The translations under genes were made by a program, and so were the position numbers. Below the pieces are notes generated by a model that had not been told where the DNA came from, did not search any database, and saw nothing but the letters and a program-made list of their open reading frames with translations. A stretch of 64,000 bases of DNA from Porphyra umbilicalis. Lineage: Eukaryota > Rhodophyta > Bangiophyceae > Bangiales > Bangiaceae. The stretch covers positions 354,956 through 418,955 of the forward strand of contig KV918780.1 of the NCBI GenBank assembly GCA_002049455.2. The letters are read 5' to 3'. Below are positions 1 through 64,000 of the stretch, one piece after another; position 1 is the first letter of the stretch, and each line of letters starts with the position of its first letter.

Positions 1-397
1 TTCCGCCATCTGGCTCCACCCGCACGTGGTGTGCATCGGTGCTACACGCCGGTGGGCTGCACCTGCTGCACTTGTTGCTAGATCTACGTGTCGTTGTTCT
101 CCTTGCGGAGAGACGGTTGGGCGTGTACGTGCCCATCGAGCCTTCCGGCGACTTGGTGCTGCTGGGTATGTCAATGTCTTTCTTCTCGAGTGCTCTCGTT
201 TTCTGCTGTCCCCTGTGTTCTCTACGTTGGGGTATTATTTTCTAGTTCCTTTTTCTCCCTGCTTTTTCCTACTACAGGCTCTAACTCCATCCCGTCCTCT
301 TTGTCTTCTGCATGCCTTGCATTGTAGCTGTTGTATTGTGCTTGCCTCTGGTCTGCCTGTTTCGTTGACAGACCTGCGTTTGAGCGTGTGTTCCACG
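1..397 (+). other. 5' flank of the left unknown element protein
   Basis: This stretch lies upstream of the first methionine of the left element protein. It contains a pyrimidine-rich run followed by CTACTACAG near 267-277, which looks like a 3' splice site, so a 5'-UTR intron is possible. The reading frame is open upstream of 398 but has no matching upstream segment in the second copy, so I treat it as untranslated. No transposon end is visible; the outer end of the left element is probably outside the window. Confidence 0.35.
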
Positions 398-3127
398 ATG
401 GTCGAGCCAGAGCCCAGCCCGGTCGCGGAGCCGGAGCTGACCAAGACCGAGCGCCGGCTGTACGTGAGCTTCTTTGACAACCTCGGGATATCAGATGAGA
501 AGCAGATCGCCTTCCTCGCCACGCTGCTGCGCAACGTCTTTGAGGCATCCTCCAAGCTGGACTCGCACCTGGCGCCGCATGGGGCTGCGCTGCACTCTGC
601 CGTCAGTCGCATGCAGGTGTCGGACAACCCGCGGGACGCGCCCACTCACCGATGGATCCGAGTGGTTGACCGCCTGGGCTTCTTCTCCGACACTAACTCC
701 CACGCCGAGCGCATCGTCAACGTCGGGCTCTCATTTGCCTACCGCCACCTTGAGGTGGACGCCCTCGCGGAAGCAAACGCCATGCTGCTTCGCCAGGTGC
801 AACCGGCAGCAACTGCGGCCGCCGAAGAGAACCCAGACGGCGGGGCGACTGCGGCTTTAACAAGAGCAGGACAAGGCGGCGGCGGTGGGAGCATGGGCGG
901 TGGCGGTGGGGGCGGCGGCGGTACGGGCGCCGAGTCGGAGGGGCTGCCCCCGATTGATGCTCCAATGGAGCAGGACGAGGCGGACGACGACGAGCGCGCG
1001 CTCCCCCCGGGGGGGATGGCCTTCTCGAATCTCCCACCATTGTCTGGACTGGGAGCGGGCAATGTTGCTGGCCTTGCCCACCCGGCGGCGGCCTCGGCGG
1101 GGGGCTCTATTGTGACGGCCTTCACTACCACGAGGGCAAGAGCTGTCGGGGGCACGCCGACGGGGGGCGTGACGGACCAAGAAGAGCCGCTCCCGCCCGG
1201 GGCGGTAGTGTTTGCGCCAAGCAATGCCGCGGCGGCCGCTGTTCTCCACGCCGGTGGCCAGGCCGCATCCGCGGCAGACGTCACGCCCAACACCGGCGGT
1301 GGTGGAGGCGACGCAGAAGAGGAAGAAGATCACGTCGGTAGCGGCTCGACCATCCCCCCCCACGTGATCTACGACCGCCAACCGACAGTGGTGCCGAATG
1401 AAGCTGCGGTAAAGCTGGTCGAGAGTGTTCTGGAAGGCGTCCAAGACCGCTCCGACGGCATCTCCGTGCTCCGGCAACTGTTGGATGACAGCGTGCTGGT
1501 GCTCGGTCGGTCGTCCTCGCGCCCCGCCACCAAGCCCAACGGCAAGGTATGGCCGAGTGGCGTTAAGGGTGACAGGATGGCTCTTGCAAGACGCACGGAC
1601 GGGTGGTGGCCGCAGTGGCGCGCCCCTCAAGACCTCCCCAACAGCATTCCACCTGTCGGGACGGTGGCGTACGCGTTCAACCGCAACAGGGCGTCGGCGT
1701 CGTCGCGATGGGTCATCTTGATTGACATGGGCGGCATCAACGACACCATCAAGGGCCTCTCCATCCGGTCCGCCCGGTACTTCCCCAAGGATGCTCTGGT
1801 GCCCGTTGAGAAGGTGCAGCGCCTTTGGGGCAAGGCGCCTATGCGCTTTCCCGTGGTCGTGGCGTGTATGATGCTGCTTGTAACCAAGGAGGAAGGGTAC
1901 GGGACTACCTTGGCCGACCTCGCCGCAGCCGGCCGCGCCACCATCCCCAAGAACACCTCTCTGTTGTCGGCGTCGTGCCACGAGTTCAACACGTCCGGGA
2001 TTGCGGCTCCGGCTGCTCCCACTGGTCTTCTAGGCGGTCCCCCCGACGGTTCTCCGGCGGCCCAGCAGCTCCCTGACCATCCACGCGACTCCGACGCCGA
2101 GCCCGACCACCTCTCACAGCAGTACGCGGAAATGGAGGTCGCGTTGGCCAGCGAGGACCTGGAGATCAAGACGCAGAACCGTGCTCATCGCGCGCGTGTG
2201 CGCAACGCCAAGACCCGGGCTTCCACTACAGCTGCTCGTGCCGCAGCTCCCGTGGCTCGCTCCACACCAGGTGCAAACGTAGTCGTGGCACGGCCTGCTG
2301 CAGCGGCCTCGTCCGTGACGGCGCCTTCCAGTTCCACGGCACCCGCATCAACGGGACCTACGCGCCTACCCGCTCGCCCAAGGGCGCGCTCTGGCGGGAC
2401 AAGCGCGCCGCTCAGGCCCGCCAAGCGACCACGGACATCCGCGAGCCAAGTCTTGGCTGGCGGCAGTTCGGCGGCAGCCGCCCCTGCTGGTCAAAGTGCA
2501 GGAGCTGCGCCGGGGGCCGGATCTGCGAGTGTGGTCGGCGGAAGCGGCGGAGTGCCCGTGGGTGCTGCGACAGGAGGTACCTCTGCTACTGTCGCAGGCG
2601 GTCCTGTCGGTAACTCTGCCGCCTTGGTCCGTCTTGTCGTCGCGCCTACTGCCGCGCCCCCTGGAGGTGCCACGGGTGCTGTCCCACGGCCTCGCCCACC
2701 CCGTGTACCTGTGCATGGCGGCGCCGGTCCGGTTGGGCCCCCAGCTGGCGGCGGTCGGCCGCCTATCGCCACAGTGGCGGTTCCGAGGACAGGGACACCA
2801 TCCGCTCCTGACGCAGGCAACCTGGCCTTAGTAGGTGGGGGCTGTGATGTAGTCGCTGCAAGCAACAGCGCAGAGCCTCCTCCTGTCTCTGTTTCTGCTC
2901 CTCTTTCTCCTCTCTTATATTCTTCTGCATCTGTTCTCTCTGGGAGTCCTGCCGTTGACACCTCTGTCATATCGGCACCGTCCGGGAGTCGCAGCGCCGC
3001 AGAGTTTGCGGAGGAGCATAGGCAGAGACGCGCGCGTGTTGAATCTGACCTGCGCGACGCACAAGCGTCGCGTTCTGCCGTACTTTCGGACAGGCACGAG
3101 TCCTGGACAGGTGGAAAAGATGCATGA
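398..3127 (+). CDS. Unknown element-encoded protein, left copy (909 aa)
   Basis: I recognise no family. The protein is defined by its relative at 26123-28948. Residues ~15-130 are strongly shared (including HRWIRVVDRLGFF at 84-96 and HAERIVNVGL), as are residues ~320-600 (YDRQP, RWVILIDMGGIN, a hydrophobic stretch followed by VTKEE, and QQYAEMEVALA). A short basic/acidic C-terminal segment around 867-904 (ARVESDLRDAQASR) is also shared and is probably helical. Between the blocks lie Gly-, Ala- and Pro-rich linkers that differ between copies. The ATG at 398 is chosen because homology to the second copy begins about 15 residues after it. The gene converges on the Pif1-like helicase with only 44 bp between the stops. 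The frame is intact although the neighbouring element genes are broken. No transmembrane segment or known enzymatic motif is evident. A DNA-binding or structural role in the transposon is a guess. Confidence 0.7.
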   Translation: MVEPEPSPVAEPELTKTERRLYVSFFDNLGISDEKQIAFLATLLRNVFEASSKLDSHLAPHGAALHSAVSRMQVSDNPRDAPTHRWIRVVDRLGFFSDTNSHAERIVNVGLSFAYRHLEVDALAEANAMLLRQVQPAATAAAEENPDGGATAALTRAGQGGGGGSMGGGGGGGGGTGAESEGLPPIDAPMEQDEADDDERALPPGGMAFSNLPPLSGLGAGNVAGLAHPAAASAGGSIVTAFTTTRARAVGGTPTGGVTDQEEPLPPGAVVFAPSNAAAAAVLHAGGQAASAADVTPNTGGGGGDAEEEEDHVGSGSTIPPHVIYDRQPTVVPNEAAVKLVESVLEGVQDRSDGISVLRQLLDDSVLVLGRSSSRPATKPNGKVWPSGVKGDRMALARRTDGWWPQWRAPQDLPNSIPPVGTVAYAFNRNRASASSRWVILIDMGGINDTIKGLSIRSARYFPKDALVPVEKVQRLWGKAPMRFPVVVACMMLLVTKEEGYGTTLADLAAAGRATIPKNTSLLSASCHEFNTSGIAAPAAPTGLLGGPPDGSPAAQQLPDHPRDSDAEPDHLSQQYAEMEVALASEDLEIKTQNRAHRARVRNAKTRASTTAARAAAPVARSTPGANVVVARPAAAASSVTAPSSSTAPASTGPTRLPARPRARSGGTSAPLRPAKRPRTSASQVLAGGSSAAAAPAGQSAGAAPGAGSASVVGGSGGVPVGAATGGTSATVAGGPVGNSAALVRLVVAPTAAPPGGATGAVPRPRPPRVPVHGGAGPVGPPAGGGRPPIATVAVPRTGTPSAPDAGNLALVGGGCDVVAASNSAEPPPVSVSAPLSPLLYSSASVLSGSPAVDTSVISAPSGSRSAAEFAEEHRQRRARVESDLRDAQASRSAVLSDRHESWTGGKDA

Positions 3128-3171
3128 GATGAGTACGGGGATAAAAGGAATACCAATTCACGTTGTTTTGC

Positions 3172-5658
3172 CTAAAGTCGCCGCCACTCGTTGTATAACT
3201 TCAAGGCACACTGGTCAGCAAACAAACGGCCGGCGCTAAACGACTTGACGTGCAGCCGCGCCTTGTCCGGCACGCGGCTCAAAGCGGTGTGGACCATGCC
3301 GGCCTCAAAGCACTCGGAAAGGTCAAGCACCGCCTCGGAGATGCTCAAACTCTGGGACATGTGGATGGTGCTTGCCCACCCCAACACCAACGGCACCTGC
3401 GTGCGCACCGCCAGAACACCGGGAGCCGCGAGCACACGCGCCGCGAACTTGACTGCAGGAAATGCAACCTCAATCCAGGTGTCGCCCCTGTCACGCAGGC
3501 CCCAGTTGCCGCGCTCGATGCCCGCGGGCAGGACGTGATTCTCCAGCCGCACACTCGGGCTACCGTCCGTGTCGTCGTAGCCGACAATGAAGCCGATGCT
3601 GCCATGACACACCCCCAGGTCCTTCTTGCGGTTGGATATGACCATCACACGTGCGTGGAGGCAGTGGGAAATCGCTGGCGGGGCGACGCAGTCGGCCAGC
3701 GCGGCCGCCCTTGTGTTGGCACTCACGCCCTCAAGGTTGGGCGCCTTACGCGACATGTCCCTGTCGGGGTCGAGCTCCACAGAGTCCACCGCCGTGAACA
3801 CCTTGGTCGGCGCGCCACGCGACAAGCGGGTCAGGCAGTCGCGGTTGTGCTGGATGACAGCCCTAAGCCGCGGCATCAGGTGAAAGATGGATGTCTTGAT
3901 CTCTTCGTACGCGCTCCCCTCAATCGAGCAGTCCTTAATCAGCTGCTCCACCGCTTCGGAGCTGTTGCCCAACCGCGCGTCGCGGACCGCGCGGATGAAA
4001 CCCGGCTCGCGCTGCCGGAAGGTTCCCGTGAGCTCCAAGAAGGAGTTGCCAAACAGGGTGCTCCAGCACGGCGCCGTGTACGCCATCTTGCCCTGAACGG
4101 GGCCAAGCGGCAAGAAGTCGCCGAAGGCAAACCACAGACAGGGCCTGGCGTCCGACTGGACGCTGGCCAGGAGCTCAAACATGACGCTGAGGTTGGCAGC
4201 CGACACGAGGGAGATCTCATCGAGCAGGAGCGCCCGCACTTCTCGCAGCCGGTCTTTGATGGGCCCGTAGCGGCCGGTCGCCAACAAACGCTCCGCCTCC
4301 TCCTTGGGGTCCAATCGAAGTGGCACGTACTCGCGACCAAACCCAAAGAAGGAATGGTAGGTCATACGACCTGCCGTCTTGGCAGACGTACCGGTGGGCG
4401 CCAGCACTACCACCTCGCCGTCCGCCGTGTACCGCTCTGACAGGAAGGAGCCCAGCTTCCTCAGGAGCGTCGACTTTCCAGCTCCCGGGCCGCCGGAGAC
4501 AAATGCACTGTTGATCCGTGCAAAGAGTTGTTCACAGACGTCTCCCCATCGGCCGGTTGCGGCAAGCCGACCGATAGGTGGCACACCCGACGGAGCATCC
4601 TCCAGGTCAGCGCCTTCGCCGTGGCGAGGCCCACCACGAGCCGCATCACGGCCACGCCGCACAGACCCGACGCTGGCGTGGCCACCCTGCCGCACACCAG
4701 CAACCCCGCGTGGTGCCCGTCGCGCCTCATCCTCTGGGACCGCGCCAAGAACCTCCACCGGCAGCGACCTCCGGGAGTCGCGTGAAGACGGTGGCTCTGC
4801 AGTAGTCCACGACGCCCGCCCGCTGCTCGGACAAGATGTTGACGGTGTGCGCGGTAGCGCCCGCAGCTCCAGCTGCCCCATGGACGAGACGTGCGCCGCC
4901 TGCTTGCGCCGCTTGGCAGATGACGGCGATCGCGGCGCGCTCACCACCGGCCTTGCGCGGAAAGGAGGCGCCACGTCCGAGCAGTCAAGCTCAACCACAT
5001 CGTCGTCGGATAGAAACGCTGATTCTTCACTGCTTGATGTCGCCGCCGAGCGCTTGGCAGGCAGAGGCGGTCGTGCGCCCATGGTTCGAGCGCCCGGTGC
5101 CCGACTACAAGAAGCGCGTGAGCCGCTCATGGCCGCCGTGCACGTCCGATCGGGAAGCAGACGAAACGCGGGGCGCCCGGCAACACCGGCACCAGGGATG
5201 GGCAAAGCATGTACAACCTCCAGCAACGCCTTGCCGACGTCGGCGACAAGCCACCTCCACGCCGAGGGCGTCGAGACGAAGCGCCGGATGATGCAGGTCC
5301 CCACCACCGCATCGTGCACCATGGCCAACGCGGAAGCACAGCCCCGTGCGTCGAGTCCAAAGCAGCTGGCTGAGGAGTGCGTCCTGATCGCCAAGCAGCC
5401 GTCGTCGTTTGTAGCCGTCTGGTGCTGCTCGTCGCACACGGCCGCGTCCGCGGCGACCGCCTCCCGGTGGGTAGGGTTCGTGAGCCAACACAGGGCCTCC
5501 AGTTGAGTGGGGAAGCACCGCGTGGCCGAAACGCCGTCGCCGACGAGGGAGAAGACGCGCTGCCCAATGTTGACGTCGTCCGACTAGTTGTGCATGGCAC
5601 ATACAGCACCCGAGTGCAAGGCAATGTACCTACTTCCAGGCGGAGCGACGGACGCCAT
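3172..5658 (-). pseudogene. Pif1-family helicase of left KDZ element, with an internal stop
   Basis: This encodes a superfamily 1B (Pif1-like) DNA helicase, an ATP-driven 5'-3' unwinding enzyme. Visible motifs in order are Walker A GGPGAGKST, a TGTSAKTA motif Ia, Walker B LLLDEIS, FGDFLPLGPV (motif III), GTFRQREPGFI (motif IV) and the Pif1 C-terminal signature LGWASTIHMSQSLS...ALSRV. The N-terminal ~110 residues match the right copy (ATRCF, ALCWLT), which places the ancestral ATG at 5658. In that frame the Trp codon of an HNW motif in the other copy is TAG here (5584-5586), so only a shortened product starting downstream could be made. The helicase core itself is open. Its stop is 44 bp from that of the convergent unknown protein. 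Host Pif1 is unlikely because the gene is duplicated together with the transposase genes. Confidence 0.85.
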
Positions 5659-7729
5659 TGCTGCCAGTCACCGAATCGCTCGCGACCCAGGCCGAAGCAA
5701 GCGAGAGGGAACGGTGCAAACGGGGATGACGGGAGGGGGCATGCGGCGTGGGAGGGAGTGTCAAGATGAAAGAAGAGCGGGTTGAGTTGGGGGGGGGGGG
5801 TGGCACGCCCTCTTACGACGGCGAGGGTGCAACCCAGCGTCAGGGGGAGAGGATGTCCGCGAGCGGGGGAGCGGCCGATAGCCTGCGAGCGGGGGCAAAG
5901 AGCGCTGTGGAAGAGTAAGAGATCACATGCGCACGGTTGTATGAGGGGGGGTGGCAGGAGCGAAGACAGTGTCAGACAGGCCCGGCACTGGCACAAGCTG
6001 TCTCCCTGCACGGTCGGCACACAAAATCGGAAAAGCCGCTCGCTCTGGGTCGTGGTCACCGCTATCGCGCAGCCGGGATACCCGGTCACCCTCTCTATCA
6101 CACACGCACGACACACGGGCAGCACAAAAAGGCCAAGCAGCATACCTGCAACAGGGTAGACGTGTGAGAGAGGTGGCTGAGCGCCCCGCGCCTGCATGCT
6201 GCAGTGGCGTAACCGTCCCACCGGCAGGGCCGTGGCGTACAGCAAAAAGGCGCGTATGGGAGTGGTGGGTGACCGCCAATGACTCGTTGGCGGGAGGTGC
6301 CGAGCGCGCGCGCGTCAAGAATGGCGTCCGCCAAGCATTCCTTCAAATGAATGCTACTTGAATGAGACGTGAGGGCCACTTTTCGTGCCGCCAGGATCTG
6401 CCCGGTGTGATCCAGTCGTGTGATTGGCTCACGCAAGGCCGCTGCATTGGAAGCTCAAGGACCGCACGATCAAGGCCGCGGATCGTGGCGGCCAAGTCGG
6501 TGCTAGGGTTACGTGGGCTGCTAGGGTTATGGCTGGGATGGCCACACTGCTACGACCGTCACTCCAGTGCCCGTCGCAATAGAGTTGGTCGTGCCCTGGA
6601 CATGTTAAGACAATGTCTCTGTCGTGAAGCCGCACACAGACCCAATGGCCACGCCCGAGTGGTGCTGGAGCTGTACTGATGCGAGCTGTAGAGCAGGCTG
6701 TAGACGTCGGTCTGACATCCAACCTGTGCCTAATCTCTTTGAAGGGTTTTCATGGCCTGGGGCAAGCAACATGAACGAAAAAGTGTCAGAGCACCTGTGC
6801 GTTGCCATTGGTAGTTTCAAAACTGTGGAGCGCTCTCTGATGCGTTCCCCCGTAGGTCGAGTGCACCACACCACTCCGCAGAGTACGCACTTCAGCTGGC
6901 ATAGTACCGCCGACTGGTCGAGCATCTTTGGTGCCGGTTGCACATCTTTGGTGCCAGTCGCGCATGTGTTGTTCGCCATCCACCTGGGTAGTCATTGACA
7001 GTGTCCTATGAGCTGTTGCCCATGGATGGTTGGAACCTGGACACGTATGAACATGGAAGATACCAGACCCATCCGAGTGCTCGGTGTGCGTCCAGAGTAC
7101 CTCCTGTACATGGAGATAAGATCTCATCTCATCAGCCTGTAGGTTGGGTGCTGCTGGTACACGGTGCTTTGGGTCTGCCCACTGAGCACCAGTACAACAG
7201 GTTGCGCTGCTATGATGATACAGGCGCTATTCATGCATTCCGGCAGTTGCTGAACTCTTTGACATCTACCTACAGAGTTCAAACAGTTGTCCAGAGCTCC
7301 GAGAACATTGGGCTCGCTCATCGCTGTAACATGACTGTATTCTTGCGTCCGGCTGACACGGAGGCGGCGCACTTGTGTCGCGCGCGCACAGAAGTCATAC
7401 GTGTGGCAAGCGAGTAGTCCTCCTGTCCACCTGCAGGCAGCAGTGCGCGCATGCGCGGCGGACCCGACAGAACAGCTTCAGTCCCGCTCCGTCTGTCGCG
7501 GTGGTCACACGCGCCCCCACCAGATGCTCGGCCTCCCTGGTAGTTGGTCACCTGTTGCAAGTGATAGCGCCGCCTCGCCGCCCCATTGCGTACACTGTGG
7601 TGGCATTTCTACTGGGTGGAGGTAGCAGCACCTCGAAGCTCTACGAGATGCATGCGCTGTGACGTGACGCGATACTGTTCTTTTCCCTGCCATGCGCGCG
7701 AGTAGATGAATGGAAAAAGTTAGCAAGCA
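5659..7729. other. Spacer between helicase and transposase genes, left element
   Basis: No protein family or long open frame is recognisable. Base composition is clearly less GC-rich than in the flanking genes from about 6,300 to 7,700. Two imperfect copies of a ~22-bp sequence starting TCTTTGGTGCC occur near 6925 and 6947. The right element has a spacer of similar size and composition at the same place, but I could not align the two by eye. Confidence 0.5.
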
Positions 7730-10700
7730 TCAATCCCCCTGCTCATCCCGCCACCTGCCATTGTCTCCATGTTCATCAGATGCCTCCACCTCATCCCAGT
7801 CAAGAACCCCCCCACTGCCGGCCTGCATGTCCTCATCATCAGCCCCCTCTACACTCGAATCCACGCATTCCCCCGCATCTTCAATGTCAATGTCCTGCCC
7901 TCCCACCTCTTCTTCTCCCACCCCACCGACCGTGCCGCCATCGTCATCCCCCGACCCGGCGGCGACCTCCCCGCGCTCGCTGCCGGTGTCACCCACGTCC
8001 TCTCCAACACCGTGCTCAGCGACCCCCAGCTCGGCGCCGTCTTCCGTGACCGCATCATTCTTGTCCACCGACTCATCATCAGACGTCGCCGGCGTCGTCG
8101 TCCCGCTTGTGGAGGTCGGCTCGGGGACGTTATCAGGGACGTTGTCGGGAATGTTGTCGGGGAAGTCCAAGTCGTCAAAAAACAATGCGAGCGTAATGCG
8201 GCGGCGCACGGCGCCAATGCTCGCCTGGGAGAACAGCATCGGGACGCCGAGGGAGAAGCAGTCAGCTGCAGCCAACACAAAGAGCCCGCAGCTGCCACCG
8301 TCCGTCTGCCGCGGCAGCCCGAAGTCGAGCACCACCCGCCAATGGGCAACGTCCCACTCGACCGCGACGTCGTGCCCCAACCGCGCATCCACCTCCTGGT
8401 GCAGCCACTGCTTCAGCACCGGCACGGTGCCCCGGGAGTCCTCCATCGACAGAGAGTCGTAGAAGTGGAACTCGCGCGCGCCGACATTAATGGCAACCAG
8501 CACCCAGTGCGATTACGAGACAAGAACGGGCACCAGCACCACGTCCACGGCCGTCAGATCCAACCCCAACTTGACCCCCCAGCGGGACACACCGTCGTAG
8601 TCGACAAAGCCGCTGCGCGGTGACAGCCGAGAGAAGAAAAACGTGTTGAACATCACCGCCCTTGGCGGCGGAGAGTGGTCAAATGACCGCGACGCCGCGT
8701 CCCGGTACGCAGCCGCCCGACTGCGGTGTCTGATGAGCGCCGAAAATGAGTTCATGAGCTCATCACTCAACCAAGCCTCGCGACGCAACCGCCTGATGTC
8801 CACGCCGCGGAGGAGGATGCGCGCCTTGTTGACTGGGAGAATCGCCTTGGCGACCGGCCGGTTCAGGAGCTCCCGCACGAGCCGTCGCTGTGCCAACGTC
8901 ACCGGGCAAGTAGCAATGGCGGAGCTGCTGCGAGACGTCCGGGCCGACGACCAGGCGTTGAAGGCCCCCAGCAGCTGCGTGTGCCACATCACCGTCAACC
9001 CGTCGGCCTTGTCTGCCACCGGCCCTTTGTTGATAATGACCCCGTCCTCGACGTTGGCACTTGGAGCGGCATCGACGCGCGCAACGCCGCTGTCCTCGTC
9101 AACGTCAAAACTCCATGGCTCTTGCTCCCCCGCTGGCGCCGTAGCGCCTGCCACCCCGTCCGTCGCGCCGCCGCTGAGATCTGGTGGAGCGGCTGCCTCG
9201 GCGCCTTGAGGTTGTTCCTCGCCACCGGGTTGACCACTTACTGGCGCGGAGCCTGCCTCCGTGGGCTGGTCGACGTTAGCAAGGCAGGCGATGGTGCTCG
9301 CCGCGGACGCACATGTGCACACGGTGACGCGCTCGCACTGGTGCAACACCTTGTCGTGGAAGAACGGGGCGAGCGGCACATGGTCGTTCTCACCGACCCC
9401 GTTGCCGGCTTGCAGGCGGTACAACTTCCGCAAGTTGGCAAAGGCCACCTGCACCATGCGATGGTACATGTACGTCGATGGCGCCATGTAGGCGAGGCTC
9501 GTCCGGTTGACAACGGCGATAGAGTGGGACACCTCGGCCGCCTGAGTGGCGACACCGGCGGTCGTCCCAAGGCATTCGTCAGGCATGTAGATCGGGGAGC
9601 ACGAGTGCGTGATGGAGTGGGGGCGGTCGAGAATGCACCGCACCCCATGCGCGCGCATCAGCTGCCGCACCCGCCTCATCGCGTTCTTGTCCAGCTTGCA
9701 TGCGACGTCATAAAAAATAGCCTTGGGTAGCTTGGCAAAGCGCTCGAGCACAATCGACAACGCCTCCCCCACCCTCTCCGCGCGGAACAAACAACGAAAG
9801 CCCAAGGTTATAACATGAGGGCAGACGACGTTAAACACACCTTGAGTGAGGCCCGCCTTAATCGAGAACGCCTTGTTACACGCGTCGCCCTCCCCCTCCA
9901 GGTCCGCCTTGTGCCGGTCCTTGCCGCGGTATTGTACACGGCGCTTGGCCGCCTCCGAATCGGTGATGCCAGGGCGCACGCGCGGCAAACCCGCAAAGTA
10001 CTCGAAGCTGACCAACGGGTCGTCCTCATCCAAGTCCTTCAGGTGCAGCTGCTCGGCCGTCCACTTCTTGTATTCAGCCGCCGTTGGCCTCCCCTTCCAC
10101 CGCTTGCAGTACTCGGCGTTCTTCCACGCCGCCGCGAGCGTCGTCTTGTTGTTGGCGACCGCCTTGAACGTTTCATCCACGTACTTCTCCACGTTCACGG
10201 CAGCGAGCAGCAGGACCCCCACGGCCTGTCGCAGGCCACGGTCCTCATCGAGCTGCTCCGCAAACCACCCGAGGAAGCCAGCGACAAATCCAACGCCGTC
10301 AACTGCCGTGGTCAGGGACCGCCACGTTCCGCGCCGCATGAGGCGGAGCGTGTTGGCGAGTAACCGCACGGCGCGCTCGTCAAAGGCCTGAAACATGCCC
10401 GACACCGTCTCCGTGAGCATCGCCTGGAGGAAGGGGCGGACGCAGATCCAAAGCCCATCGTCGTTGCGCGGGTAGCGGTCAAAAGCCGGGGCGCACATAC
10501 TTGTCCGGTCGCGCCACGTCTCCGCCGGCGTCTTTGCCAGCGGCCCCTTGCCGCCAAGGACGATCGCACCGTCCTTGTCGACGCGAAGGGCAGCCTCCAA
10601 CCCGCCGCCGGCACTGAACCGACCGCGCTTGGCGGGGCGCTCGGCCTCAATGGGCGCAGCAGCAGAACTGCTTCCCACCCGCGTGGCTCGGCTTCGCCTC

Positions 10701-12904
10701 ATCTCGGAGTTGACCACCTGCTCGCGGCCAATGGGGAAGAGTCGAAACAACACTTCCGCTGCCGCCGCCTCTAGTGACGGACGTCCCGACGCGACGATCT
10801 TGTCGCGCCACGTGCGGAGTAGGGTGGCCTGCGCGGCCGTCAGCGGCGCGGAAGTGCGCAGGACCTTGGTGATGGCCGCACGCAGTTGAGCATTCTCCAA
10901 CACGCACAGCTTTGGAGCCGGGATGCTAAGCACCGGGCAATCCTCGGCGGGGCGAAACGGTGTGGTGTCGTCCGGATCCGAGCAGCCGAGCGACTGGGCG
11001 TCGATAACAATGAACTCGGGGCTTGGGCCACATAGCGTGCAGCGTGCCGTCTCGGCAGGGATGTGGAATGTCTTGATTGCCGCCGTGCCCAGCTTCACCA
11101 CGTCTTGGCGTCGTAGCGCAAACGACATGACGTCCGCCGACAAGTGACGGGTTGCGGCCGTGTACGTGGTGCGGCCCGAGATGATGAAAGAGAGAAGCTT
11201 GTCGATCAGCCCCCTGGTGAAAAGCAACCACCTCCCGTTCTTATTGCGGCGCTGCATCGAGAAGAGCGCATCTGCAGTCCCGTCGTACTCCACGACGCGC
11301 TTGCAGGCTCCCGTATCGCATACCCACCGGCCGACCAGCACCTGTCCAAAGCCAATATCAGAGACGAGCCAAGGGAAGCACCAAGAGAGATACTAGACAG
11401 TCAGTAACTGCTTGACGATACAGATGAGGATTCACTCGAGCACGCTCCCAGGTACATACGCGCATGCAAGCAACAAACTGTGGCACAGACAAACCATTAG
11501 AGAGCAACGCAACATACCTTCAGTGCCGGAGCCGTCGGGTGGTGCGTCGTCAGCAACCCGGGCTCAGTTTGCACCTTGTGGCGCTCATCCCGCTGTTGGC
11601 CGCAGGTCCCACAACGGGCTTCCACCAGAGGTAGACGCGTGTCCCGCAGGTAACCTTTGGCAAAAGCGGTAGCGATGGTGATCTGCAGCAGCTTAGAGGC
11701 ATCAGCGTCACCAGCTGTGCCGGCAGCAGCGTGCTGCTGCACCAATCCTCGCCAGTCGGCCGACCGGTTCCACACCTCCCCTTGGGCGAGCGCCGCGCAT
11801 TGTGTCCGACGGCAGCTTCTCCAGCCCCTCGTCCTCCTCCTCACTGGCGAGCACCTTGTCATACGCGACGGGGGGCGGGCGCCGCGCGTCGGCTCGGGCC
11901 TTGACGACGGCGGGAGCCGTCCCGAACTTGGCGTCATTGTTCCCGTCGGGCCCCAGGCGATCGCGTGCTACGCGCACATGACCGCAGCGGCCACGGAAGC
12001 GTCGGCAGCACGGCGCGATGCACGTCGCGGCGTTGGCGCCACTAAACGTCACCAAGGAGAATACCGAGTGGTAGAGCACCGACCAAACGACGGCCGACCC
12101 GTAATCCTCGGCGACGGCAAACTCTTCAGCGTCGGCGCGCAACCTCATACGCGAACAAAACGTGCTTGCGTTGACGCCCGAGGATAAAAGCGCCTTGCGC
12201 AGCGCCGCCGTGTGCTTGCACGTCGAGCTGCGAGAAGACACGGAGAGGAAGAGCGTGTTCTCATGCCCGCCAAAGCAAGAGCACAGGAAGCCGTCAAGAC
12301 TTGAAACCCAGAGGATGAACGAGTCCCGCTTGCCCGCCCCTTGCCGCACGACAATGGCACGAGAGCGCGAGTTCTTATCGCCAACCACCCGAGCCGTCAC
12401 CGCCGAGACCTGCTTGGCCATCGGGCGCGAAGAGGGCAGCCCGCAGGTGCGGCGGATGCACGCCGCAAGGGCCTCCTCCACATAGTCCTCCACGAGCACG
12501 GGGTCGCGGCGAGCGTGGTCACGAGGAGCACGTGGCGCGGGAGGTTGACCGCCATCCTCCTCGCCGTCAACCTCATCGTCACCCGCGGCCGCTCCTAGAT
12601 GGTTGGCCGACGTTTTACCGGCCATAGTAAAGCGTCGCGGCGCCACACGCCGTCGACGGCGGAAGCCACTTGCCGGCGCATTAGATCCACCTTGACGCGC
12701 GTTCTCAATCTGGGAGCTCCACCCCCGAGCAACTTGACCACCATGGACCGTACCTGGAAATGCAAGCACCACAGCGCCCACAGATGGACAGGGGGGGCGA
12801 GGGGCGACCGAAGATGCGACAGCTTGAGCAGCCGCTCGAGTGCCGACAAAAGGGAAGCTGACGCAATCCCCCGTAGGCCCAGCAACGCCGTCACCAGCAG
12901 CCAT
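7730..12904 (-). pseudogene. KDZ-type transposase with SWIM-like, Cys-cluster and Ulp1 domains, left copy
   Basis: This is the transposase of a KDZ (Kyakuja-Dileera-Zisupton) element. Exon 1 (12904-11518) carries a SWIM-like zinc motif (CSC...CKH, residues ~208-231) and further Cys/His pairs (CCRRF..CGH, CGTCG). A 176-bp intron follows (11342-11517, GTATGT...CAG). Exon 2 opens with VGRWVC and a CxxCG cluster (CTLCGPSP) followed by IDAQSLGC, the Cys cluster typical of KDZ proteins. The transposase core lies around 9,600-9,900 (LTQGVFNVVCPH, FYDVACK, LDRPHS). The C-terminus is an Ulp1/C48 cysteine peptidase: His in SHWVLVA (~8,495), Asp in FYDSL, and Gln/Cys in RQTDGGSCGLF (~8,283). A long acidic tail follows. 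Two lesions are visible: a deletion with frame change near 11,820, where the right copy has ~17 more residues, and an in-frame TAA at 8513-8515 just before the peptidase His. It is therefore inactive as a full protein. Confidence 0.85.
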
Positions 12905-12924
12905 AGGTGTGCATCGAAAAGGCG

Positions 12925-13575
12925 CCCGTCAGCAGCACGAAGGGCGGCAACGGTATCGCAGCGGCCGTCGCGGCCGGCCAAAAATAGCGCGCCCAAAATC
13001 TGCCCCGCCCCGCACCGGCAGCAGCGACCGCCGACGACGCCGATCACCGCCACGGGTGCCACCGACACGTCCTTGATCACCGCGGCGTCGTAGAGCCCCG
13101 GGCTGAGGGGCGGGGGAGGGGGGGTGGCGGCGACACGGCGGCCGGCGCGGCCGGCCAAAAAAAGCGCGCCCAAAATCTGCCCCGCCCCGCACCGGCAGCA
13201 GCGCCCGCCTGCGACGCCGACTACCGACACGGGCGCCACCGATACGTCCTTGAGCACCACAGGGAGGTGGACCTCCGCGATGGGTGCGGAGGAGGGGGGG
13301 CGGCGGCGGCGCGACGGCCGCCGCGGCCGGCCAAAAAAAGCGCGCCCATAATCTGCCCCGCCCCGCACCGGCAGCAGCGCCCGCCGACGACGCCGATCAC
13401 CGCCACAAGTGCCACCAACACGTCCTTGATCACCACAGGGTAGTGGATCCCCGCGATGGGGGCGGGGGAGGGGGGGCGGCGGCAGCGCGGCGGCCGCCGC
13501 GGCCGGCCAAAAAAAGCGCGCCCAAATCCTCCCCGCACCGCACCAGCCGCAGCGGCTGCCAGCAACGCAATTTCA
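12925..13575. repeat. Four-copy ~176-bp tandem array, left element
   Basis: The anchor GCGCGCCCAAAATC (with variants) recurs at 12987, 13164, 13340 and 13516, giving spacings of 177, 176 and 176 bp. Units include a GGCCGGCC block, an A-tract, and the stretch TGCCCCGCCCCGCACCGGCAG. The array ends ~20 bp upstream of the left transposase ATG. Because the period is mostly not a multiple of three, and stops occur in all frames, I do not regard it as coding. Confidence 0.85.
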
Positions 13576-13799
13576 CGACACGTTGGGGGTGCTAGAGTTG
13601 AGTAGATGTCGTCGTGATAGGCGCCAAGCAGGGGGGGTGGCGGCGGTGGCGGGGCGGGCGATGGCAGGGCGCAGCCGCAGCGGCCGCGGCGGCGGCCAGG
13701 GTGACGACGACGACGGTCGAGGGGGTGCCCCAGGCCGGCGGTCTGCGCGTCCGTGTGTGGCGAGCAGGCCGTCACTGTCGGGCAGTGCTGCAGCACGTG

Positions 13800-14420
13800 C
13801 CGGCGCGTGCTTCTGTCTGGGGCCAGGGCCCAAGCTGTTGTCTGGAGCACGACCGTGTCTGAGCGTGTCAATGACGCTGGTGTCGGGACAGACACGGGTG
13901 TGCCAGGCCGCTGTCGCTGGGGTGGGGCACGGTGTCTGACGGTGCCCTGAGCGCTCAGGGTGGTGCGATGACGTCCTCTGATTGGTCAATTTAGCATTCA
14001 CGCCTAGCATTCACGGCCGGCACCCGTGAATGGTGATGCGCCCGATTCCTTCACGGACGGCGCGCAAGCACGATCACCCGCGGGTCATCGTGGGCGCGTC
14101 GAACCCCGGAAGTCGCTGCGCGCGGTCGCCGCGCGCAACTCGGGGCGGTGGGGCGTGAAGGAATCGGGCGCATCAGCTTTCACACTTGGTTCCCACTCAC
14201 ATCAGATGTGAGCATGGATCCAGCCAATCAGAGGGCTGGAAATTGCGCTCTAGCGCTCTCAGGGCCCCACCAGACATGTGCCCAATCATGCCGGGAGGCC
14301 CCGTCGCCGCCCAGACAGCAGCATGTATGAGCCCCAGACAGACACAGCTTCTGACACTTCTCAGACATGGATATCGGGCCCGGGGCCCCAGACATCCGCC
14401 ACCGTGGTGGAGCGCGCCCT
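13800..14420. repeat. Central imperfect palindrome joining the two elements
   Basis: Matching inverted words sit symmetrically about an axis near 14,105. CCTCTGATTGG (13975-13985) pairs with CCAATCAGAGG (14224-14234), each 49 bp outside the 21-bp core repeat. GCCCTGAGCGCT (13944-13955) pairs with AGCGCTCTCAGGGC (14252-14265). TGTCTG occurs at 13814, 13839, 13856 and 13933 on the left, and its complement CAGACA at 14271, 14312, 14335, 14362 and 14389 on the right. A GTCTGGGGCC...GGGCCC block is also shared. This is the expected appearance of homologous transposon ends (terminal plus subterminal repeats) facing each other. Confidence 0.75.
14034..14175. repeat. Perfect 21-bp inverted repeat with 100-bp hairpin-rich centre
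   Basis: Positions 14034-14054 (beginning TGATGCGCCCGATTCC) are the exact reverse complement of 14155-14175. Between the arms lie a 24-bp palindrome with one mismatched pair (14069-14092) and a perfect 9-bp hairpin with a 3-nt loop (TGCGCGCGG/CCGCGCGCA, 14117-14137). Just outside the right arm is another hairpin, CTCACATC/GATGTGAG (14196-14212). Outside the left arm, CATTCACGG and CCGTGAATG form a small inverted pair. It could be the shared terminal inverted repeat of the flanking elements, or a small non-autonomous element inserted at the junction. Confidence 0.75.
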
Positions 14421-14639
14421 TTTTGCACCCCTGCCTGGACGTCACGTTCGCCGGTTGCTCGCCGCCGTCGTCCCGCCCGCTGTGCTGCTCCTCGAGTTGA
14501 TCCGGGACTCGCTGTTGTGCACCGACGACAGCCTTGTCCCAGCAGCCCTCTTTGGGCTCTTTCCCGTTGCTTTTCGCGTCACTAGACCGCACCCGCCTGT
14601 TTGTGGCGGCAGCGGCAGCTGCGGCGGTGGCGGCGGATC

Positions 14640-15480
14640 AGGGGTCTCCCCGCCGCCGCCACGGAGCGGAGGGCCCTCCAAGGTAGTTGACCACCATGTG
14701 GGCGACCCGTGCGTGTCGGTGGCGTCGTTTTTGCGCGCGTTTTGGGGGCCGCGGCGGCCGGCACCGCGGCCAGCGCCACGGCTCACGGCGGCGAATCGGC
14801 GGCCCCCCCGACGGCGCCACGGAGCGTAGGGCCGCCCACGGCGTTGGAGCACCGTGTGGGCGCCTCGTGCACGTCCGTGGCGTCGTTTTTGCGCGCGTTT
14901 TTGCGCGCGTTTTGGGGGCCGCGGCGGCCGGTACCGTGGCCGGCGCCGCAGCTCACGTCGGCGGATCGACGTCCTCCGCACCGCCGCTTAGGAGAGACAG
15001 CACTTCCAAGGTGGTGAAGCACTGCGTGGGCACCGCGTGCGCGTTGCTGGCGTCGTTCTTGCACTCGTTTTGGGGGCTGCGGCGGCCGGCAGCGTGGCCG
15101 GCGCCGCGGTTCGCGGCGGCGGATCGGCGGCCTCCCCGCCGCCGCCGCGGAGCGGAGGGCCGCCGACGGCATTGGAGCACCGCGTGGGCGCCTCGTGCAC
15201 GTCCGTGTCGTCGTTTTTGCGCGCGTTTTTGCGCGCGTTTTGGGGGCCGTGGCGACCGGCACCGCGGCCGGCGCCGCGGCTCACGGCGGCGGATCGGCGG
15301 CCTCCCCATCGCCACTACGGAGCGGTGGGACCTCCAAGGTGTTGCAACACTGCGTGGGCGCCCCGTGCGCGTTCGTGGCGTCGTTTCTGCGCGCGTTTTT
15401 GCGCGCGTTTTGGGGGCCGCGTCGGCCGGTACCGCGGCCGGTGCCGCGTCTCGCGTCTGCGGAGCGGCGTTCGCAGCGCG
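14640..15480. repeat. Five-copy ~150-180-bp tandem array, right element
   Basis: The anchor TTTGGGGGCC (with variants) recurs at 14741, 14921, 15068, 15238 and 15408, giving spacings of 180, 147, 170 and 170 bp. Units contain one or two GCGCGCGTTTT blocks, then CCGCGGCGGCCGG and a GGCGGATCGGCGGCC-like block. The array ends ~95 bp before the right transposase ATG, the mirror-image position of the left array. Apart from the shared core its sequence differs from the left array. Confidence 0.85.
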
Positions 15481-15574
15481 CCTCGTCGCGGGCAACCTTG
15501 ATGTGCGGTCGGATCTGCAGGGTGGACGCGCGCCTTCTCGGCTCCGGTTTTGATGAGCTCCTCCTGTGGGGCGT

Positions 15575-18500
15575 ATGGCGCCTGTCTTTTCTCGTGCGGT
15601 CGATTTTCCCTTTGCCGGCACGCGCCGCCAAGCGCAAGACGTGGCCGCGCGACTGACGGGACTTCCTCCTCCCACCCTGTCCTCTGCCGCGGTGTCTTGG
15701 GGTGCTGCAGGCTCCTCTGGGCGACATGTTGCTCGAGGTTGGAGCGCAAGAGTGGCGCAAGCTCGGCAGGGTGCTGCCCCGCGGGATGCTATTCCCCGCG
15801 TACCGCGGCAGTACGACGTCAAGAGCAAGGCTGGCGCGGCTCCTCCACAGGGCGATGACGACGACGATCAAGGGCGGGGCGATGAGATGAGAGAGCGTCC
15901 GAATGAATCCCCTCCCGCTCCACGTTCGCGTCTTGGTCGCGCACACGTCCTCGTCGATGATTACATCGAGGATGCGCTCGTCGCCTGCATTCGACGAACT
16001 TGTGGCCTCCCATCGTCCCGCCCCATCGGTAAGCAGGGCAGCCCCGTCACTGCGCGCGTGATCGGGCACGCGACGTCGCGGTCGCGCGCCATCGTGCTAA
16101 GGTCGGGCGGCACCAAGCGAGACGTGAGCATCCTGTGGGTGTCGTGCCGCGACGGGTTGCTGTGCTCGTGCTTCGCCGGCACACAAAACGCGCTCTTCCT
16201 GTCGGCATCCTCCCGCAGCACGAAGTGCGCGCACACGACCGCTTTGGCCGAGGTGTTGACGCGCTCGGGGGTGAGCATCGAGACGTTTCGTGCGCGGATG
16301 CGATTGCGGGCCGATGCCGCCAACTTTGCCGTCTACACCGACTATGGCAGCACGGTGTGGTGGTCGGTATTGTACCGCTCGGTCTACTCCCTGGTGTCCT
16401 TCTCCTCGGCGAACGTTGCGACGTGAATTGCGCCGGGGTGCCGCCGCTTCCGCGGCAGGTGCGGGCACGTCAAGACCGCTCGCGAAGAGCAATTGCTGGA
16501 GGGCTTCCACAACACGCGTTTTGGCTCTGCACCAGATGCGGTGAAGGCGCGGATCGCCGCACGCAAGCAGCCTTTGGCTGCGCCTCGAGCAAAGGTTCTC
16601 AACAACGAGGAGGAGGACGAGGGCATCGAGAAGGAGGCCACCGATACGCTCCGCGTGCCGCAAGACGCGGTGCCGACGAGAGTTGCTGCTCGCGTGCGGC
16701 GTAACCTCCTGCCGTGCGCTGGGGAGGTGACTCAAGGGGAGGTGTGGACACGGACAGCCGACTGGCAAAACATGTACCAGGAGCGGGCTGCTGAGAGTGA
16801 TCCCAGGCAAGCAACGGACCTGAAGCGGATGGCGGCGCTGGTCTCCATTTGCAAGCTCAACGGCATGATCCGCGACGTGCAGCAGCCGCTGTTCGAGCAA
16901 TCGTGCGGGAGCTGTGGCGTCCAACGCGCCGAACGCCACATGATCACCAAGGAACCAGGGCTCCTCACTACGCACCATCCCACGGCCAACGCGCTGAAGG
17001 TATGTATCTTGCTGCTTTCCTTTTATTTGCTTCTTTTTGTTGGCATGTTTCTTCTGAGCGGCGGCGTGTGTATTGTCTTTTTGTCGGGGCGTCCTTCTCA
17101 CCAGTTTATGGTTCCCGCTGCTCCTCGTGTTCTTGCCTTCGCATCCGGTTCTTTGCTCGGCAGGTTTGGGTCGGTCGATGGGTCTGCCATGCTCCCAAGT
17201 GTGGGCGCGTCGTTGAGTACGACGGCCATGCGGACGGGCTCTTTTCGATGCGACGGAGAAACAAGCACCGACGGTGGCTTCTCTTCACCAGGGGGTTGCT
17301 CGACAAGCTCGTGTCCTTTATTATTGCTGGGCGCACGACCTACACGGCGGCGACACGGCACTTGTCGGCTGATGTGCTGTCCTTTGCTCTCCGCCGGCAA
17401 GATTTCGTGAAGCTGGGCACGGCGTTCATCGGGTCCATCCACATCCCCGCCGAGACCGCGCGCTGCCCGCTATGCGGACCGGATCCGGCCTTCATTGTGA
17501 TTGACGCACAATCCCTGGGGTGTACGGACCTCGACGACACGCATCCACTACGGCCTGCTGAAGATTGCCCTGTCCTGGACATTCCAGCATCCAAGATGTG
17601 CGTCGTCGAGCACGCGCCTCTGCGCGACGCGGTCGCCAAGGTGCTCAAGACGTCAACGCCTTTAACGGCGAACCAGGAGACGCTGATGCGGGCATGGGCG
17701 GCCACGCGGTATGAGAGCGGACGGCCAACGCCCTCGTCGACAGCCGCACGCGTCTTCTTCCGCTTTTTCCCTGTCGGCAGCAACACCGCACCGCAGGCAC
17801 CAGGTGCTGCAGGAGCGTCACCTGCTGCTCGTGCGGCTGGTGCGGGGACGAGCGCCACGACCGAAGAGGCAGCAGCTGTTGATGGGGAGCCACCCCGACG
17901 GCAGCTCGGCGTGGCGGTGGATAGCAGCGCGGAGGCGGCTCTCCGATCCGATGGCGCAGGGGGGGTGGTCCTTGGCGGCAAGGGCGCACCCGCAAAGAAG
18001 CTGTCGGAGACGTGGCGCGACAGGACCGGGCTGTGTCGGCCTGACTTCACCAGGTACCCGCGCGAGGACGACGGCATTTGGATCTGCGTGCGCCCCTTCT
18101 TGCAGTCCCTCATGACCGAGACGGCATGTTTACGGGTTTTAACGAGCGCGCCATCCGGCTCGTGGCCAACACGATGCGTCTCAAGTCGCGCGGCGCGTGG
18201 CGCTCCATGACCGAGGCGCTCGACGGCGTCGGCTTCGTCTCGAGCTTCGTCGGCCATTTCGCGGACGAAATGGACGAGGACCGGCACCTGCGTGTGGCCA
18301 TCGGGGAGCTGCTGCGGTGGTCGGTTGAGATGGAGAGCATGGTGGACAAGGCGTTTGAGGAGGCGGCGGCCAGCAAGACGACGCTCGACCGGGGCTGGAA
18401 AAACGCGAAGTACTGCCAACGGTGGCGGGGGACACCGACCCCGGCCGAGTACAAGAGCTGGCGCAGCGAGCAGACCGACTTGCCGCAGATAGACGAGGAC

Positions 18501-20684
18501 GACCCGTTGGTGAGCTTCAAATACTTTGCCAGCTTGCCGAGCGTGCGCCCGGGCATCGGCGACTCGGAAGCTGCCAAGCGGCGGGTGCAGTATCGCGGCA
18601 AAGACCGGCATGTGGCGGACCTGGAGGGGGAGGGTGACGCGTGCAACAAGGCGTTCTCCATCTGCACCGGTCTGACGCAAGGCGTTTTCAATGTCGTTTG
18701 CCCCCATGTAATCACGCTCGGCTTCCGCTGCCTCTTTCGGGCCGAGAGCGTTGGGGAGGCGGTGTCGATTGTGCTTGAGCGCTTCCCCAAGCTCCCCGCT
18801 GTGGTCTTTTATGACGTTGCCTGCAAGTTTGATAAGAACGCGATGAGGCGGGTGCGCGCTATCTTCCGTGACCACAAGGTGCGCTGCGTGCTGGACCGCC
18901 CGCACTCGATCACCCACGGTTGCTCGCCGATCTACATGCCGGACGAGTCGCTCGGTACGACGGCGGGCGTTGCGACGCAGGCAGCGGAGGTCTCCCACTC
19001 GATCGCAGTCGTCAACCGCACGAGCTTGGCATACATGTCACCGTCGACGTATATGCTGCACAAGATGACCCAGGTTGCTTTCATGAACTTGCGGAAGCTG
19101 TACCGCCTGCACGGCGACATAGGCGCGGGCGAGAACGCTCACGTGGCCCTGGCGCCGTTCTTCCACTCCAAGGTGGCGCACCAGTGCGAGCGGGCCTCTG
19201 TGTGCTCTTGCACCCCCGATGGGTTTCCAACCGCCGACGGCGACGAGGTGCTCGGAGACAGCATCGCTGCCAACGACGTGGCCGCGGGTGACTTAGCCGA
19301 CAATGTCCAATTGCATGCCCGCGCGGCATCGGGTGCGACGGCAGAGCCCTAAAGTGGAGTGGACCTTGGCGACTCGGATGGTGCCGGTTGTGCGCCGGCA
19401 GCGGCGGCGGTGGTGCCGCTGGAAGCCTCTACCATCGCACGAGCCACCGGGCTCGGCAGCGGCGTACCGAGCGCCGCCGATCTTGGCAGATCCTGTGCTG
19501 GCGCCAACCCGGGAGATCCGCCAAGTGAAGACGTCGTTGACGTGGACGCGACGGATCGGGATTGGATGGAGAGCGAGGGGACTGCGGTAGACTGCATGGC
19601 GGTGGGCCCCATCCAGTCGTTGGTGTACCCGGAGCTGCATGCTGCTCATGGCCGTTGGGTGGCCGGTCGGGCATCCCGCGGATTTGTGCCGTTGGCGACG
19701 ACCCCTTTGAGCAAGGTGCAGCGGCAGCTCGTACGGGAGCTGGTTGGCGCCTCGGCGGCGGCGATTGTGCGGCCTGAGAACAAGGGCCGTATGAAGCTCG
19801 TCGGGGCCGACTTTCTGCGACTCGGAGGCGTGGCGTGGTTGAGCGGGGAGGTGATGAACTCTTTCGTCGCGCTCGTCAACGCCCGCGACGACCGCGGAAG
19901 ATTGAGAAGCACGACGGCCGACTCCTCCAACAAGCCGTCGACCCTGCCACGCACGCGCATGCTCAACACCCACTTTTTTTCTCGGCTCTGCCTCCGCCGC
20001 GGCCACTATTGCTACGACAATGTGCGGAGGTGGGGCACCAAGGCGGGCGTCGACCTGGAGAATGTCGACAACATCATCATCCCGGTGCACCTCAACAACG
20101 CGCATTGGCTGCTGGTGGTCGTCGACGTGGCCAAACGGGCGTTCGTGTTTTACGATTCGCTCTCCTTGACCGATGCGGAGGACGCAGTCGGCGTTGTGCG
20201 GCGATGGTTGAGCGACGAGGCTCTTGCTCGGCTGGGGAGCGCCGCCTCCACCCGATGGGCTGTCGACACGTGGGAGGTGGTGGTGGACCCGACAACCCCG
20301 CGGCAGAGCGACGCGGGGAGCTGCGGTGTGTTTGCTCTGGCTGCCGCCGACTGCTTCTCTCTTGGCGTGCCGCTGAGTTTCTCCCAGAGCGAGGTACCTA
20401 CGTTGCGGCAACGTATTGCTCTTGCGCTGTTTTTTGATGACTTGGATTGTGACTTGGATGTTTCTCATTGTGTACGGCTGACTGCGGTAGCCCCATCTGA
20501 TTCAGACGAGGAGGGTCCCGCCTTTTCATCTGATGTTGATGAGGTCTTTTCCGCGTCTGAAGGTGATGATGGGGACTCGGATGCGGGGGACCCTGGTGGG
20601 ACGGCGGGGGAGGACGATGGTGGGGTTTTCGTGGATGGCGATGCGGGGGTGGCGGCATCGGTGATCGCACCGGGTGGGGAGTGA
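15575..20684 (+). pseudogene. KDZ-type transposase with SWIM-like, Cys-cluster and Ulp1 domains, right copy
   Basis: Its domain order is that of the left copy: SWIM-like CSC...CAH near 16,160-16,230, Cys/His pairs, a 164-bp intron (17000-17163, AAG|GTATGT...CAG|GTT), VGRWVC, CPLCGPDP and IDAQSLGC, then the KDZ core at 18,650-19,100 (LTQGVFNVVCPH, FYDVACK, LDRPHS). The Ulp1/C48 peptidase ends the protein: AHWLLVVVD near 20,100, FYDSL, and RQSDAGSCGVF near 20,310, followed by an acidic tail. The ATG at 15575 is the first in frame; homology to the left copy (FPFxGTR) starts a few residues later. Three lesions occur: TGA at 16424-16426 where the left copy has Cys, a small deletion changing frame near 18,125, and TAA at 19350-19352 before the peptidase. 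None of these matches a lesion in the left copy. Confidence 0.85.
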
Positions 20685-23410
20685 GTGCACCGAGGAAGCC
20701 GCTCCCAAATATAAAGCCACTCTGAGGTAGTCATGCAGCTGTCGCCAAAAGAAGCAAGCCAGTCATACTCGGCACGAGCACGAACACAACCATGCTGCTT
20801 TCTACCTCTCGCTTTTTTGGTGGCAGTAGGTGCCTAGGTCTGCATAGGGGGTCCTCAAGAAAGGCGACGCTGCAGAGTTAAAAACGATTACGTACACGTC
20901 ACGCCGTCCGAGACGCTGTCATTACTCGGCTTTCATTGGTCGGGTGCAAGCAGATATGCGATCAACGATCTCGACGTCTTGGATCGCCTTCGCGGCGCTC
21001 TGCAATGGTGGCCCTTGCAGGGCTACCTGCGTCGCGGCGTCGCCTACGCCGCCCCCACCCCGTCCGCCAGTGGCCTGACCAGTGCGCAGCACGGTATGGT
21101 AGAGCACGCGCATGCGGTGCGAAGCACCAACAGACCCTACACCAGTTCTCGTACCGTTTCGCGTAGGACCTGCAACAGCAGGGGTGCTTGGGAATCGTTG
21201 GCCAGACCAGCGACTTCATACCAGGCACAAACACCAGGGTGGCCGGAATGCAATAGCGTGTCAGAAACACGGCGGCGGTAGCTGGTTGTCAGCCGCACGA
21301 CTGCCACTCAGCCCCGGGTGCCACGGTGCTCGTGTAGACGCCAGCAACTGCACATGCTGTCGTTCTTGCAACCAGAACCGAACCCAAGTATGTGATGCTG
21401 GGAACGAAGATACGACCATACGAGCGGGATTGGCTACGTACAGCATCCCAAGAGACAGCCAGGTGTACACGCGGTCCGCCGAGGTGTGCGCACCCCCTGG
21501 ACAGTGTGTATGGAACCATTTAACAGCCGCACTCACATACGAGTCAACTCCTGTGGCTGTCCAGCCGCACCGTTCATCCAACTGATGGGGCATTGACTGT
21601 GATGCGCGGCACAGCCTAGAGTACCGAATGTCGAGCGACACAAGAATCCGTCCCATGTGCATGTACCCCACGAGGCTGGTCCCCGGTTGCGTGGTAGGTA
21701 TTGAAAAAGTGATGACTGCGACATATAAAAGGGGGCCGCAATCAAGAGACGAACACTGCAGTAGTCCCAGGTGCCCCATCATGCCCTGAGCAAGTCCCAT
21801 CTCTGCCATCAAAGCAGACACCAGATGGACACACACGATGAGAGCTCGCTGGCTGTGAACCATGGACACATTTCAGTTGGTGCTGCCAGGCATGAAAGCA
21901 AGCTCTTTCTCATCAGGATGACTCGCATTCATGGGGCGGTCAGATCAACCATCTGGTCAGTTGCACACGCTCCTGAGGGTGACTCAGCGGTGTGGCCCGT
22001 GGGCTTCGCTGCAATAGGGATGAGATGGGATTCGACGAACCGCGAGGAGCAGAGACAGGCCTAAGGGATGCCGCACTGATGAGCGGGTACGAACTCGCTG
22101 CATGCTACTGTCGGTTCAGGTCTCTTGTTCTCTGTGCGCTCACCAGTCGGTAGTGCAATGAACGACATCGAAAGAAAGGCAGCACACATTTCCATCTCGG
22201 GTGCTTGGCTCAGAATCCGGTGCCAAGGCAGATACAATGTAGCTCACAGACTGGACTACCTGTATCCATCAAGCACACCAATGAGGCCTGGTCTTACTCA
22301 ACTGGGAGGCGTCCGATGTCATGCGATAACGTGCCTGGGAGCGGCCGAGCTGCACGGCCACATACATCCAGCAGTCTTTTCAGAGTACAATGGGGTTTGG
22401 GGAGTCAAAAAGATGCAAGGCACGGCCAGAAGTAGGGATGGCGGTCGGGGACGCGGCTCCGCGGTCTGTTTTCTTCAGCCATTGAGGTGATTTCACCACC
22501 CCACCAGGAAAACCAGGCTCGTGCAGTTCTGTCACGTTTGTGTATTACCTACGCATAGTGCCGGGGTAAGATACGCCGAGCAGATATTCTACACGTCGGC
22601 AGCAGTGGCCGTGGCGGTCCAGAACGCAGCTGCCGGGGCTGGCGGTTTCAACGAAGACGGTGCGATCCGCCGTCTCATCAAGAAGACGAAACTTGGACTT
22701 GCACCCGAGGTGCATGCAAAGTAAGTTGTCGATGACAGCGATGAACGATAAATATCTCCGCTTCAAGAAGCACCGGTGCTGAGATAGAACCGCAAGATCC
22801 GGGACGCTTGGCGCTGTTTTGCGCTTCTTTGCTTCCCGCGCTCGTCGGACCCCGCCCGAGCCCACCATTTTGCTCGACTGTGTCGGTCGGGTGCGTGTGC
22901 GGCCATAACCGTCGTCCAAGAGGCGGGTTTCTTCTTTCGTGCCTGTCTGTTCTTCCCGCCCTGGTCCACCAAGATACCGGGGGGCGTTCAACCGGGCACG
23001 TGCCCTGGCATTGGTCAAGGACTGGTGCACTGCCGCGAGGGCTGTCGCTTCAACCGGGGTTCCACGGCACACATTGTGTCATCCACCAAGGTTCGTACAG
23101 TGTCCTCCTTTCTAGCTTGCATTTCCTCCCCCCCAGGCCCCCCACCGCATCGTCTCGCGCAGGTTGATGGCAGCGTGTGTCCTTTGTGGACGTATCCCGT
23201 CTGTACGGCTCTTGGGTGCCGGCTGAATTGGCCGGGCTGGTGGAGCAGGTCGTGGGGCGAGTTGCCCGCCGTTCATTGCTCGACCACTCTGTTTCTGACG
23301 CAGGTTGTTTCTCATGGTCTATCGGGTGCCCTCCCGGGTTTGATGGTCGCTCCGCCCCTCTTCTCTCTTCACATTGTCAGGGTGCAGCACCGGTCCACGC
23401 GGAGACCAAG
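20685..23410. other. Spacer between transposase and helicase genes, right element
   Basis: No protein family is recognised, and only short frames are present. Composition from about 20,700 to 22,800 is noticeably richer in A and T than the genes on either side. A TATA-like CATATAAAAGGG lies at about 21720 on the + strand, in the direction of the helicase gene, but 1.7 kb upstream of its ATG. The last few hundred bases before 23411 are pyrimidine-rich and may hold a 5'-UTR with introns. Confidence 0.45.
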
Positions 23411-25983
23411 ATGTCGGCGCCGAGCGCCCCCAACCTCAAGTATGTGGCCATCATGTCACCGTCGCTGTGTTTCATTCACAACTGGTCGGACGAGCCGCGC
23501 ATCACAAGACGGCTCAGTGACGGCCACGAGGCGAGCGTCGTCGCCACCCGCTGCTTTGGGACGCAGAAGGACGCGCTGTGCTGGTTGACCAGCCCGGTCT
23601 ACAAGGAGGCCGTTGCCACGAGCGCCTCCCTAGCAAGGAAGCTCCCGTCTTCCACGGCCGCTGCGAGTACGTCATGGTTGGCGCTCGTGTCGGCCACCTC
23701 ACGAAGCTGCTTTGAGACGGACGAGGCTGGTTTGTTGGCGACCCTCTCGGCCGTGCAGCAGGAGGCCTGTATCTGCGGAAAGTTTTCTTCTGCGACGCGC
23801 GCCTGGGAGTGGCTCGACGGTGGCTCGGCGTCCTCCTTGTTGGAGGTGGTGGGTGGGCCCAACGTCGTGCCCTCTTCAATGGCCCCATCGGCTGAGGCGG
23901 AGCTCTGCCCCGTTGCTTCGCGTGGGGCCGGCTCGGGCTCGGGTGTGTCTGTTGAGGCCTCGGCGCGCTCGCCGATAACCTCCTCCCTATTGGCTCCGCT
24001 GCCTGGGCTGCGTCCCCACTCGACCGTGTCTCGTGCACCTTCCCGTCTGCGTGCGGCCTCCGTCTCGTCAGCGCGGCTTGGGAAGCGCGCCCTCGCACCG
24101 TCGGCTGTGCCTTCGGGCTCCTTGATGCCGTCTGCGACTGGTGTTGTTTTGGCCGCGTCCGAGGGGTGTTCCACGTCGGAGACGGCTTCTGACGGGGACA
24201 GTTTCAGTCAAGGGGGGGCGTCGATGTTCCGCGCACTGCCCAAGCGGCACAAGGGCACTCTGTGCGCCGCCACCGAGCAGCTGCATGACTCGCCGGCGAC
24301 GAGCTCGGACGGCTCTGCCTCGCTGATATCGCTGCCTGACCTCGTCGACTGCGGGTGGTCCAACGACTCAAGGGCGTCCACGCAGGACGCCGGGAGCATT
24401 GCGATCCACCAACTGCTGCGGTCATCCGACCGTCGCCGCTCACAAGGAGATGGGCGTGGCCACCGTCGGGCCAGAGCCCCAAGGGCTGCGGCGGGGCGCG
24501 CCGAGACCCGCGGCAATGGCGGTTATGACGACGGCGGTGGCGGCGGCGGCGATGCCGAGACGGCCGCCTCGTCAATCAGCGACCTTGCCGGCGCCGGCGA
24601 GTGGGAGATGGTGTGTGAGCACCTTTTCGGTGGCATCCAAAGCGCCTTCATCTCGGGTGGGCCGGGGGCCGGGAAGTCGACGCTCCTACGCCATCTGTTT
24701 GACTTTTTGCGCAAGCGCTACTCGGCGGAAGGCGAGGTGGTGGTCCTGGCGCCGACCGGCACGTCAGCCAAGACGGCGGGTGGCATTACGTACCACTCCT
24801 TCTTCGGTTTCATTCGGGATTACGACCCCTTCGGCGTCGACGCAGCCGCGGAGGCCAGGCGGCTCTTGGCCACGAGCCGCTTTGGCCCCATCAAGGCCCG
24901 CCTACGCCGCGCACGCGCCGTCTTGCTGGACGAGGTGTCGTTGGTGGGGGCAGACAAGCTCGAGGTCATGCATGAGCTGCTCCTGCAGTCTCGGTCTGAG
25001 ACGGCGCGGCCCTGTTTGTGGTTCACCTTTGGTGACTTCCTCCAACTGGGGCCTATCAAAGGCGCTCCCATGGCTTTTGCCGCGCTGTGCTGGGACAAGT
25101 TGTTTGGGGGGGCCTTCCTCAACCTGCCCGGCGCGCGTTCCGTCAGCGCGACGCGGAGTTCATCCGCGCCGTCCGTGACGCCCGGGTGGGCGAGTGCTTG
25201 GCCGCTGTCATGCAGCTAGTGGCCGATCGCTCGGTTGAGGGCGCTGAGTACGACAAGATCAAGTCGCACGTCTTCCACCTGATGCCACGTCACAAGGATG
25301 TGCTCGCGCATAACCGCGCTTGTCTCCAGGACCTGGCGGGCGGCGCGTCGCCCATGGTGTTCAATGCCGAAGACGGCGTCGAGGTGGACCCCGACCGGGA
25401 CGAGTCTGGGCCGCCGCCTAATCTTCAGAACGTGCCCGAGTTCTCACGCAAGGCGGCGCTCTCCGACTGCGTTGCCCCCGCCACTGTCCCCCATTGCCTG
25501 CACGCGCGGGTCATGATCGTGAACAACCGCATGCAGCCGCTGGGTGTTTGCCATGGCAGCACTGGCTGCATCGTCTCTTACGAGCCGGACGGCACGCCGG
25601 TGGTCCGATTGGAGAACCACGTGCTTCCTGCTGGCGTGGAGCGGGGAAGCTGGGGCTTGCGGGACGCGGGGAGCAACTGGTTGGAGGTGCTGTGTCCGCA
25701 GGTCAAGTTCACCGCCCGGTTGCTTGCTTTTCCTGGCCTGTTGGCGACGCGTACGCAGGTGCCGTTTGTGTTGGGATGGGCTACCACCATCCACATGTCG
25801 CAGAGCTTGGGCATTTCGAGCGCCGTGCTTGACTTATCCAGTTGCTTCGAGGCCGGCATGGCGCAGACGGCCATCAGCCGTGTTGGCACCAAGGAGGGCC
25901 TCTTCTTCAAGTCGTTTTGCGCAAGCCGTTTGTATGCCAACCCGCTTGTGTTGAAGAAGTACAGTGAGTGGCGGCACTTGTAG
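23411..25983 (+). pseudogene. Pif1-family helicase of right KDZ element, frameshifted
   Basis: This is an SF1B helicase homologous to the left copy. The N-terminal region (YVAIMSPSLCFIHNWSDE, ATRCF, ALCWLT) precedes a long Ser/Ala-rich linker. The core then follows: Walker A GGPGAGKST (~24,660), TGTSAKTA, LLDEVSLV, FGDFLQLGPI, FRQRDAEFIRAVRDAR, and the C-terminal LGWATTIHMSQSLG...AISRV. At about 25,131-25,137 an extra CG dinucleotide in GCGCGCG shifts the frame between FLNLPG and FRQRD, so the protein is interrupted inside motif IV. Both parts are otherwise open. The ATG at 23411 aligns with the ancestral start inferred for the left copy. The stop is 139 bp from the convergent unknown gene. 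Confidence 0.85.
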
Positions 25984-26122
25984 TCCCTTTCCCTTCTTCT
26001 CTGCCTAGCTTTTTTCTTATTCCTTTCCTACGGGACGTCGCGCATTACTCTTGTCATTGTACATCTTTCCTTTTGTTCTCTGGTTCAAAAGGCAGGCACG
26101 AGCTTCGGCGCGACTCGTCCAT

Positions 26123-28948
26123 CTACTTAGTGGTATCCGTCCCAGTATCTTCACCTGGCCTAGTAAAAAGCTCCGTTGACAACCCCAGAGCTACCAAAGA
26201 GGCACGGCTGGCATTGAGGTCCGAGTCCACACGCGCATGCTGTGCCGTCATCCTTTCTTTAAACGTCAACGGAGCAGCAGGAAGCGCGGCCACAGCGTCC
26301 TCCCCACCAGGATCAGCCAAAAGGGCATCCACCTCGCCTCCCGCACGAGGAGCCGGCAGAGCAGCCACGTCGTCTCCCCCAAAAGCCGGCGTGTCAGGCG
26401 AAAACAAGGCGCCCCGTCCATCAATCGGCAAAGGTAACAACGGAGATGCAGCGCTGGGAGCAGAAGGCACATTCGGTGCATCAGCACCAGGCAGCTCCAG
26501 GAGGCGAGCCACCGGCGCGCCACTTGCGGTCGGCACCGAAAAAGGAACAGTACTGGCGCCAGACGTCACCGGAGCCGACGGGGTCGAAGGCCCTGACGTT
26601 GACACGGTCGATACCGACGCGCCAGCGGCGGCCAAGGCCTCCATGACCAACGCACTGCCATGTCCTGCCGCACCGCCGACAACAGCGGCCCGAGCAGCAC
26701 CCCCAGGCGAGTCACCTTGAGCCGGCACACTACCCCGCCCGCGGCCGCGGGAGCTTCTACCTCCGGCATTGGAGGCGCCTCTAGACAAAGCGCCACGAGC
26801 ACCTCCACCTCCACGTCCAGCTCCACGCCCAGCAACGGGACTGTGGCTTGATGCGGCTGCGTGCCCGGCCGTGCTCGCCGACAGGGTACGCGATGGTCTC
26901 GTCCGCTTGACACCCCGAGGCGGTTTGGCCCCACTCGCCGCCGAACCAGCGAGCCCGCTGGCTGCACTCGATAAACCGCCCAGCGGAACGGCAGGCATAC
27001 CGGGCACCGGCGGCGGCATGGTGGGAGCTCCCGGTATGGGACCGCCGGTAGGCACTGGCGATTCCCCAGCACTAACCCCTGGTCCGACCACGACGTGCAC
27101 TGCTGCTCCCCCACCAACCCCCGACGCGACCAATGCCCCGCGCCCAGCTGCCCCCACACCAAACGTGGCTGCCGATCCTGCCGACACGGTAGCGCCTCCG
27201 ACGGAGCCGGTCGGCGACCCCGACGTCAAAGATGGTCGTCGACCCTTGCCTTTGTTCTTGATCATGCGTTCCGCTCGCCGCAGAGTCGCCTCGTTAACGC
27301 TCTCCTTCTTCAATGCCACGTCCATGTCAGCGTAGCGCTCGTTCAGATCGACGGCATGTGGGCTGCGCAACGCCGCAGCACTTGATGCAGGGGCGCCTGG
27401 GCCTTGGAGGGTGCTGCTGCTGGCCGCCTGCTGGGAGCCAGGGGGTGTGGCCGTCGTCAACCCGTCGGAGAAGAACTCGTGGCGGAAGGCGCTGGTCAGC
27501 GGCCCGACCTTGTTGACAACAGCACGCCCGGCAAAGGCAAGACATGACAAAATCTCAATGAAGCGCTCCTCCTTCGTTGCTACCAAAAGCAGCGCCGCAA
27601 TGACGACCTTGAGCTTCATCGGGGTCTTCCCGCTCACGCGGACGACGTGCTCCACGGCGGGGAGGTCCTCCTTGTTGAAGAAGCGGGATGGCTTCACCGT
27701 GATCTCCTCCATTGTCGGGTTGACCCCCTCCATGTCCACCACGATGACCCACCTTGTCGTCTTGGCCAGCCGCAGGGGGTTGACCTTGAAGGAGACGGTT
27801 CCCGGAGGGGGACTCGTGCTGACGGGGTGCGTCGGTGAGTTCCATTGTGGCCACCCGGCGGAGCACGTGCGATATATCGCCTGGTTGTCTGCCTTGTTCG
27901 CCGCTGAGCCGGTAGCGCCCATAGCACCCTTGGCGTACGCCCCGGTCCGCGCCAATTTCAGGATGGCGTCGCTCAACAGCGTGCGCAGCATATCCGCGCC
28001 GTCCTCGTACGCTGACACCGTCCGCAAAACCGCCGAGACGATCCCCACAGCAGGTGCAGGGGGAAGAACACTCGGCTGCCGCTCAAAGATGAGATGCGAC
28101 GGAGCCGCTTTGCTTGCGTCGTTGGTACCCAAGTCGTCGCCGGCGTCACCTCCACTGTCGGGGTCCGCGTCATCGCCCGCTCCGTCGCCCACGTACGCGC
28201 CCTTTTTCGCTTTTGCGCTCGCGGTGGCGGCAGCGGCGGCGGTAGTGGAGGTGGCGGCGGTGGCGGAGGAGGCGGCGGTGGCGGAGGAGGCGGCGGTGGC
28301 AGGGGCAGCAGGCATGCCGCTTGTCGTACCCGACACAATCAATCCACCCGGAGGCAACTCCGTCTCGCCGTCTTGATCCCCACTCCGCGGGAAGTCCTTG
28401 CCGGCCGAGACGACGAGCCCCCCGACCGGCAGTGGGTCCTCGGCATTGACAAGGCTCGCATCTACCAGGCCAGCTTCGCCCTCCTTGAGCCCGCCCTTGT
28501 CTGCACCCGTAGTTGCCACCTCCACGCCACCTGGCGGCAGCTTGTCGTCATCTCGACCAGCATCAGTAGATTGCATCTGCTGCCGCAGGGTAGCACTGGC
28601 TCGAGCCAGAGCATCCAGCTCCAACTGCCGGTAGGCGTACGCCAGCCCCACGTTGACGATGCGCTCGGCGTGGTCGTCGCCGTCCGCAAAAAAGCCCAGG
28701 CGGTCGACCACGCGGATCCAGCGGTGGCTCGGAGCCTCCCGCGGATTGTTTGGCACAGCCATGCGGCTCACGGCGCAGTGTACCGCCGCCCCGTAAGGTG
28801 CCAGGTGCAGGTCGAGCTTGGAGACCGCATCAAACGCGGTCCGCAACAGTGACGACATGAAGCCCAAGTTTGCATCATCCTCAATCCCCAGGTGCTCAAA
28901 AAACTCAACAAACAGGTGCCTGTCCGTGGCACAACGGATGGGATCCAT
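26123..28948 (-). CDS. Unknown element-encoded protein, right copy (941 aa)
   Basis: This is the relative of the protein at 398-3127, with no known family. Shared blocks are residues ~8-125 (FFEHLGI, SSLLR, HRWIRVVDRLGFF, HAERIVNVGLAYAYR), a central block (FERQPSVLP, GWPQW, RWVIVVDMEGVNP, VATKEE, NERYADMDVAL) and the C-terminal ARVDSDLNASRAS. The rest is low-complexity Ala/Gly/Ser/Pro sequence, including a perfect-looking Ala/Thr/Ser tract near 28,240-28,320. The start at 28948 (MDP) is chosen because homology begins shortly after. A splice-like TATGCAG sits ~20 bp upstream on the coding strand. The frame is unbroken. Convergent placement with the helicase is the same as in the left element, which argues that the pair is a functional part of this transposon type. 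Confidence 0.7.
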   Translation of the reverse strand: MDPIRCATDRHLFVEFFEHLGIEDDANLGFMSSLLRTAFDAVSKLDLHLAPYGAAVHCAVSRMAVPNNPREAPSHRWIRVVDRLGFFADGDDHAERIVNVGLAYAYRQLELDALARASATLRQQMQSTDAGRDDDKLPPGGVEVATTGADKGGLKEGEAGLVDASLVNAEDPLPVGGLVVSAGKDFPRSGDQDGETELPPGGLIVSGTTSGMPAAPATAASSATAASSATAATSTTAAAAATASAKAKKGAYVGDGAGDDADPDSGGDAGDDLGTNDASKAAPSHLIFERQPSVLPPAPAVGIVSAVLRTVSAYEDGADMLRTLLSDAILKLARTGAYAKGAMGATGSAANKADNQAIYRTCSAGWPQWNSPTHPVSTSPPPGTVSFKVNPLRLAKTTRWVIVVDMEGVNPTMEEITVKPSRFFNKEDLPAVEHVVRVSGKTPMKLKVVIAALLLVATKEERFIEILSCLAFAGRAVVNKVGPLTSAFRHEFFSDGLTTATPPGSQQAASSSTLQGPGAPASSAAALRSPHAVDLNERYADMDVALKKESVNEATLRRAERMIKNKGKGRRPSLTSGSPTGSVGGATVSAGSAATFGVGAAGRGALVASGVGGGAAVHVVVGPGVSAGESPVPTGGPIPGAPTMPPPVPGMPAVPLGGLSSAASGLAGSAASGAKPPRGVKRTRPSRTLSASTAGHAAASSHSPVAGRGAGRGGGGARGALSRGASNAGGRSSRGRGRGSVPAQGDSPGGAARAAVVGGAAGHGSALVMEALAAAGASVSTVSTSGPSTPSAPVTSGASTVPFSVPTASGAPVARLLELPGADAPNVPSAPSAASPLLPLPIDGRGALFSPDTPAFGGDDVAALPAPRAGGEVDALLADPGGEDAVAALPAAPLTFKERMTAQHARVDSDLNASRASLVALGLSTELFTRPGEDTGTDTTK

Positions 28949-29629
28949 GCCGGCGGTAGCGGTTTGACCTGCATACGGAGAAGTAAGAACGAAGGGCCAA
29001 TCGGAAGAGAAGAAAAGCACCCGTGCGGGAAACAGTTGAAGCTGTATGTGAGACGCTGCCCATAGCATCGCGCAAGTCGGAGACAACCGGCGCCGCCCAC
29101 AACCAACCGCACCACCTAAGACACTCAATGCAAACGCTTGGATGACATCGGCCAGCTAAAACCAATGAGGCAAACGTGACCAGTAGTGCTCCCGTACCTT
29201 CTGATGATCGTGTTGACGAGACAGTGCGTCACGCCTACCGTCCTGTTCGTCGCGTTGTCGGCACGGTCGTCAGCACCGACAGCCCCGCGGTCGAGAGCAA
29301 TCATCGAGCGTCACAGCGAGCCGAGCTCAGAGACAGTACACACCGCCACCGTACGCCGCTCGATGGTGTGCAGTCCCCACAAAAGATGCAGCCGCGAGTG
29401 CGCAGGTCGACGTCGTGGGCGCCATCTTGCTCGTCGTGGAGATCGCCGTGGTGGCGGATGCCAGAAAGCGCGCGCACGCTCCCTGGCCCCAATCACACAC
29501 GGCAATGGGATTCCCGAGAAGCGTACAATCGCCTGCAGAGGCACAAAATCCATGGATGTTGCGCGGAATCCCTCGAAGCAATTGTCGATGATGCATACAT
29601 TTGCCCGCCCCCCCCCCCCCCCCCTTACG
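28949..29629. other. Outer flank of right element
   Basis: This is the region upstream of the right unknown protein. It is mixed sequence with short frames only and no recognised gene. It ends in a 17-nt C run at 29608-29624. It presumably contains the promoter of the minus-strand gene. Confidence 0.4.
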
Positions 29630-29667
29630 CGCTCACATCCGCGCTCGCACGATGTGAGTGTGAAAGC
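29630..29667. repeat. Possible outer terminus of the right element
   Basis: The segment has CTCACATC, an 11-bp spacer, GATGTGAG and then TGTGAAAGC. The inner end of the same element at 14176-14212 reads GCTTTCACAC, nine bases, ACTCACATC, A, GATGTGAG, which is the inverted equivalent. The shared words (10 bp plus 8-9 bp and the same small hairpin) suggest a terminal inverted repeat. However, the 21-bp core seen at the centre is missing here and no target-site duplication is visible, so this is tentative. Confidence 0.35.
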
Positions 29668-30957
29668 AATTTCCGGCTTTTCCTATCTCCGGTGGGGGGG
29701 GGCAGAGGGGCAGACGCCGTCCGGGCCCTGTGACCCTTGTGGCAGGAGAGTCCTTCTCAGCCACGTAACTCTATTCGCTTTTTAGCGTCATCGCGACCCT
29801 TCCAACGCTGAGACGCCCTCAGATCCCTGAGGACACGAATGCAGACTGCCACCTCTGAAACGGAGATCAAGTCCCGATATCGAAGTATATGTGTGCATCA
29901 CTACACTTTGAGAGCACCCTGTCCTAAAGGCCAGGGAATATTGACGCGCGAATAAACAAATCACGTTTTGTTTGGTTTTTTTTCTCCAATCGGGGGCAGG
30001 GGACGGGCCCGCCCTGTCCACCCCGTCCGTCGGCTTGGTCCTCCACTCGCCGCCTCGTCGGCGCGGCCGCCCGGCGTCCCCACCTCGCGGCGGTCAACCC
30101 CCCCGATCGGCGGCGGCGGGCCGACCCGCCGTCGTGGCCCGCCGCCCGCCTCTGTGACGAGGCGCCCTCGGCGACCGATTCACAACGGCGCGCGCGCGCG
30201 GGCGGGGCGGGCCGCGAGGCCGGTGGCGCGGTCGCGGCGCCCCCCCCCCCCCCCCCCCCACCCCCCCGCCGCGCCGCAGTGGCTCCAAGCGAGCGGCACG
30301 CACCGGGCGCGGGGCGCGCCGCCGCGCGGCCCCGTCGCCGCCGGCCCTCCATCATGGATGATCCCCCGCGCCGCCGACGGCGCGCCGGCCCGCGGCGGGG
30401 CGCGCGGGGCGGGGCGCCCCGCAGGCCCGCCGTCGTCCGCCGCCCCGCCCGCACCTCGTCGGCGGCGGCGGCGCCGCCGCCGCCGTGGCGCGGCGGCGGC
30501 GCCCCCGCCCCATCGGCCACAACGCAGGGGGGGGGGTGGCGCCGCGGCGCCGCGGTAACGGCGCTGGCGCTGGGGGGGGGGGGGGGGGGGGGTGGATCGT
30601 GGGGGGGGGGGGGGGGGGGGGGGGGGGGGGCGGCACGCGCGGCCCACCACGAGGACCACCCCCGCCCCGATCCTCGTCATGAGCCGCCGCCCCGCGCGGG
30701 CGCGCGCGGCGGCGGCGGGCGCCGCCGGCGGGCGGGGCGGGGCTTGAAAAGCGCGCCGCGGGTGGGGGTGGTGGAGGGAGTGCCCCCGCCGACCCGCATC
30801 GCCGCCGTCGCTCGCGGCTCGTGGCTCGCCGTGCGGTTTGCTCGCCGCCGCTTCCAGCACGCCCCTGCGCCGCGCCCGCCCCCCCCTCCCCCGGTTTGCC
30901 GTGCGCCCTCCAGCGTCACCAAACGCGCCCGCCCCCACCGCCCGTCACCCGCCCGCC
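29668..30957. other. Homopolymer-rich intergenic DNA
   Basis: The stretch is almost entirely G and C from about 29,990 onward. It includes C x19 at 30241-30259, G x21 at 30572-30592 and G x30 at 30601-30630, plus many CGG/CCG repeats. Long frames exist on both strands, but they are produced by the absence of A and T and consist only of Arg/Pro/Gly/Ala. I see no gene here. The last part before 30958 should contain the promoter of the trypsin-like gene. Confidence 0.6.
30601..30630 (+). repeat. Poly-G tract, 30 nt
   Basis: An uninterrupted run of 30 G, eight bases after another of 21 G (30572-30592). Such tracts can form G-quadruplexes, and their length is hard to sequence reliably. Confidence 0.9.
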
Positions 30958-32318
30958 ATGGTGTTTGCGCGGGGCCTGCTGGCGGCGGCGGCCGCCGCCG
31001 CGGCGACCGCCGCCGCCGTGACAGCCACCACGCTGCCGTCGCCCGACGTGCCGTCGGTCGTCCGCGTCGGACGCCCCCCCGCCCACGTCGGCAGCATCAT
31101 CCCGGCCGGCGACTATGCCGCCGCCACCAGCCGCACCGCCCGCTTCCTCGCCGACGCGGCGGCGGCGGCGGGCGTCGGCGGCGCCAGCCGCACCGGCGGC
31201 GCCGCCACCCTCCCCGCGACCGCCGGTCGGGCGGCGCTGTCCCCCCTCATCTTTGGGGGCGTCACCCTCTCCCGCCCCGAGGCGGACATGTCGACGCGCA
31301 TCGCGCGGCTGTTGCGGGTCCCCCCCCGCCCCGGCCGCATCGCCTTCTCGTGCACGGGGTTGCTCGTCACGGAGCGCCACGTCGTGACGCTCGCCAGTTG
31401 CCCCTACACCGCCGGCCAGATGGTCGCGGTCCTCGGCGGCATTGACGTGGCGGGCGGCATCCCCTTCAACGTATCGTCCCGGGTGATCAAGCCGACGTTT
31501 GTGCGCGCGTCGGGGTTGGCCGACGTGGCGGTCTGGACGTTTGACGCCCCCGCGTTTGTCGACGCGGCCGCGCTGCGACGGGGGGGGATTGTGCGCGGCA
31601 AGGTCGCGCGCAACGTCATGGCGCCGCGCCCGGCGACGCGCGCGATTGTGGGGGGGTGGGGGGTGACGGACCCGCGCAAGGAGCCGCCGGGCGACGTGGT
31701 GCCCGACGCCCTCAAGGTGACGTTGCAGAATGTGGTGTCGACGGCGCTGTGCCGGGCGACGTTTCGGCTGGTGAATGAGACGCTGCCGGTCGACCTGTTT
31801 TGTGCGGTCGGCGTGCAGTCGGGGCCGTGCTCTGGTACGTTGTGGGGGGGGGGGGAGGGGGGGAGGGGGGGAGGGGGGCCGGCGCGATCACGCGCGGCAT
31901 GGCCGCTGTGCCAGCGGGGCGCCCCGCGCGCCACGGCGGCGCTCGCTCCGTGACTAACGACCCGTGAACGACCTGTGCGCGCTCTGCGCCGCCCCGCCAA
32001 CCCCGTTGCGTGGCCGTGCCGACGGTCGCGCGCCGCCTCTACACACGCGCCCGCGGCCGCCCGTGGGCCCTCGTTTAATTCCCTTCCCCCCCCCCCCCTC
32101 CCCCCACGGCGGCGCGCGCAGGCGATGAAGGCGCGCCGCTCGGCGTCCTTGACGATGGGGAGGGCGAGGAGTTTTACTTTGTCGGCCTCGCCCAATCCTT
32201 TTTCGGCTCCCGCACCTTCCTGTGCAACCCAAACGCGCCGGCCGTCTACACGCGCCTGTCGGCGCACCTCGATTTCCTCGCGCGCGCCGTGCGGCCCTAC
32301 ACCCTGTCCCTGTTTTAG
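30958..32318 (+). CDS. Secreted trypsin-like (S1) serine protease homologue, catalytically dead
   Basis: Two exons, 30958-31834 and 32122-32318, are joined by a 287-bp intron (GTACGT...CGCAG), giving 357 aa. The N-terminus has a long Ala-rich hydrophobic segment (residues ~6-22), fitting a signal peptide. S1 landmarks are FSCTGLLVTERHVVT, then the usual TAAHC position reading TLASC (Ser147 in place of the catalytic His), and the Asp motif DVAVWTFD (Asp189). Across the intron comes CSGDEGAPLG, where the active-site Ser of GDSGGP is Glu295. The C-terminus reads PAVYTRLSAHLDFL, as in normal trypsins. Two of the three catalytic residues are thus replaced while the fold motifs are kept, as in non-catalytic serine protease homologues that act in binding or regulation. 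The substitutions are not near homopolymers, so sequencing error is unlikely. Confidence 0.82.
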
Positions 32319-33776
32319 AGAGGGGGGGGGAGGGGGGGGGGGGGGGGGGGGGGGGGCCGACGCCACCGCCGCGCGCACGCGCGGCGGCGGTGTGGACCCC
32401 GCGGGCGCGCCGTCGCGGTGCCCGCGGGGGCGCCGCGCGCGCCGCCGCGCGCGGGCGGCACCCCCGCCAGACGGTGGGCGTGTGGTGGCGGGCGGCGCCG
32501 GCGGTGCCGTGGCGTGGGGGCCCCCCCACGTGGGGCTCTGCGGGGGTGACCCCCCAACATAAACGCCCCTTTTGTTTTGTCCGCAACGCGTCGCCGCGGC
32601 GGCGCCATCAGACCCTGCCGCCGGGGGGGGGGGCGGCGGCCGGGCGCCACCGCCCGCTGCCCCCGGGGGGGGCGGCGGGCGGGCGGGCGGGCGGGCGGGC
32701 GCCCCCGCCCGCCGCCCGCGGGCGCGGCGCGCCCCCACCCCCCGCAGCGTCCACACGCACGCCCGTCGACGGGCGCGCGGCGGGGGGGGGCGCGCGTCGG
32801 GGCGTTGGGGGGGTGGGCGAGCAGCGGCCGTGGGGAGGGGGGGGGGGGGGGGGGGGGGGGAAAGACCCGCGCGCCGACGGCGGCGGTCGGCAGCGGCGCC
32901 CACAGCAGAGCGGGTGGTGCGGGGCGCGCGCGCGCGGCGCGGCGGCGCCGCCGCCGCCGCCGCGCGGGCGGGGGTGGTGGGGGGGACCGCCCGCCGACGC
33001 TGGCGGCGGGCGCCCCGCGCGGCGGCAGGCGCGGCTCCACGTCGCGGGCGGGGGCGCGTCGGGAGGGGGCCGGCGGGGGGGGCGACCCGGCCGCCGGCAC
33101 CGCCGCCGCCCGCCCCGACGCGGTGGGGGGGCGCGGGGCCCCCCGCCTCGGGCGGTGCCGCGCGGCGGTGCGCCGCGCGCCGCACGTGCGGCGCGTCGGG
33201 CGGGGCGGCCGCCCGCCCCCGCCCGCCGTGGGCCCGACGCCCGCCCGCCCGCCCGCCCGCCAACGGCACGGGGGTGGGGGCAGCGTCGCCCGGGGCGCGC
33301 CGCGGGTGGGGCGTGCGCGTGCGCGCCGGCGCCCCGTCGCGGGCGGCGGGACGGCGGGGGTCGGGGCCCCCCGACGGCGGCGGCAGCGGGCGCGGCGGCG
33401 GGCGCCGGCGCCCCGCCCCCGACGGCCACGGCGGCGCGCGCCGTCGACGCGCCGGCCGCCGTCGGGCAGTCAGTCCACTGGGCGCGGCGGCCGCGGGGCG
33501 GGTGCGGCGGCGGCGGTGCCGCCGGCCGCCGCGTCGACAGCGTGGGCGGCGGCGGGCGGGGCGGGCGGTGGTCCTCCCCAGCAGTCGCCCCGTACTTTTT
33601 TCACGTCGACACGCGCACCAGCGGCAGCGGCTGCCGCAGTGGGGTCGCCCTCTTGACGGCTCCTAAGCCCGCCCCTCCTCCCCCCCCCCTCTCCCCCCAC
33701 GCACCCAGACAGTCGCGCCCACCCCCCCCCCCCCCGCCCCCTACAGCCCCGCCATCCCCCCCCAGCCCGGCCGCCG
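32319..33776. other. Extreme GC low-complexity intergenic DNA
   Basis: It is built from G runs (around 32331-32356 and 32838-32861), CGG repeats and GGGC repeats, with almost no A or T. All six frames are open for long stretches, but the peptides are only Arg/Gly/Pro/Ala, so no coding claim is made. It separates the 3' end of the trypsin-like gene from the 3' end of the convergent MTR3-like gene. Confidence 0.6.
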
Positions 33777-33951
33777 TCACCCCCCCCCCCCCGCTTGCGG
33801 TCCGCCCGCCGCACCTTGCGCGCGAGTAACGCCCGCAGGGTGTCGCGCGCCGCGTCGGCGGCGGCGACCCCCCCCCCCACCCCCCCCCCACGTCCCCCCC
33901 CCCCCCAAGCGGAGGTAGGTCAAGCCGACGGGGTCTCCCCCCCAGGCGAGC

Positions 33952-33991
<40 letters not shown>

Positions 33992-34270
33992 CGTCGCCGG
34001 CCGCCCGCGGGAGGACCCCCCCCGCGACCAAGCCGCGGGCGGGCACCCCCGCGTCGGCGAGCGCCGCCGCCGCCGCCGTCACGGCGGCGGCCGTCACCGC
34101 ATCGTCCCCGGCGCACCCGTCGCCGAGGGCCCCCTCCAACAGCGTCACGTGCACCTCCAGGCGGCACCGGGGGAGGGCGGGTCCGAGGATGGCGGGCGTG
34201 ACCGCCGCCCCCACAACCGCCGCCGTCGCGTCGGCGGCGGCGCGGGTGGCGGCGGCGGCGGCCGCCGCCG

Positions 34271-34315
<45 letters not shown>

Positions 34316-34681
34316 CCCCCGCACCGCCGCCACCGCCGCCGCCATCCGTGGCGGCGGCGGCGGCAGCTGCGGCAGCAGCGGCGGCGGCGGCGGCGGCGGC
34401 GGGCGCGGCCGCCCACGGGGCGGTGAGCGTCGCGACGAGCTGCGGGCCGCCCGCGTAGGCGCCCGACGTGGCGACCGCCGGCGGTAGCGGCAGCGGCCCG
34501 TGGGCGGCGGCCATGAGCTTGACGCCGGGCGCTTCCAGGTAGGCCGACCCGGGGGCCGTGGCAATGACGCCGAGCTTGAGGAAGGGGGCGGCGTCCGCCG
34601 CCGCCGCCGTGGGGGGGAGGGGGGGGGGGGCCTCGGCGGGCGGATGAGCGGGCCGTAGGGGGACATTGTCTGGGGCGTCAT
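33777..34681 (-). CDS. Exosome complex subunit MTR3-like (RNase PH fold), frame broken at poly-C tracts
   Basis: This is a probable ring subunit of the RNA exosome (EXOSC6/MTR3 type), a non-catalytic RNase PH-like protein of nuclear and cytoplasmic 3'-5' RNA decay. Evidence is FLKLGVIATAPGSAYLEAPGVKLMAAAHGP near the N-terminus, corresponding to the family's KGSAYxE..TKV...GP motif. Later come CRLEVHVTLLEG and AAAALADAGVPARGLVAGG, corresponding to the ALTAAxLALADAGV..DLV motif. An unusual Ala/Gly tract separates the halves. The start at 34681 gives MTPQTMSPYGP; ATG 34666 is equally possible. After GGDPVGLTYLRL the frame is lost in runs of C on the + strand, and the likely C-terminal helix AADAARDTLRALLARKV appears in another frame. 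A TGA at 33777-33779 fits as the stop if tract lengths differ slightly. RRP41 or RRP46 are alternatives. Confidence 0.65.
33953..33990 (+). repeat. Poly-C tract, 38 nt, inside the MTR3-like gene
   Basis: An uninterrupted run of 38 C on the + strand, read as poly-Gly in the minus-strand gene. It is the longest homopolymer in the window. Any length change not divisible by three would alter the downstream frame. Confidence 0.9.
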
Positions 34682-35194
34682 GGTGTGTGGGAAGGGGGGA
34701 AGGGGGGGGGAGGAGAAGGGCGAGGGTGGGGGGGGGATGAACCACCCGCACCGCCGACGCGGTGGGTGGGGCAGAGGGCGGCGCCGCGGCAAAGACCGAC
34801 GGCCGCGGCGGGCGTGGGATGGCCGACGTGGGCGGGCGCGGCGGTGACGGGGCTGCACGGCGGGACACAGTCGCGGATTAGAGCCCAAACAATTGTTCAC
34901 CAGACGTGACTCTTGCAAGGACTTTCCAGCTGGCATTCAAGAAGGATCAAGCATGCATCCAATATTTCATGAAAACCCTACTTACCGGTCGTGACCACTT
35001 GTCGCTCCTGCGTTGCTCGTGCTGCAGCCGACGTGTCGGTGCAGCGCGGGTTGGAGCAGACGACCGCAACGTCAGCATCCGCTGCGGTTGCCCTTCCGAC
35101 CCGCGTCGGCCGCTTCGTCGGTTGCGCCGCCCCCCCCCCCCGCCGTTCCCGCGCCTGTCCCGTGCCGGTCCGGCGTCGTCGCCTTCTCCCCACC
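34682..35194. promoter_or_regulatory. Shared 5' region between MTR3-like and TFIIE beta genes
   Basis: The two genes are transcribed away from each other from this 513-bp interval, so it should hold both promoters. The middle (about 34,880-34,990) drops to mixed composition, unlike the GC-only DNA on both sides, which may mark the core promoter zone. No clear TATA box was seen. Confidence 0.4.
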
Positions 35195-36346
35195 ATGGCG
35201 TCTTCTGCGCCCTCCTCCCCCGCCCCCGACAAGGTGCCCGACGGGGCCCCCCTCGGCGCCATCATGCACGCGGTGCTCGAGTACCTGCGCACCGTCCTCC
35301 GCCCCGTCCCGTCGTCGGAGCTCGCCGAGCGCCTCGGCGTCGACGTGGACCGGCGGCCAGAGTTGGCGTCTGAGTTGGAGGCCAACCCCAAGTGCCTCCG
35401 CGAAGTCAGCGGCGAGTGGCGGTGGCGCTCCAAGCACTACCTCCGCTCGGCAGACGAGCTGGCGAGCCTCCTCCGCCGCTGCCCAAACGGCATTGTTGCG
35501 GAGGAGCTGTGGGATGCGTACGCGGGGATTAAGGACGATATTGAGGTGCGGTTGGGGGGGGGGGGGGGGGGGGGGGGGCGGCGGCGGACCGTTTGTGGTG
35601 TGTGGCAGCATGCGAGTCGCAAACGAGCTGGGGGGTGACTGGGGGAGGTGCTTGCCATTTGTGGTGGTGGCAGGCTCGTGTCACCTGTGTACTTTGAGCT
35701 GGTCGCTGGGCGCGGCCGAGGCGGCGTGCTGTGCCGCCTGTGAAGCATGAGACTCACACTGACTGGCTGTTCACCGTGGCATCGCGCATGTGTTTTTTGT
35801 CTTGACTGCTCATCTTGCCCTATTGCGTCCACCTTCAACCCCCTGTCTTTTTTTTTGGTTCCTGCTTCCCACTTTTTCTTACGCCCGGCGCTTTGTTGGT
35901 ATGCTTGCCGCTCGCTTCCGCGCTCCCCCTTATGCTCCTTGCAACGCCGCCCCCTCTGCTATCGTTTTCCCGTCGCACAGAAGCTCATCCAAATGGACCC
36001 CCCGACCGTCATTGCCCTCAAAAACTCGGCCACCCGGCGGGTGGTGCTCTATCCCATATCAGGCGTCCCGTACCTGACCATCTCCCCCGACGTCAAGGCC
36101 AAGTGGGCGGCCGTGCGGCTGCCCGACGCGGTGGACATCCACAGGCACCTGGTGGAGAAGGGGCTCAAGGCCGACTCGGGGGCCGGCGCGCCGCGCGTCG
36201 TTGCCGCGTTTGTGCGCCGCCGGCCGACGCGCAAGGGCCGGGGAGCGGGGGGGAACAAGCGCCTCAAGCTGACCAACACGCACCTGGAGGGGAGCGAGAT
36301 TGACTTGAACGCGGACTTTGCGGGGGGCAAGGGCGCCTTTTCGTGA
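35195..36346 (+). CDS. General transcription factor TFIIE beta subunit
   Basis: Two exons, 35195-35545 and 35981-36346, with a 435-bp intron (GAG|GTGCGG...CACAG|AAG), encode 238 aa. TFIIE beta binds DNA and TFIIH at the RNA polymerase II pre-initiation complex through tandem winged-helix domains. The first winged helix lies at residues ~18-70 (IMHAVLEYLRT, LNEELGV-like LAERLGVDVD, NPKCLREVSGEWRW), followed by YHLRSADELASLL-type sequence (KHYLRSADELASLLRRC). Exon 2 starts with KLIQMDPPTVIALKN, matching the second winged helix, and ends with the characteristic basic RRRPTRKGRG...KLTNTHLEG segment. The ATG has a good context (CACCATGG). The 5' part of the intron holds a 25-nt G run (35554-35578). 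The length is a little below that of animal homologues (~290 aa). Confidence 0.85.
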
Positions 36347-37045
36347 AGGGCCGGCGCGCGTGGGGCGGTGGCCGTGCGCTCGTCTGCTGTGTGGTGACGG
36401 CGGCGACACGGGGGTGCTTTGGTATACTTTCCTTGTTTTCAGTCATGTCTCTTGAGGACCAGATACCGAGGGCAGCGTGCGTGCGAGTCGGGCCGCTGCG
36501 CATGCGAGCCGGGGTTCGCTTGCTGGAGAGGTCTGCGTGGCCAAGCTGCCATCGCGCGAGGGGGATGGGCGCCCCCCCGGCCTTCCAGATATTTTCTGAC
36601 GTGTCTGTTCAACTGACCATGATTCCTCGGATGGAATGCGCCGTTGGAGGTGATGGAAGGGCCGTTCGGGCCGACTGACAACCCGTGCTTTCCATGAATT
36701 TGTGACAGGTTTGCGAAACAGACGATGGCCCCCTGCTTTTTGGGCTCGCTTCAGACCTCCGCCGACGCGATTGTATCTCCGCCGGCGGTGGGCTGTAAGG
36801 AGGGGAGGCCCACGGGTGGCTGAGCACGACAGCGTCGGCGTGAGCGGGTGCTCCTATTTTTCTTCTGGCTCTCCCTGGCGCGACGTCAGCAGTTCGCCGC
36901 CTGCCCTTGACGGCATCTGCGGGCTCTTACTCTTCTTATTCCGGAGCTGTGGCCTTCGTCGCTCCGTCGGGTGGAGCGGCTGACCTACCCTGCGCGTCTC
37001 CTTGTCACCTACCTCCTTGCCCCGGGCCCGGTAGCAACAACCATC
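36347..37045. other. Intergenic region between TFIIE beta and sulfite reductase
   Basis: No gene is recognised. It should contain the TFIIE beta terminator and the promoter and 5'-UTR of the sulfite reductase gene. A pyrimidine-rich stretch lies at 36,850-36,950. Confidence 0.5.
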
Positions 37046-39176
37046 ATGGCGTTCGTTACGCCTGCGGCATGGCGGTCGTCTCTCCTCGGGGGCCGCGTCC
37101 CGACGTCGCGGGCCACGTCGACTGCCCCGCCTGTGGCCTCGCCCGTTGTCAAGGTACGCTTGGTGCACCCCGCTTGCGTGACTGGCTGTGGCCAGCCAGA
37201 AACCGTCGGCGTGTGCGCGGGGTTGCTGTCGTGTGAGCGACTTGGCGTGGGGCGGCCTTGCGGAGCTCGTCATTCTGTTTGTATCTTGGTGCGTCAAACA
37301 GTTGCTAATGTGACCTGCTGTTTGCACGGGTGCTCTCTGGCGGGGTGTGACTCGGTTCTTGGGGCTGATTTTTTGTCGTCCTCGTTGTGTCCTACAGGCG
37401 GTCCTGTCGCCTGACAAGCCCAAGAAGCTGTCCAAGGTTGAGGGTTTGAAGACCGAGTCCAAAGGCCTTCGCTATCCCATTCCGCAGGAGCTCGCGGCGG
37501 ACACCACCCACATCTCAGAGGCGGCTATCCAAATCATGAAGTTCCATGGCTCCTACCAGCAGGACGACCGCGAGCAGCGGAAGCGGGGGGCGGAGAAGGC
37601 CTACCAGTTTATGCTGCGGCTGAAGATGCCGGCGGGCGAGTTCCCCGCAGCCATGTACCGCGAGCTGGATGACCTGTCGACGGAGCTCGGCAACACCACC
37701 CTCCGTGCGACGACGCGGTGCACCTTCCAGATGCACGGCATCCTAAAGAAGAACCTCAAGTCGGTGTTCTCGCGCATCCTCAATGCGGGCGGCTCGACCA
37801 TTGGCGCATGCGGTGACCTGTCGCGCAACGTCATGTGCACGCCGGCCCCCATCGATGCCCCCGAGTACGTTGCGGCACGCCACCTGTCCCGTATGCTGGC
37901 GGAGCTGTTTGCGCCGCAGACGGGCGCCTTCTCGGAGATTTGGCTAGACGGGGAGAAGGCGGCCTCCCTCGAGTACTGGAAGAAAGACCTGGACATGGGG
38001 GCAGTCGGGCAGCTCATGCGGGAGGACGCGAACGACACCCACCTGACCTTCCCTGGCCACGAGGAGCCCATCTACGGCGACCAGTACCTGCCGCGTAAGT
38101 TCAAGATTGGCGTGACCGTCGCCGGCGACAACTCAATCGACATTTATACACAGGACATTGGTGTGGTGGTCGTCATGAACGCCGACAACACGGAGGTTGA
38201 GGGCTACAACCTGACGGTGGGCGGCGGCATGGGGCGCACCCACAAGAAGGAGTCGACCTTTGCGCGGACCGGTGACCACCTGGGCTACGTGCCCGCGGCG
38301 GACATTTACACGGCCTGCAAGGCGATCATTGCGGCGCAGCGGGACCATGGCAACAGGGAGGTGCGCGCGAACGCCCGCATGAAGTACCTGGTCCACAAGA
38401 TGGGCATTGACTCGTTCCGCACGCTCGTCGAGGGCTACTACGGCAAGCCGTTCGAGGACTACCGGGAGCTCGCGGCCTGGGAGTTCAAGGACTGGCTGGG
38501 GTGGTACGACCAGGGCAACGGCAAGGCCTTCCTGGGCCTGTTCATTGAGAACGGGCGCATCAAGGACGAGGGCACCTTCCGGCTCAAGACGGCGCTGCGG
38601 AAGATTGTGGACGACTTTGGCTACGACTTCGTCGTCACGCCCAACCAAAACGTGCTCATCCGCGACGTGCCGAATGAACGCAAGGCCGACCTTGACGCTC
38701 TGCTAACGGAGCACGGCATCACCCTCCCTGCCGACGTGAACATCAACCACCGGCTGGCTATGGCCTGCCCCGCGCTGCCCCTGTGCGGCCTTGCAGTTAC
38801 GGAGGCGGAGCGTCACATGCCGACGGTCATTGACAGGGTCAATTCGGTGTTGGCCGAGGCGGGCTTGGCGGACATGCCCGTCGTGATGCGGATGACGGGG
38901 TGCCCCAACGGTTGTGCGCGGCCGTACATGGCGGAGCTCGGATTTGTGGGGTCGGGGCCACAGGCGTACCAGCTGTGGTTGGGTGGGTGTCCGGACCAGA
39001 CGCGGTTGGCCTATCCGTACGACGAGAAGGTCAAGGACGCGGACCTTGAGGCGACGCTGCGACCGCTGCTGGCGGCCTATAAGGAGGACCGCGCCGACGG
39101 GGAGTCTTTTGGGGCCTTCACCGCCCGCTGGGGCAAGGATGCACTGCACAAGTATGCGGCTGAGCGCGTAGGTTGA
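37046..39176 (+). CDS. SIR: Ferredoxin-dependent sulfite reductase, plastid
   Basis: Assimilatory sulfite reductase reduces sulfite to sulfide with six electrons from ferredoxin, for cysteine synthesis in the plastid. Exon 1 (37046-37153, 36 aa, Ser/Thr/Ala/Arg-rich) looks like a transit peptide. A 244-bp intron (AAG|GTACGC...CTACAG|GCG) precedes the 593-codon exon 2. Motifs include RATTRCTFQMHGILKKNLK in the siroheme-binding half-domain. The 4Fe-4S/siroheme cysteines are Cys493 and Cys499 (CPALPLC), and Cys538 and Cys542 (GCPNGCARP). The 628-aa length fits plant and algal enzymes. HGILKKNLK and the overall pattern favour sulfite over nitrite reductase. The gene is complete, without frame problems, and uses mostly G/C-ending codons. 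It is the clearest housekeeping plastid-pathway gene here. Confidence 0.95.
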
Positions 39177-40756
39177 AGGGGTGATGCTCTTCGTCCGTTT
39201 TTCCTCCTTTTCGTTTTTTTGTAAAAGGTCCGATCTGGGCAGCTCTGCATGATTCCGACGCCCGGAGCTCCAAGAGCGAACCACCGCCAGCCGCGGCGAG
39301 CCGCGTCTCTTCCCGCTCACCGCCCCGGAGTCGGCGCAACCGTCGTCTGCTCGTGGGCTACACGATGGTGTCCTTCTACGCATTTCTTGCCCTACTCGGC
39401 ACAGATCCGGTACTGAGCACCGCACCCGTTTAGTGTATCAAGTCGCACTTGTAAGAACTTGAGCGGACTTCGTATAGCTCTTAATCACGCCCTAATCTCG
39501 TCGCCAGCACGCCACAACGAGTTTTTTGGACGGGATATGTACGAGCAAACACTCCCAGCGTGCGAGCAGGAGCCCGTTTTCAACGAGCGTTTACTGGGAG
39601 GTTGCCTATCATCTGACTTTGTATGAACAAACGAACACAGAGAAATAGAGCGTGGGCGAGCCGTAGCGAAAAAGATGCATTTTTATTAAGCTGATGACGT
39701 AGCAGAATATGTTCTGTTAAGAAAAGCGTTGCCTGGCCTCTCTGTTTTTTTCTTTTATGTATTGCGGCATTGTGTCTCCCATATAGGCCCAAAATCGGGC
39801 GGATCGGTGCCCAACACCTGATCTGTAAGCACCCGTTTCTGATCCCGTCAGGGCACATTTTCTTGTGCGGATCATCATCTTTGCGCCTCCTCCCCAACCT
39901 CATTCGATTGCTTGAGGCCATACAGCCTGCAGGGTTGCGCCCATCGTAGCGCGTGGTGACCTTCCTGCTACCAAAAAAACAAACACAAAGTGGCAGACGG
40001 CTCGCTGCGCTTGTAAACGGTATCTTGAGTGGATGCTTTACTTTCAGTAGTCCGTCTACCGGCCCCACACCGCCCGCCTCCCCCCCCCCCTCCACCGCCC
40101 ATCGACAAAAAGCTGGTGTCTCCCTACTTTTTGGGGGCCACTGAGGGTGCGCAGACACCCTCCACTGTCAAAGAAGACCTCCCCTTGACAAAGGCACAAT
40201 TCACCTGGCTCCAGGGACTCGAAATCGACATCAGTTGCCGCTCTCCTGGTGGGATTGCCCCCCGATGATGCAGAGTGAAGGACGTGTAGTTTCTTGGTCC
40301 TTCAGGCCAATCATCTCATACCTTCACACAGGACCGGAATGTGCCCCTGCTTGGCCTATGCTCAGCCCTAGATGCCAGGTCTGTTTTACTCAGTCGTCTG
40401 GACGGCGCAGACTCTAGATTTCTGCCCCTTCTTGCCGTTGACTTGGTCCGAAGCAGGCAGAAAGGTGGCTCAGGGAGCTGCAATCGACTGCTTCCAGCCG
40501 GATCAGTCTTTAGGCACCCGGTCAGTCAAGCAACGAGGTGCACTGCGCAGCCTGTGTGGCGTCGTCCATGGGGATTCACGCTCCGCTTGCCGGCGGCGTA
40601 TGGAACCCGCGCACGTGGGACAGCACTGCATTGCAGGCACACACGTTCGTGTGCGCGACGCCGCCACCGAAACCGCCATGAGCAGTTCCCGAGTGCCGTC
40701 GTAGGTCACGGGGCGTTGAGAAGCGACTTGCGACACCCTACATAACCAAAGCTCAC
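39177..40756. other. Intergenic region, 3' ends of two convergent genes
   Basis: Mixed, less GC-rich sequence between the stops of sulfite reductase (+) and the reductase-like gene (-). A 192-codon minus-strand frame (39580-40158) has no recognisable domain or start context, and I do not call it. No RNA gene was seen. Confidence 0.5.
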
Positions 40757-41887
40757 TCATGACACCGTGGCGGCGGCGGCCGGCCTCCCCACCGAGCAGG
40801 CCGAGCCTAGTGTCCCCGCGCCAGCGGGTCCCCCCCAAAGCACAGCACCAGGCCGCTGCCGCAACACCCAGCAGAAGCGAGGAACCTCGCGTCGGCGCAT
40901 CCAACGAGGCAGAGCATTCGCTCTGTACTTGCCAAGCGGCACCCGCCCGTCCGTCAGGCGCGCCATCCAAAACGCGTTCCCGCGCCCTCTGGGAGCCTTG
41001 CGGTCCCCCGCCAGCAGCGGGGGCGGCCTCACATCACGACCCCCCCACCCCCCCCCGCGCACGTACGTGCACTGCACGACACCATCGGGCCACGAACGGC
41101 AGCGCGTCAGCGACCACAGCTCCCCCGCCCCGTCCTTCCCCCCACCCGCCCCGACTGTTGTCCCCGTCTCCCCCCCGGCGTCCGCCCCAAACAGGGGCAC
41201 CCCCGCTCCCAACACCACCGGCACGGTGGTGATGGTCAGGCGGGACACCAACCCCACCGCCAAAAACCGGCCGATCGTGCGGCCGCCGTCGACCCACACG
41301 CGCCGCACGCCCGCGGCGGCCAAGTCGGCGAGCACACCCGCCGGCGCGCCCGCCGCGACGGAGACGGTGGCCGCCAGGGCGGGCGGGATGACCAGCGGAC
41401 GGCTCGTCAGGACGACAACGCGGAGGTCCCCATAGGGCCAGCCGCCGTCAAAGCCGGTGATCACGTCGTAGGTGGTGCGGCCCATGATCAGCGCGTCGAT
41501 CGACGCCATGTGCTCGGCGTAGCCGAGATCGTCAGACTCCCCCGAGCCATCGGGGTCCACCCGGCCGGGGCCGTTGAAGGGGTCGAGAAAGGCGACGGGA
41601 CCGCCGAATCCGGTGCCCGCAATGAAGCCGTCGACGCTTGTGGCAATGTACACGACGGCGTCGGCGAGGCCGGGGGGGGTAACCCCCGAGGTAGGATCGA
41701 CAGAGGATGCCGCGGGCACCGGGCTCGCCATGGCCAATGCGGCGGTTGGAGCGGGGGGGCTGGTCTCCGCGGTAAAGACTGCAGGGGTGGAACACAGGCG
41801 GCGGCGGCAGGTGTCGGAAAGTCCTGGACGGGAGGGGGTGGACCAGACACTCGCAGCGGCGGCGACAAAAGCCGCAGACGAGCGCAT
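40757..41887 (-). CDS. RibD C-terminal / dihydrofolate reductase-like reductase
   Basis: This is a member of the RibD_C/DHFR-like superfamily of NADPH-binding reductases. The start VVYIATSVDGFIAG, then IDALIMGRTTYDVITGF, VVLTSRP, and VRRVWVDGGRTIGRFLAVGLVSRLTITTVPVVLGAGVPLFG are all standard family motifs. The first true ATG in frame is at 41887 and begins with about 50 Ala/Ser/Thr/Arg-rich residues, possibly an organelle transit peptide. After QCTYVR, where family members normally end, the frame runs through a G-rich tract and another ~95 residues of unusual composition. One base fewer in that tract (near 41,045-41,060) would give a stop almost at once, so the extension may be artificial. 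Substrate unknown. It lacks the deaminase half of RibD, so a role in riboflavin synthesis is not shown. Confidence 0.8.
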   Translation of the reverse strand: MRSSAAFVAAAASVWSTPSRPGLSDTCRRRLCSTPAVFTAETSPPAPTAALAMASPVPAASSVDPTSGVTPPGLADAVVYIATSVDGFIAGTGFGGPVAFLDPFNGPGRVDPDGSGESDDLGYAEHMASIDALIMGRTTYDVITGFDGGWPYGDLRVVVLTSRPLVIPPALAATVSVAAGAPAGVLADLAAAGVRRVWVDGGRTIGRFLAVGLVSRLTITTVPVVLGAGVPLFGADAGGETGTTVGAGGGKDGAGELWSLTRCRSWPDGVVQCTYVRGGGWGGRDVRPPPLLAGDRKAPRGRGNAFWMARLTDGRVPLGKYRANALPRWMRRREVPRFCWVLRQRPGAVLWGGPAGAGTLGSACSVGRPAAAATVS

Positions 41888-42282
41888 AGTGCACGGAAGG
41901 TGAGATGCTCTAGTGCATGCCGCAAGGCGGCACCGCAGCGGCAGCCCGTCCGAGGGTGTGCTCCACCGAGTCAAGGCAGTGGCGATGCCATCACTTCAGC
42001 TCTGCGACAAGCTTCTACATTACTGTGCCAAGAATACGTCACGTGTCGTGGTAACAACAAGAGGTAAAATGCTGTGGGATAGCGTAATATCGTCGATGCG
42101 CCAACAACTGGATGCGGAAATTCGCCTGCAGACAACCAGAATTGTGCTCCAACCCAATAAATCGCACATTTCACCTCCTCTTCTGATTCCCCTTGGCTAT
42201 ACGTTTTGACGCACTCACAAAAGCGGCTTCCATAGCCAACTCGCTTGCCCACCCCCCCCCCCCCCCCCTCAGCTCGCCCACT
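41888..42282. other. Short intergenic region
   Basis: Upstream region of the reductase-like gene and 3' flank of the LPMO-like gene, 395 bp. It contains a 17-nt C run near 42251-42267. No gene seen. Confidence 0.5.
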
Positions 42283-43779
42283 TCACGGATCGTAGACGCG
42301 GTCCGCGCAGTACCAGTGCCACTCGTTGACCTCCTTGCAAAAGAAGCGCGGATCACAGCACGGCACTTGCGCCATCCCGCGCGCCGGCGACGCGCAGATG
42401 AGGTGGGACGCCGCGCACGTGCCGCCGCTCGTCGGCGACGGCGTCGGTGCCGGCGACGATGTCACGACCGCCGTCGGCGTCGGCGTGGGCACCGCCGTGG
42501 GCGTCGGCGACGGCGGCGGCGTCGGCGTGGCCGTGCTGCACGCCGGCGCCGGCGGCATGCTGCACGTCGGCAGCGGCGTTGGCGTGGCCCCGCTCGACGT
42601 CGCCGTCGGCGCTGCCGTTGCCGTCGGCGTGGCGGTCGGCGTCGGCCCCCCGCCGGCCCCAATGACCACGTCGGCGCACGTCCAAAACTCCTCGGGCCAC
42701 TTGCCGCCGGGGCCGCACGGCGCCGCCCCGCGGGCAATGCCACCGACGCTGCCACCGTCGCCGGGGCAGCCCGCCCATGCAGCTGGGAAGTTGTACTCGG
42801 CCATCCCCGGCGGGTTGCACGAGTTGGCCGTGACCTGCAACGTGGAAAGCAAGGGGGACAAGTCAGCGGCGGGGCCCAACGGTAGAGACCAGCAACGCGC
42901 AGCAGAACAAAGAATGGTCGAGTTAGGCATCTCCCCGGCGTGTCTGCCACGCACAGCTCCGACTCTGTTCACCCCCACGGCCACCGCCGCTGCCGTACAA
43001 CCACCACTAATCACCTCCGACACCACCCCGTCGCCACCTACCCAATACCATTGGATGACACAGCGGGTGCACGTCAGCGCCGCGGGCAGGCGGTAGCGCA
43101 TCTTGCCGTCGGGCCCGCCCAACACCTGCGTGTTGCCGACCGTCGGCGGCGGATTGCCGCGGCACGGCATGTACCAGCGGGACGGGTAGGCCGCCTGAAT
43201 CGGCCCACACGCCACATCCGTGCCGGCCTCGCACGACGGGTGCGCGACGCGGTCGAGGCGGGTGCAGGCGCCCGGCACGCCAAAGCAGCCGTTGGTCAAA
43301 TCCATTGCGCCGCACGCGTCGAGGTCGCACACCCACCACTCAAAGAAGCCATTGTGGCTCGTCGTGACGCCCACCTCAAAGTCCACCACCCCCCCGGGCG
43401 TGTAGGCGGCCACCGTCTTGCCCCCGTGGTAAAAGGTGCCCCCGACGGTGTGGGCGCCCGGCGATTGGGTGGCCGGGTCCCCGCACACCCCATGATCGGC
43501 AGCGCGCGCGGCGCGCGCGCCCGCGTCGAGGGGGTCATAGGGCGACCAGTCGCCCCCGTTGGCCGCCTTGACCGTCCCCGTGCCGCCGGCGTTGAGGCAG
43601 TGGGGGCAAAAGTCGGTCGGCGCGGTCGGGTCGATGACAGGGAAGTTGAACTCGCTGCTGAGCTTGAGCCCGCCGCGCTGACGCGGCGTCGTCATCAGCG
43701 CGTGACCGGCGGCAGAAGTGGCAAAGCCGACTGCAGCTACGGCGGTGGCGAGGGCCACGACAGGGGTGGAACCGCCCAT
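42283..43779 (-). CDS. Secreted LPMO-like (chitin-binding type 4 / AA15-like) protein with C-terminal Cys module
   Basis: Exon 1 (43779-43042) and exon 2 (42834-42283) flank a 207-bp intron (TGG|GTAGGT...TTGCAG|GTC); splicing restores WYWVTANSCNPPG, a typical family motif. A signal peptide (residues 1-25) would leave His26 at the mature N-terminus (G|HALMTTPRQRG). With His142 in TSHNGFFEWW it could form the copper 'histidine brace' of lytic polysaccharide monooxygenases. Paired cysteines (CPHC, CGDP, CDLDACG) and CTRCVIQWYW fit the domain. A Thr/Pro-rich linker then leads to a ~45-residue module with pattern C-x6-C-x11-CC-x5-C-x9-C, like small knottin or carbohydrate-binding modules. It probably acts outside the cell on wall polysaccharide. 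The substrate cannot be told from sequence. Without splicing the frame also stays open, but inserts ~70 atypical residues. Confidence 0.8.
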   Translation of the reverse strand: MGGSTPVVALATAVAAVGFATSAAGHALMTTPRQRGGLKLSSEFNFPVIDPTAPTDFCPHCLNAGGTGTVKAANGGDWSPYDPLDAGARAARAADHGVCGDPATQSPGAHTVGGTFYHGGKTVAAYTPGGVVDFEVGVTTSHNGFFEWWVCDLDACGAMDLTNGCFGVPGACTRLDRVAHPSCEAGTDVACGPIQAAYPSRWYMPCRGNPPPTVGNTQVLGGPDGKMRYRLPAALTCTRCVIQWYWVGGDGVVSEVISGGCTAAAVAVGVNRVGAVRGRHAGEMPNSTILCSAARCWSLPLGPAADLSPLLSTLQVTANSCNPPGMAEYNFPAAWAGCPGDGGSVGGIARGAAPCGPGGKWPEEFWTCADVVIGAGGGPTPTATPTATAAPTATSSGATPTPLPTCSMPPAPACSTATPTPPPSPTPTAVPTPTPTAVVTSSPAPTPSPTSGGTCAASHLICASPARGMAQVPCCDPRFFCKEVNEWHWYCADRVYDP

Positions 43780-45628
43780 GGTAGCGACGTGAGGCTCTTG
43801 AATAGTAGTGTAGGCAGGGGGTCTCGGGCGGTCTGGCCCTTATGGACGCTGGCGGGAGGAGGGGAATGGCCAGCCCAGGAGCACGAGCGACGAGCCGAGT
43901 TGTGGGTGGGGCGGAGCTGCTTGGGATGAGCTGCTCATTGCCGACCGTGGACAAGTCAGCGTACCTTCTTGTACGCTCCACGGCGACGCCCAGGACCCGC
44001 CGCCTTGGCGCACTGGTGGTCGCCGGCCTCCAGTGCCCTTGCCGCTGCGAGGGAAGTCAAAGTGCGGCGCCTCAGTGCCCCCTGTCGGGCTCGCCGTTGG
44101 CTGTGTCTACGTCGGCGCGCATCTACCACCCCCTCCACCATCCCAACCGCCATGCGGCCATCGCCGCCCTCGCCTGTGGGCGTGGCCCCTCCCAGCGCCG
44201 ACGGAGCACTCAGATCCGTACGGGATCTCGCTGTTGGAGCCGAGCGGCGGCTGCGGCTCGCTACGGGCGACCATGGCGGTATATCTGCTCCCACGCATTG
44301 CTTCCGCGACATACGTAGGGCGGCGACTGCACAAAGAGGCGCGGCGGGACGGGAGGCCCTGTGGGACTCGTGTCGTCTACTGTCGATGGAAGGCGATGCG
44401 TAGGGGAACCCGCAGCCACCCACGCACGCGGGGGTGAGCGCACACCGTCCGCGAGCCGTCTCAACGGGCACGGGTGGGCTGTCAAGCGCCTGAAGGCAAA
44501 CAGCGCATCAGCGGCGCCGACGGAGCGTCGAAATGAGGGAGAGCCTCGGGCGACTGTGCGGAGCGGCGGGCCATCCATTCACCCGCGGCGTACCACCGAG
44601 CGAGGGGCCGGCCTGACAACCAGCCCAGCTGTATCTGGGCGTGCACAACGGCGGAAGGGGTCACTTTCTCCAGCACTTTTCCTTTCGCTTGCCCACGTCC
44701 GGCCCGAGAGCAGGCCGCGGGGATCTCGCCCCGCGGAATCACGACGGCGGCAACCGCCCAACCGCGGGGGGCCCGTCAATCTTCCGGGAATGAGGTGTGC
44801 GGTGTCTGGCCCGAGGGACCCCAGTGACGGTGCCGCGACTGTTTTTTGTTTGTTTGAGGCGCCCCGCCTCGTGGTGCGGTGGATGTGTCAGGGGGCAGCG
44901 CTTTCAGCATTCCGGCGAGGAACACATTGGCGCTGTGCTTCAATCCCAAACCGAATGGTTACATCGGGGCGCACGCGACGCGGCAGGAACGCTCGTCACG
45001 TCTATCACGTCGAGCGCCGTCGAGTGGCAGCGAGGGCGCCTACGCAAGTATGCGCATCGTTTTTCCTCTTCCATCCACAAGCAGCTCTGAGCAGTACTGT
45101 ATGTAGTCTCACAGAGCCCCGCTCAGCGTCTTGAGGAGCAGCGGCAGGATTCGCCCGACGACGTGGCCGTCCCGCCGTGACCGAGTGGTTGCGATTCGAG
45201 GACTGCCAGGCGACGTGTCGGCGGGGCAACGACCAAGTGTCGTCACGACGGTACCCCTACGCGGCCAGTCGCTGGGAGGAACGTGGTGCGGGCGGCGACC
45301 TCCTCAAGCTGTCAGTTGCGAGTGGAAGCACGACGTTGATCCGGGCAGCAAGTGCCATCGCGGCGGCGGCGCTGCAGTCAACAGCTGTTGCCTTGCGAGA
45401 AGCCCTCCGTGGTTGCAGGGTTTCACAGCAACATGTGACGGTCGACGATGCGGACAACGAGAGAGGGCGTCCGCTCTAGCAACCAAGAAGCGAACTAACG
45501 GCCAAATCATATATACATTTGTAGGGGACATTTCCAGCTGCGAAGGAGGGTCTCATCTGCGCACGGCGTGGTGCGCAATGGTATATTAATTTGCAGAAAC
45601 CAGCCTCCTTCAACAGAACACCTGTAAA
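43780..45628. other. Intergenic region upstream of the LPMO-like gene
   Basis: No conserved frame is recognised on either strand. The part next to 43780 should carry the promoter of the minus-strand LPMO-like gene. Several frames of 100-250 codons exist but look like composition effects. Confidence 0.5.
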
Positions 45629-45712
45629 GCACCTTTGGTCTAGTGGTAGAATACGTGCTTGCCAACCAGCAGCTGAACGCACGAGACCCGGGTTCGATTC
45701 CCGGAAGGCGCA
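45629..45712 (+). tRNA. tRNA-Gly (anticodon GCC) with a 13-nt intron
   Basis: The 84-nt gene folds as a standard tRNA of 71 nt after removal of 13 nt. The D-arm begins TGGTCTAGTGGTAGA. The anticodon stem CGTGC/GCACG encloses TTGCCA plus an insert after position 37, giving anticodon GCC. The T-arm is CCGGG-TTCGATT-CCCGG. The acceptor stem GCACCTT/AAGGCGC pairs except for A3:C70, with discriminator A73. CCA is not encoded, as in eukaryotes. Internal A and B boxes (TAGTGGTAGA, GGTTCGATTCC) serve as the polymerase III promoter. A T-rich run (CTTTCTTTTTTG) about 10 nt after the end is a plausible terminator. Confidence 0.92.
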
Positions 45713-45721
45713 CAGCACCTG

Positions 45722-45733
45722 CTTTCTTTTTTG
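45722..45733 (+). terminator. Polymerase III T-run after tRNA-Gly
   Basis: CTTTCTTTTTTG follows the mature 3' end by about 10 nt. Runs of four or more T on the coding strand terminate RNA polymerase III. Confidence 0.6.
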
Positions 45734-46076
45734 ATGCTGTGAATGAACATAGAGCCGCATATTGCCACCTCGGACGGGCGCCACGATAGCATGCATCCAT
45801 GTGCGGGACAAAAATCAAGAGCGGTGAATGAGAACTCATGCACCACTTGTTCGCAACAAGCGCGGTTGCGCAGCCTCCTCTCTGAACAGGGAGCAGCTCA
45901 AGCGTACCCGCTAGACGCTCGTGGCAGTAGTCACATCCCACAAGGTCACCACCCTGCCCCTCCTCCACTGACGTTGCACCACTGGCGGCGCGCCCACCCC
46001 CGCCGGTAACGCCCATCAAGGCCACCTCGATGTCACGCCCGCCGCGGCCACCGACCGCAGCCGCCGCGGCCGCCCG
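45734..46076. other. Intergenic region
   Basis: About 340 bp between the tRNA gene and the 3' end of the hypothetical minus-strand gene. Nothing recognised. Confidence 0.5.
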
Positions 46077-47376
46077 CTACATCCGCCCCCGCCCGCCCAT
46101 CCCCGTCGCCCACGACGCCATCTCAACCGCCTCTGCGGCGGCTTCCGCGACCATCCGCTGGGAGCCTTCCGCCCGCAGCTGCCGCTCGAGCAGCGCCGCC
46201 GCCCACGGCTCTGTGGCGCCGCCCCTTCCGTCGCCCGCCGCCCACCCGCCGCCATACGTCGCGGGCAGGGGCGGCGGCATGCCCCCACACCCGCCACACG
46301 CTGCCCATCCGCCGCCGCCGCTGCTGCCGCTGCCGCCGCCCGCTGCCGCTCGCGGCAGCGGCGGCGGGGGCGCCCCCCCCCCCCCCGGCGGTGGCTGCCC
46401 CCAGGCGCCTTGCGACGCGCGTTGCGATGCAACAGCCGCTCAAGCGCGTGCCGCACCGACCGGCGGGCGGCGGCGCGGCCGTCGCCAGCGCGACCCGACG
46501 TGGCCGTTTGGGACGTCCGCACGGAGCGGGAGTGCGACGGAGCGCGCGCGCGAGCCGGGGGGGCGGCCGCCTCGGCGCCGGCGGCAGCGGCGGGGCCGCC
46601 GTCGCGGCCGCCCGTCCACCCAGACGCGTCGCTCGCGAGGGACAGCCGCCCCGACGGTGGGGCGGACGACGACGGCGGCAGGGCGGACGCCGACGGCGGC
46701 GGAGTTGGGGCGGCGCCCCGCGCCCGGCTGCACCTACCGGCGGGCCCCCCTGACCAGCCGTTGAACGAGGAGCGACCGCCCCCCCCCCCGCCCAGGCCAA
46801 CGGCGGTGGCGCCCCCAAGGCGGCGCCGCTCGACGGCGCGGCGGGCCACCCGCCCGCCACGCGGTGGGGCGCCCACGGCGGGAGGGCCGACAGCGACGGC
46901 GCCGCCGCCTGCCAGTCGCCGAGCGGCGACGATGGCGGCGGCGCCCAGCCGCCCGCTACCGAAGCTGGGCGGTGGTAGCCGCCGCCGCTGCCGCCGCCGC
47001 CGACCAGACGGCTGTGGTGGCTCTCCGCCCTGGGCAGGGTGTGGGGGCGCCCCGCGGCGGCGGCGGCAAAGCCACGCGCCCGCCCGTCCCCGCCCGTGGC
47101 CTCGACGAGGCCGGCGCGGATGGAGCGGGCAAAGAGGGTGGCCGCCGACGCGAGCGCCGCGTCGAGGACGCCGTCAGCCGCGGGTGGCTCGCCATCCCCA
47201 CGGTGGTCAGCGCCACTGCCAAGGTCGCCGCCGCCGCCGTCGCCCGACGTGACGAGCGCGGCAATGCCGGCAAGCGCCACCGGGTCGTCGGTGGCGCGCA
47301 GGATCATGCGGGCGAGAAGCCGGTCGAGCGCCGCTGTCGTCGCGCTCGTGGCCGCTTGGGCGTCGGATTCCGGCAT
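46077..47376 (-). CDS. Hypothetical Gly/Ala/Pro-rich protein, frame split at two C runs
   Basis: No family recognised. From ATG 47376 the frame reads MPESDAQAATSATTAALDRLLARMILRATDD and continues with Ser/Gly/Pro-rich sequence to a C run at 46779-46789. Beyond it the sensible continuation (SSFNGWSGG, SGRLSLASDASGW, RHALERLLHRNAR) is in a second frame up to another C run at 46373-46386. A third frame then gives an acidic/amphipathic end (PWAAALLERQLRAEGSQRMVAEAAAEAVEMASW) to a stop at 46077. The joined model of ~430 aa is my inference from composition and from the breaks falling exactly on homopolymers. The N- and C-terminal helices could be oligomerisation segments. Confidence 0.4.
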
Positions 47377-48334
47377 AATGGTCGTGGGCACGTCGCGGGG
47401 GGGGGGGGGGGGGGGAGCTGGGTGGCGCAACTCGGCTGGGGCACAACCGACGGCGAGACGCAGAGCGTAGCGGAGGCGTCGTGACAAACGACTAGGGAGC
47501 GCGGTTGGGAGTTCCAGGCTAGTAGTAGAGGTGTGCAGCCCTGTCACCGCCGCAGGGCGCCGCTGGTCAATCCATGACGGCCGTGGGGCGGGGCGCTGGC
47601 GCCGCCCGCCGCTCAAGTGCGCCTCGCTGTCGCAAGCTCGCCGGCAAGCCAGCAAGGGTCACCCGAAGGCCAAGCCCACCCACGGCCGTGCGGGGAGGCA
47701 AATGCGGGGGCTTGGCTCAGAACGAAGGCAAGAACAGAGCTCAGCGCAAAGGGGCGCGAGGGGGGCGGCCGATGGTGGTGGGCGCGGGCTGCGGCCAGTG
47801 CGAGACATCCAGCGCGGTGAGCACGACCGCTGGCCACTACGTGACCAAATACTGGCCACCACGTGACCAAATACTGGCCACCACGTGACCAAATACAGGC
47901 CACCACGTGCACGTGACCAAATACAGGCCACCGCGTGGCATCCGACACACCTTGTTCCTGACGTTCGCCTCTGTATCCATAAGCCGCCTCCGCCACTCAC
48001 CATGTGACGTGGCACCACTGGCCTCCGGCTCCTCGCGAAAACTGTTCAAGTACACGCATAGACCTACATTGTCGACGCCCGTAAACTTATATCGCCTGTC
48101 GACGCACCTGCTCCATCGCAGCCACCACCGCGCCTACGCCTAGCCCCGGTACAGCAACTGGCCGCACCCCGCAATGTCCAACTCCCCAAGCCCGGCCCCG
48201 ACGCCTACTGGCACCCGTCGGCACCCGTCCACACTCGCCGGCACCCCCCAGCGCCCGCCAGCACCCGCCGGCTCCCACCAGCGCCGACGGGCACCGGCTG
48301 ACACGTGCCAGCATCCGGCTTTGCACCCTCCCTC
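47377..48334. other. Intergenic region with G-box array and Pro-like short repeats
   Basis: It lies between the 5' end of the hypothetical gene and the 3' end of malic enzyme. It has an 18-nt G run at 47397-47414, the array at 47831-47938, and loosely repeated GGCACCCG(T/C)C-like words at 48,200-48,300. No coding claim. Confidence 0.5.
47831..47938. repeat. Tandem 22-bp repeat carrying CACGTG boxes
   Basis: Four and a half imperfect units of 22 bp, built from GGCCACCACGTGACCAAATA. The first has a T in place of C (ACTACGTG), and the fourth carries an extra CACGTG hexamer (6-bp insertion). CACGTG is the G-box/E-box bound by bHLH and bZIP factors. The array sits ~455 bp upstream of the start of the hypothetical minus-strand gene and could be a regulatory cluster for it, or simply a minisatellite. 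Confidence 0.8.
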
Positions 48335-50406
48335 TCACTCGTCACGCTGCGGGTCGTACATCTTGGCCAGCACCCCCTCCAGCGTGAGCCCGCTAACATC
48401 TCGGGTGGCTACCCCGAGCTTGGCCGCCGCCCGTGCCACCGCCAGCGCAATCACCGCGCTCACCCGGCGCACATCTTCCATTGGTGGGTACAGTGCCCCC
48501 GCCGCGAGCCGTTCCGCGCTCACCTCGTCCGCCAGCACCTGCGAGGTGGTCAAGAAGAGCGCGTCCGGAATGGTCGCCGCCCCGGCAAGCACAACGCCCG
48601 CACCAATCCCCGGGAAGCAGAGGGCGTTGTTGCCTTGAGAGACCTCCATCATCCGCCCCGACGGCAGCGGCACTGGGTCAAACGGCGAGCCAGACGCAAA
48701 CACTACCCGCCCGTCGGTGTGTTCCACCGCTTCGGTGGCAGTGCACTCAGACTTGGAGGTAGGGTTGGAGAGCGCAAACACCAGCGGTCGCTCGTTGGCC
48801 GCCGCCATGGCGCGGAGCACCTCGGCTGAAAAGGCGCCGTGGACGGTCGACACGCCGATGAGAGCGGTAGGCTTAAGCGTCTCAACTGCGGTAAGCAGGC
48901 TAGTGTCAGAGGTGAGATTGGCAAAGGTCTTGTCATCCAACCTCTGTGCAAACGGCTCCTTCTCCGCAGAGATGGCCGCCTTGCGGCCGTGCGCGACAAT
49001 GCCCTTGGAGTCGAGGAAGTAGCAGCGCGCGCGGGCCGCCTCGCGCGTCAGAGGCTCCCGCCCGGCCGCGTCACCATTGCCAGTGGCCGCGTTGGCCTCG
49101 TCTTCGGCAAGCATCTGCGAGGACAGCAGCTCTGCAATGCCAATCCCCGCGCTGCCCGCACCCAGAAAGAGAAAAGTGTGCTCTCGCACCTGCGACGGCA
49201 CACCGTCCATCTTGAGGGCAGCGAGGACGCCGGCGGTCGCCACCGACGCCGTTCCCTGGATGTCGTCGTTGAAAATGGCGTACGAGTCGCGGTGGAGGGC
49301 CAGGAGGCGCGCGGCGTTGGCGTTCGCGAAGTCCTCGAACTGTAGCGCCACGGAGCGTCCGAACGCTTTAACGGCGCCCGCAAGCACCGCCTCGACAAAC
49401 TTGTCGTACTTCTCGCCGCGGACGCGGGGGTGGCGGGCGCCGAGGTACGTCGGGTCCGCCAGGAGCTCCTCGTTGTTGGTGCCGCAGTCGAGCGTGATGG
49501 GCAGCGTGTGGCGCGGGTGGATGCCGCCGCAGGCAACGTAAAGCGAGAGCTTCCCCACTGGGATGCCGTGGCCGTGCGCGCCCAGGTCACCGAGCCCGAG
49601 AATGCGCTCCCCGTCGGTCATGACGATGACGCGGACATCCCGCTCCGGCCAGTTGGCAAACGCCTCAGCAATAGTCGACAACGGTGAGTCGATGGAGAGG
49701 AAGATGCCGCGCGGGCGCACATAGAGGCGGCCATAGTTCTGGCACGCCGCCCCTACAATAAAACGATTATTGGAGAAGAAGAAAAACAATCGACAGAAAA
49801 GCAAGAGGGCAAGCACACGGCTAGCCAAGCAATGCACAGCACAGCATGTCAGTGAAGGGGCCCGACACGCAGGAGAATGTACCAAACAAACAACATCGTC
49901 ACGCCCACCCTCCTTCACGCCGTCTCCGTTTCGCCGCCCCTCTGCACCAACGTACCCACCACCGGCGTGTAAATGAGTGGCATAATCCGAGTCAGGTGTG
50001 TCAGCACGGTCGCGTAGAAGAGGCGCTCGTCTGCTGCGTCAACCGAAGCCAGGTACTCCCACTGATCAAGCCCCGGGCGGAGGTCGCCCAGCCGCCGCAT
50101 CACGCGCAAGACTTGCGTCGGCAGCGTTTCCACCGTCGGCGGCAGGAGACCCGTCAAGCCCAGCGCCGCGCGCTGCTCCGCCGTGTATCGCAGACCCTGC
50201 GAGCGCGACCCGTTGCGTAGTAGCTCCGCGCCCGACAGGGCCAGCGCGCCAGCAGCAGCGGCGGGCGTCGCCACGGGTGCGTCGGTCGTGGCCGCCCCAT
50301 CCGTCCCGAGCGCCGCCCCGTTGCCCGGCTTGGCCGTCAGGGGGGGGGGCGCGGCAGCGTCCAGGTTGAATGAGCCGTTGCCGGCAACATTCGTACCGGG
50401 AGCCAT
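48335..50406 (-). CDS. NADP-type malic enzyme
   Basis: Malic enzyme decarboxylates malate to pyruvate and yields NAD(P)H. Exon 1 (50406-49956) contains SQGLRYTAEQRAALGLTGLLPP and MPLIYTPVVG. A 203-bp intron (G|GTACGT...TTGTAG|GGG) follows. Exon 2 (49752-48335) gives AACQNYGRLYVRPRG, VIVMTDGERILGLGDLG, FNDDIQGTASVATAG, the nucleotide-binding FLGAGSAGIGIAELL, SNPTSKSECTATEA and QGNNALCFPGIGAG, all signature motifs in order. Splicing restores YTPVVGAACQNYG exactly. The product is ~622 aa. ATG 50406 (GCCATGG context) is chosen; the frame is open upstream to 50763, but that part resembles UTR. The N-terminus is Ala/Gly-rich and not clearly a transit peptide, so location is open. Cofactor assignment (NADP) is by family resemblance only. 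Confidence 0.93.
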
Positions 50407-51720
50407 GGTGGCACGCAGCGGTTGTGTGCGGCGATGGATGGTGGTGGTGGTGGTGGTGGCGGTGGTAGTCAGGGGGGGGAGGAAGCGAACAGGGCACTGA
50501 GAAGCGGGGGGCGAGGGGGCGGTCCACACCAGACGTCGGGATGCGAGCGGCAGGCCAGCAGACGCAGTACCTATGAAGGCAATCACAGCAGGAGCGGGCG
50601 CGTCCCGTTGGGAAGGGCCCGGCACCGGTCCGACCATCGGCAGAGAAACGGGGGTCGCAAGGAGAGAGGTCGACACCAGGCGCCAATAGGATGTCAGCCA
50701 CTCATGCCAATAGGGCGTGGCGCAGCCAGTGAGCGGGCGCGGGCAGCCTCCCGCGGCTCCCAACGGTCACACAGACCAAGCAAACCAACAGAGCGACGTG
50801 AAGACGACGCAAGCGGCCGAGGGAAACCTGGCGCGACAGAGCGTGGCATACCAGCAGCGAAAAGGGCTGGGAAACAACAAGGGAGAGGGACGTTCGGTCG
50901 ACCCACCAGGCCGCTGCGTGCCACCCAGGCAGTACCACGTCGCGCTGCGGGGGAGCACCGGTACCTGCTGGCGTCCGTGCGCAGCGTGGCACAATGCCAA
51001 TCCAAGACGAGAGGGGGAGGGCGGCACGCGGCTGCTGGGTGGCGAGTCATTGGCTCTGACCCCCCCCCTCCCACTCACTCGCAATCGGGTCTTCTGTCGG
51101 CTATGCAACTCAGATTCGACGTTGTCAGCAAGTGCCGAGCCAGTCTCGAGGCGTGCAAATGAGGAGGAGGAGCCGCCTGGAACGTGTGGATCGGCTCGTG
51201 TCAGGCAGCGGCATCAACCCATTGGCCGACGCGATCGCGGCGGCCTCTTGGAGAAAACAAAGGACGACCACGTCACTCCAGGTCAGGGAGAGGCTCGGCA
51301 CCAACACGAGCACCCATCTTGCCCGCTTGCGTAGCTCCGATAGGGGCGGTCGGCAGTTTTTCTCGTGGCAGCTGCCACGGCACTCAATATGATGGCTGGA
51401 AGCATGAAGCCCGTCAGCGTCCCAGTCCGTGGCACTGACTCTTTGGTGGATTGTCCTGCAGCATCACTGCCGCACTGATCACGGAGCTGCTCGCCCGGTG
51501 ACGCTCTATCGACATTTCGCTGGTATGGAAGGCTGGACGCGGCAACCATCACTACGGGCAGCTGTTTGTCACTAGAAAACAGTGCTTATTTCCTTTTTCC
51601 GCGTCAAGCTGCCAAGAGCCGAACAACCTTCCCACCTCCTCTTTTTCTCTCCTATTCGCCTCTATGCTCCCATCGTCCTCCCCTCCTCCGTCAACAGGCG
51701 CGTGCCCACCAGGCCACTCC
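50407..51720. other. Intergenic region upstream of malic enzyme
   Basis: This is the promoter side of malic enzyme and the 3' flank of the Hint gene. Small GTGGTG repeats lie at 50437-50460. No gene is recognised. Confidence 0.5.
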
Positions 51721-53097
51721 TCAATACGTCATGGACCCCCGCGGAAGAAGCCACCGCATGGCGGTGGCCATCCCCCCACTGTGCAACCCTCGCGCCAGCC
51801 GCTCTCCCACCACGTCCCGCACGCCGACCGCCGCCGCCCATCGCACCGGCGCCAGCAGCCCGTGAGCCACCATTGGTGCTACGGCGGTCGTGTAGGCGCT
51901 GACAGCCACACCGTCGACAAGCAGCTCGCCGGCAGTCGTGTGGGGGGCGTACCGCCCGGCGGCCTCCGTCACCGTCGCCGTCGCGGTGACGGCTTCAAGG
52001 CGGCTGCCGTTGCTGGACGGCGCCGTGGCCGCCGCAGGCCCGTCGACCACGTGCACATAGTCGCCAATCGCCACAGCTCCGGCGGCGACCAGGCGACGGC
52101 GGGGAGCCGTCCGCGGCGTGCCCCCGTACATCCCGCCGCCGCCACCGCTGACGGGCGGCTCAAAGACGTATACATAGTGCCCCGGCGTCGCGACGAGCAC
52201 CGCTGACGCCGTCGTCATTCGCACGTACGTAGTGAGCGCGGACGGCTCCGCGTGTGACCACGCCACGATCGGCGACCACGCGGTGGGGCCGACGCGTACA
52301 ACGTTCCCCACCGCCAGTGCGTCCATGCGCACACGCCCAACGCCTCGCACGGCGACGGTAGCGTGGCGCGGGAAGCACGCGTCGGTGGCGCCACCGCCGT
52401 TTGGCGCCGGCGTCGGCGACGTTGACGGCGTCGACGTTGGCGTCGCCGCTGCCGCCGCAGCGGCCGCGTTACGGTAGACGCACGGCCGCCCGCGGGCGGA
52501 AAGCGTCAGCGTCGTTTCCCCCTCTGCCCAGCCCGCGCCGGAAAAGGGCGCAACCGCCGCCTCGGCGGCCGACAACGTCGTCGCGGTGCCGCGCAGCGCG
52601 CCTGCTCGGAAGCCACACCAGGTGCCGACACCGACAATGCCGACGAGCACCGACGGGCGCGGCGGCGGACTCGCCGTCGGCGCCGGTGGTGGTGTCGAGC
52701 CGGCCGCCGGCGGGGGGGGGACCACCCGTCGCGCCGGTGGGGGCGGCCCGATCAACGCGTCGAGGGTGGCATTGGCCGCCGCCGCGTCGGGGCGGGCAAA
52801 CACCAGTACCGCCTCGCCAGTGCAGGGCATGAGTCCGACGGCGGCAGCAGATGAGCGCATGGTGCCGACGCCGCGGACCGTGTCGACGGTGGTGGCGCCG
52901 AGCCCAAAGCTGGGCGGGCACCCGCTGCCGGTTGTTGGCGCAACGGCCAGAATGTACACGCCTGCGGCGGGCTGCCCGGGGAGAGTCAGCTGCTTCTCGG
53001 CCGCCGCGGGGTGGTGGGCGGCGGCCGCTGCCGCGACGGCGATGAGCGCCGTCGCGGCGGCGGCGGCGGGGGACCGACGGGTGCGCTGTGGCGCCAT
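51721..53097 (-). CDS. Secreted protein with C-terminal hedgehog-type Hint domain
   Basis: The 458-aa product starts at ATG 53097 (MAPQRTRRS) with a signal-like hydrophobic Ala-rich segment (residues ~10-35). A variable Cys-containing region of ~200 residues and a Thr/Ser/Pro linker (PTSTPSTSPTPAP) follow. The Hint domain begins at about residue 241 with DACFPRHATVAVRGVGRVRMDALAVGNVV, the hedgehog/intein A-block whose Cys performs the N-S acyl shift. The B-block ATPGHYVYVF supplies the conserved His (~306), and LVAAGAVAIGDYVHV completes the pattern. Such proteins cleave themselves before the Cys and release the N-terminal part. No sterol-recognition region is evident. The N-terminal half would be the released ligand-like part; I do not recognise it. 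The frame is intact. Confidence 0.8.
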   Translation of the reverse strand: MAPQRTRRSPAAAAATALIAVAAAAAAHHPAAAEKQLTLPGQPAAGVYILAVAPTTGSGCPPSFGLGATTVDTVRGVGTMRSSAAAVGLMPCTGEAVLVFARPDAAAANATLDALIGPPPPARRVVPPPPAAGSTPPPAPTASPPPRPSVLVGIVGVGTWCGFRAGALRGTATTLSAAEAAVAPFSGAGWAEGETTLTLSARGRPCVYRNAAAAAAAATPTSTPSTSPTPAPNGGGATDACFPRHATVAVRGVGRVRMDALAVGNVVRVGPTAWSPIVAWSHAEPSALTTYVRMTTASAVLVATPGHYVYVFEPPVSGGGGGMYGGTPRTAPRRRLVAAGAVAIGDYVHVVDGPAAATAPSSNGSRLEAVTATATVTEAAGRYAPHTTAGELLVDGVAVSAYTTAVAPMVAHGLLAPVRWAAAVGVRDVVGERLARGLHSGGMATAMRWLLPRGSMTY

Positions 53098-55609
53098 GGC
53101 TCTGGGTGTCGAATGGGAAGAGAGAGTGACGGTGGGCACGACGAGTAGATGCGCCTCAAGCGGTTGGCTGACGACGCAAGGGGCTGTCTCCAGAGAGCGG
53201 TTAAGTAGCCGGATGACCATCGTGATGATCAGGCTGCCGTCGCCGCCGGTCCCGACGGGGTCTGAGGGGAACGAACTGCACGTAAAGGAAATGTGCCGGA
53301 GAGAGGCGGTGGCAGCAGCCCGTCGCCGCGTTGGCGGCGCGCCCGCCGCCCACACTACAAACGCAGCGTGTGCGTCAGGAGCCGCCCGCCGACTCCCACA
53401 ACGCTTGCATTCCTGGTCCCGCCGCAGCGCTGTGGATCCGGCTGCGCACCACTGAGCCGACGCATGACCCGCGAACCGCCAAGATGATTGCCGTTGCGGC
53501 AATCGGCCCCAAACGCGAAACTTTGTTGCGTATGACCGCACCCAGGATGGCCTGGTGGAGCGCCAATACGCCGCCCGACAAAATGCATCTGAGGCGGCAC
53601 CACCAAAAAGCAGCCCGAGCCCCCCTCCGCGACGAGTGCGACACGGCCCGTCAACGCGTCAAACCACCCAAAGCAAACGCTGTCTGAACCGCAGACGACG
53701 CGCGCCACACACAAGCGCGCAAATGCAAGTGGCTCGCCCACCAGCGCCCAAGAGCGTGCATCAGAAAAAGAAAAAGACAAGGTGCGTAGCTAAGACAAAG
53801 AAGCACGCTGACTAGAAGCGCCAAGGACACGTGCGTGGCACGGGCGCGCGCAAGAGCAGCACGCACACCCCCAAAGCACCCCGCCGTGCCCGTCTACGTC
53901 TCAACGGCGCTGCCTGCTCACTTCGCACGGCGCTCGCAGCCGACAACGTCGCGGGCAGGCCAGCGTACAGGGAAACAGCGGCGGCGTGGCAACCGCTTGC
54001 CGCCGCCAGCGGAATGCCGCGACTCGTCGTGCCCTCGCGCTGGCGGGGAGGCGACAACGCGCGACCGCTCCGTGACGGCTGGTGCGGCAGCGGCAGCGGC
54101 GGCAGCAGCGGCAGCGGCAACGGCGGCGAATGCGTTCGGGCGGCGCGCCCAGAGACATCCGACAGCGCCGGCGGCGCGACGGCCGAGGGCGTTGACGCAG
54201 CTGCTTTCCACCTCCCCCTCTCCCCAGCTTCCCCCCGAGCCGCCGCCGTCGTGTCCCCACTACCCACAGTGAACACATCCGCCGCTGCTGCGCCATAAAA
54301 CGGTGGTGGCGGCGGCGGCGGTGACAGCGACCGCCACCCGCCGGACCGCCGACGGCCTGTGGCCAACTTTGGGTCCGTCGCCGCGACCGTCACCGACGGC
54401 GGTGCGGCGGTGGAGTTGCCACACGGCGGCAGCCGCCGCAGCCATTGGCGCCATTCATTGACCCGCTGCCACTGGCGGCGGCACGTGCAGGGGCGACGGC
54501 GACTCCCCCACACCCTGCCCCCCCACTCGCCGACAACAGGGATCTGGCCGGTAGCGCCGCCGACGGTAGCGGACAGCAGCGAACAAGCCGCAGCCGTCCA
54601 CCAAGTTCATGGGGGCGTCCGTCGGGGCGGCCGACGCCGACGACGGCCGCACGCATGCCGCCCGCTTCGATGGCGTGCCGTGACCGCAGCCGATGAGGTG
54701 GCCGCGGCCACACTTGCGGCCGCCGCCGGCGCCACCACACCTACCCGCAGGCACCGCCGCACGTGCAGTCGCCGCCCCTGAAGCCCCGCAGCGTGGATGC
54801 ACTTGCCGACGAATCGGCGGCGCCAGGGACGCTGTCCACCACCGTCGCCGCCGGTCGCCAGTTCCGATGCTGCCACCATCTGTCATTCTTGGTTGGGGGG
54901 GGGCGGCGGACGTGCGCGCCCACGGCGTCCTCGATGGCTAGCCGACGGCATAGGAAAAGGGGCTGGGTGCGGCCGCCGTGCCAGCCGCGGGCGCGGCGAT
55001 CGCCCACGTGCCGCACCGGTGGGTGCGGGTGCCGCGCAGTTACCGCCACCCCATGCCGTCGTCAGCTCTCCCAACCACAAGTGGGAGACGCAGCTGCCAC
55101 TGCCGTGCCGGCCGTAGCTACATACATATACCATGGAAGGAGCACACAAGAGCGAGGTGGGGGTGCGCAGGGTCTCGTCTCTGGCGGCGTGGGGGTGTGC
55201 GCAGTGAATGACGCGGACATGCAAAAAGATGACAGCGCAGCTCACTGCGTTACATACACATGGAGGGGTGCCACCCAACGTAGGGTGACCCTGGCAGGGC
55301 GAACACGCCACCGTTGCGACGCAGAATGCACCCCGCCATGGTTGCGCCAGCAGGGAAGGTGGGTGGGGAAGACAAGCTAAGACTGGAGATGCTCGCCACG
55401 CACCGGTGTGGACCATTCTGACACGAGTTCAACCTTACAACTGTGACTCTCGTCCAGCGCGGAATTTCTTTTTCTTGACGACGTCTAGCACTAAATTTAG
55501 GCTGGCAAAGGTTACGGGCGCCGCCACCACACGCTAACGACCGAGGAGGAACAGCGAGAGCTGGGACAAATAGCCCTTCCATTCCCCTTCCTCCCTCACT
55601 GCCCCCCCC
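53098..55609. other. Intergenic region with uncertain minus-strand frames
   Basis: This 2.5-kb gap between the Hint and DUF4246 genes contains a minus-strand open frame at 53812-54513 with fairly balanced composition (Ser/Ala/Arg/Pro-rich, no recognisable domain) and weaker frames up to 54886. They do not share one frame and lack clear splice sites, so I do not call a gene. The part directly above 53097 should be the Hint promoter. Confidence 0.4.
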
Positions 55610-57483
55610 TCAGTGCTCGCATAGGGAAAACTCGGCCTCAAAGAGCTCCTCATTGTCGGTCACTGCACGCGCAGACCGCATCGCCATCAGCGCTTCGCGG
55701 TGGCGCCGCGCATCGACCGGACTCATCCAATCCTCCGTGGCGGCCACGATGCCGTCGAGAAGCTCCGTCGGCAGCGCACCGATGTGGTTGCCCCCCGCCG
55801 GCAGCGTCGACGCGAGCTCCGCAGCAAGCCACTCGGCTTGATGCGGCGGCACCGTGTCAGCCGTGACGGCGGCGCTGTCCGCCGCCAACGTCGGGTCGAC
55901 GAGGAAAATGGCGACGATGGAGCGGCGGCCGGGGCGGGTTGGGTCAGCCAGGCGGAATGGTGACACGCGATGAAGCATATTAGGGAAGGCGAGCATGCGG
56001 CCGGCGGTGTCGGTTGCCACCGACCCTAGCGGCTGGTTGAGCGACGCCCCGTCGACGAGGCCATAGAGGACACGCACGCTCGTGTCGTCGCCCTGCTCGT
56101 ATTCAGGGTTGTCAACCGCCGTCCGAAAGGCCAGGCGGCTACCTTCGATATTATCAATCTCATAGTAGTAAATGCCCGTCGCGGCAATCGCCTCAGCGGG
56201 CACCCCTTCCATGTGCCACGTGCCGCCCGGGTAGGTCGGCCGGTCGGGGGTGAGCTCGATGCGGGCGACTTTGATGATCGCCCGCAAGCGACGACCGGCG
56301 AGGCGGATACGGGGAGGGTGGGGCGGCGGCGCGGTGGCCGCCTGCTCGTCCAGCAGCGCCGGAAGCAAATTGGCGATGCGCCGGCGGCGCCACGCCTCGA
56401 GCGCCGTCTCAAATCTGTCGTCCCCCGCGTCCTCCTCCTCAAAATCCGAATAGACCGGCTCGGGCTCGTCGGGCGTTTCCGGAAAGCTCCACGGCGTGAC
56501 CGGGTACCGGTGCGGTAAGCCCCGTTGCGTGTCAGTCAGGACCGCCTCAAAGAGCGGCAGCATCGCCGCCAGAAGCCGCTCAATGACCCCATATGCGGGC
56601 GCCTCGTCGACCGGGTGCAAACCGTTGATATAGTGAGAGAGCGTCTCGACGACCGCCGTGTCGGGATCCACCCCAAACGAAGACGCCAGCCACAAGTGGG
56701 TCTCGGACAACGCCTTGCAACGGTACATCGTGTAAGGACGGGATGAAGGTGACGATGGCGCCGACGGCGGCTCCACGGCGCCGCTTGTCAGGAAATCGCC
56801 CCACGATACGTCGGCACGCATGGCGGCAGTTGGGCGGCGGCGGCTCACTGTTGCGACATAGCAGTACAATGATGGGTGAAGCAGGTCGCGCACCCGCCCA
56901 TCTGAGCCGGGGTGCCAGTCGGGCGGCGAGCGGGCCTCGAGGGCGGCCGCCATCCCAACCACGTCCGCCGCCAAGGCCGGGGACACCAGCCCGTCGGCGA
57001 GCCATACCAGCTCCACGCCCGACGGCATGGCTCCGCCAGGCATGTCAGCGCATCGTGCGGCGTCGGCGCGGAGCTCGGAAATCGCTGCGGCGAGCATGCC
57101 GGGTGTCAGCGGTGCTGGCGGGTCTCCCTCATGCACGGCATCGTAAGCAGCCGCGGCGCTCGCGTTGCTGTCCCCCCCCCTCCCCCTCCCGCCGCGAGCG
57201 CCTCGGCTGTCCAGCGGGCGACGATGGTGTCATCGGCAACCTTGGCCGTCCAGCCCGGCTTTTCCTTGACGGCCCGCAAAAAAGAGACCACACGCAGCTC
57301 GGCAAGGGTGCGCACGTCCGAGGGCCCCCCATGAGCAGGGTGCAGCATGTGCCACGTCGGCGGCAGGTCGTCATTGGTCGGACGGTAGCGGCTGCCCGCC
57401 GACGTCCCAGAGGGCTCGACGTTGCCGGTAGCCGCGCCGGTGCACGACGATGCGCCGCCGTCAGAGGCGGGGGGGAGCGCCAT
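55610..57483 (-). CDS. DUF4246-family protein, frame split at a nine-C run
   Basis: This is a member of the DUF4246 family, best known from fungi and suspected to be a 2-oxoglutarate/Fe oxygenase-like fold; the biochemical role is unknown. From ATG 57483 the first frame holds DVRTLAELRVVSFLRAVKEKPGWTAKVADDTIVARWTAEAL, the typical N-terminal segment. At a G run (C x9 on the + strand, 57172-57180) the frame shifts to NASAAAAYDAVHEGDPP, which continues to the stop at 55610. The second part has VSPALAADVVGMAA, GGTWHMEGVPAEAIAATGIYYYEIDNIEGSRLAFR, SLNQPLGSVATD and HRVSPFRLADPTRPGRRSIVAIFLVDP, the strongest family motifs, with His and Arg residues suitable for metal and co-substrate binding. No splice site is visible at the break, so an indel, real or a sequencing error, is the likely cause. 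Confidence 0.85.
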
Positions 57484-60400
57484 GACGGACGGCACCGAGA
57501 AGCGGAGGTAGAGGCGGCGAGCACCACAGGGGCGCTGACAATCGCCGTTGCGGTCGAACGGGGCTGGCACACAGCCGCGAGGTCACCGCGTCCGATTGGC
57601 CAAGAGGACACACGGCCGACCACAATCAGCACGGTCCGCCGTATCAGCTACGGGTGGACGGGCCGGAAGTGCGGGCATATGCGAGACAAAAAGGATGCGA
57701 AAGTGACAGAACGGGGGGTGAAGGAGGGGGAGGGGGAGGCGGCGCACAGGAAGTGAAAACGCAAGCGGATGTGGGAGATGGTCGGGTGATGAAAGTGCGA
57801 CCTGGTGCCCACATGGAGGAGAGCGCGGCGTCGGGGAGATGGGATTGTCGCGAGGACAAAGAGAAGATGTTGCGTTTATGAAATAGGGCGCTCCGGCCGA
57901 CGTGCAGCGTAGCTCGGACAGCGGTTGCCGCGGCCATGCTTCTCGCTGCCACCGAGGCCCCGGCGCGCATCGCAAGGGGGTACGGGCTTGTCTGTGACAG
58001 CTGGTCGGGGTGGCACCCCAAGCAGATGCATCCGATGGCGTGTGCCGAATGTGCCATGTGAGGTGCACGCTGATTGGACACCGCGCCGCCCAGGCCACAG
58101 GCAGCAACAGCCCCACCGTAACCTTCAACCAAACCAAATTCCACCAAATATTTACGCTGAAGGTAACGACTGGGGATGGCGGCATGTTGAATTCAAGGAA
58201 CACGTGCCATACACGTGTCTGAAGGGGGTGAACTTGCAAGAATGAAGTGCGCAGAAACAATGATATTGGTGAAGTGCGGTGGCGCCACGTTATGCCTCAC
58301 GAATAGAGAACAGTTTGGTGAAGCGTCGTTTTACATTGCGCTCTCACGCCACCCAAGGGAGAGAGACCTTGTTGGGCAGAGAAGCTGCCGTATGGGTCTG
58401 ATACTCCCATCTGACAGCTCGCCCACCCCGCCCTACCCCTCCCGCCCGTCTCGCCCACCCCCGCCTTGCCCCTCCCGCCCAACTCGGACACCTAAAGAAG
58501 TGTACAAGACGACCACCGTAAGCAGGAGAAGCGCAAGAAAAAAAACGAATGGACAGACGATAGCACTAGCAAGAGAAAACGGCGAACACTTCACAGCAAG
58601 TTACACTCGGCCCCCACAGCGCGAAAAAACATGTCTGCTCCCCACTCCTGTGCCCGACCTGCGCAATGCGGCGGTAATCGTGGCAGGCAGACGCCAATCA
58701 GGCATCGCGCGCTCCCGATGGATAAAGCCGAAACAGCCCCGCCGCCGACACTCTCCACTCTGGCGCCACATCCCCCCGCTTCGACCATCACGCACCCTCC
58801 ACCACTCGTCCAAGTCCGTAAGCGAGTTGCGCTGCCGCCACCTATGCAACCATTCACATAACGTGCATGTCTGCCCAGAGCACAGAACAGGAAAGGGGAA
58901 ATCTGGGCGATACGGGGCAGTACGAGGCAGTATGGTGCAGGACGGGGCAATACGGGGCAGCAACGGGCAGAAGGGAAAAGTACGGGATAGCACCACAGAA
59001 AAAAAGCGAGCATGTTTCCCGACGAGGATGTAGAAAAAACGTCCGAAGTGTGAAAAAGGCACGCACGATCCAACAGCGCTCCAGGTCATGCATGGAAACA
59101 GATCAAACAGGCGCTATGGTATACAGGAAACGATAACATGCGCGTGTGAAACGTTGAAAGTGATGCTCCACATGCATTTCGTGTCGGGAGGGCGGGCTGA
59201 TCCGGCCGCCGTAAAGGCAGTGCGGGCCGATCTACGATCACCAGACTTGGGTGAGCTCGGCCCACAGGATGTTCTTGCCCCAGGCACCCACTATGCGTGA
59301 TAAAGGGCCGTGAGGGAGGGGCCAGGAGGACGCAGCCGTTGGGAACGGAAAAGGCGGTGGGAGGGGGGCGGGGAGGGGCAGATGGGGTCCCTGAGGGGGG
59401 CGTGATGTGGCCAGGGTGTAGCGGTTCGGTTGGACGTGTCGGACGGGATCAGACCCGCCGCGAGGCTGATTTGGGGTGGTACCGGGCACCGAATTCATAC
59501 GAGTAGGGGGGCTTCCGTGACCCACCGAGCCTATAGCCGACGACCAGTACGCATTCGGGAAAACTGCCGGTGGCCGACCTCCCCCTACGCAACTTGTGTG
59601 CGCGTGTGTGCCGCACGCACACGTCCAGGCGTGTGTGCGCGCCACTTGGCGCAAGGGGGCGCAACTTTGTTGTGCCCCCTGGGGCTGTCGGACAGGCCAT
59701 CAGACTTCGGCGCGCTCCACAGGAGTCAACCCCCCCCCCCCCACGCACGGCCTTGCAGACGCAGGTCGGTCCGACCGGCCGTATATCCGAGCGTTTCGAT
59801 GATTGCGCGCCAGCGCCCGTGATTGTTGCCACCGCCGCGCGCCCCAACGCACCAGCCGTCGCCCGCCAAGCCGACACCGCAACCTGCCGACGGTCGTCGC
59901 CGGGCAAGGAGGGGCGCGAGCATACGGGGCGGTCCCGCCCCGCCCGCGCGCGCCACTCCTCCTCTCCCCGCCTCGGCGCGGCCGCCTCACGGCGGCTGCG
60001 CCGAGGTCCCACCGCCCTGCGCTCCCGCGCGCGGGCTGCCACTCGGCGCCCTCCCTCCGCCCCCCCTGGCTCGCCCTCGCCGCACTCCCGACCCCCGCCC
60101 TTGCTGCATGACATACCTGGGAGGAGTACAGGTGATTACGTCTCTACCCCCCGCTGCACGGACACCCCTCCGTGCGTCACCTTCGGTGGCGTATGGACGG
60201 TGCCGCCCTCGCCCGTGGGCCGATTGGGTGTTGCTTCGTCACCGTGCCACGCGCGCGCGCGCCACGCCTCCACCCTAGCCACCGGTCTACGGGCGCCGCG
60301 GTTTGATGGCAGCCGCGCGCCCCCATCCGCACACAACTTCTTGTGGCGGCTGCGACGCCCTCCCGCACTCGCGCACGTCGCGACGCCACCCCCCAGCACC

Positions 60401-61794
60401 TGCATCGCCCCACCGGCACGTCCAGGCACCAACGCGAGGCGGGGGCGGCTGCCCCCTTCCTCAGCGCTTGCGACGCGGTTGGTCGGCGACGGGTGTGAAC
60501 GGGGGGGGGGCTCTCCGTGCGCGCGGGGGGCGGGTACCGTGCGCTGCCTAGTCAGCCAGTGAAGGCGGCCCGCGGCGGCTCGGGCAGAAGCCGCTCGTGG
60601 CTGGGGGGGGCGGGGTGGGCGTGGGGGGCCCGGCGGAGCTGCGCGCTCCGTACTGTGCTGCGCGTGTCCGCCCTAGCCCTTTCCCTCGAGCAGGCTGCGG
60701 CTGGCGCCGTCAGCTCCACCCCTTTGGTCAGGTGGCTGGCTGCTCTACGTGACGCCCCATCCCCTCCCGCCCCGCCCACCTCTGTTCTCCCCACTCCATT
60801 CGAAACCTGGTGCGCACTCCGTCTGTTTCGTCTGCTAGTCCCACCCTACTCTTGCTGCTTGTTTCTTCAACCGTCCCTTACCTGGCGCGCGGAAGCAACT
60901 GTGGTGGCCTCCTCTGCCTGCTCTCGGACGCCTCCCACCGCGAGGTTCTTCGCGACCCGGACGTGCCTGCCTCGCCGTCAATCGCTGCCGCCCAACCACC
61001 CACGAGAACACGGCGTGTCCAACACCGACGCCCGCGGCGCCCGAATTGGCGGCGCCCCCTGCCGCTGCTCGACGCCCCGCCCCAGCACGCCGCCACCGCA
61101 CCCCACTTGTGCAGGTCGGACTGCACGTGCGCGGACGTGCTGCGTGCCTGGTACTGCTAGGTTGGGGGGAGGTGCAGCGTGTTGTCAACTTCTGCGCCGC
61201 GTGGTCTGTGCCCCAGTTTTTTTGCCCAAACCCAGTCATTCTCTTGCCACGGCCGGTCGACCGGCACACATTTTGTCGTGCACACTCCCCCTCGTCTCAT
61301 AGTCAACAACGGGACTGCTAGTGGGCGCACGAGGGCGATCTGCTCTCCACCGCCGATTGTGCAGCTGCCGCGTGGCTCTTTTTCTTTCGGGCCTGCCCCT
61401 CTGCCCGTCGCGCGGCACGTGCTCTGCGCTCGACCGTAGCCCTGTGCATGTGGTACGTTTTCGCGCTGCCCCATCTCTGCCCTCTGCCGCCTTTCTCCTG
61501 TCTGTCTTCTGGTCCAAACACAGCCGCGTGTGCAGCTCATGTTGGCAAGACAGGACATACACGGCGGCTACTCTAGCGTTGGGATGACCTCGTCGGACTT
61601 TTGCCATGAGCAGGCACTGTGGTACGGCTTGCTGACCTGCCCTTATACCGTTCGCTCTACTCGCGTGTGCGAGTGCACTCTCATTACTCCCTGCCTTCTC
61701 TTCTCTTTATACGTGCTCCCCTTCTCTGCCCTCGCTCGTCAACGTCCAACCCCGCCCGTTTGTGCTTGCCTCTTATCTTTTTCTATATTTTTTC
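57484..61794. other. Long intergenic region without recognised genes
   Basis: 4.3 kb. The start should contain the DUF4246 promoter. Frames of 100-330 codons occur on both strands (for example + 59570-60562 and + 60517-61302), but they are Arg/Pro/Ala-rich, overlap each other and show no domain or splice structure. From about 60,700 to 61,790 the + strand is pyrimidine-rich and ends in a good polypyrimidine tract with ATGCAG at 61795-61800, which may be the intron upstream of the following frame. Confidence 0.45.
58911..58970 (+). repeat. 10-bp microsatellite-like repeat
   Basis: Six imperfect units of ten bases related to TACGGGGCAG in exact register. Confidence 0.8.
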
Positions 61795-63587
61795 ATGCAG
61801 CGGCGGGGCAGCATGCCGGGAGCAACCGGCCCGACAATGCGACCGACCAAGCGTTCTCGGGCGCCGCCGACGACGACAACCGATCGCCGGTCCAGTCGGC
61901 GGCGCAAATCCGCCCCCGCACGCACCGCATCCCGGCCACCGACAACAAGTGCGACCGCTCGTCCCTATGAGTCAAGGACCTTACCCCGGGCGCGGCGGCC
62001 ACCGATCGCCGCCAGCCGGCCCGCGGCACCTAGCCCGCTCCAAGTCCCCGCCAGTCCTTCTACCCCGACCTCCCAAGTTCTACGAACCACATCTGTGGGC
62101 GGGGGTGGCGGCACGGGGGCCCTGGCGGGTGACAGACTGTTCTTCAGCCGTGCCGTCGATCGAGCGGGTGGGTCCTCCGCGGGTGTGGCACGCTCCACAG
62201 CGAAGCCGCTGTCGTCTGGCCTGGACCTGGTGCCGGCGTTGGGCGGTCAGGTACGCGTAGGGACCTTGTCGTAGCTCCGGCTGTCCATGTGCACGGGGGT
62301 CTGAGAGGGGAGGTGACGGCTGAGCTGTCGGCAGGGTACGAACACTTTGAGGACGGGGTGGAAGGCGTTTCTCATATCAACCTCGTCATGCGCCTGTTAC
62401 TCAGCAACTCGGACGTTGGCCGGCGGCTCATCCGCCTCGGTCTTCTGTAAGGTTGCCCTGATGCCGCGAGCGAGGCGCTCACAGAGAGGTCTCGCCGGCG
62501 TACGCCCGAACAGCGCGCCGCTGACAAGCGCGCGTACGACAACCTGGTCATCGTCGCCAAGCACGCCCAGCTGCGGGTCTCGCGCCTCCAGGCCGAACTG
62601 ACGGCTCTCCCATCGGCAGCGCGTTCTGGCGGGTGTGGGGCGGTGGGGCCGGCGCCCACTGGGTCGCGGCCCGGTCGGGCCACTGCTCACTGTGGTGTAT
62701 CCGCTGAGGCTGGCAGTGTGTCCGAGCCGGCACCGGTCAGCAGTGCGGCAACGCGCCCCTCCCTGTCACCGCAGATGGCAACGGCCGCCGCTGCTGGGGC
62801 GTCTATGGTGGTCGCTCCGCACCCCCGCAAGGTTGGGCAATCGGTGCTGCGGATGCACGAGAGCGCTCTCGCAAAGACCGGCTCCATTTTTAATAAGCTT
62901 TGGACTGGGTGCAAGTGCGCAAAGTTCGCGGAGTACGACGTGGAGGCCTATGAGTCTGTCGGCAACTACGAGGCGGCCAACCTCGTCGTGCAGCAGTCCA
63001 AGCGGCAGCGATTCCTCGAATACAACGCCGCGGGTGTCTCCAAGGCGAAGGGGGGGGGGGTCCCAACTCTCCCAGATGTCGAGTGGCGCACCATGACCGA
63101 GGGCATTGTTGGGGGGACGCCCGATATTGGTTTGCACCCACACCACCCGCTCGTCGCGTCGGGGACGCACGCCGTGCCCGTGGTTTGGACTTCTATGGCC
63201 ACATACTTCTATGGCCACCCAATTCCGCGCACGGACCGCCAGTGCACGCGGCCCGGTAGGGATGCGGAATTGTTGGGGGGACGCCCGACATTGGTTTGCA
63301 CCCACGCCACCCGCTTGTCGCGTCGGGGACGCACGCCATACCCGTGGTTTGGACTTCTATGGCCACATACTTCTATGACCACCCAATTCCGCGCACGGAC
63401 CGCCAGTGCAAGCGGCCCGATAGGGATGCGGAAATGTTGGGGGGACTCCCGACATTGGTTTGCACCCACACCACCCGCTTGTCGCGTCGGGGACGCACGC
63501 CGTGCCCGTGGTTTGGACTTCTATGGCCACGTACTTCTATGGCCACCCGATTCCGCGCACGGACCGCCAGTGCACGCGGCCCGGTAG
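61795..63587 (+). pseudogene. Unknown, decayed coding region entering a satellite
   Basis: No family recognised. A first frame (MQRRGSMPGATGPTMRPTKRSRAPP, basic, Ser/Thr/Arg-rich) is open from 61795 to a stop at 62274 and has a possible donor CAG|GTACGC at 62250. In another frame, from about 62,240, comes GEVTAELSAGYEHFEDGVEG...RLLLSNSDVGRRLIRLGLL, stopped by TAA at 62440-62442. The same frame then continues with TPEQRAADKRAYDNLVIVAKHAQLRVSRLQAEL (coiled-coil-like) and a Cys-containing segment (LWTGCKCAKFAEYDVEAYESVGNYEAANLVVQQ). It runs directly into the 164-bp repeats near 63,100. The shift and the stop suggest a dead gene, perhaps from another mobile element. GTAAGG at the stop could alternatively be a splice donor. 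Confidence 0.4.
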
Positions 63588-64000
63588 GGATGCGGAATTG
63601 TTGGGGGACGCCCGACATTGGTTTGCACCCACACCACCCGCTTGTCGCGTCGGGGACGCACGCCGTACCCGTGGTTTGGACTTCTATGGCCACATACTTC
63701 TATGGCCACCCAATTCCGCGCACGGACCGCCAGTGCACGCGGCCCGGTAGGGATGCGGAATTGTTGGGGGACGCCCGACATTGGTTTGCACCCACATCAC
63801 CGCTTGTCGCGTCCGGACGCACGCCGTACCCGTGGTTTGGACTTCCATGGCCAAATACTTCTATGGCCACCTGTTCTGCGCACGGACCGCCAGTGCACGC
63901 GGCCCAGTAGGGATGCGGAATTGTTGGGGGGCGCCCGACATTGGTTTGCACCCACACCACCCGCTTGTCGCGTCGGGGACGCACGCCGTACCCGTGGTTT
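63106..64000. repeat. 164-bp satellite array, at least 5.5 copies
   Basis: Units start at 63106, 63270, 63434, 63598, 63761 and 63921 (spacings 164, 164, 164, 163, 160) and differ at a few positions each. Each unit contains TTGTTGGGGGGACGCCCGA, CACCCGCTTGTCGCGTCGGG and two copies of ACTTCTATGGCCAC. The array continues beyond the window. Because 164 is not a multiple of three, successive units are read in different frames and do not encode a regular protein repeat. Confidence 0.95.

Follow-up and report, generated by a model that had tools for sequence, protein, structure and literature searches.

Two KDZ-like DNA transposons in head-to-head arrangement in the red alga Porphyra umbilicalis, with a probable independent insertion of the right element

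We have analyzed a 64,000-nucleotide stretch of the Porphyra umbilicalis genome (the window) in which two large arms with the same gene set face each other in opposite orientation. The arrangement is best explained, with a probability of about 0.82, as two separate KDZ-like DNA transposons that lie head to head, 98 bp apart, and of which the right one inserted alone. The right element occupies 14154-29689 on the forward strand, and its 15,536 bp are enclosed by 8-bp direct repeats. The left element would end at 14055 and run on past the left edge of the window.

Mirror order and divergence of the two arms

From the outside towards the center, both arms carry a gene for an uncharacterized protein, a Pif1-like helicase gene, a gene for a KDZ-like transposase joined to an Ulp1/C48 protease, and a tandem array. 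In the left arm these features lie at 398-3127 (forward strand; 909 aa), 3172-5583 (reverse strand; an open frame of 803 codons), 7730-12904 (reverse strand; protease part C-terminal, first in-frame ATG at 12904) and 12957-13554 (3.4 copies of a 176-bp unit). The corresponding features of the right arm lie at 26123-28948 (reverse strand; 941 aa), 23486-25983 (forward strand; homology from 23486, with a frameshift near 25133), 15575-20684 (forward strand; first in-frame ATG at 15575) and 14629-15469 (about five copies of a unit of about 170 bp). The uncharacterized gene is convergent with the helicase gene in the left and right arms alike, and in both arms the array is situated just upstream of the transposase gene, at most about 110 bp from its first in-frame ATG.

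Self-comparison of the window yielded inverted matches of 67-75% DNA identity at 524-768/28849-28605, 3175-4566/25979-24584, 8166-8314/20446-20298, 9317-10561/19205-17968, 10860-11300/17645-17205 and 11976-12544/16470-15911, and tblastn searches with five query pieces from the left arm paired all three genes between the arms. Both results agree with the claim of an earlier note on this DNA that the same gene set occurs twice in opposite orientation, with the array ends facing each other. The two arrays have a same-orientation core in common, but 10 of 200 shuffles aligned with at least its score, and homology of the arrays is not claimed. A search of 29701-64000 found no third relative of the arms, and the sole match of an RNA-family search of the window was a tRNA located far from the elements.

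The Peptidase_C48 profile scored 48 bits in the left transposase-Ulp1 gene and 89.9 bits in the right. The right Ulp1 part matched SENP1 in the PDB (E 1.2e-19) and displays what we take to be the catalytic His, Asp and Cys motifs. The left helicase scored above the cut-offs of AAA_30 and AAA_19 and just below that of PIF1, and its best PDB matches were PIF1 helicases (best E 6.7e-23); the right helicase scored 32.2 bits with the PIF1 profile, above its cut-off. The uncharacterized proteins of both arms had no Pfam or NCBIfam match, and the predicted structures were too poor for use, with a mean pLDDT of 31 for the uncharacterized protein and 32 for the left transposase.

Both transposase genes are interrupted. 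In the left copy the reading frame changes near 11795, at a gap of about 60 bp relative to the right copy, and a TAA stands at 8513-8515. The right copy has a TGA at 16424-16426, a frameshift near 18123 and a TAA at 19350-19352. The left helicase gene and both uncharacterized genes are uninterrupted. Because four host-type open reading frames of 539-645 codons in the window (nitrite/sulphite reductase, malic enzyme, a Hint protein and a DUF4246 protein) are also free of interruptions, the breaks in the element genes more likely reflect decay than sequencing error, and short introns are conceivable as well. With both transposase genes broken, movement would probably need an intact transposase copy elsewhere.

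Protein identity between the arms amounts to 69% for the transposase core, and the remaining parts range over 34-63%. Long transposase blocks outside the core reach 54-63%, and the C-terminal portion with Ulp1 reaches 44%; the values are 63% and 40% for the C-terminal and N-terminal parts of the helicase, respectively, and 34% for the whole length of the uncharacterized protein. The values for the transposase core, the other long transposase blocks and the C-terminal part of the helicase confirm the earlier estimate that the proteins differ at about a third of positions in their conserved parts. In the aligned coding DNA, 31-49% of positions differ in seven long blocks, and 26% differ in the transposase core. 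Silent sites gave a pS of 0.54-0.73 and a dS of 0.97-2.62 across seven aligned blocks, in which dN/dS is 0.14-0.36. The spacer DNA between transposase and helicase has no similarity above shuffles between the arms. The high dS, the low dN/dS and the non-aligning spacers thus characterize the arms, as judged from their sequences, as old and long-separated lineages, each with selection on its proteins, rather than as products of a recent duplication in place. An inverted duplication of one element in place would account for the identical gene set and its mirror order, but the silent-site divergence contradicts it unless the event was extremely old, and both the spacers and the direct repeat that belongs to the right arm alone (described below) speak against it; we regard it as exceedingly improbable. 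The earlier note had argued that a recent inverted duplication, or a mirror produced in assembly, would have left near-identical arms, and this argument is correct.

Limits of the right element and structure of the junction

The octamer CGGTGGGG is present at 14146-14153, where it adjoins the first base of a 22-bp tip, and again at 29690-29697, just past the right arm. No other 8-mer is common to 13990-14190 and 29600-30050 on the same strand, and the match is maximal at exactly 8 bp, with no extension on either side. The decamer GCTTTCACAC occurs in inverted orientation 22 bp inside both boundaries, at 14176-14185 and 29658-29667, on the same diagonal as the CGGTGGGG repeat. With up to one mismatch allowed, this decamer has two occurrences in the window, and these are at the two ends of the right element only. 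When random position pairs were sampled and 61 symmetric offsets were allowed, 33 of 20,000 local pairs and 92 of 20,000 window-wide pairs matched over 8 bp at one of them; these fractions are somewhat optimistic, as CGGTGGGG is GC-rich and was drawn from a scan of 7- to 10-mers in which six 7-mers were also common to both regions. On this sequence evidence, the CGGTGGGG pair looks like the target-site duplication of the right element, and 14154-29689 like one insertion made alone. The direct repeat also moves the best right end to 29689 from the 29667 proposed earlier.

The two ends of the right element are asymmetric. The inner end (14154-14394, forward strand) consists of the tip at 14154-14175, followed by GCTTTCACAC and six inward-facing CAGACA motifs, two of which overlap, whereas CAGACA is absent on either strand from the right outer end at 28949-29689. 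The outermost segment (29632-29689, reverse strand) carries the inverted GCTTTCACAC 22 bp inside its tip, together with a CTCACATC/GATGTGAG hairpin of the kind found near each end of the element. The two tips, CGTGAAGG and GAGATAGG (reverse complement), mismatch at their first 5 bases and match at 8 of their first 22, and the score of a local alignment between the inner and outer ends was reached by 15 of 500 shuffles.

The inner end of the left element (13814-14055, reverse strand) has its 22-bp tip at 14034-14055 and contains four inward-facing CAGACA motifs and one that faces outward. Its boundary at 14055 was placed by the 22-mer common to both arms, which is identical in the two inner tips (22/22 positions, vs 20/50 in the next 50 bp). 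No left outer tip was found in 1-430, where six tip strings were tried and the best matches had 2-6 mismatches; position 398, which had been taken as the start of the pair, is merely the first in-frame ATG of the left uncharacterized gene. In the right arm, the start codon of this gene lies 741 bp from the outer tip, and only 397 bp are available in the window on the left, so the left outer tip is expected a few hundred bp past the left window edge. No similarity of positions 1-397 to element ends is claimed: of 200 shuffles in each comparison, 75 reached the score obtained with the right outer region, 137 that with the left inner end and 14 that with the right inner end.

The 98 bp between the inner tips comprise a 90-bp spacer (14056-14145) and the inner CGGTGGGG copy. 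The first 8 bp of the spacer (14056-14063, GACGGCGC) are the predicted target-site copy of the left element. Of the 6-mers that are present in both inner ends with a total of at least four copies, CAGACA shows the strongest enrichment, with four copies on the left and six on the right vs 0.11 expected. Inward orientation was found for 10 of the 11 copies in the two inner-end segments, the outward one being that at 13889 in the left element. The extended motif YCAGACA has 18 copies in the window, of which nine fall in 13780-14400, all nine (9/9) facing inward. We consider the 22-bp tip and the subterminal CAGACA repeats to be candidate transposase binding sites of the inner end.

The center as a whole (13814-14394) forms an imperfect palindrome with 60% identity (E 8e-17), in which CCAATCAG, CAGACA and the tip are alike on both sides. 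Such a center might be the common middle of a recurrent composite unit, about 30 kb long, whose arms move together and whose two diverged transposases are transcribed outward. The blocks alike on both sides are consistent with this, the lack of similarity between the transposase-helicase spacers makes the center appear specially conserved by comparison, and no second copy separating the arms was found in the viral and prokaryotic collections searched. However, the right arm is flanked on either side by a direct repeat of its own, whereas a unit of this kind would carry the duplication at its outer ends, and conserved inner ends are also expected of two elements with a common recognition sequence. 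The composite unit is therefore disfavored, and we consider it quite unlikely. Two possibilities had been raised earlier, namely an element inserted beside a relative and a recurrent head-to-head unit; the first gains support from the right arm's own 8-bp repeat and the age of the two lineages, and the second is the less likely.

The perfect 22-bp inverted arms, and the strong fold of 13960-14260 (z -8.0), would also suit a separate small inverted-repeat element (MITE) of 142 bp at 14034-14175. This candidate was rejected as highly improbable, since it lacks flanking direct repeats of 3-10 bp, also when a slip of ±3 bp is allowed, and the 8-bp repeat in its interior would have to be a coincidence. 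An assembly artifact, in which two unlinked elements were merged midway by the assembler, is very unlikely. Tandem arrays and GC-rich hairpins do flank the supposed join, but the window contains no N (0 bases), and the perfect stretch common to the tips, at 22 bp, would not be long enough for an assembler to merge sequences by overlap in the usual way. In addition, the repeat ties 14146-14153 to 29690-29697; if it is a true duplication, the inner flank of the right element is authentic, and any false join should lie within 14056-14145 or to the left of it.

Family assignment and comparison with known elements

The KDZ transposase domain (PF18758; Pfam cut-off 26.6 bits) was recognized independently in both arms, at 26.2 bits (E 7.6e-6) on the left and 26.1 bits (E 8.5e-6) on the right, which is 0.4-0.5 bits under the cut-off; a shorter piece of the right transposase scored 25.4 bits. 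A CxC4 cysteine cluster was matched in the right arm at E 0.013 (15.8 bits vs a cut-off of 26.9); in the left arm, a search at E 0.1 did not list it. Taken together with the 8-bp duplication of the right element, the domain matches make KDZ the best assignment, and the label is kept at KDZ-like since both scores lie just under the cut-off.

According to the accessible part of PMC12730594, Zisupton and Dileera elements make 8-bp target-site duplications, and they resemble the right element in this feature and in a KDZ-type transposase domain. They differ in that the extreme tips match poorly in the right element and in that the KDZ score here is just under the cut-off. With respect to the terminal inverted repeats by which Zisupton is recognized, the right element has GCTTTCACAC inverted at 22 bp and tips that agree at 8/22 positions. 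The helicase and uncharacterized companion gene found here are not described for KDZ elements in that part of PMC12730594. Giant families of Ectocarpus (KDZ, EnSpm and Sola-1) carry accessory genes and frequently pseudogenized transposases, as stated in the accessible portion of PMC12477816, and the present elements are like them in both respects. The giant KDZ elements of Ectocarpus and Chlamydomonas, which are likened here by description only, are also similar in their large size, but the descriptions at hand contain no head-to-head pairing.

Large multi-gene transposons are already known in red algae. The En/Spm (CACTA) elements of Chondrus measure 16-20 kb and contain 4-5 ORFs (PMC6431247, from its accessible text), and giant En/Spm elements of red algae are mentioned in PMC12477816 as well. 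En/Spm elements have 5'-CAC..GTG-3' termini and 3-bp duplications in the account of PMC12730594 that we could draw upon, whereas the right element has the tips CGTGAAGG / GAGATAGG (reverse complement), without 5'-CAC..GTG-3' termini, and a repeat of 8 bp instead of 3 bp; En/Spm membership was therefore rejected.

Origin of the pair and its significance

For two separately inserted KDZ-like elements, it is hypothesized that the transposase would bind the 22-bp tip, which is identical in both, along with the CAGACA repeats close to it, excise the element and insert it where the target is cut with an 8-bp stagger. Transposition may be assisted by the helicase and the uncharacterized protein, and the Ulp1 part may strip SUMO from the transposase or from chromatin. 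Retention of the 22-bp tip in lineages with 31-49% coding divergence suggests that each element could be moved by the transposase of the other.

Their closeness can be due to chance in a transposon-rich region, to local hopping, or to attraction to the end of another element. Drosophila P elements often insert beside another P element in inverted order. They have a different transposase, and for the diverged relatives studied here an insertion preference is a possibility. That the 98-bp spacing follows a rule, by which transposase bound to the resident tip and CAGACA repeats guides an incoming distant relative to a site beside the tip, in inverted orientation, seems unlikely to us; if such tip-guided insertion were true, elements of this type would build mirror pairs. 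A literature search found no report of a head-to-head pair of such elements among the titles and abstract openings listed. No further relatives were found in the viral_contigs, genome_contigs and phages collections, which are viral or prokaryotic and say nothing on algal copies; the peptide patterns used in part of these searches were few and short.

The preferred reading of two separate insertions removes the tempting interpretation of the region as a mirrored composite. Overall, the biology of the pair is unexceptional, and its use lies in the definition of element ends. A large, little-described group now has precise ends, an 8-bp duplication and candidate recognition motifs, and more copies should be findable by pattern, namely CGTGAAGGAATCGGGCGCATCA followed 100-250 bp further inward by a cluster of CAGACA motifs.

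Transposase N-terminal parts

The N-terminal parts of the two KDZ-like, Ulp1-fused transposases (15557-16426 in the right arm and 11708-12928 in the left arm) share a CxC...CxH pattern, which resembles a SWIM zinc finger. A Pfam search of these regions in both arms returned no match.

Genes and repeats elsewhere in the window

A trypsin-like gene is surrounded by the GC-rich sequence of 30001-35000, which has 76-87% GC per kb and long runs of G and C. The tRNA gene at 45629-45713 was predicted by ARAGORN, which could not assign it and reported a four-base anticodon, 'ccaa'; its identity as a tRNA is backed by Rfam (48.7 bits). An ORF at 51721-53658 carries a Hint (hedgehog/intein) module (domain match, E 7e-20). 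A further tandem array (63105-64000; 164-bp unit, 94% matches) extends to the window edge and overlaps an ORF at 62451-63587, for which searches against Pfam and NCBIfam gave no match.

Spacer between the element tips

The GC-rich 90-bp spacer between the left tip and the inner 8-bp direct-repeat copy of the right element (14056-14145) contains a near-perfect palindrome (14069-14092), and the spacer could be a preferred target.
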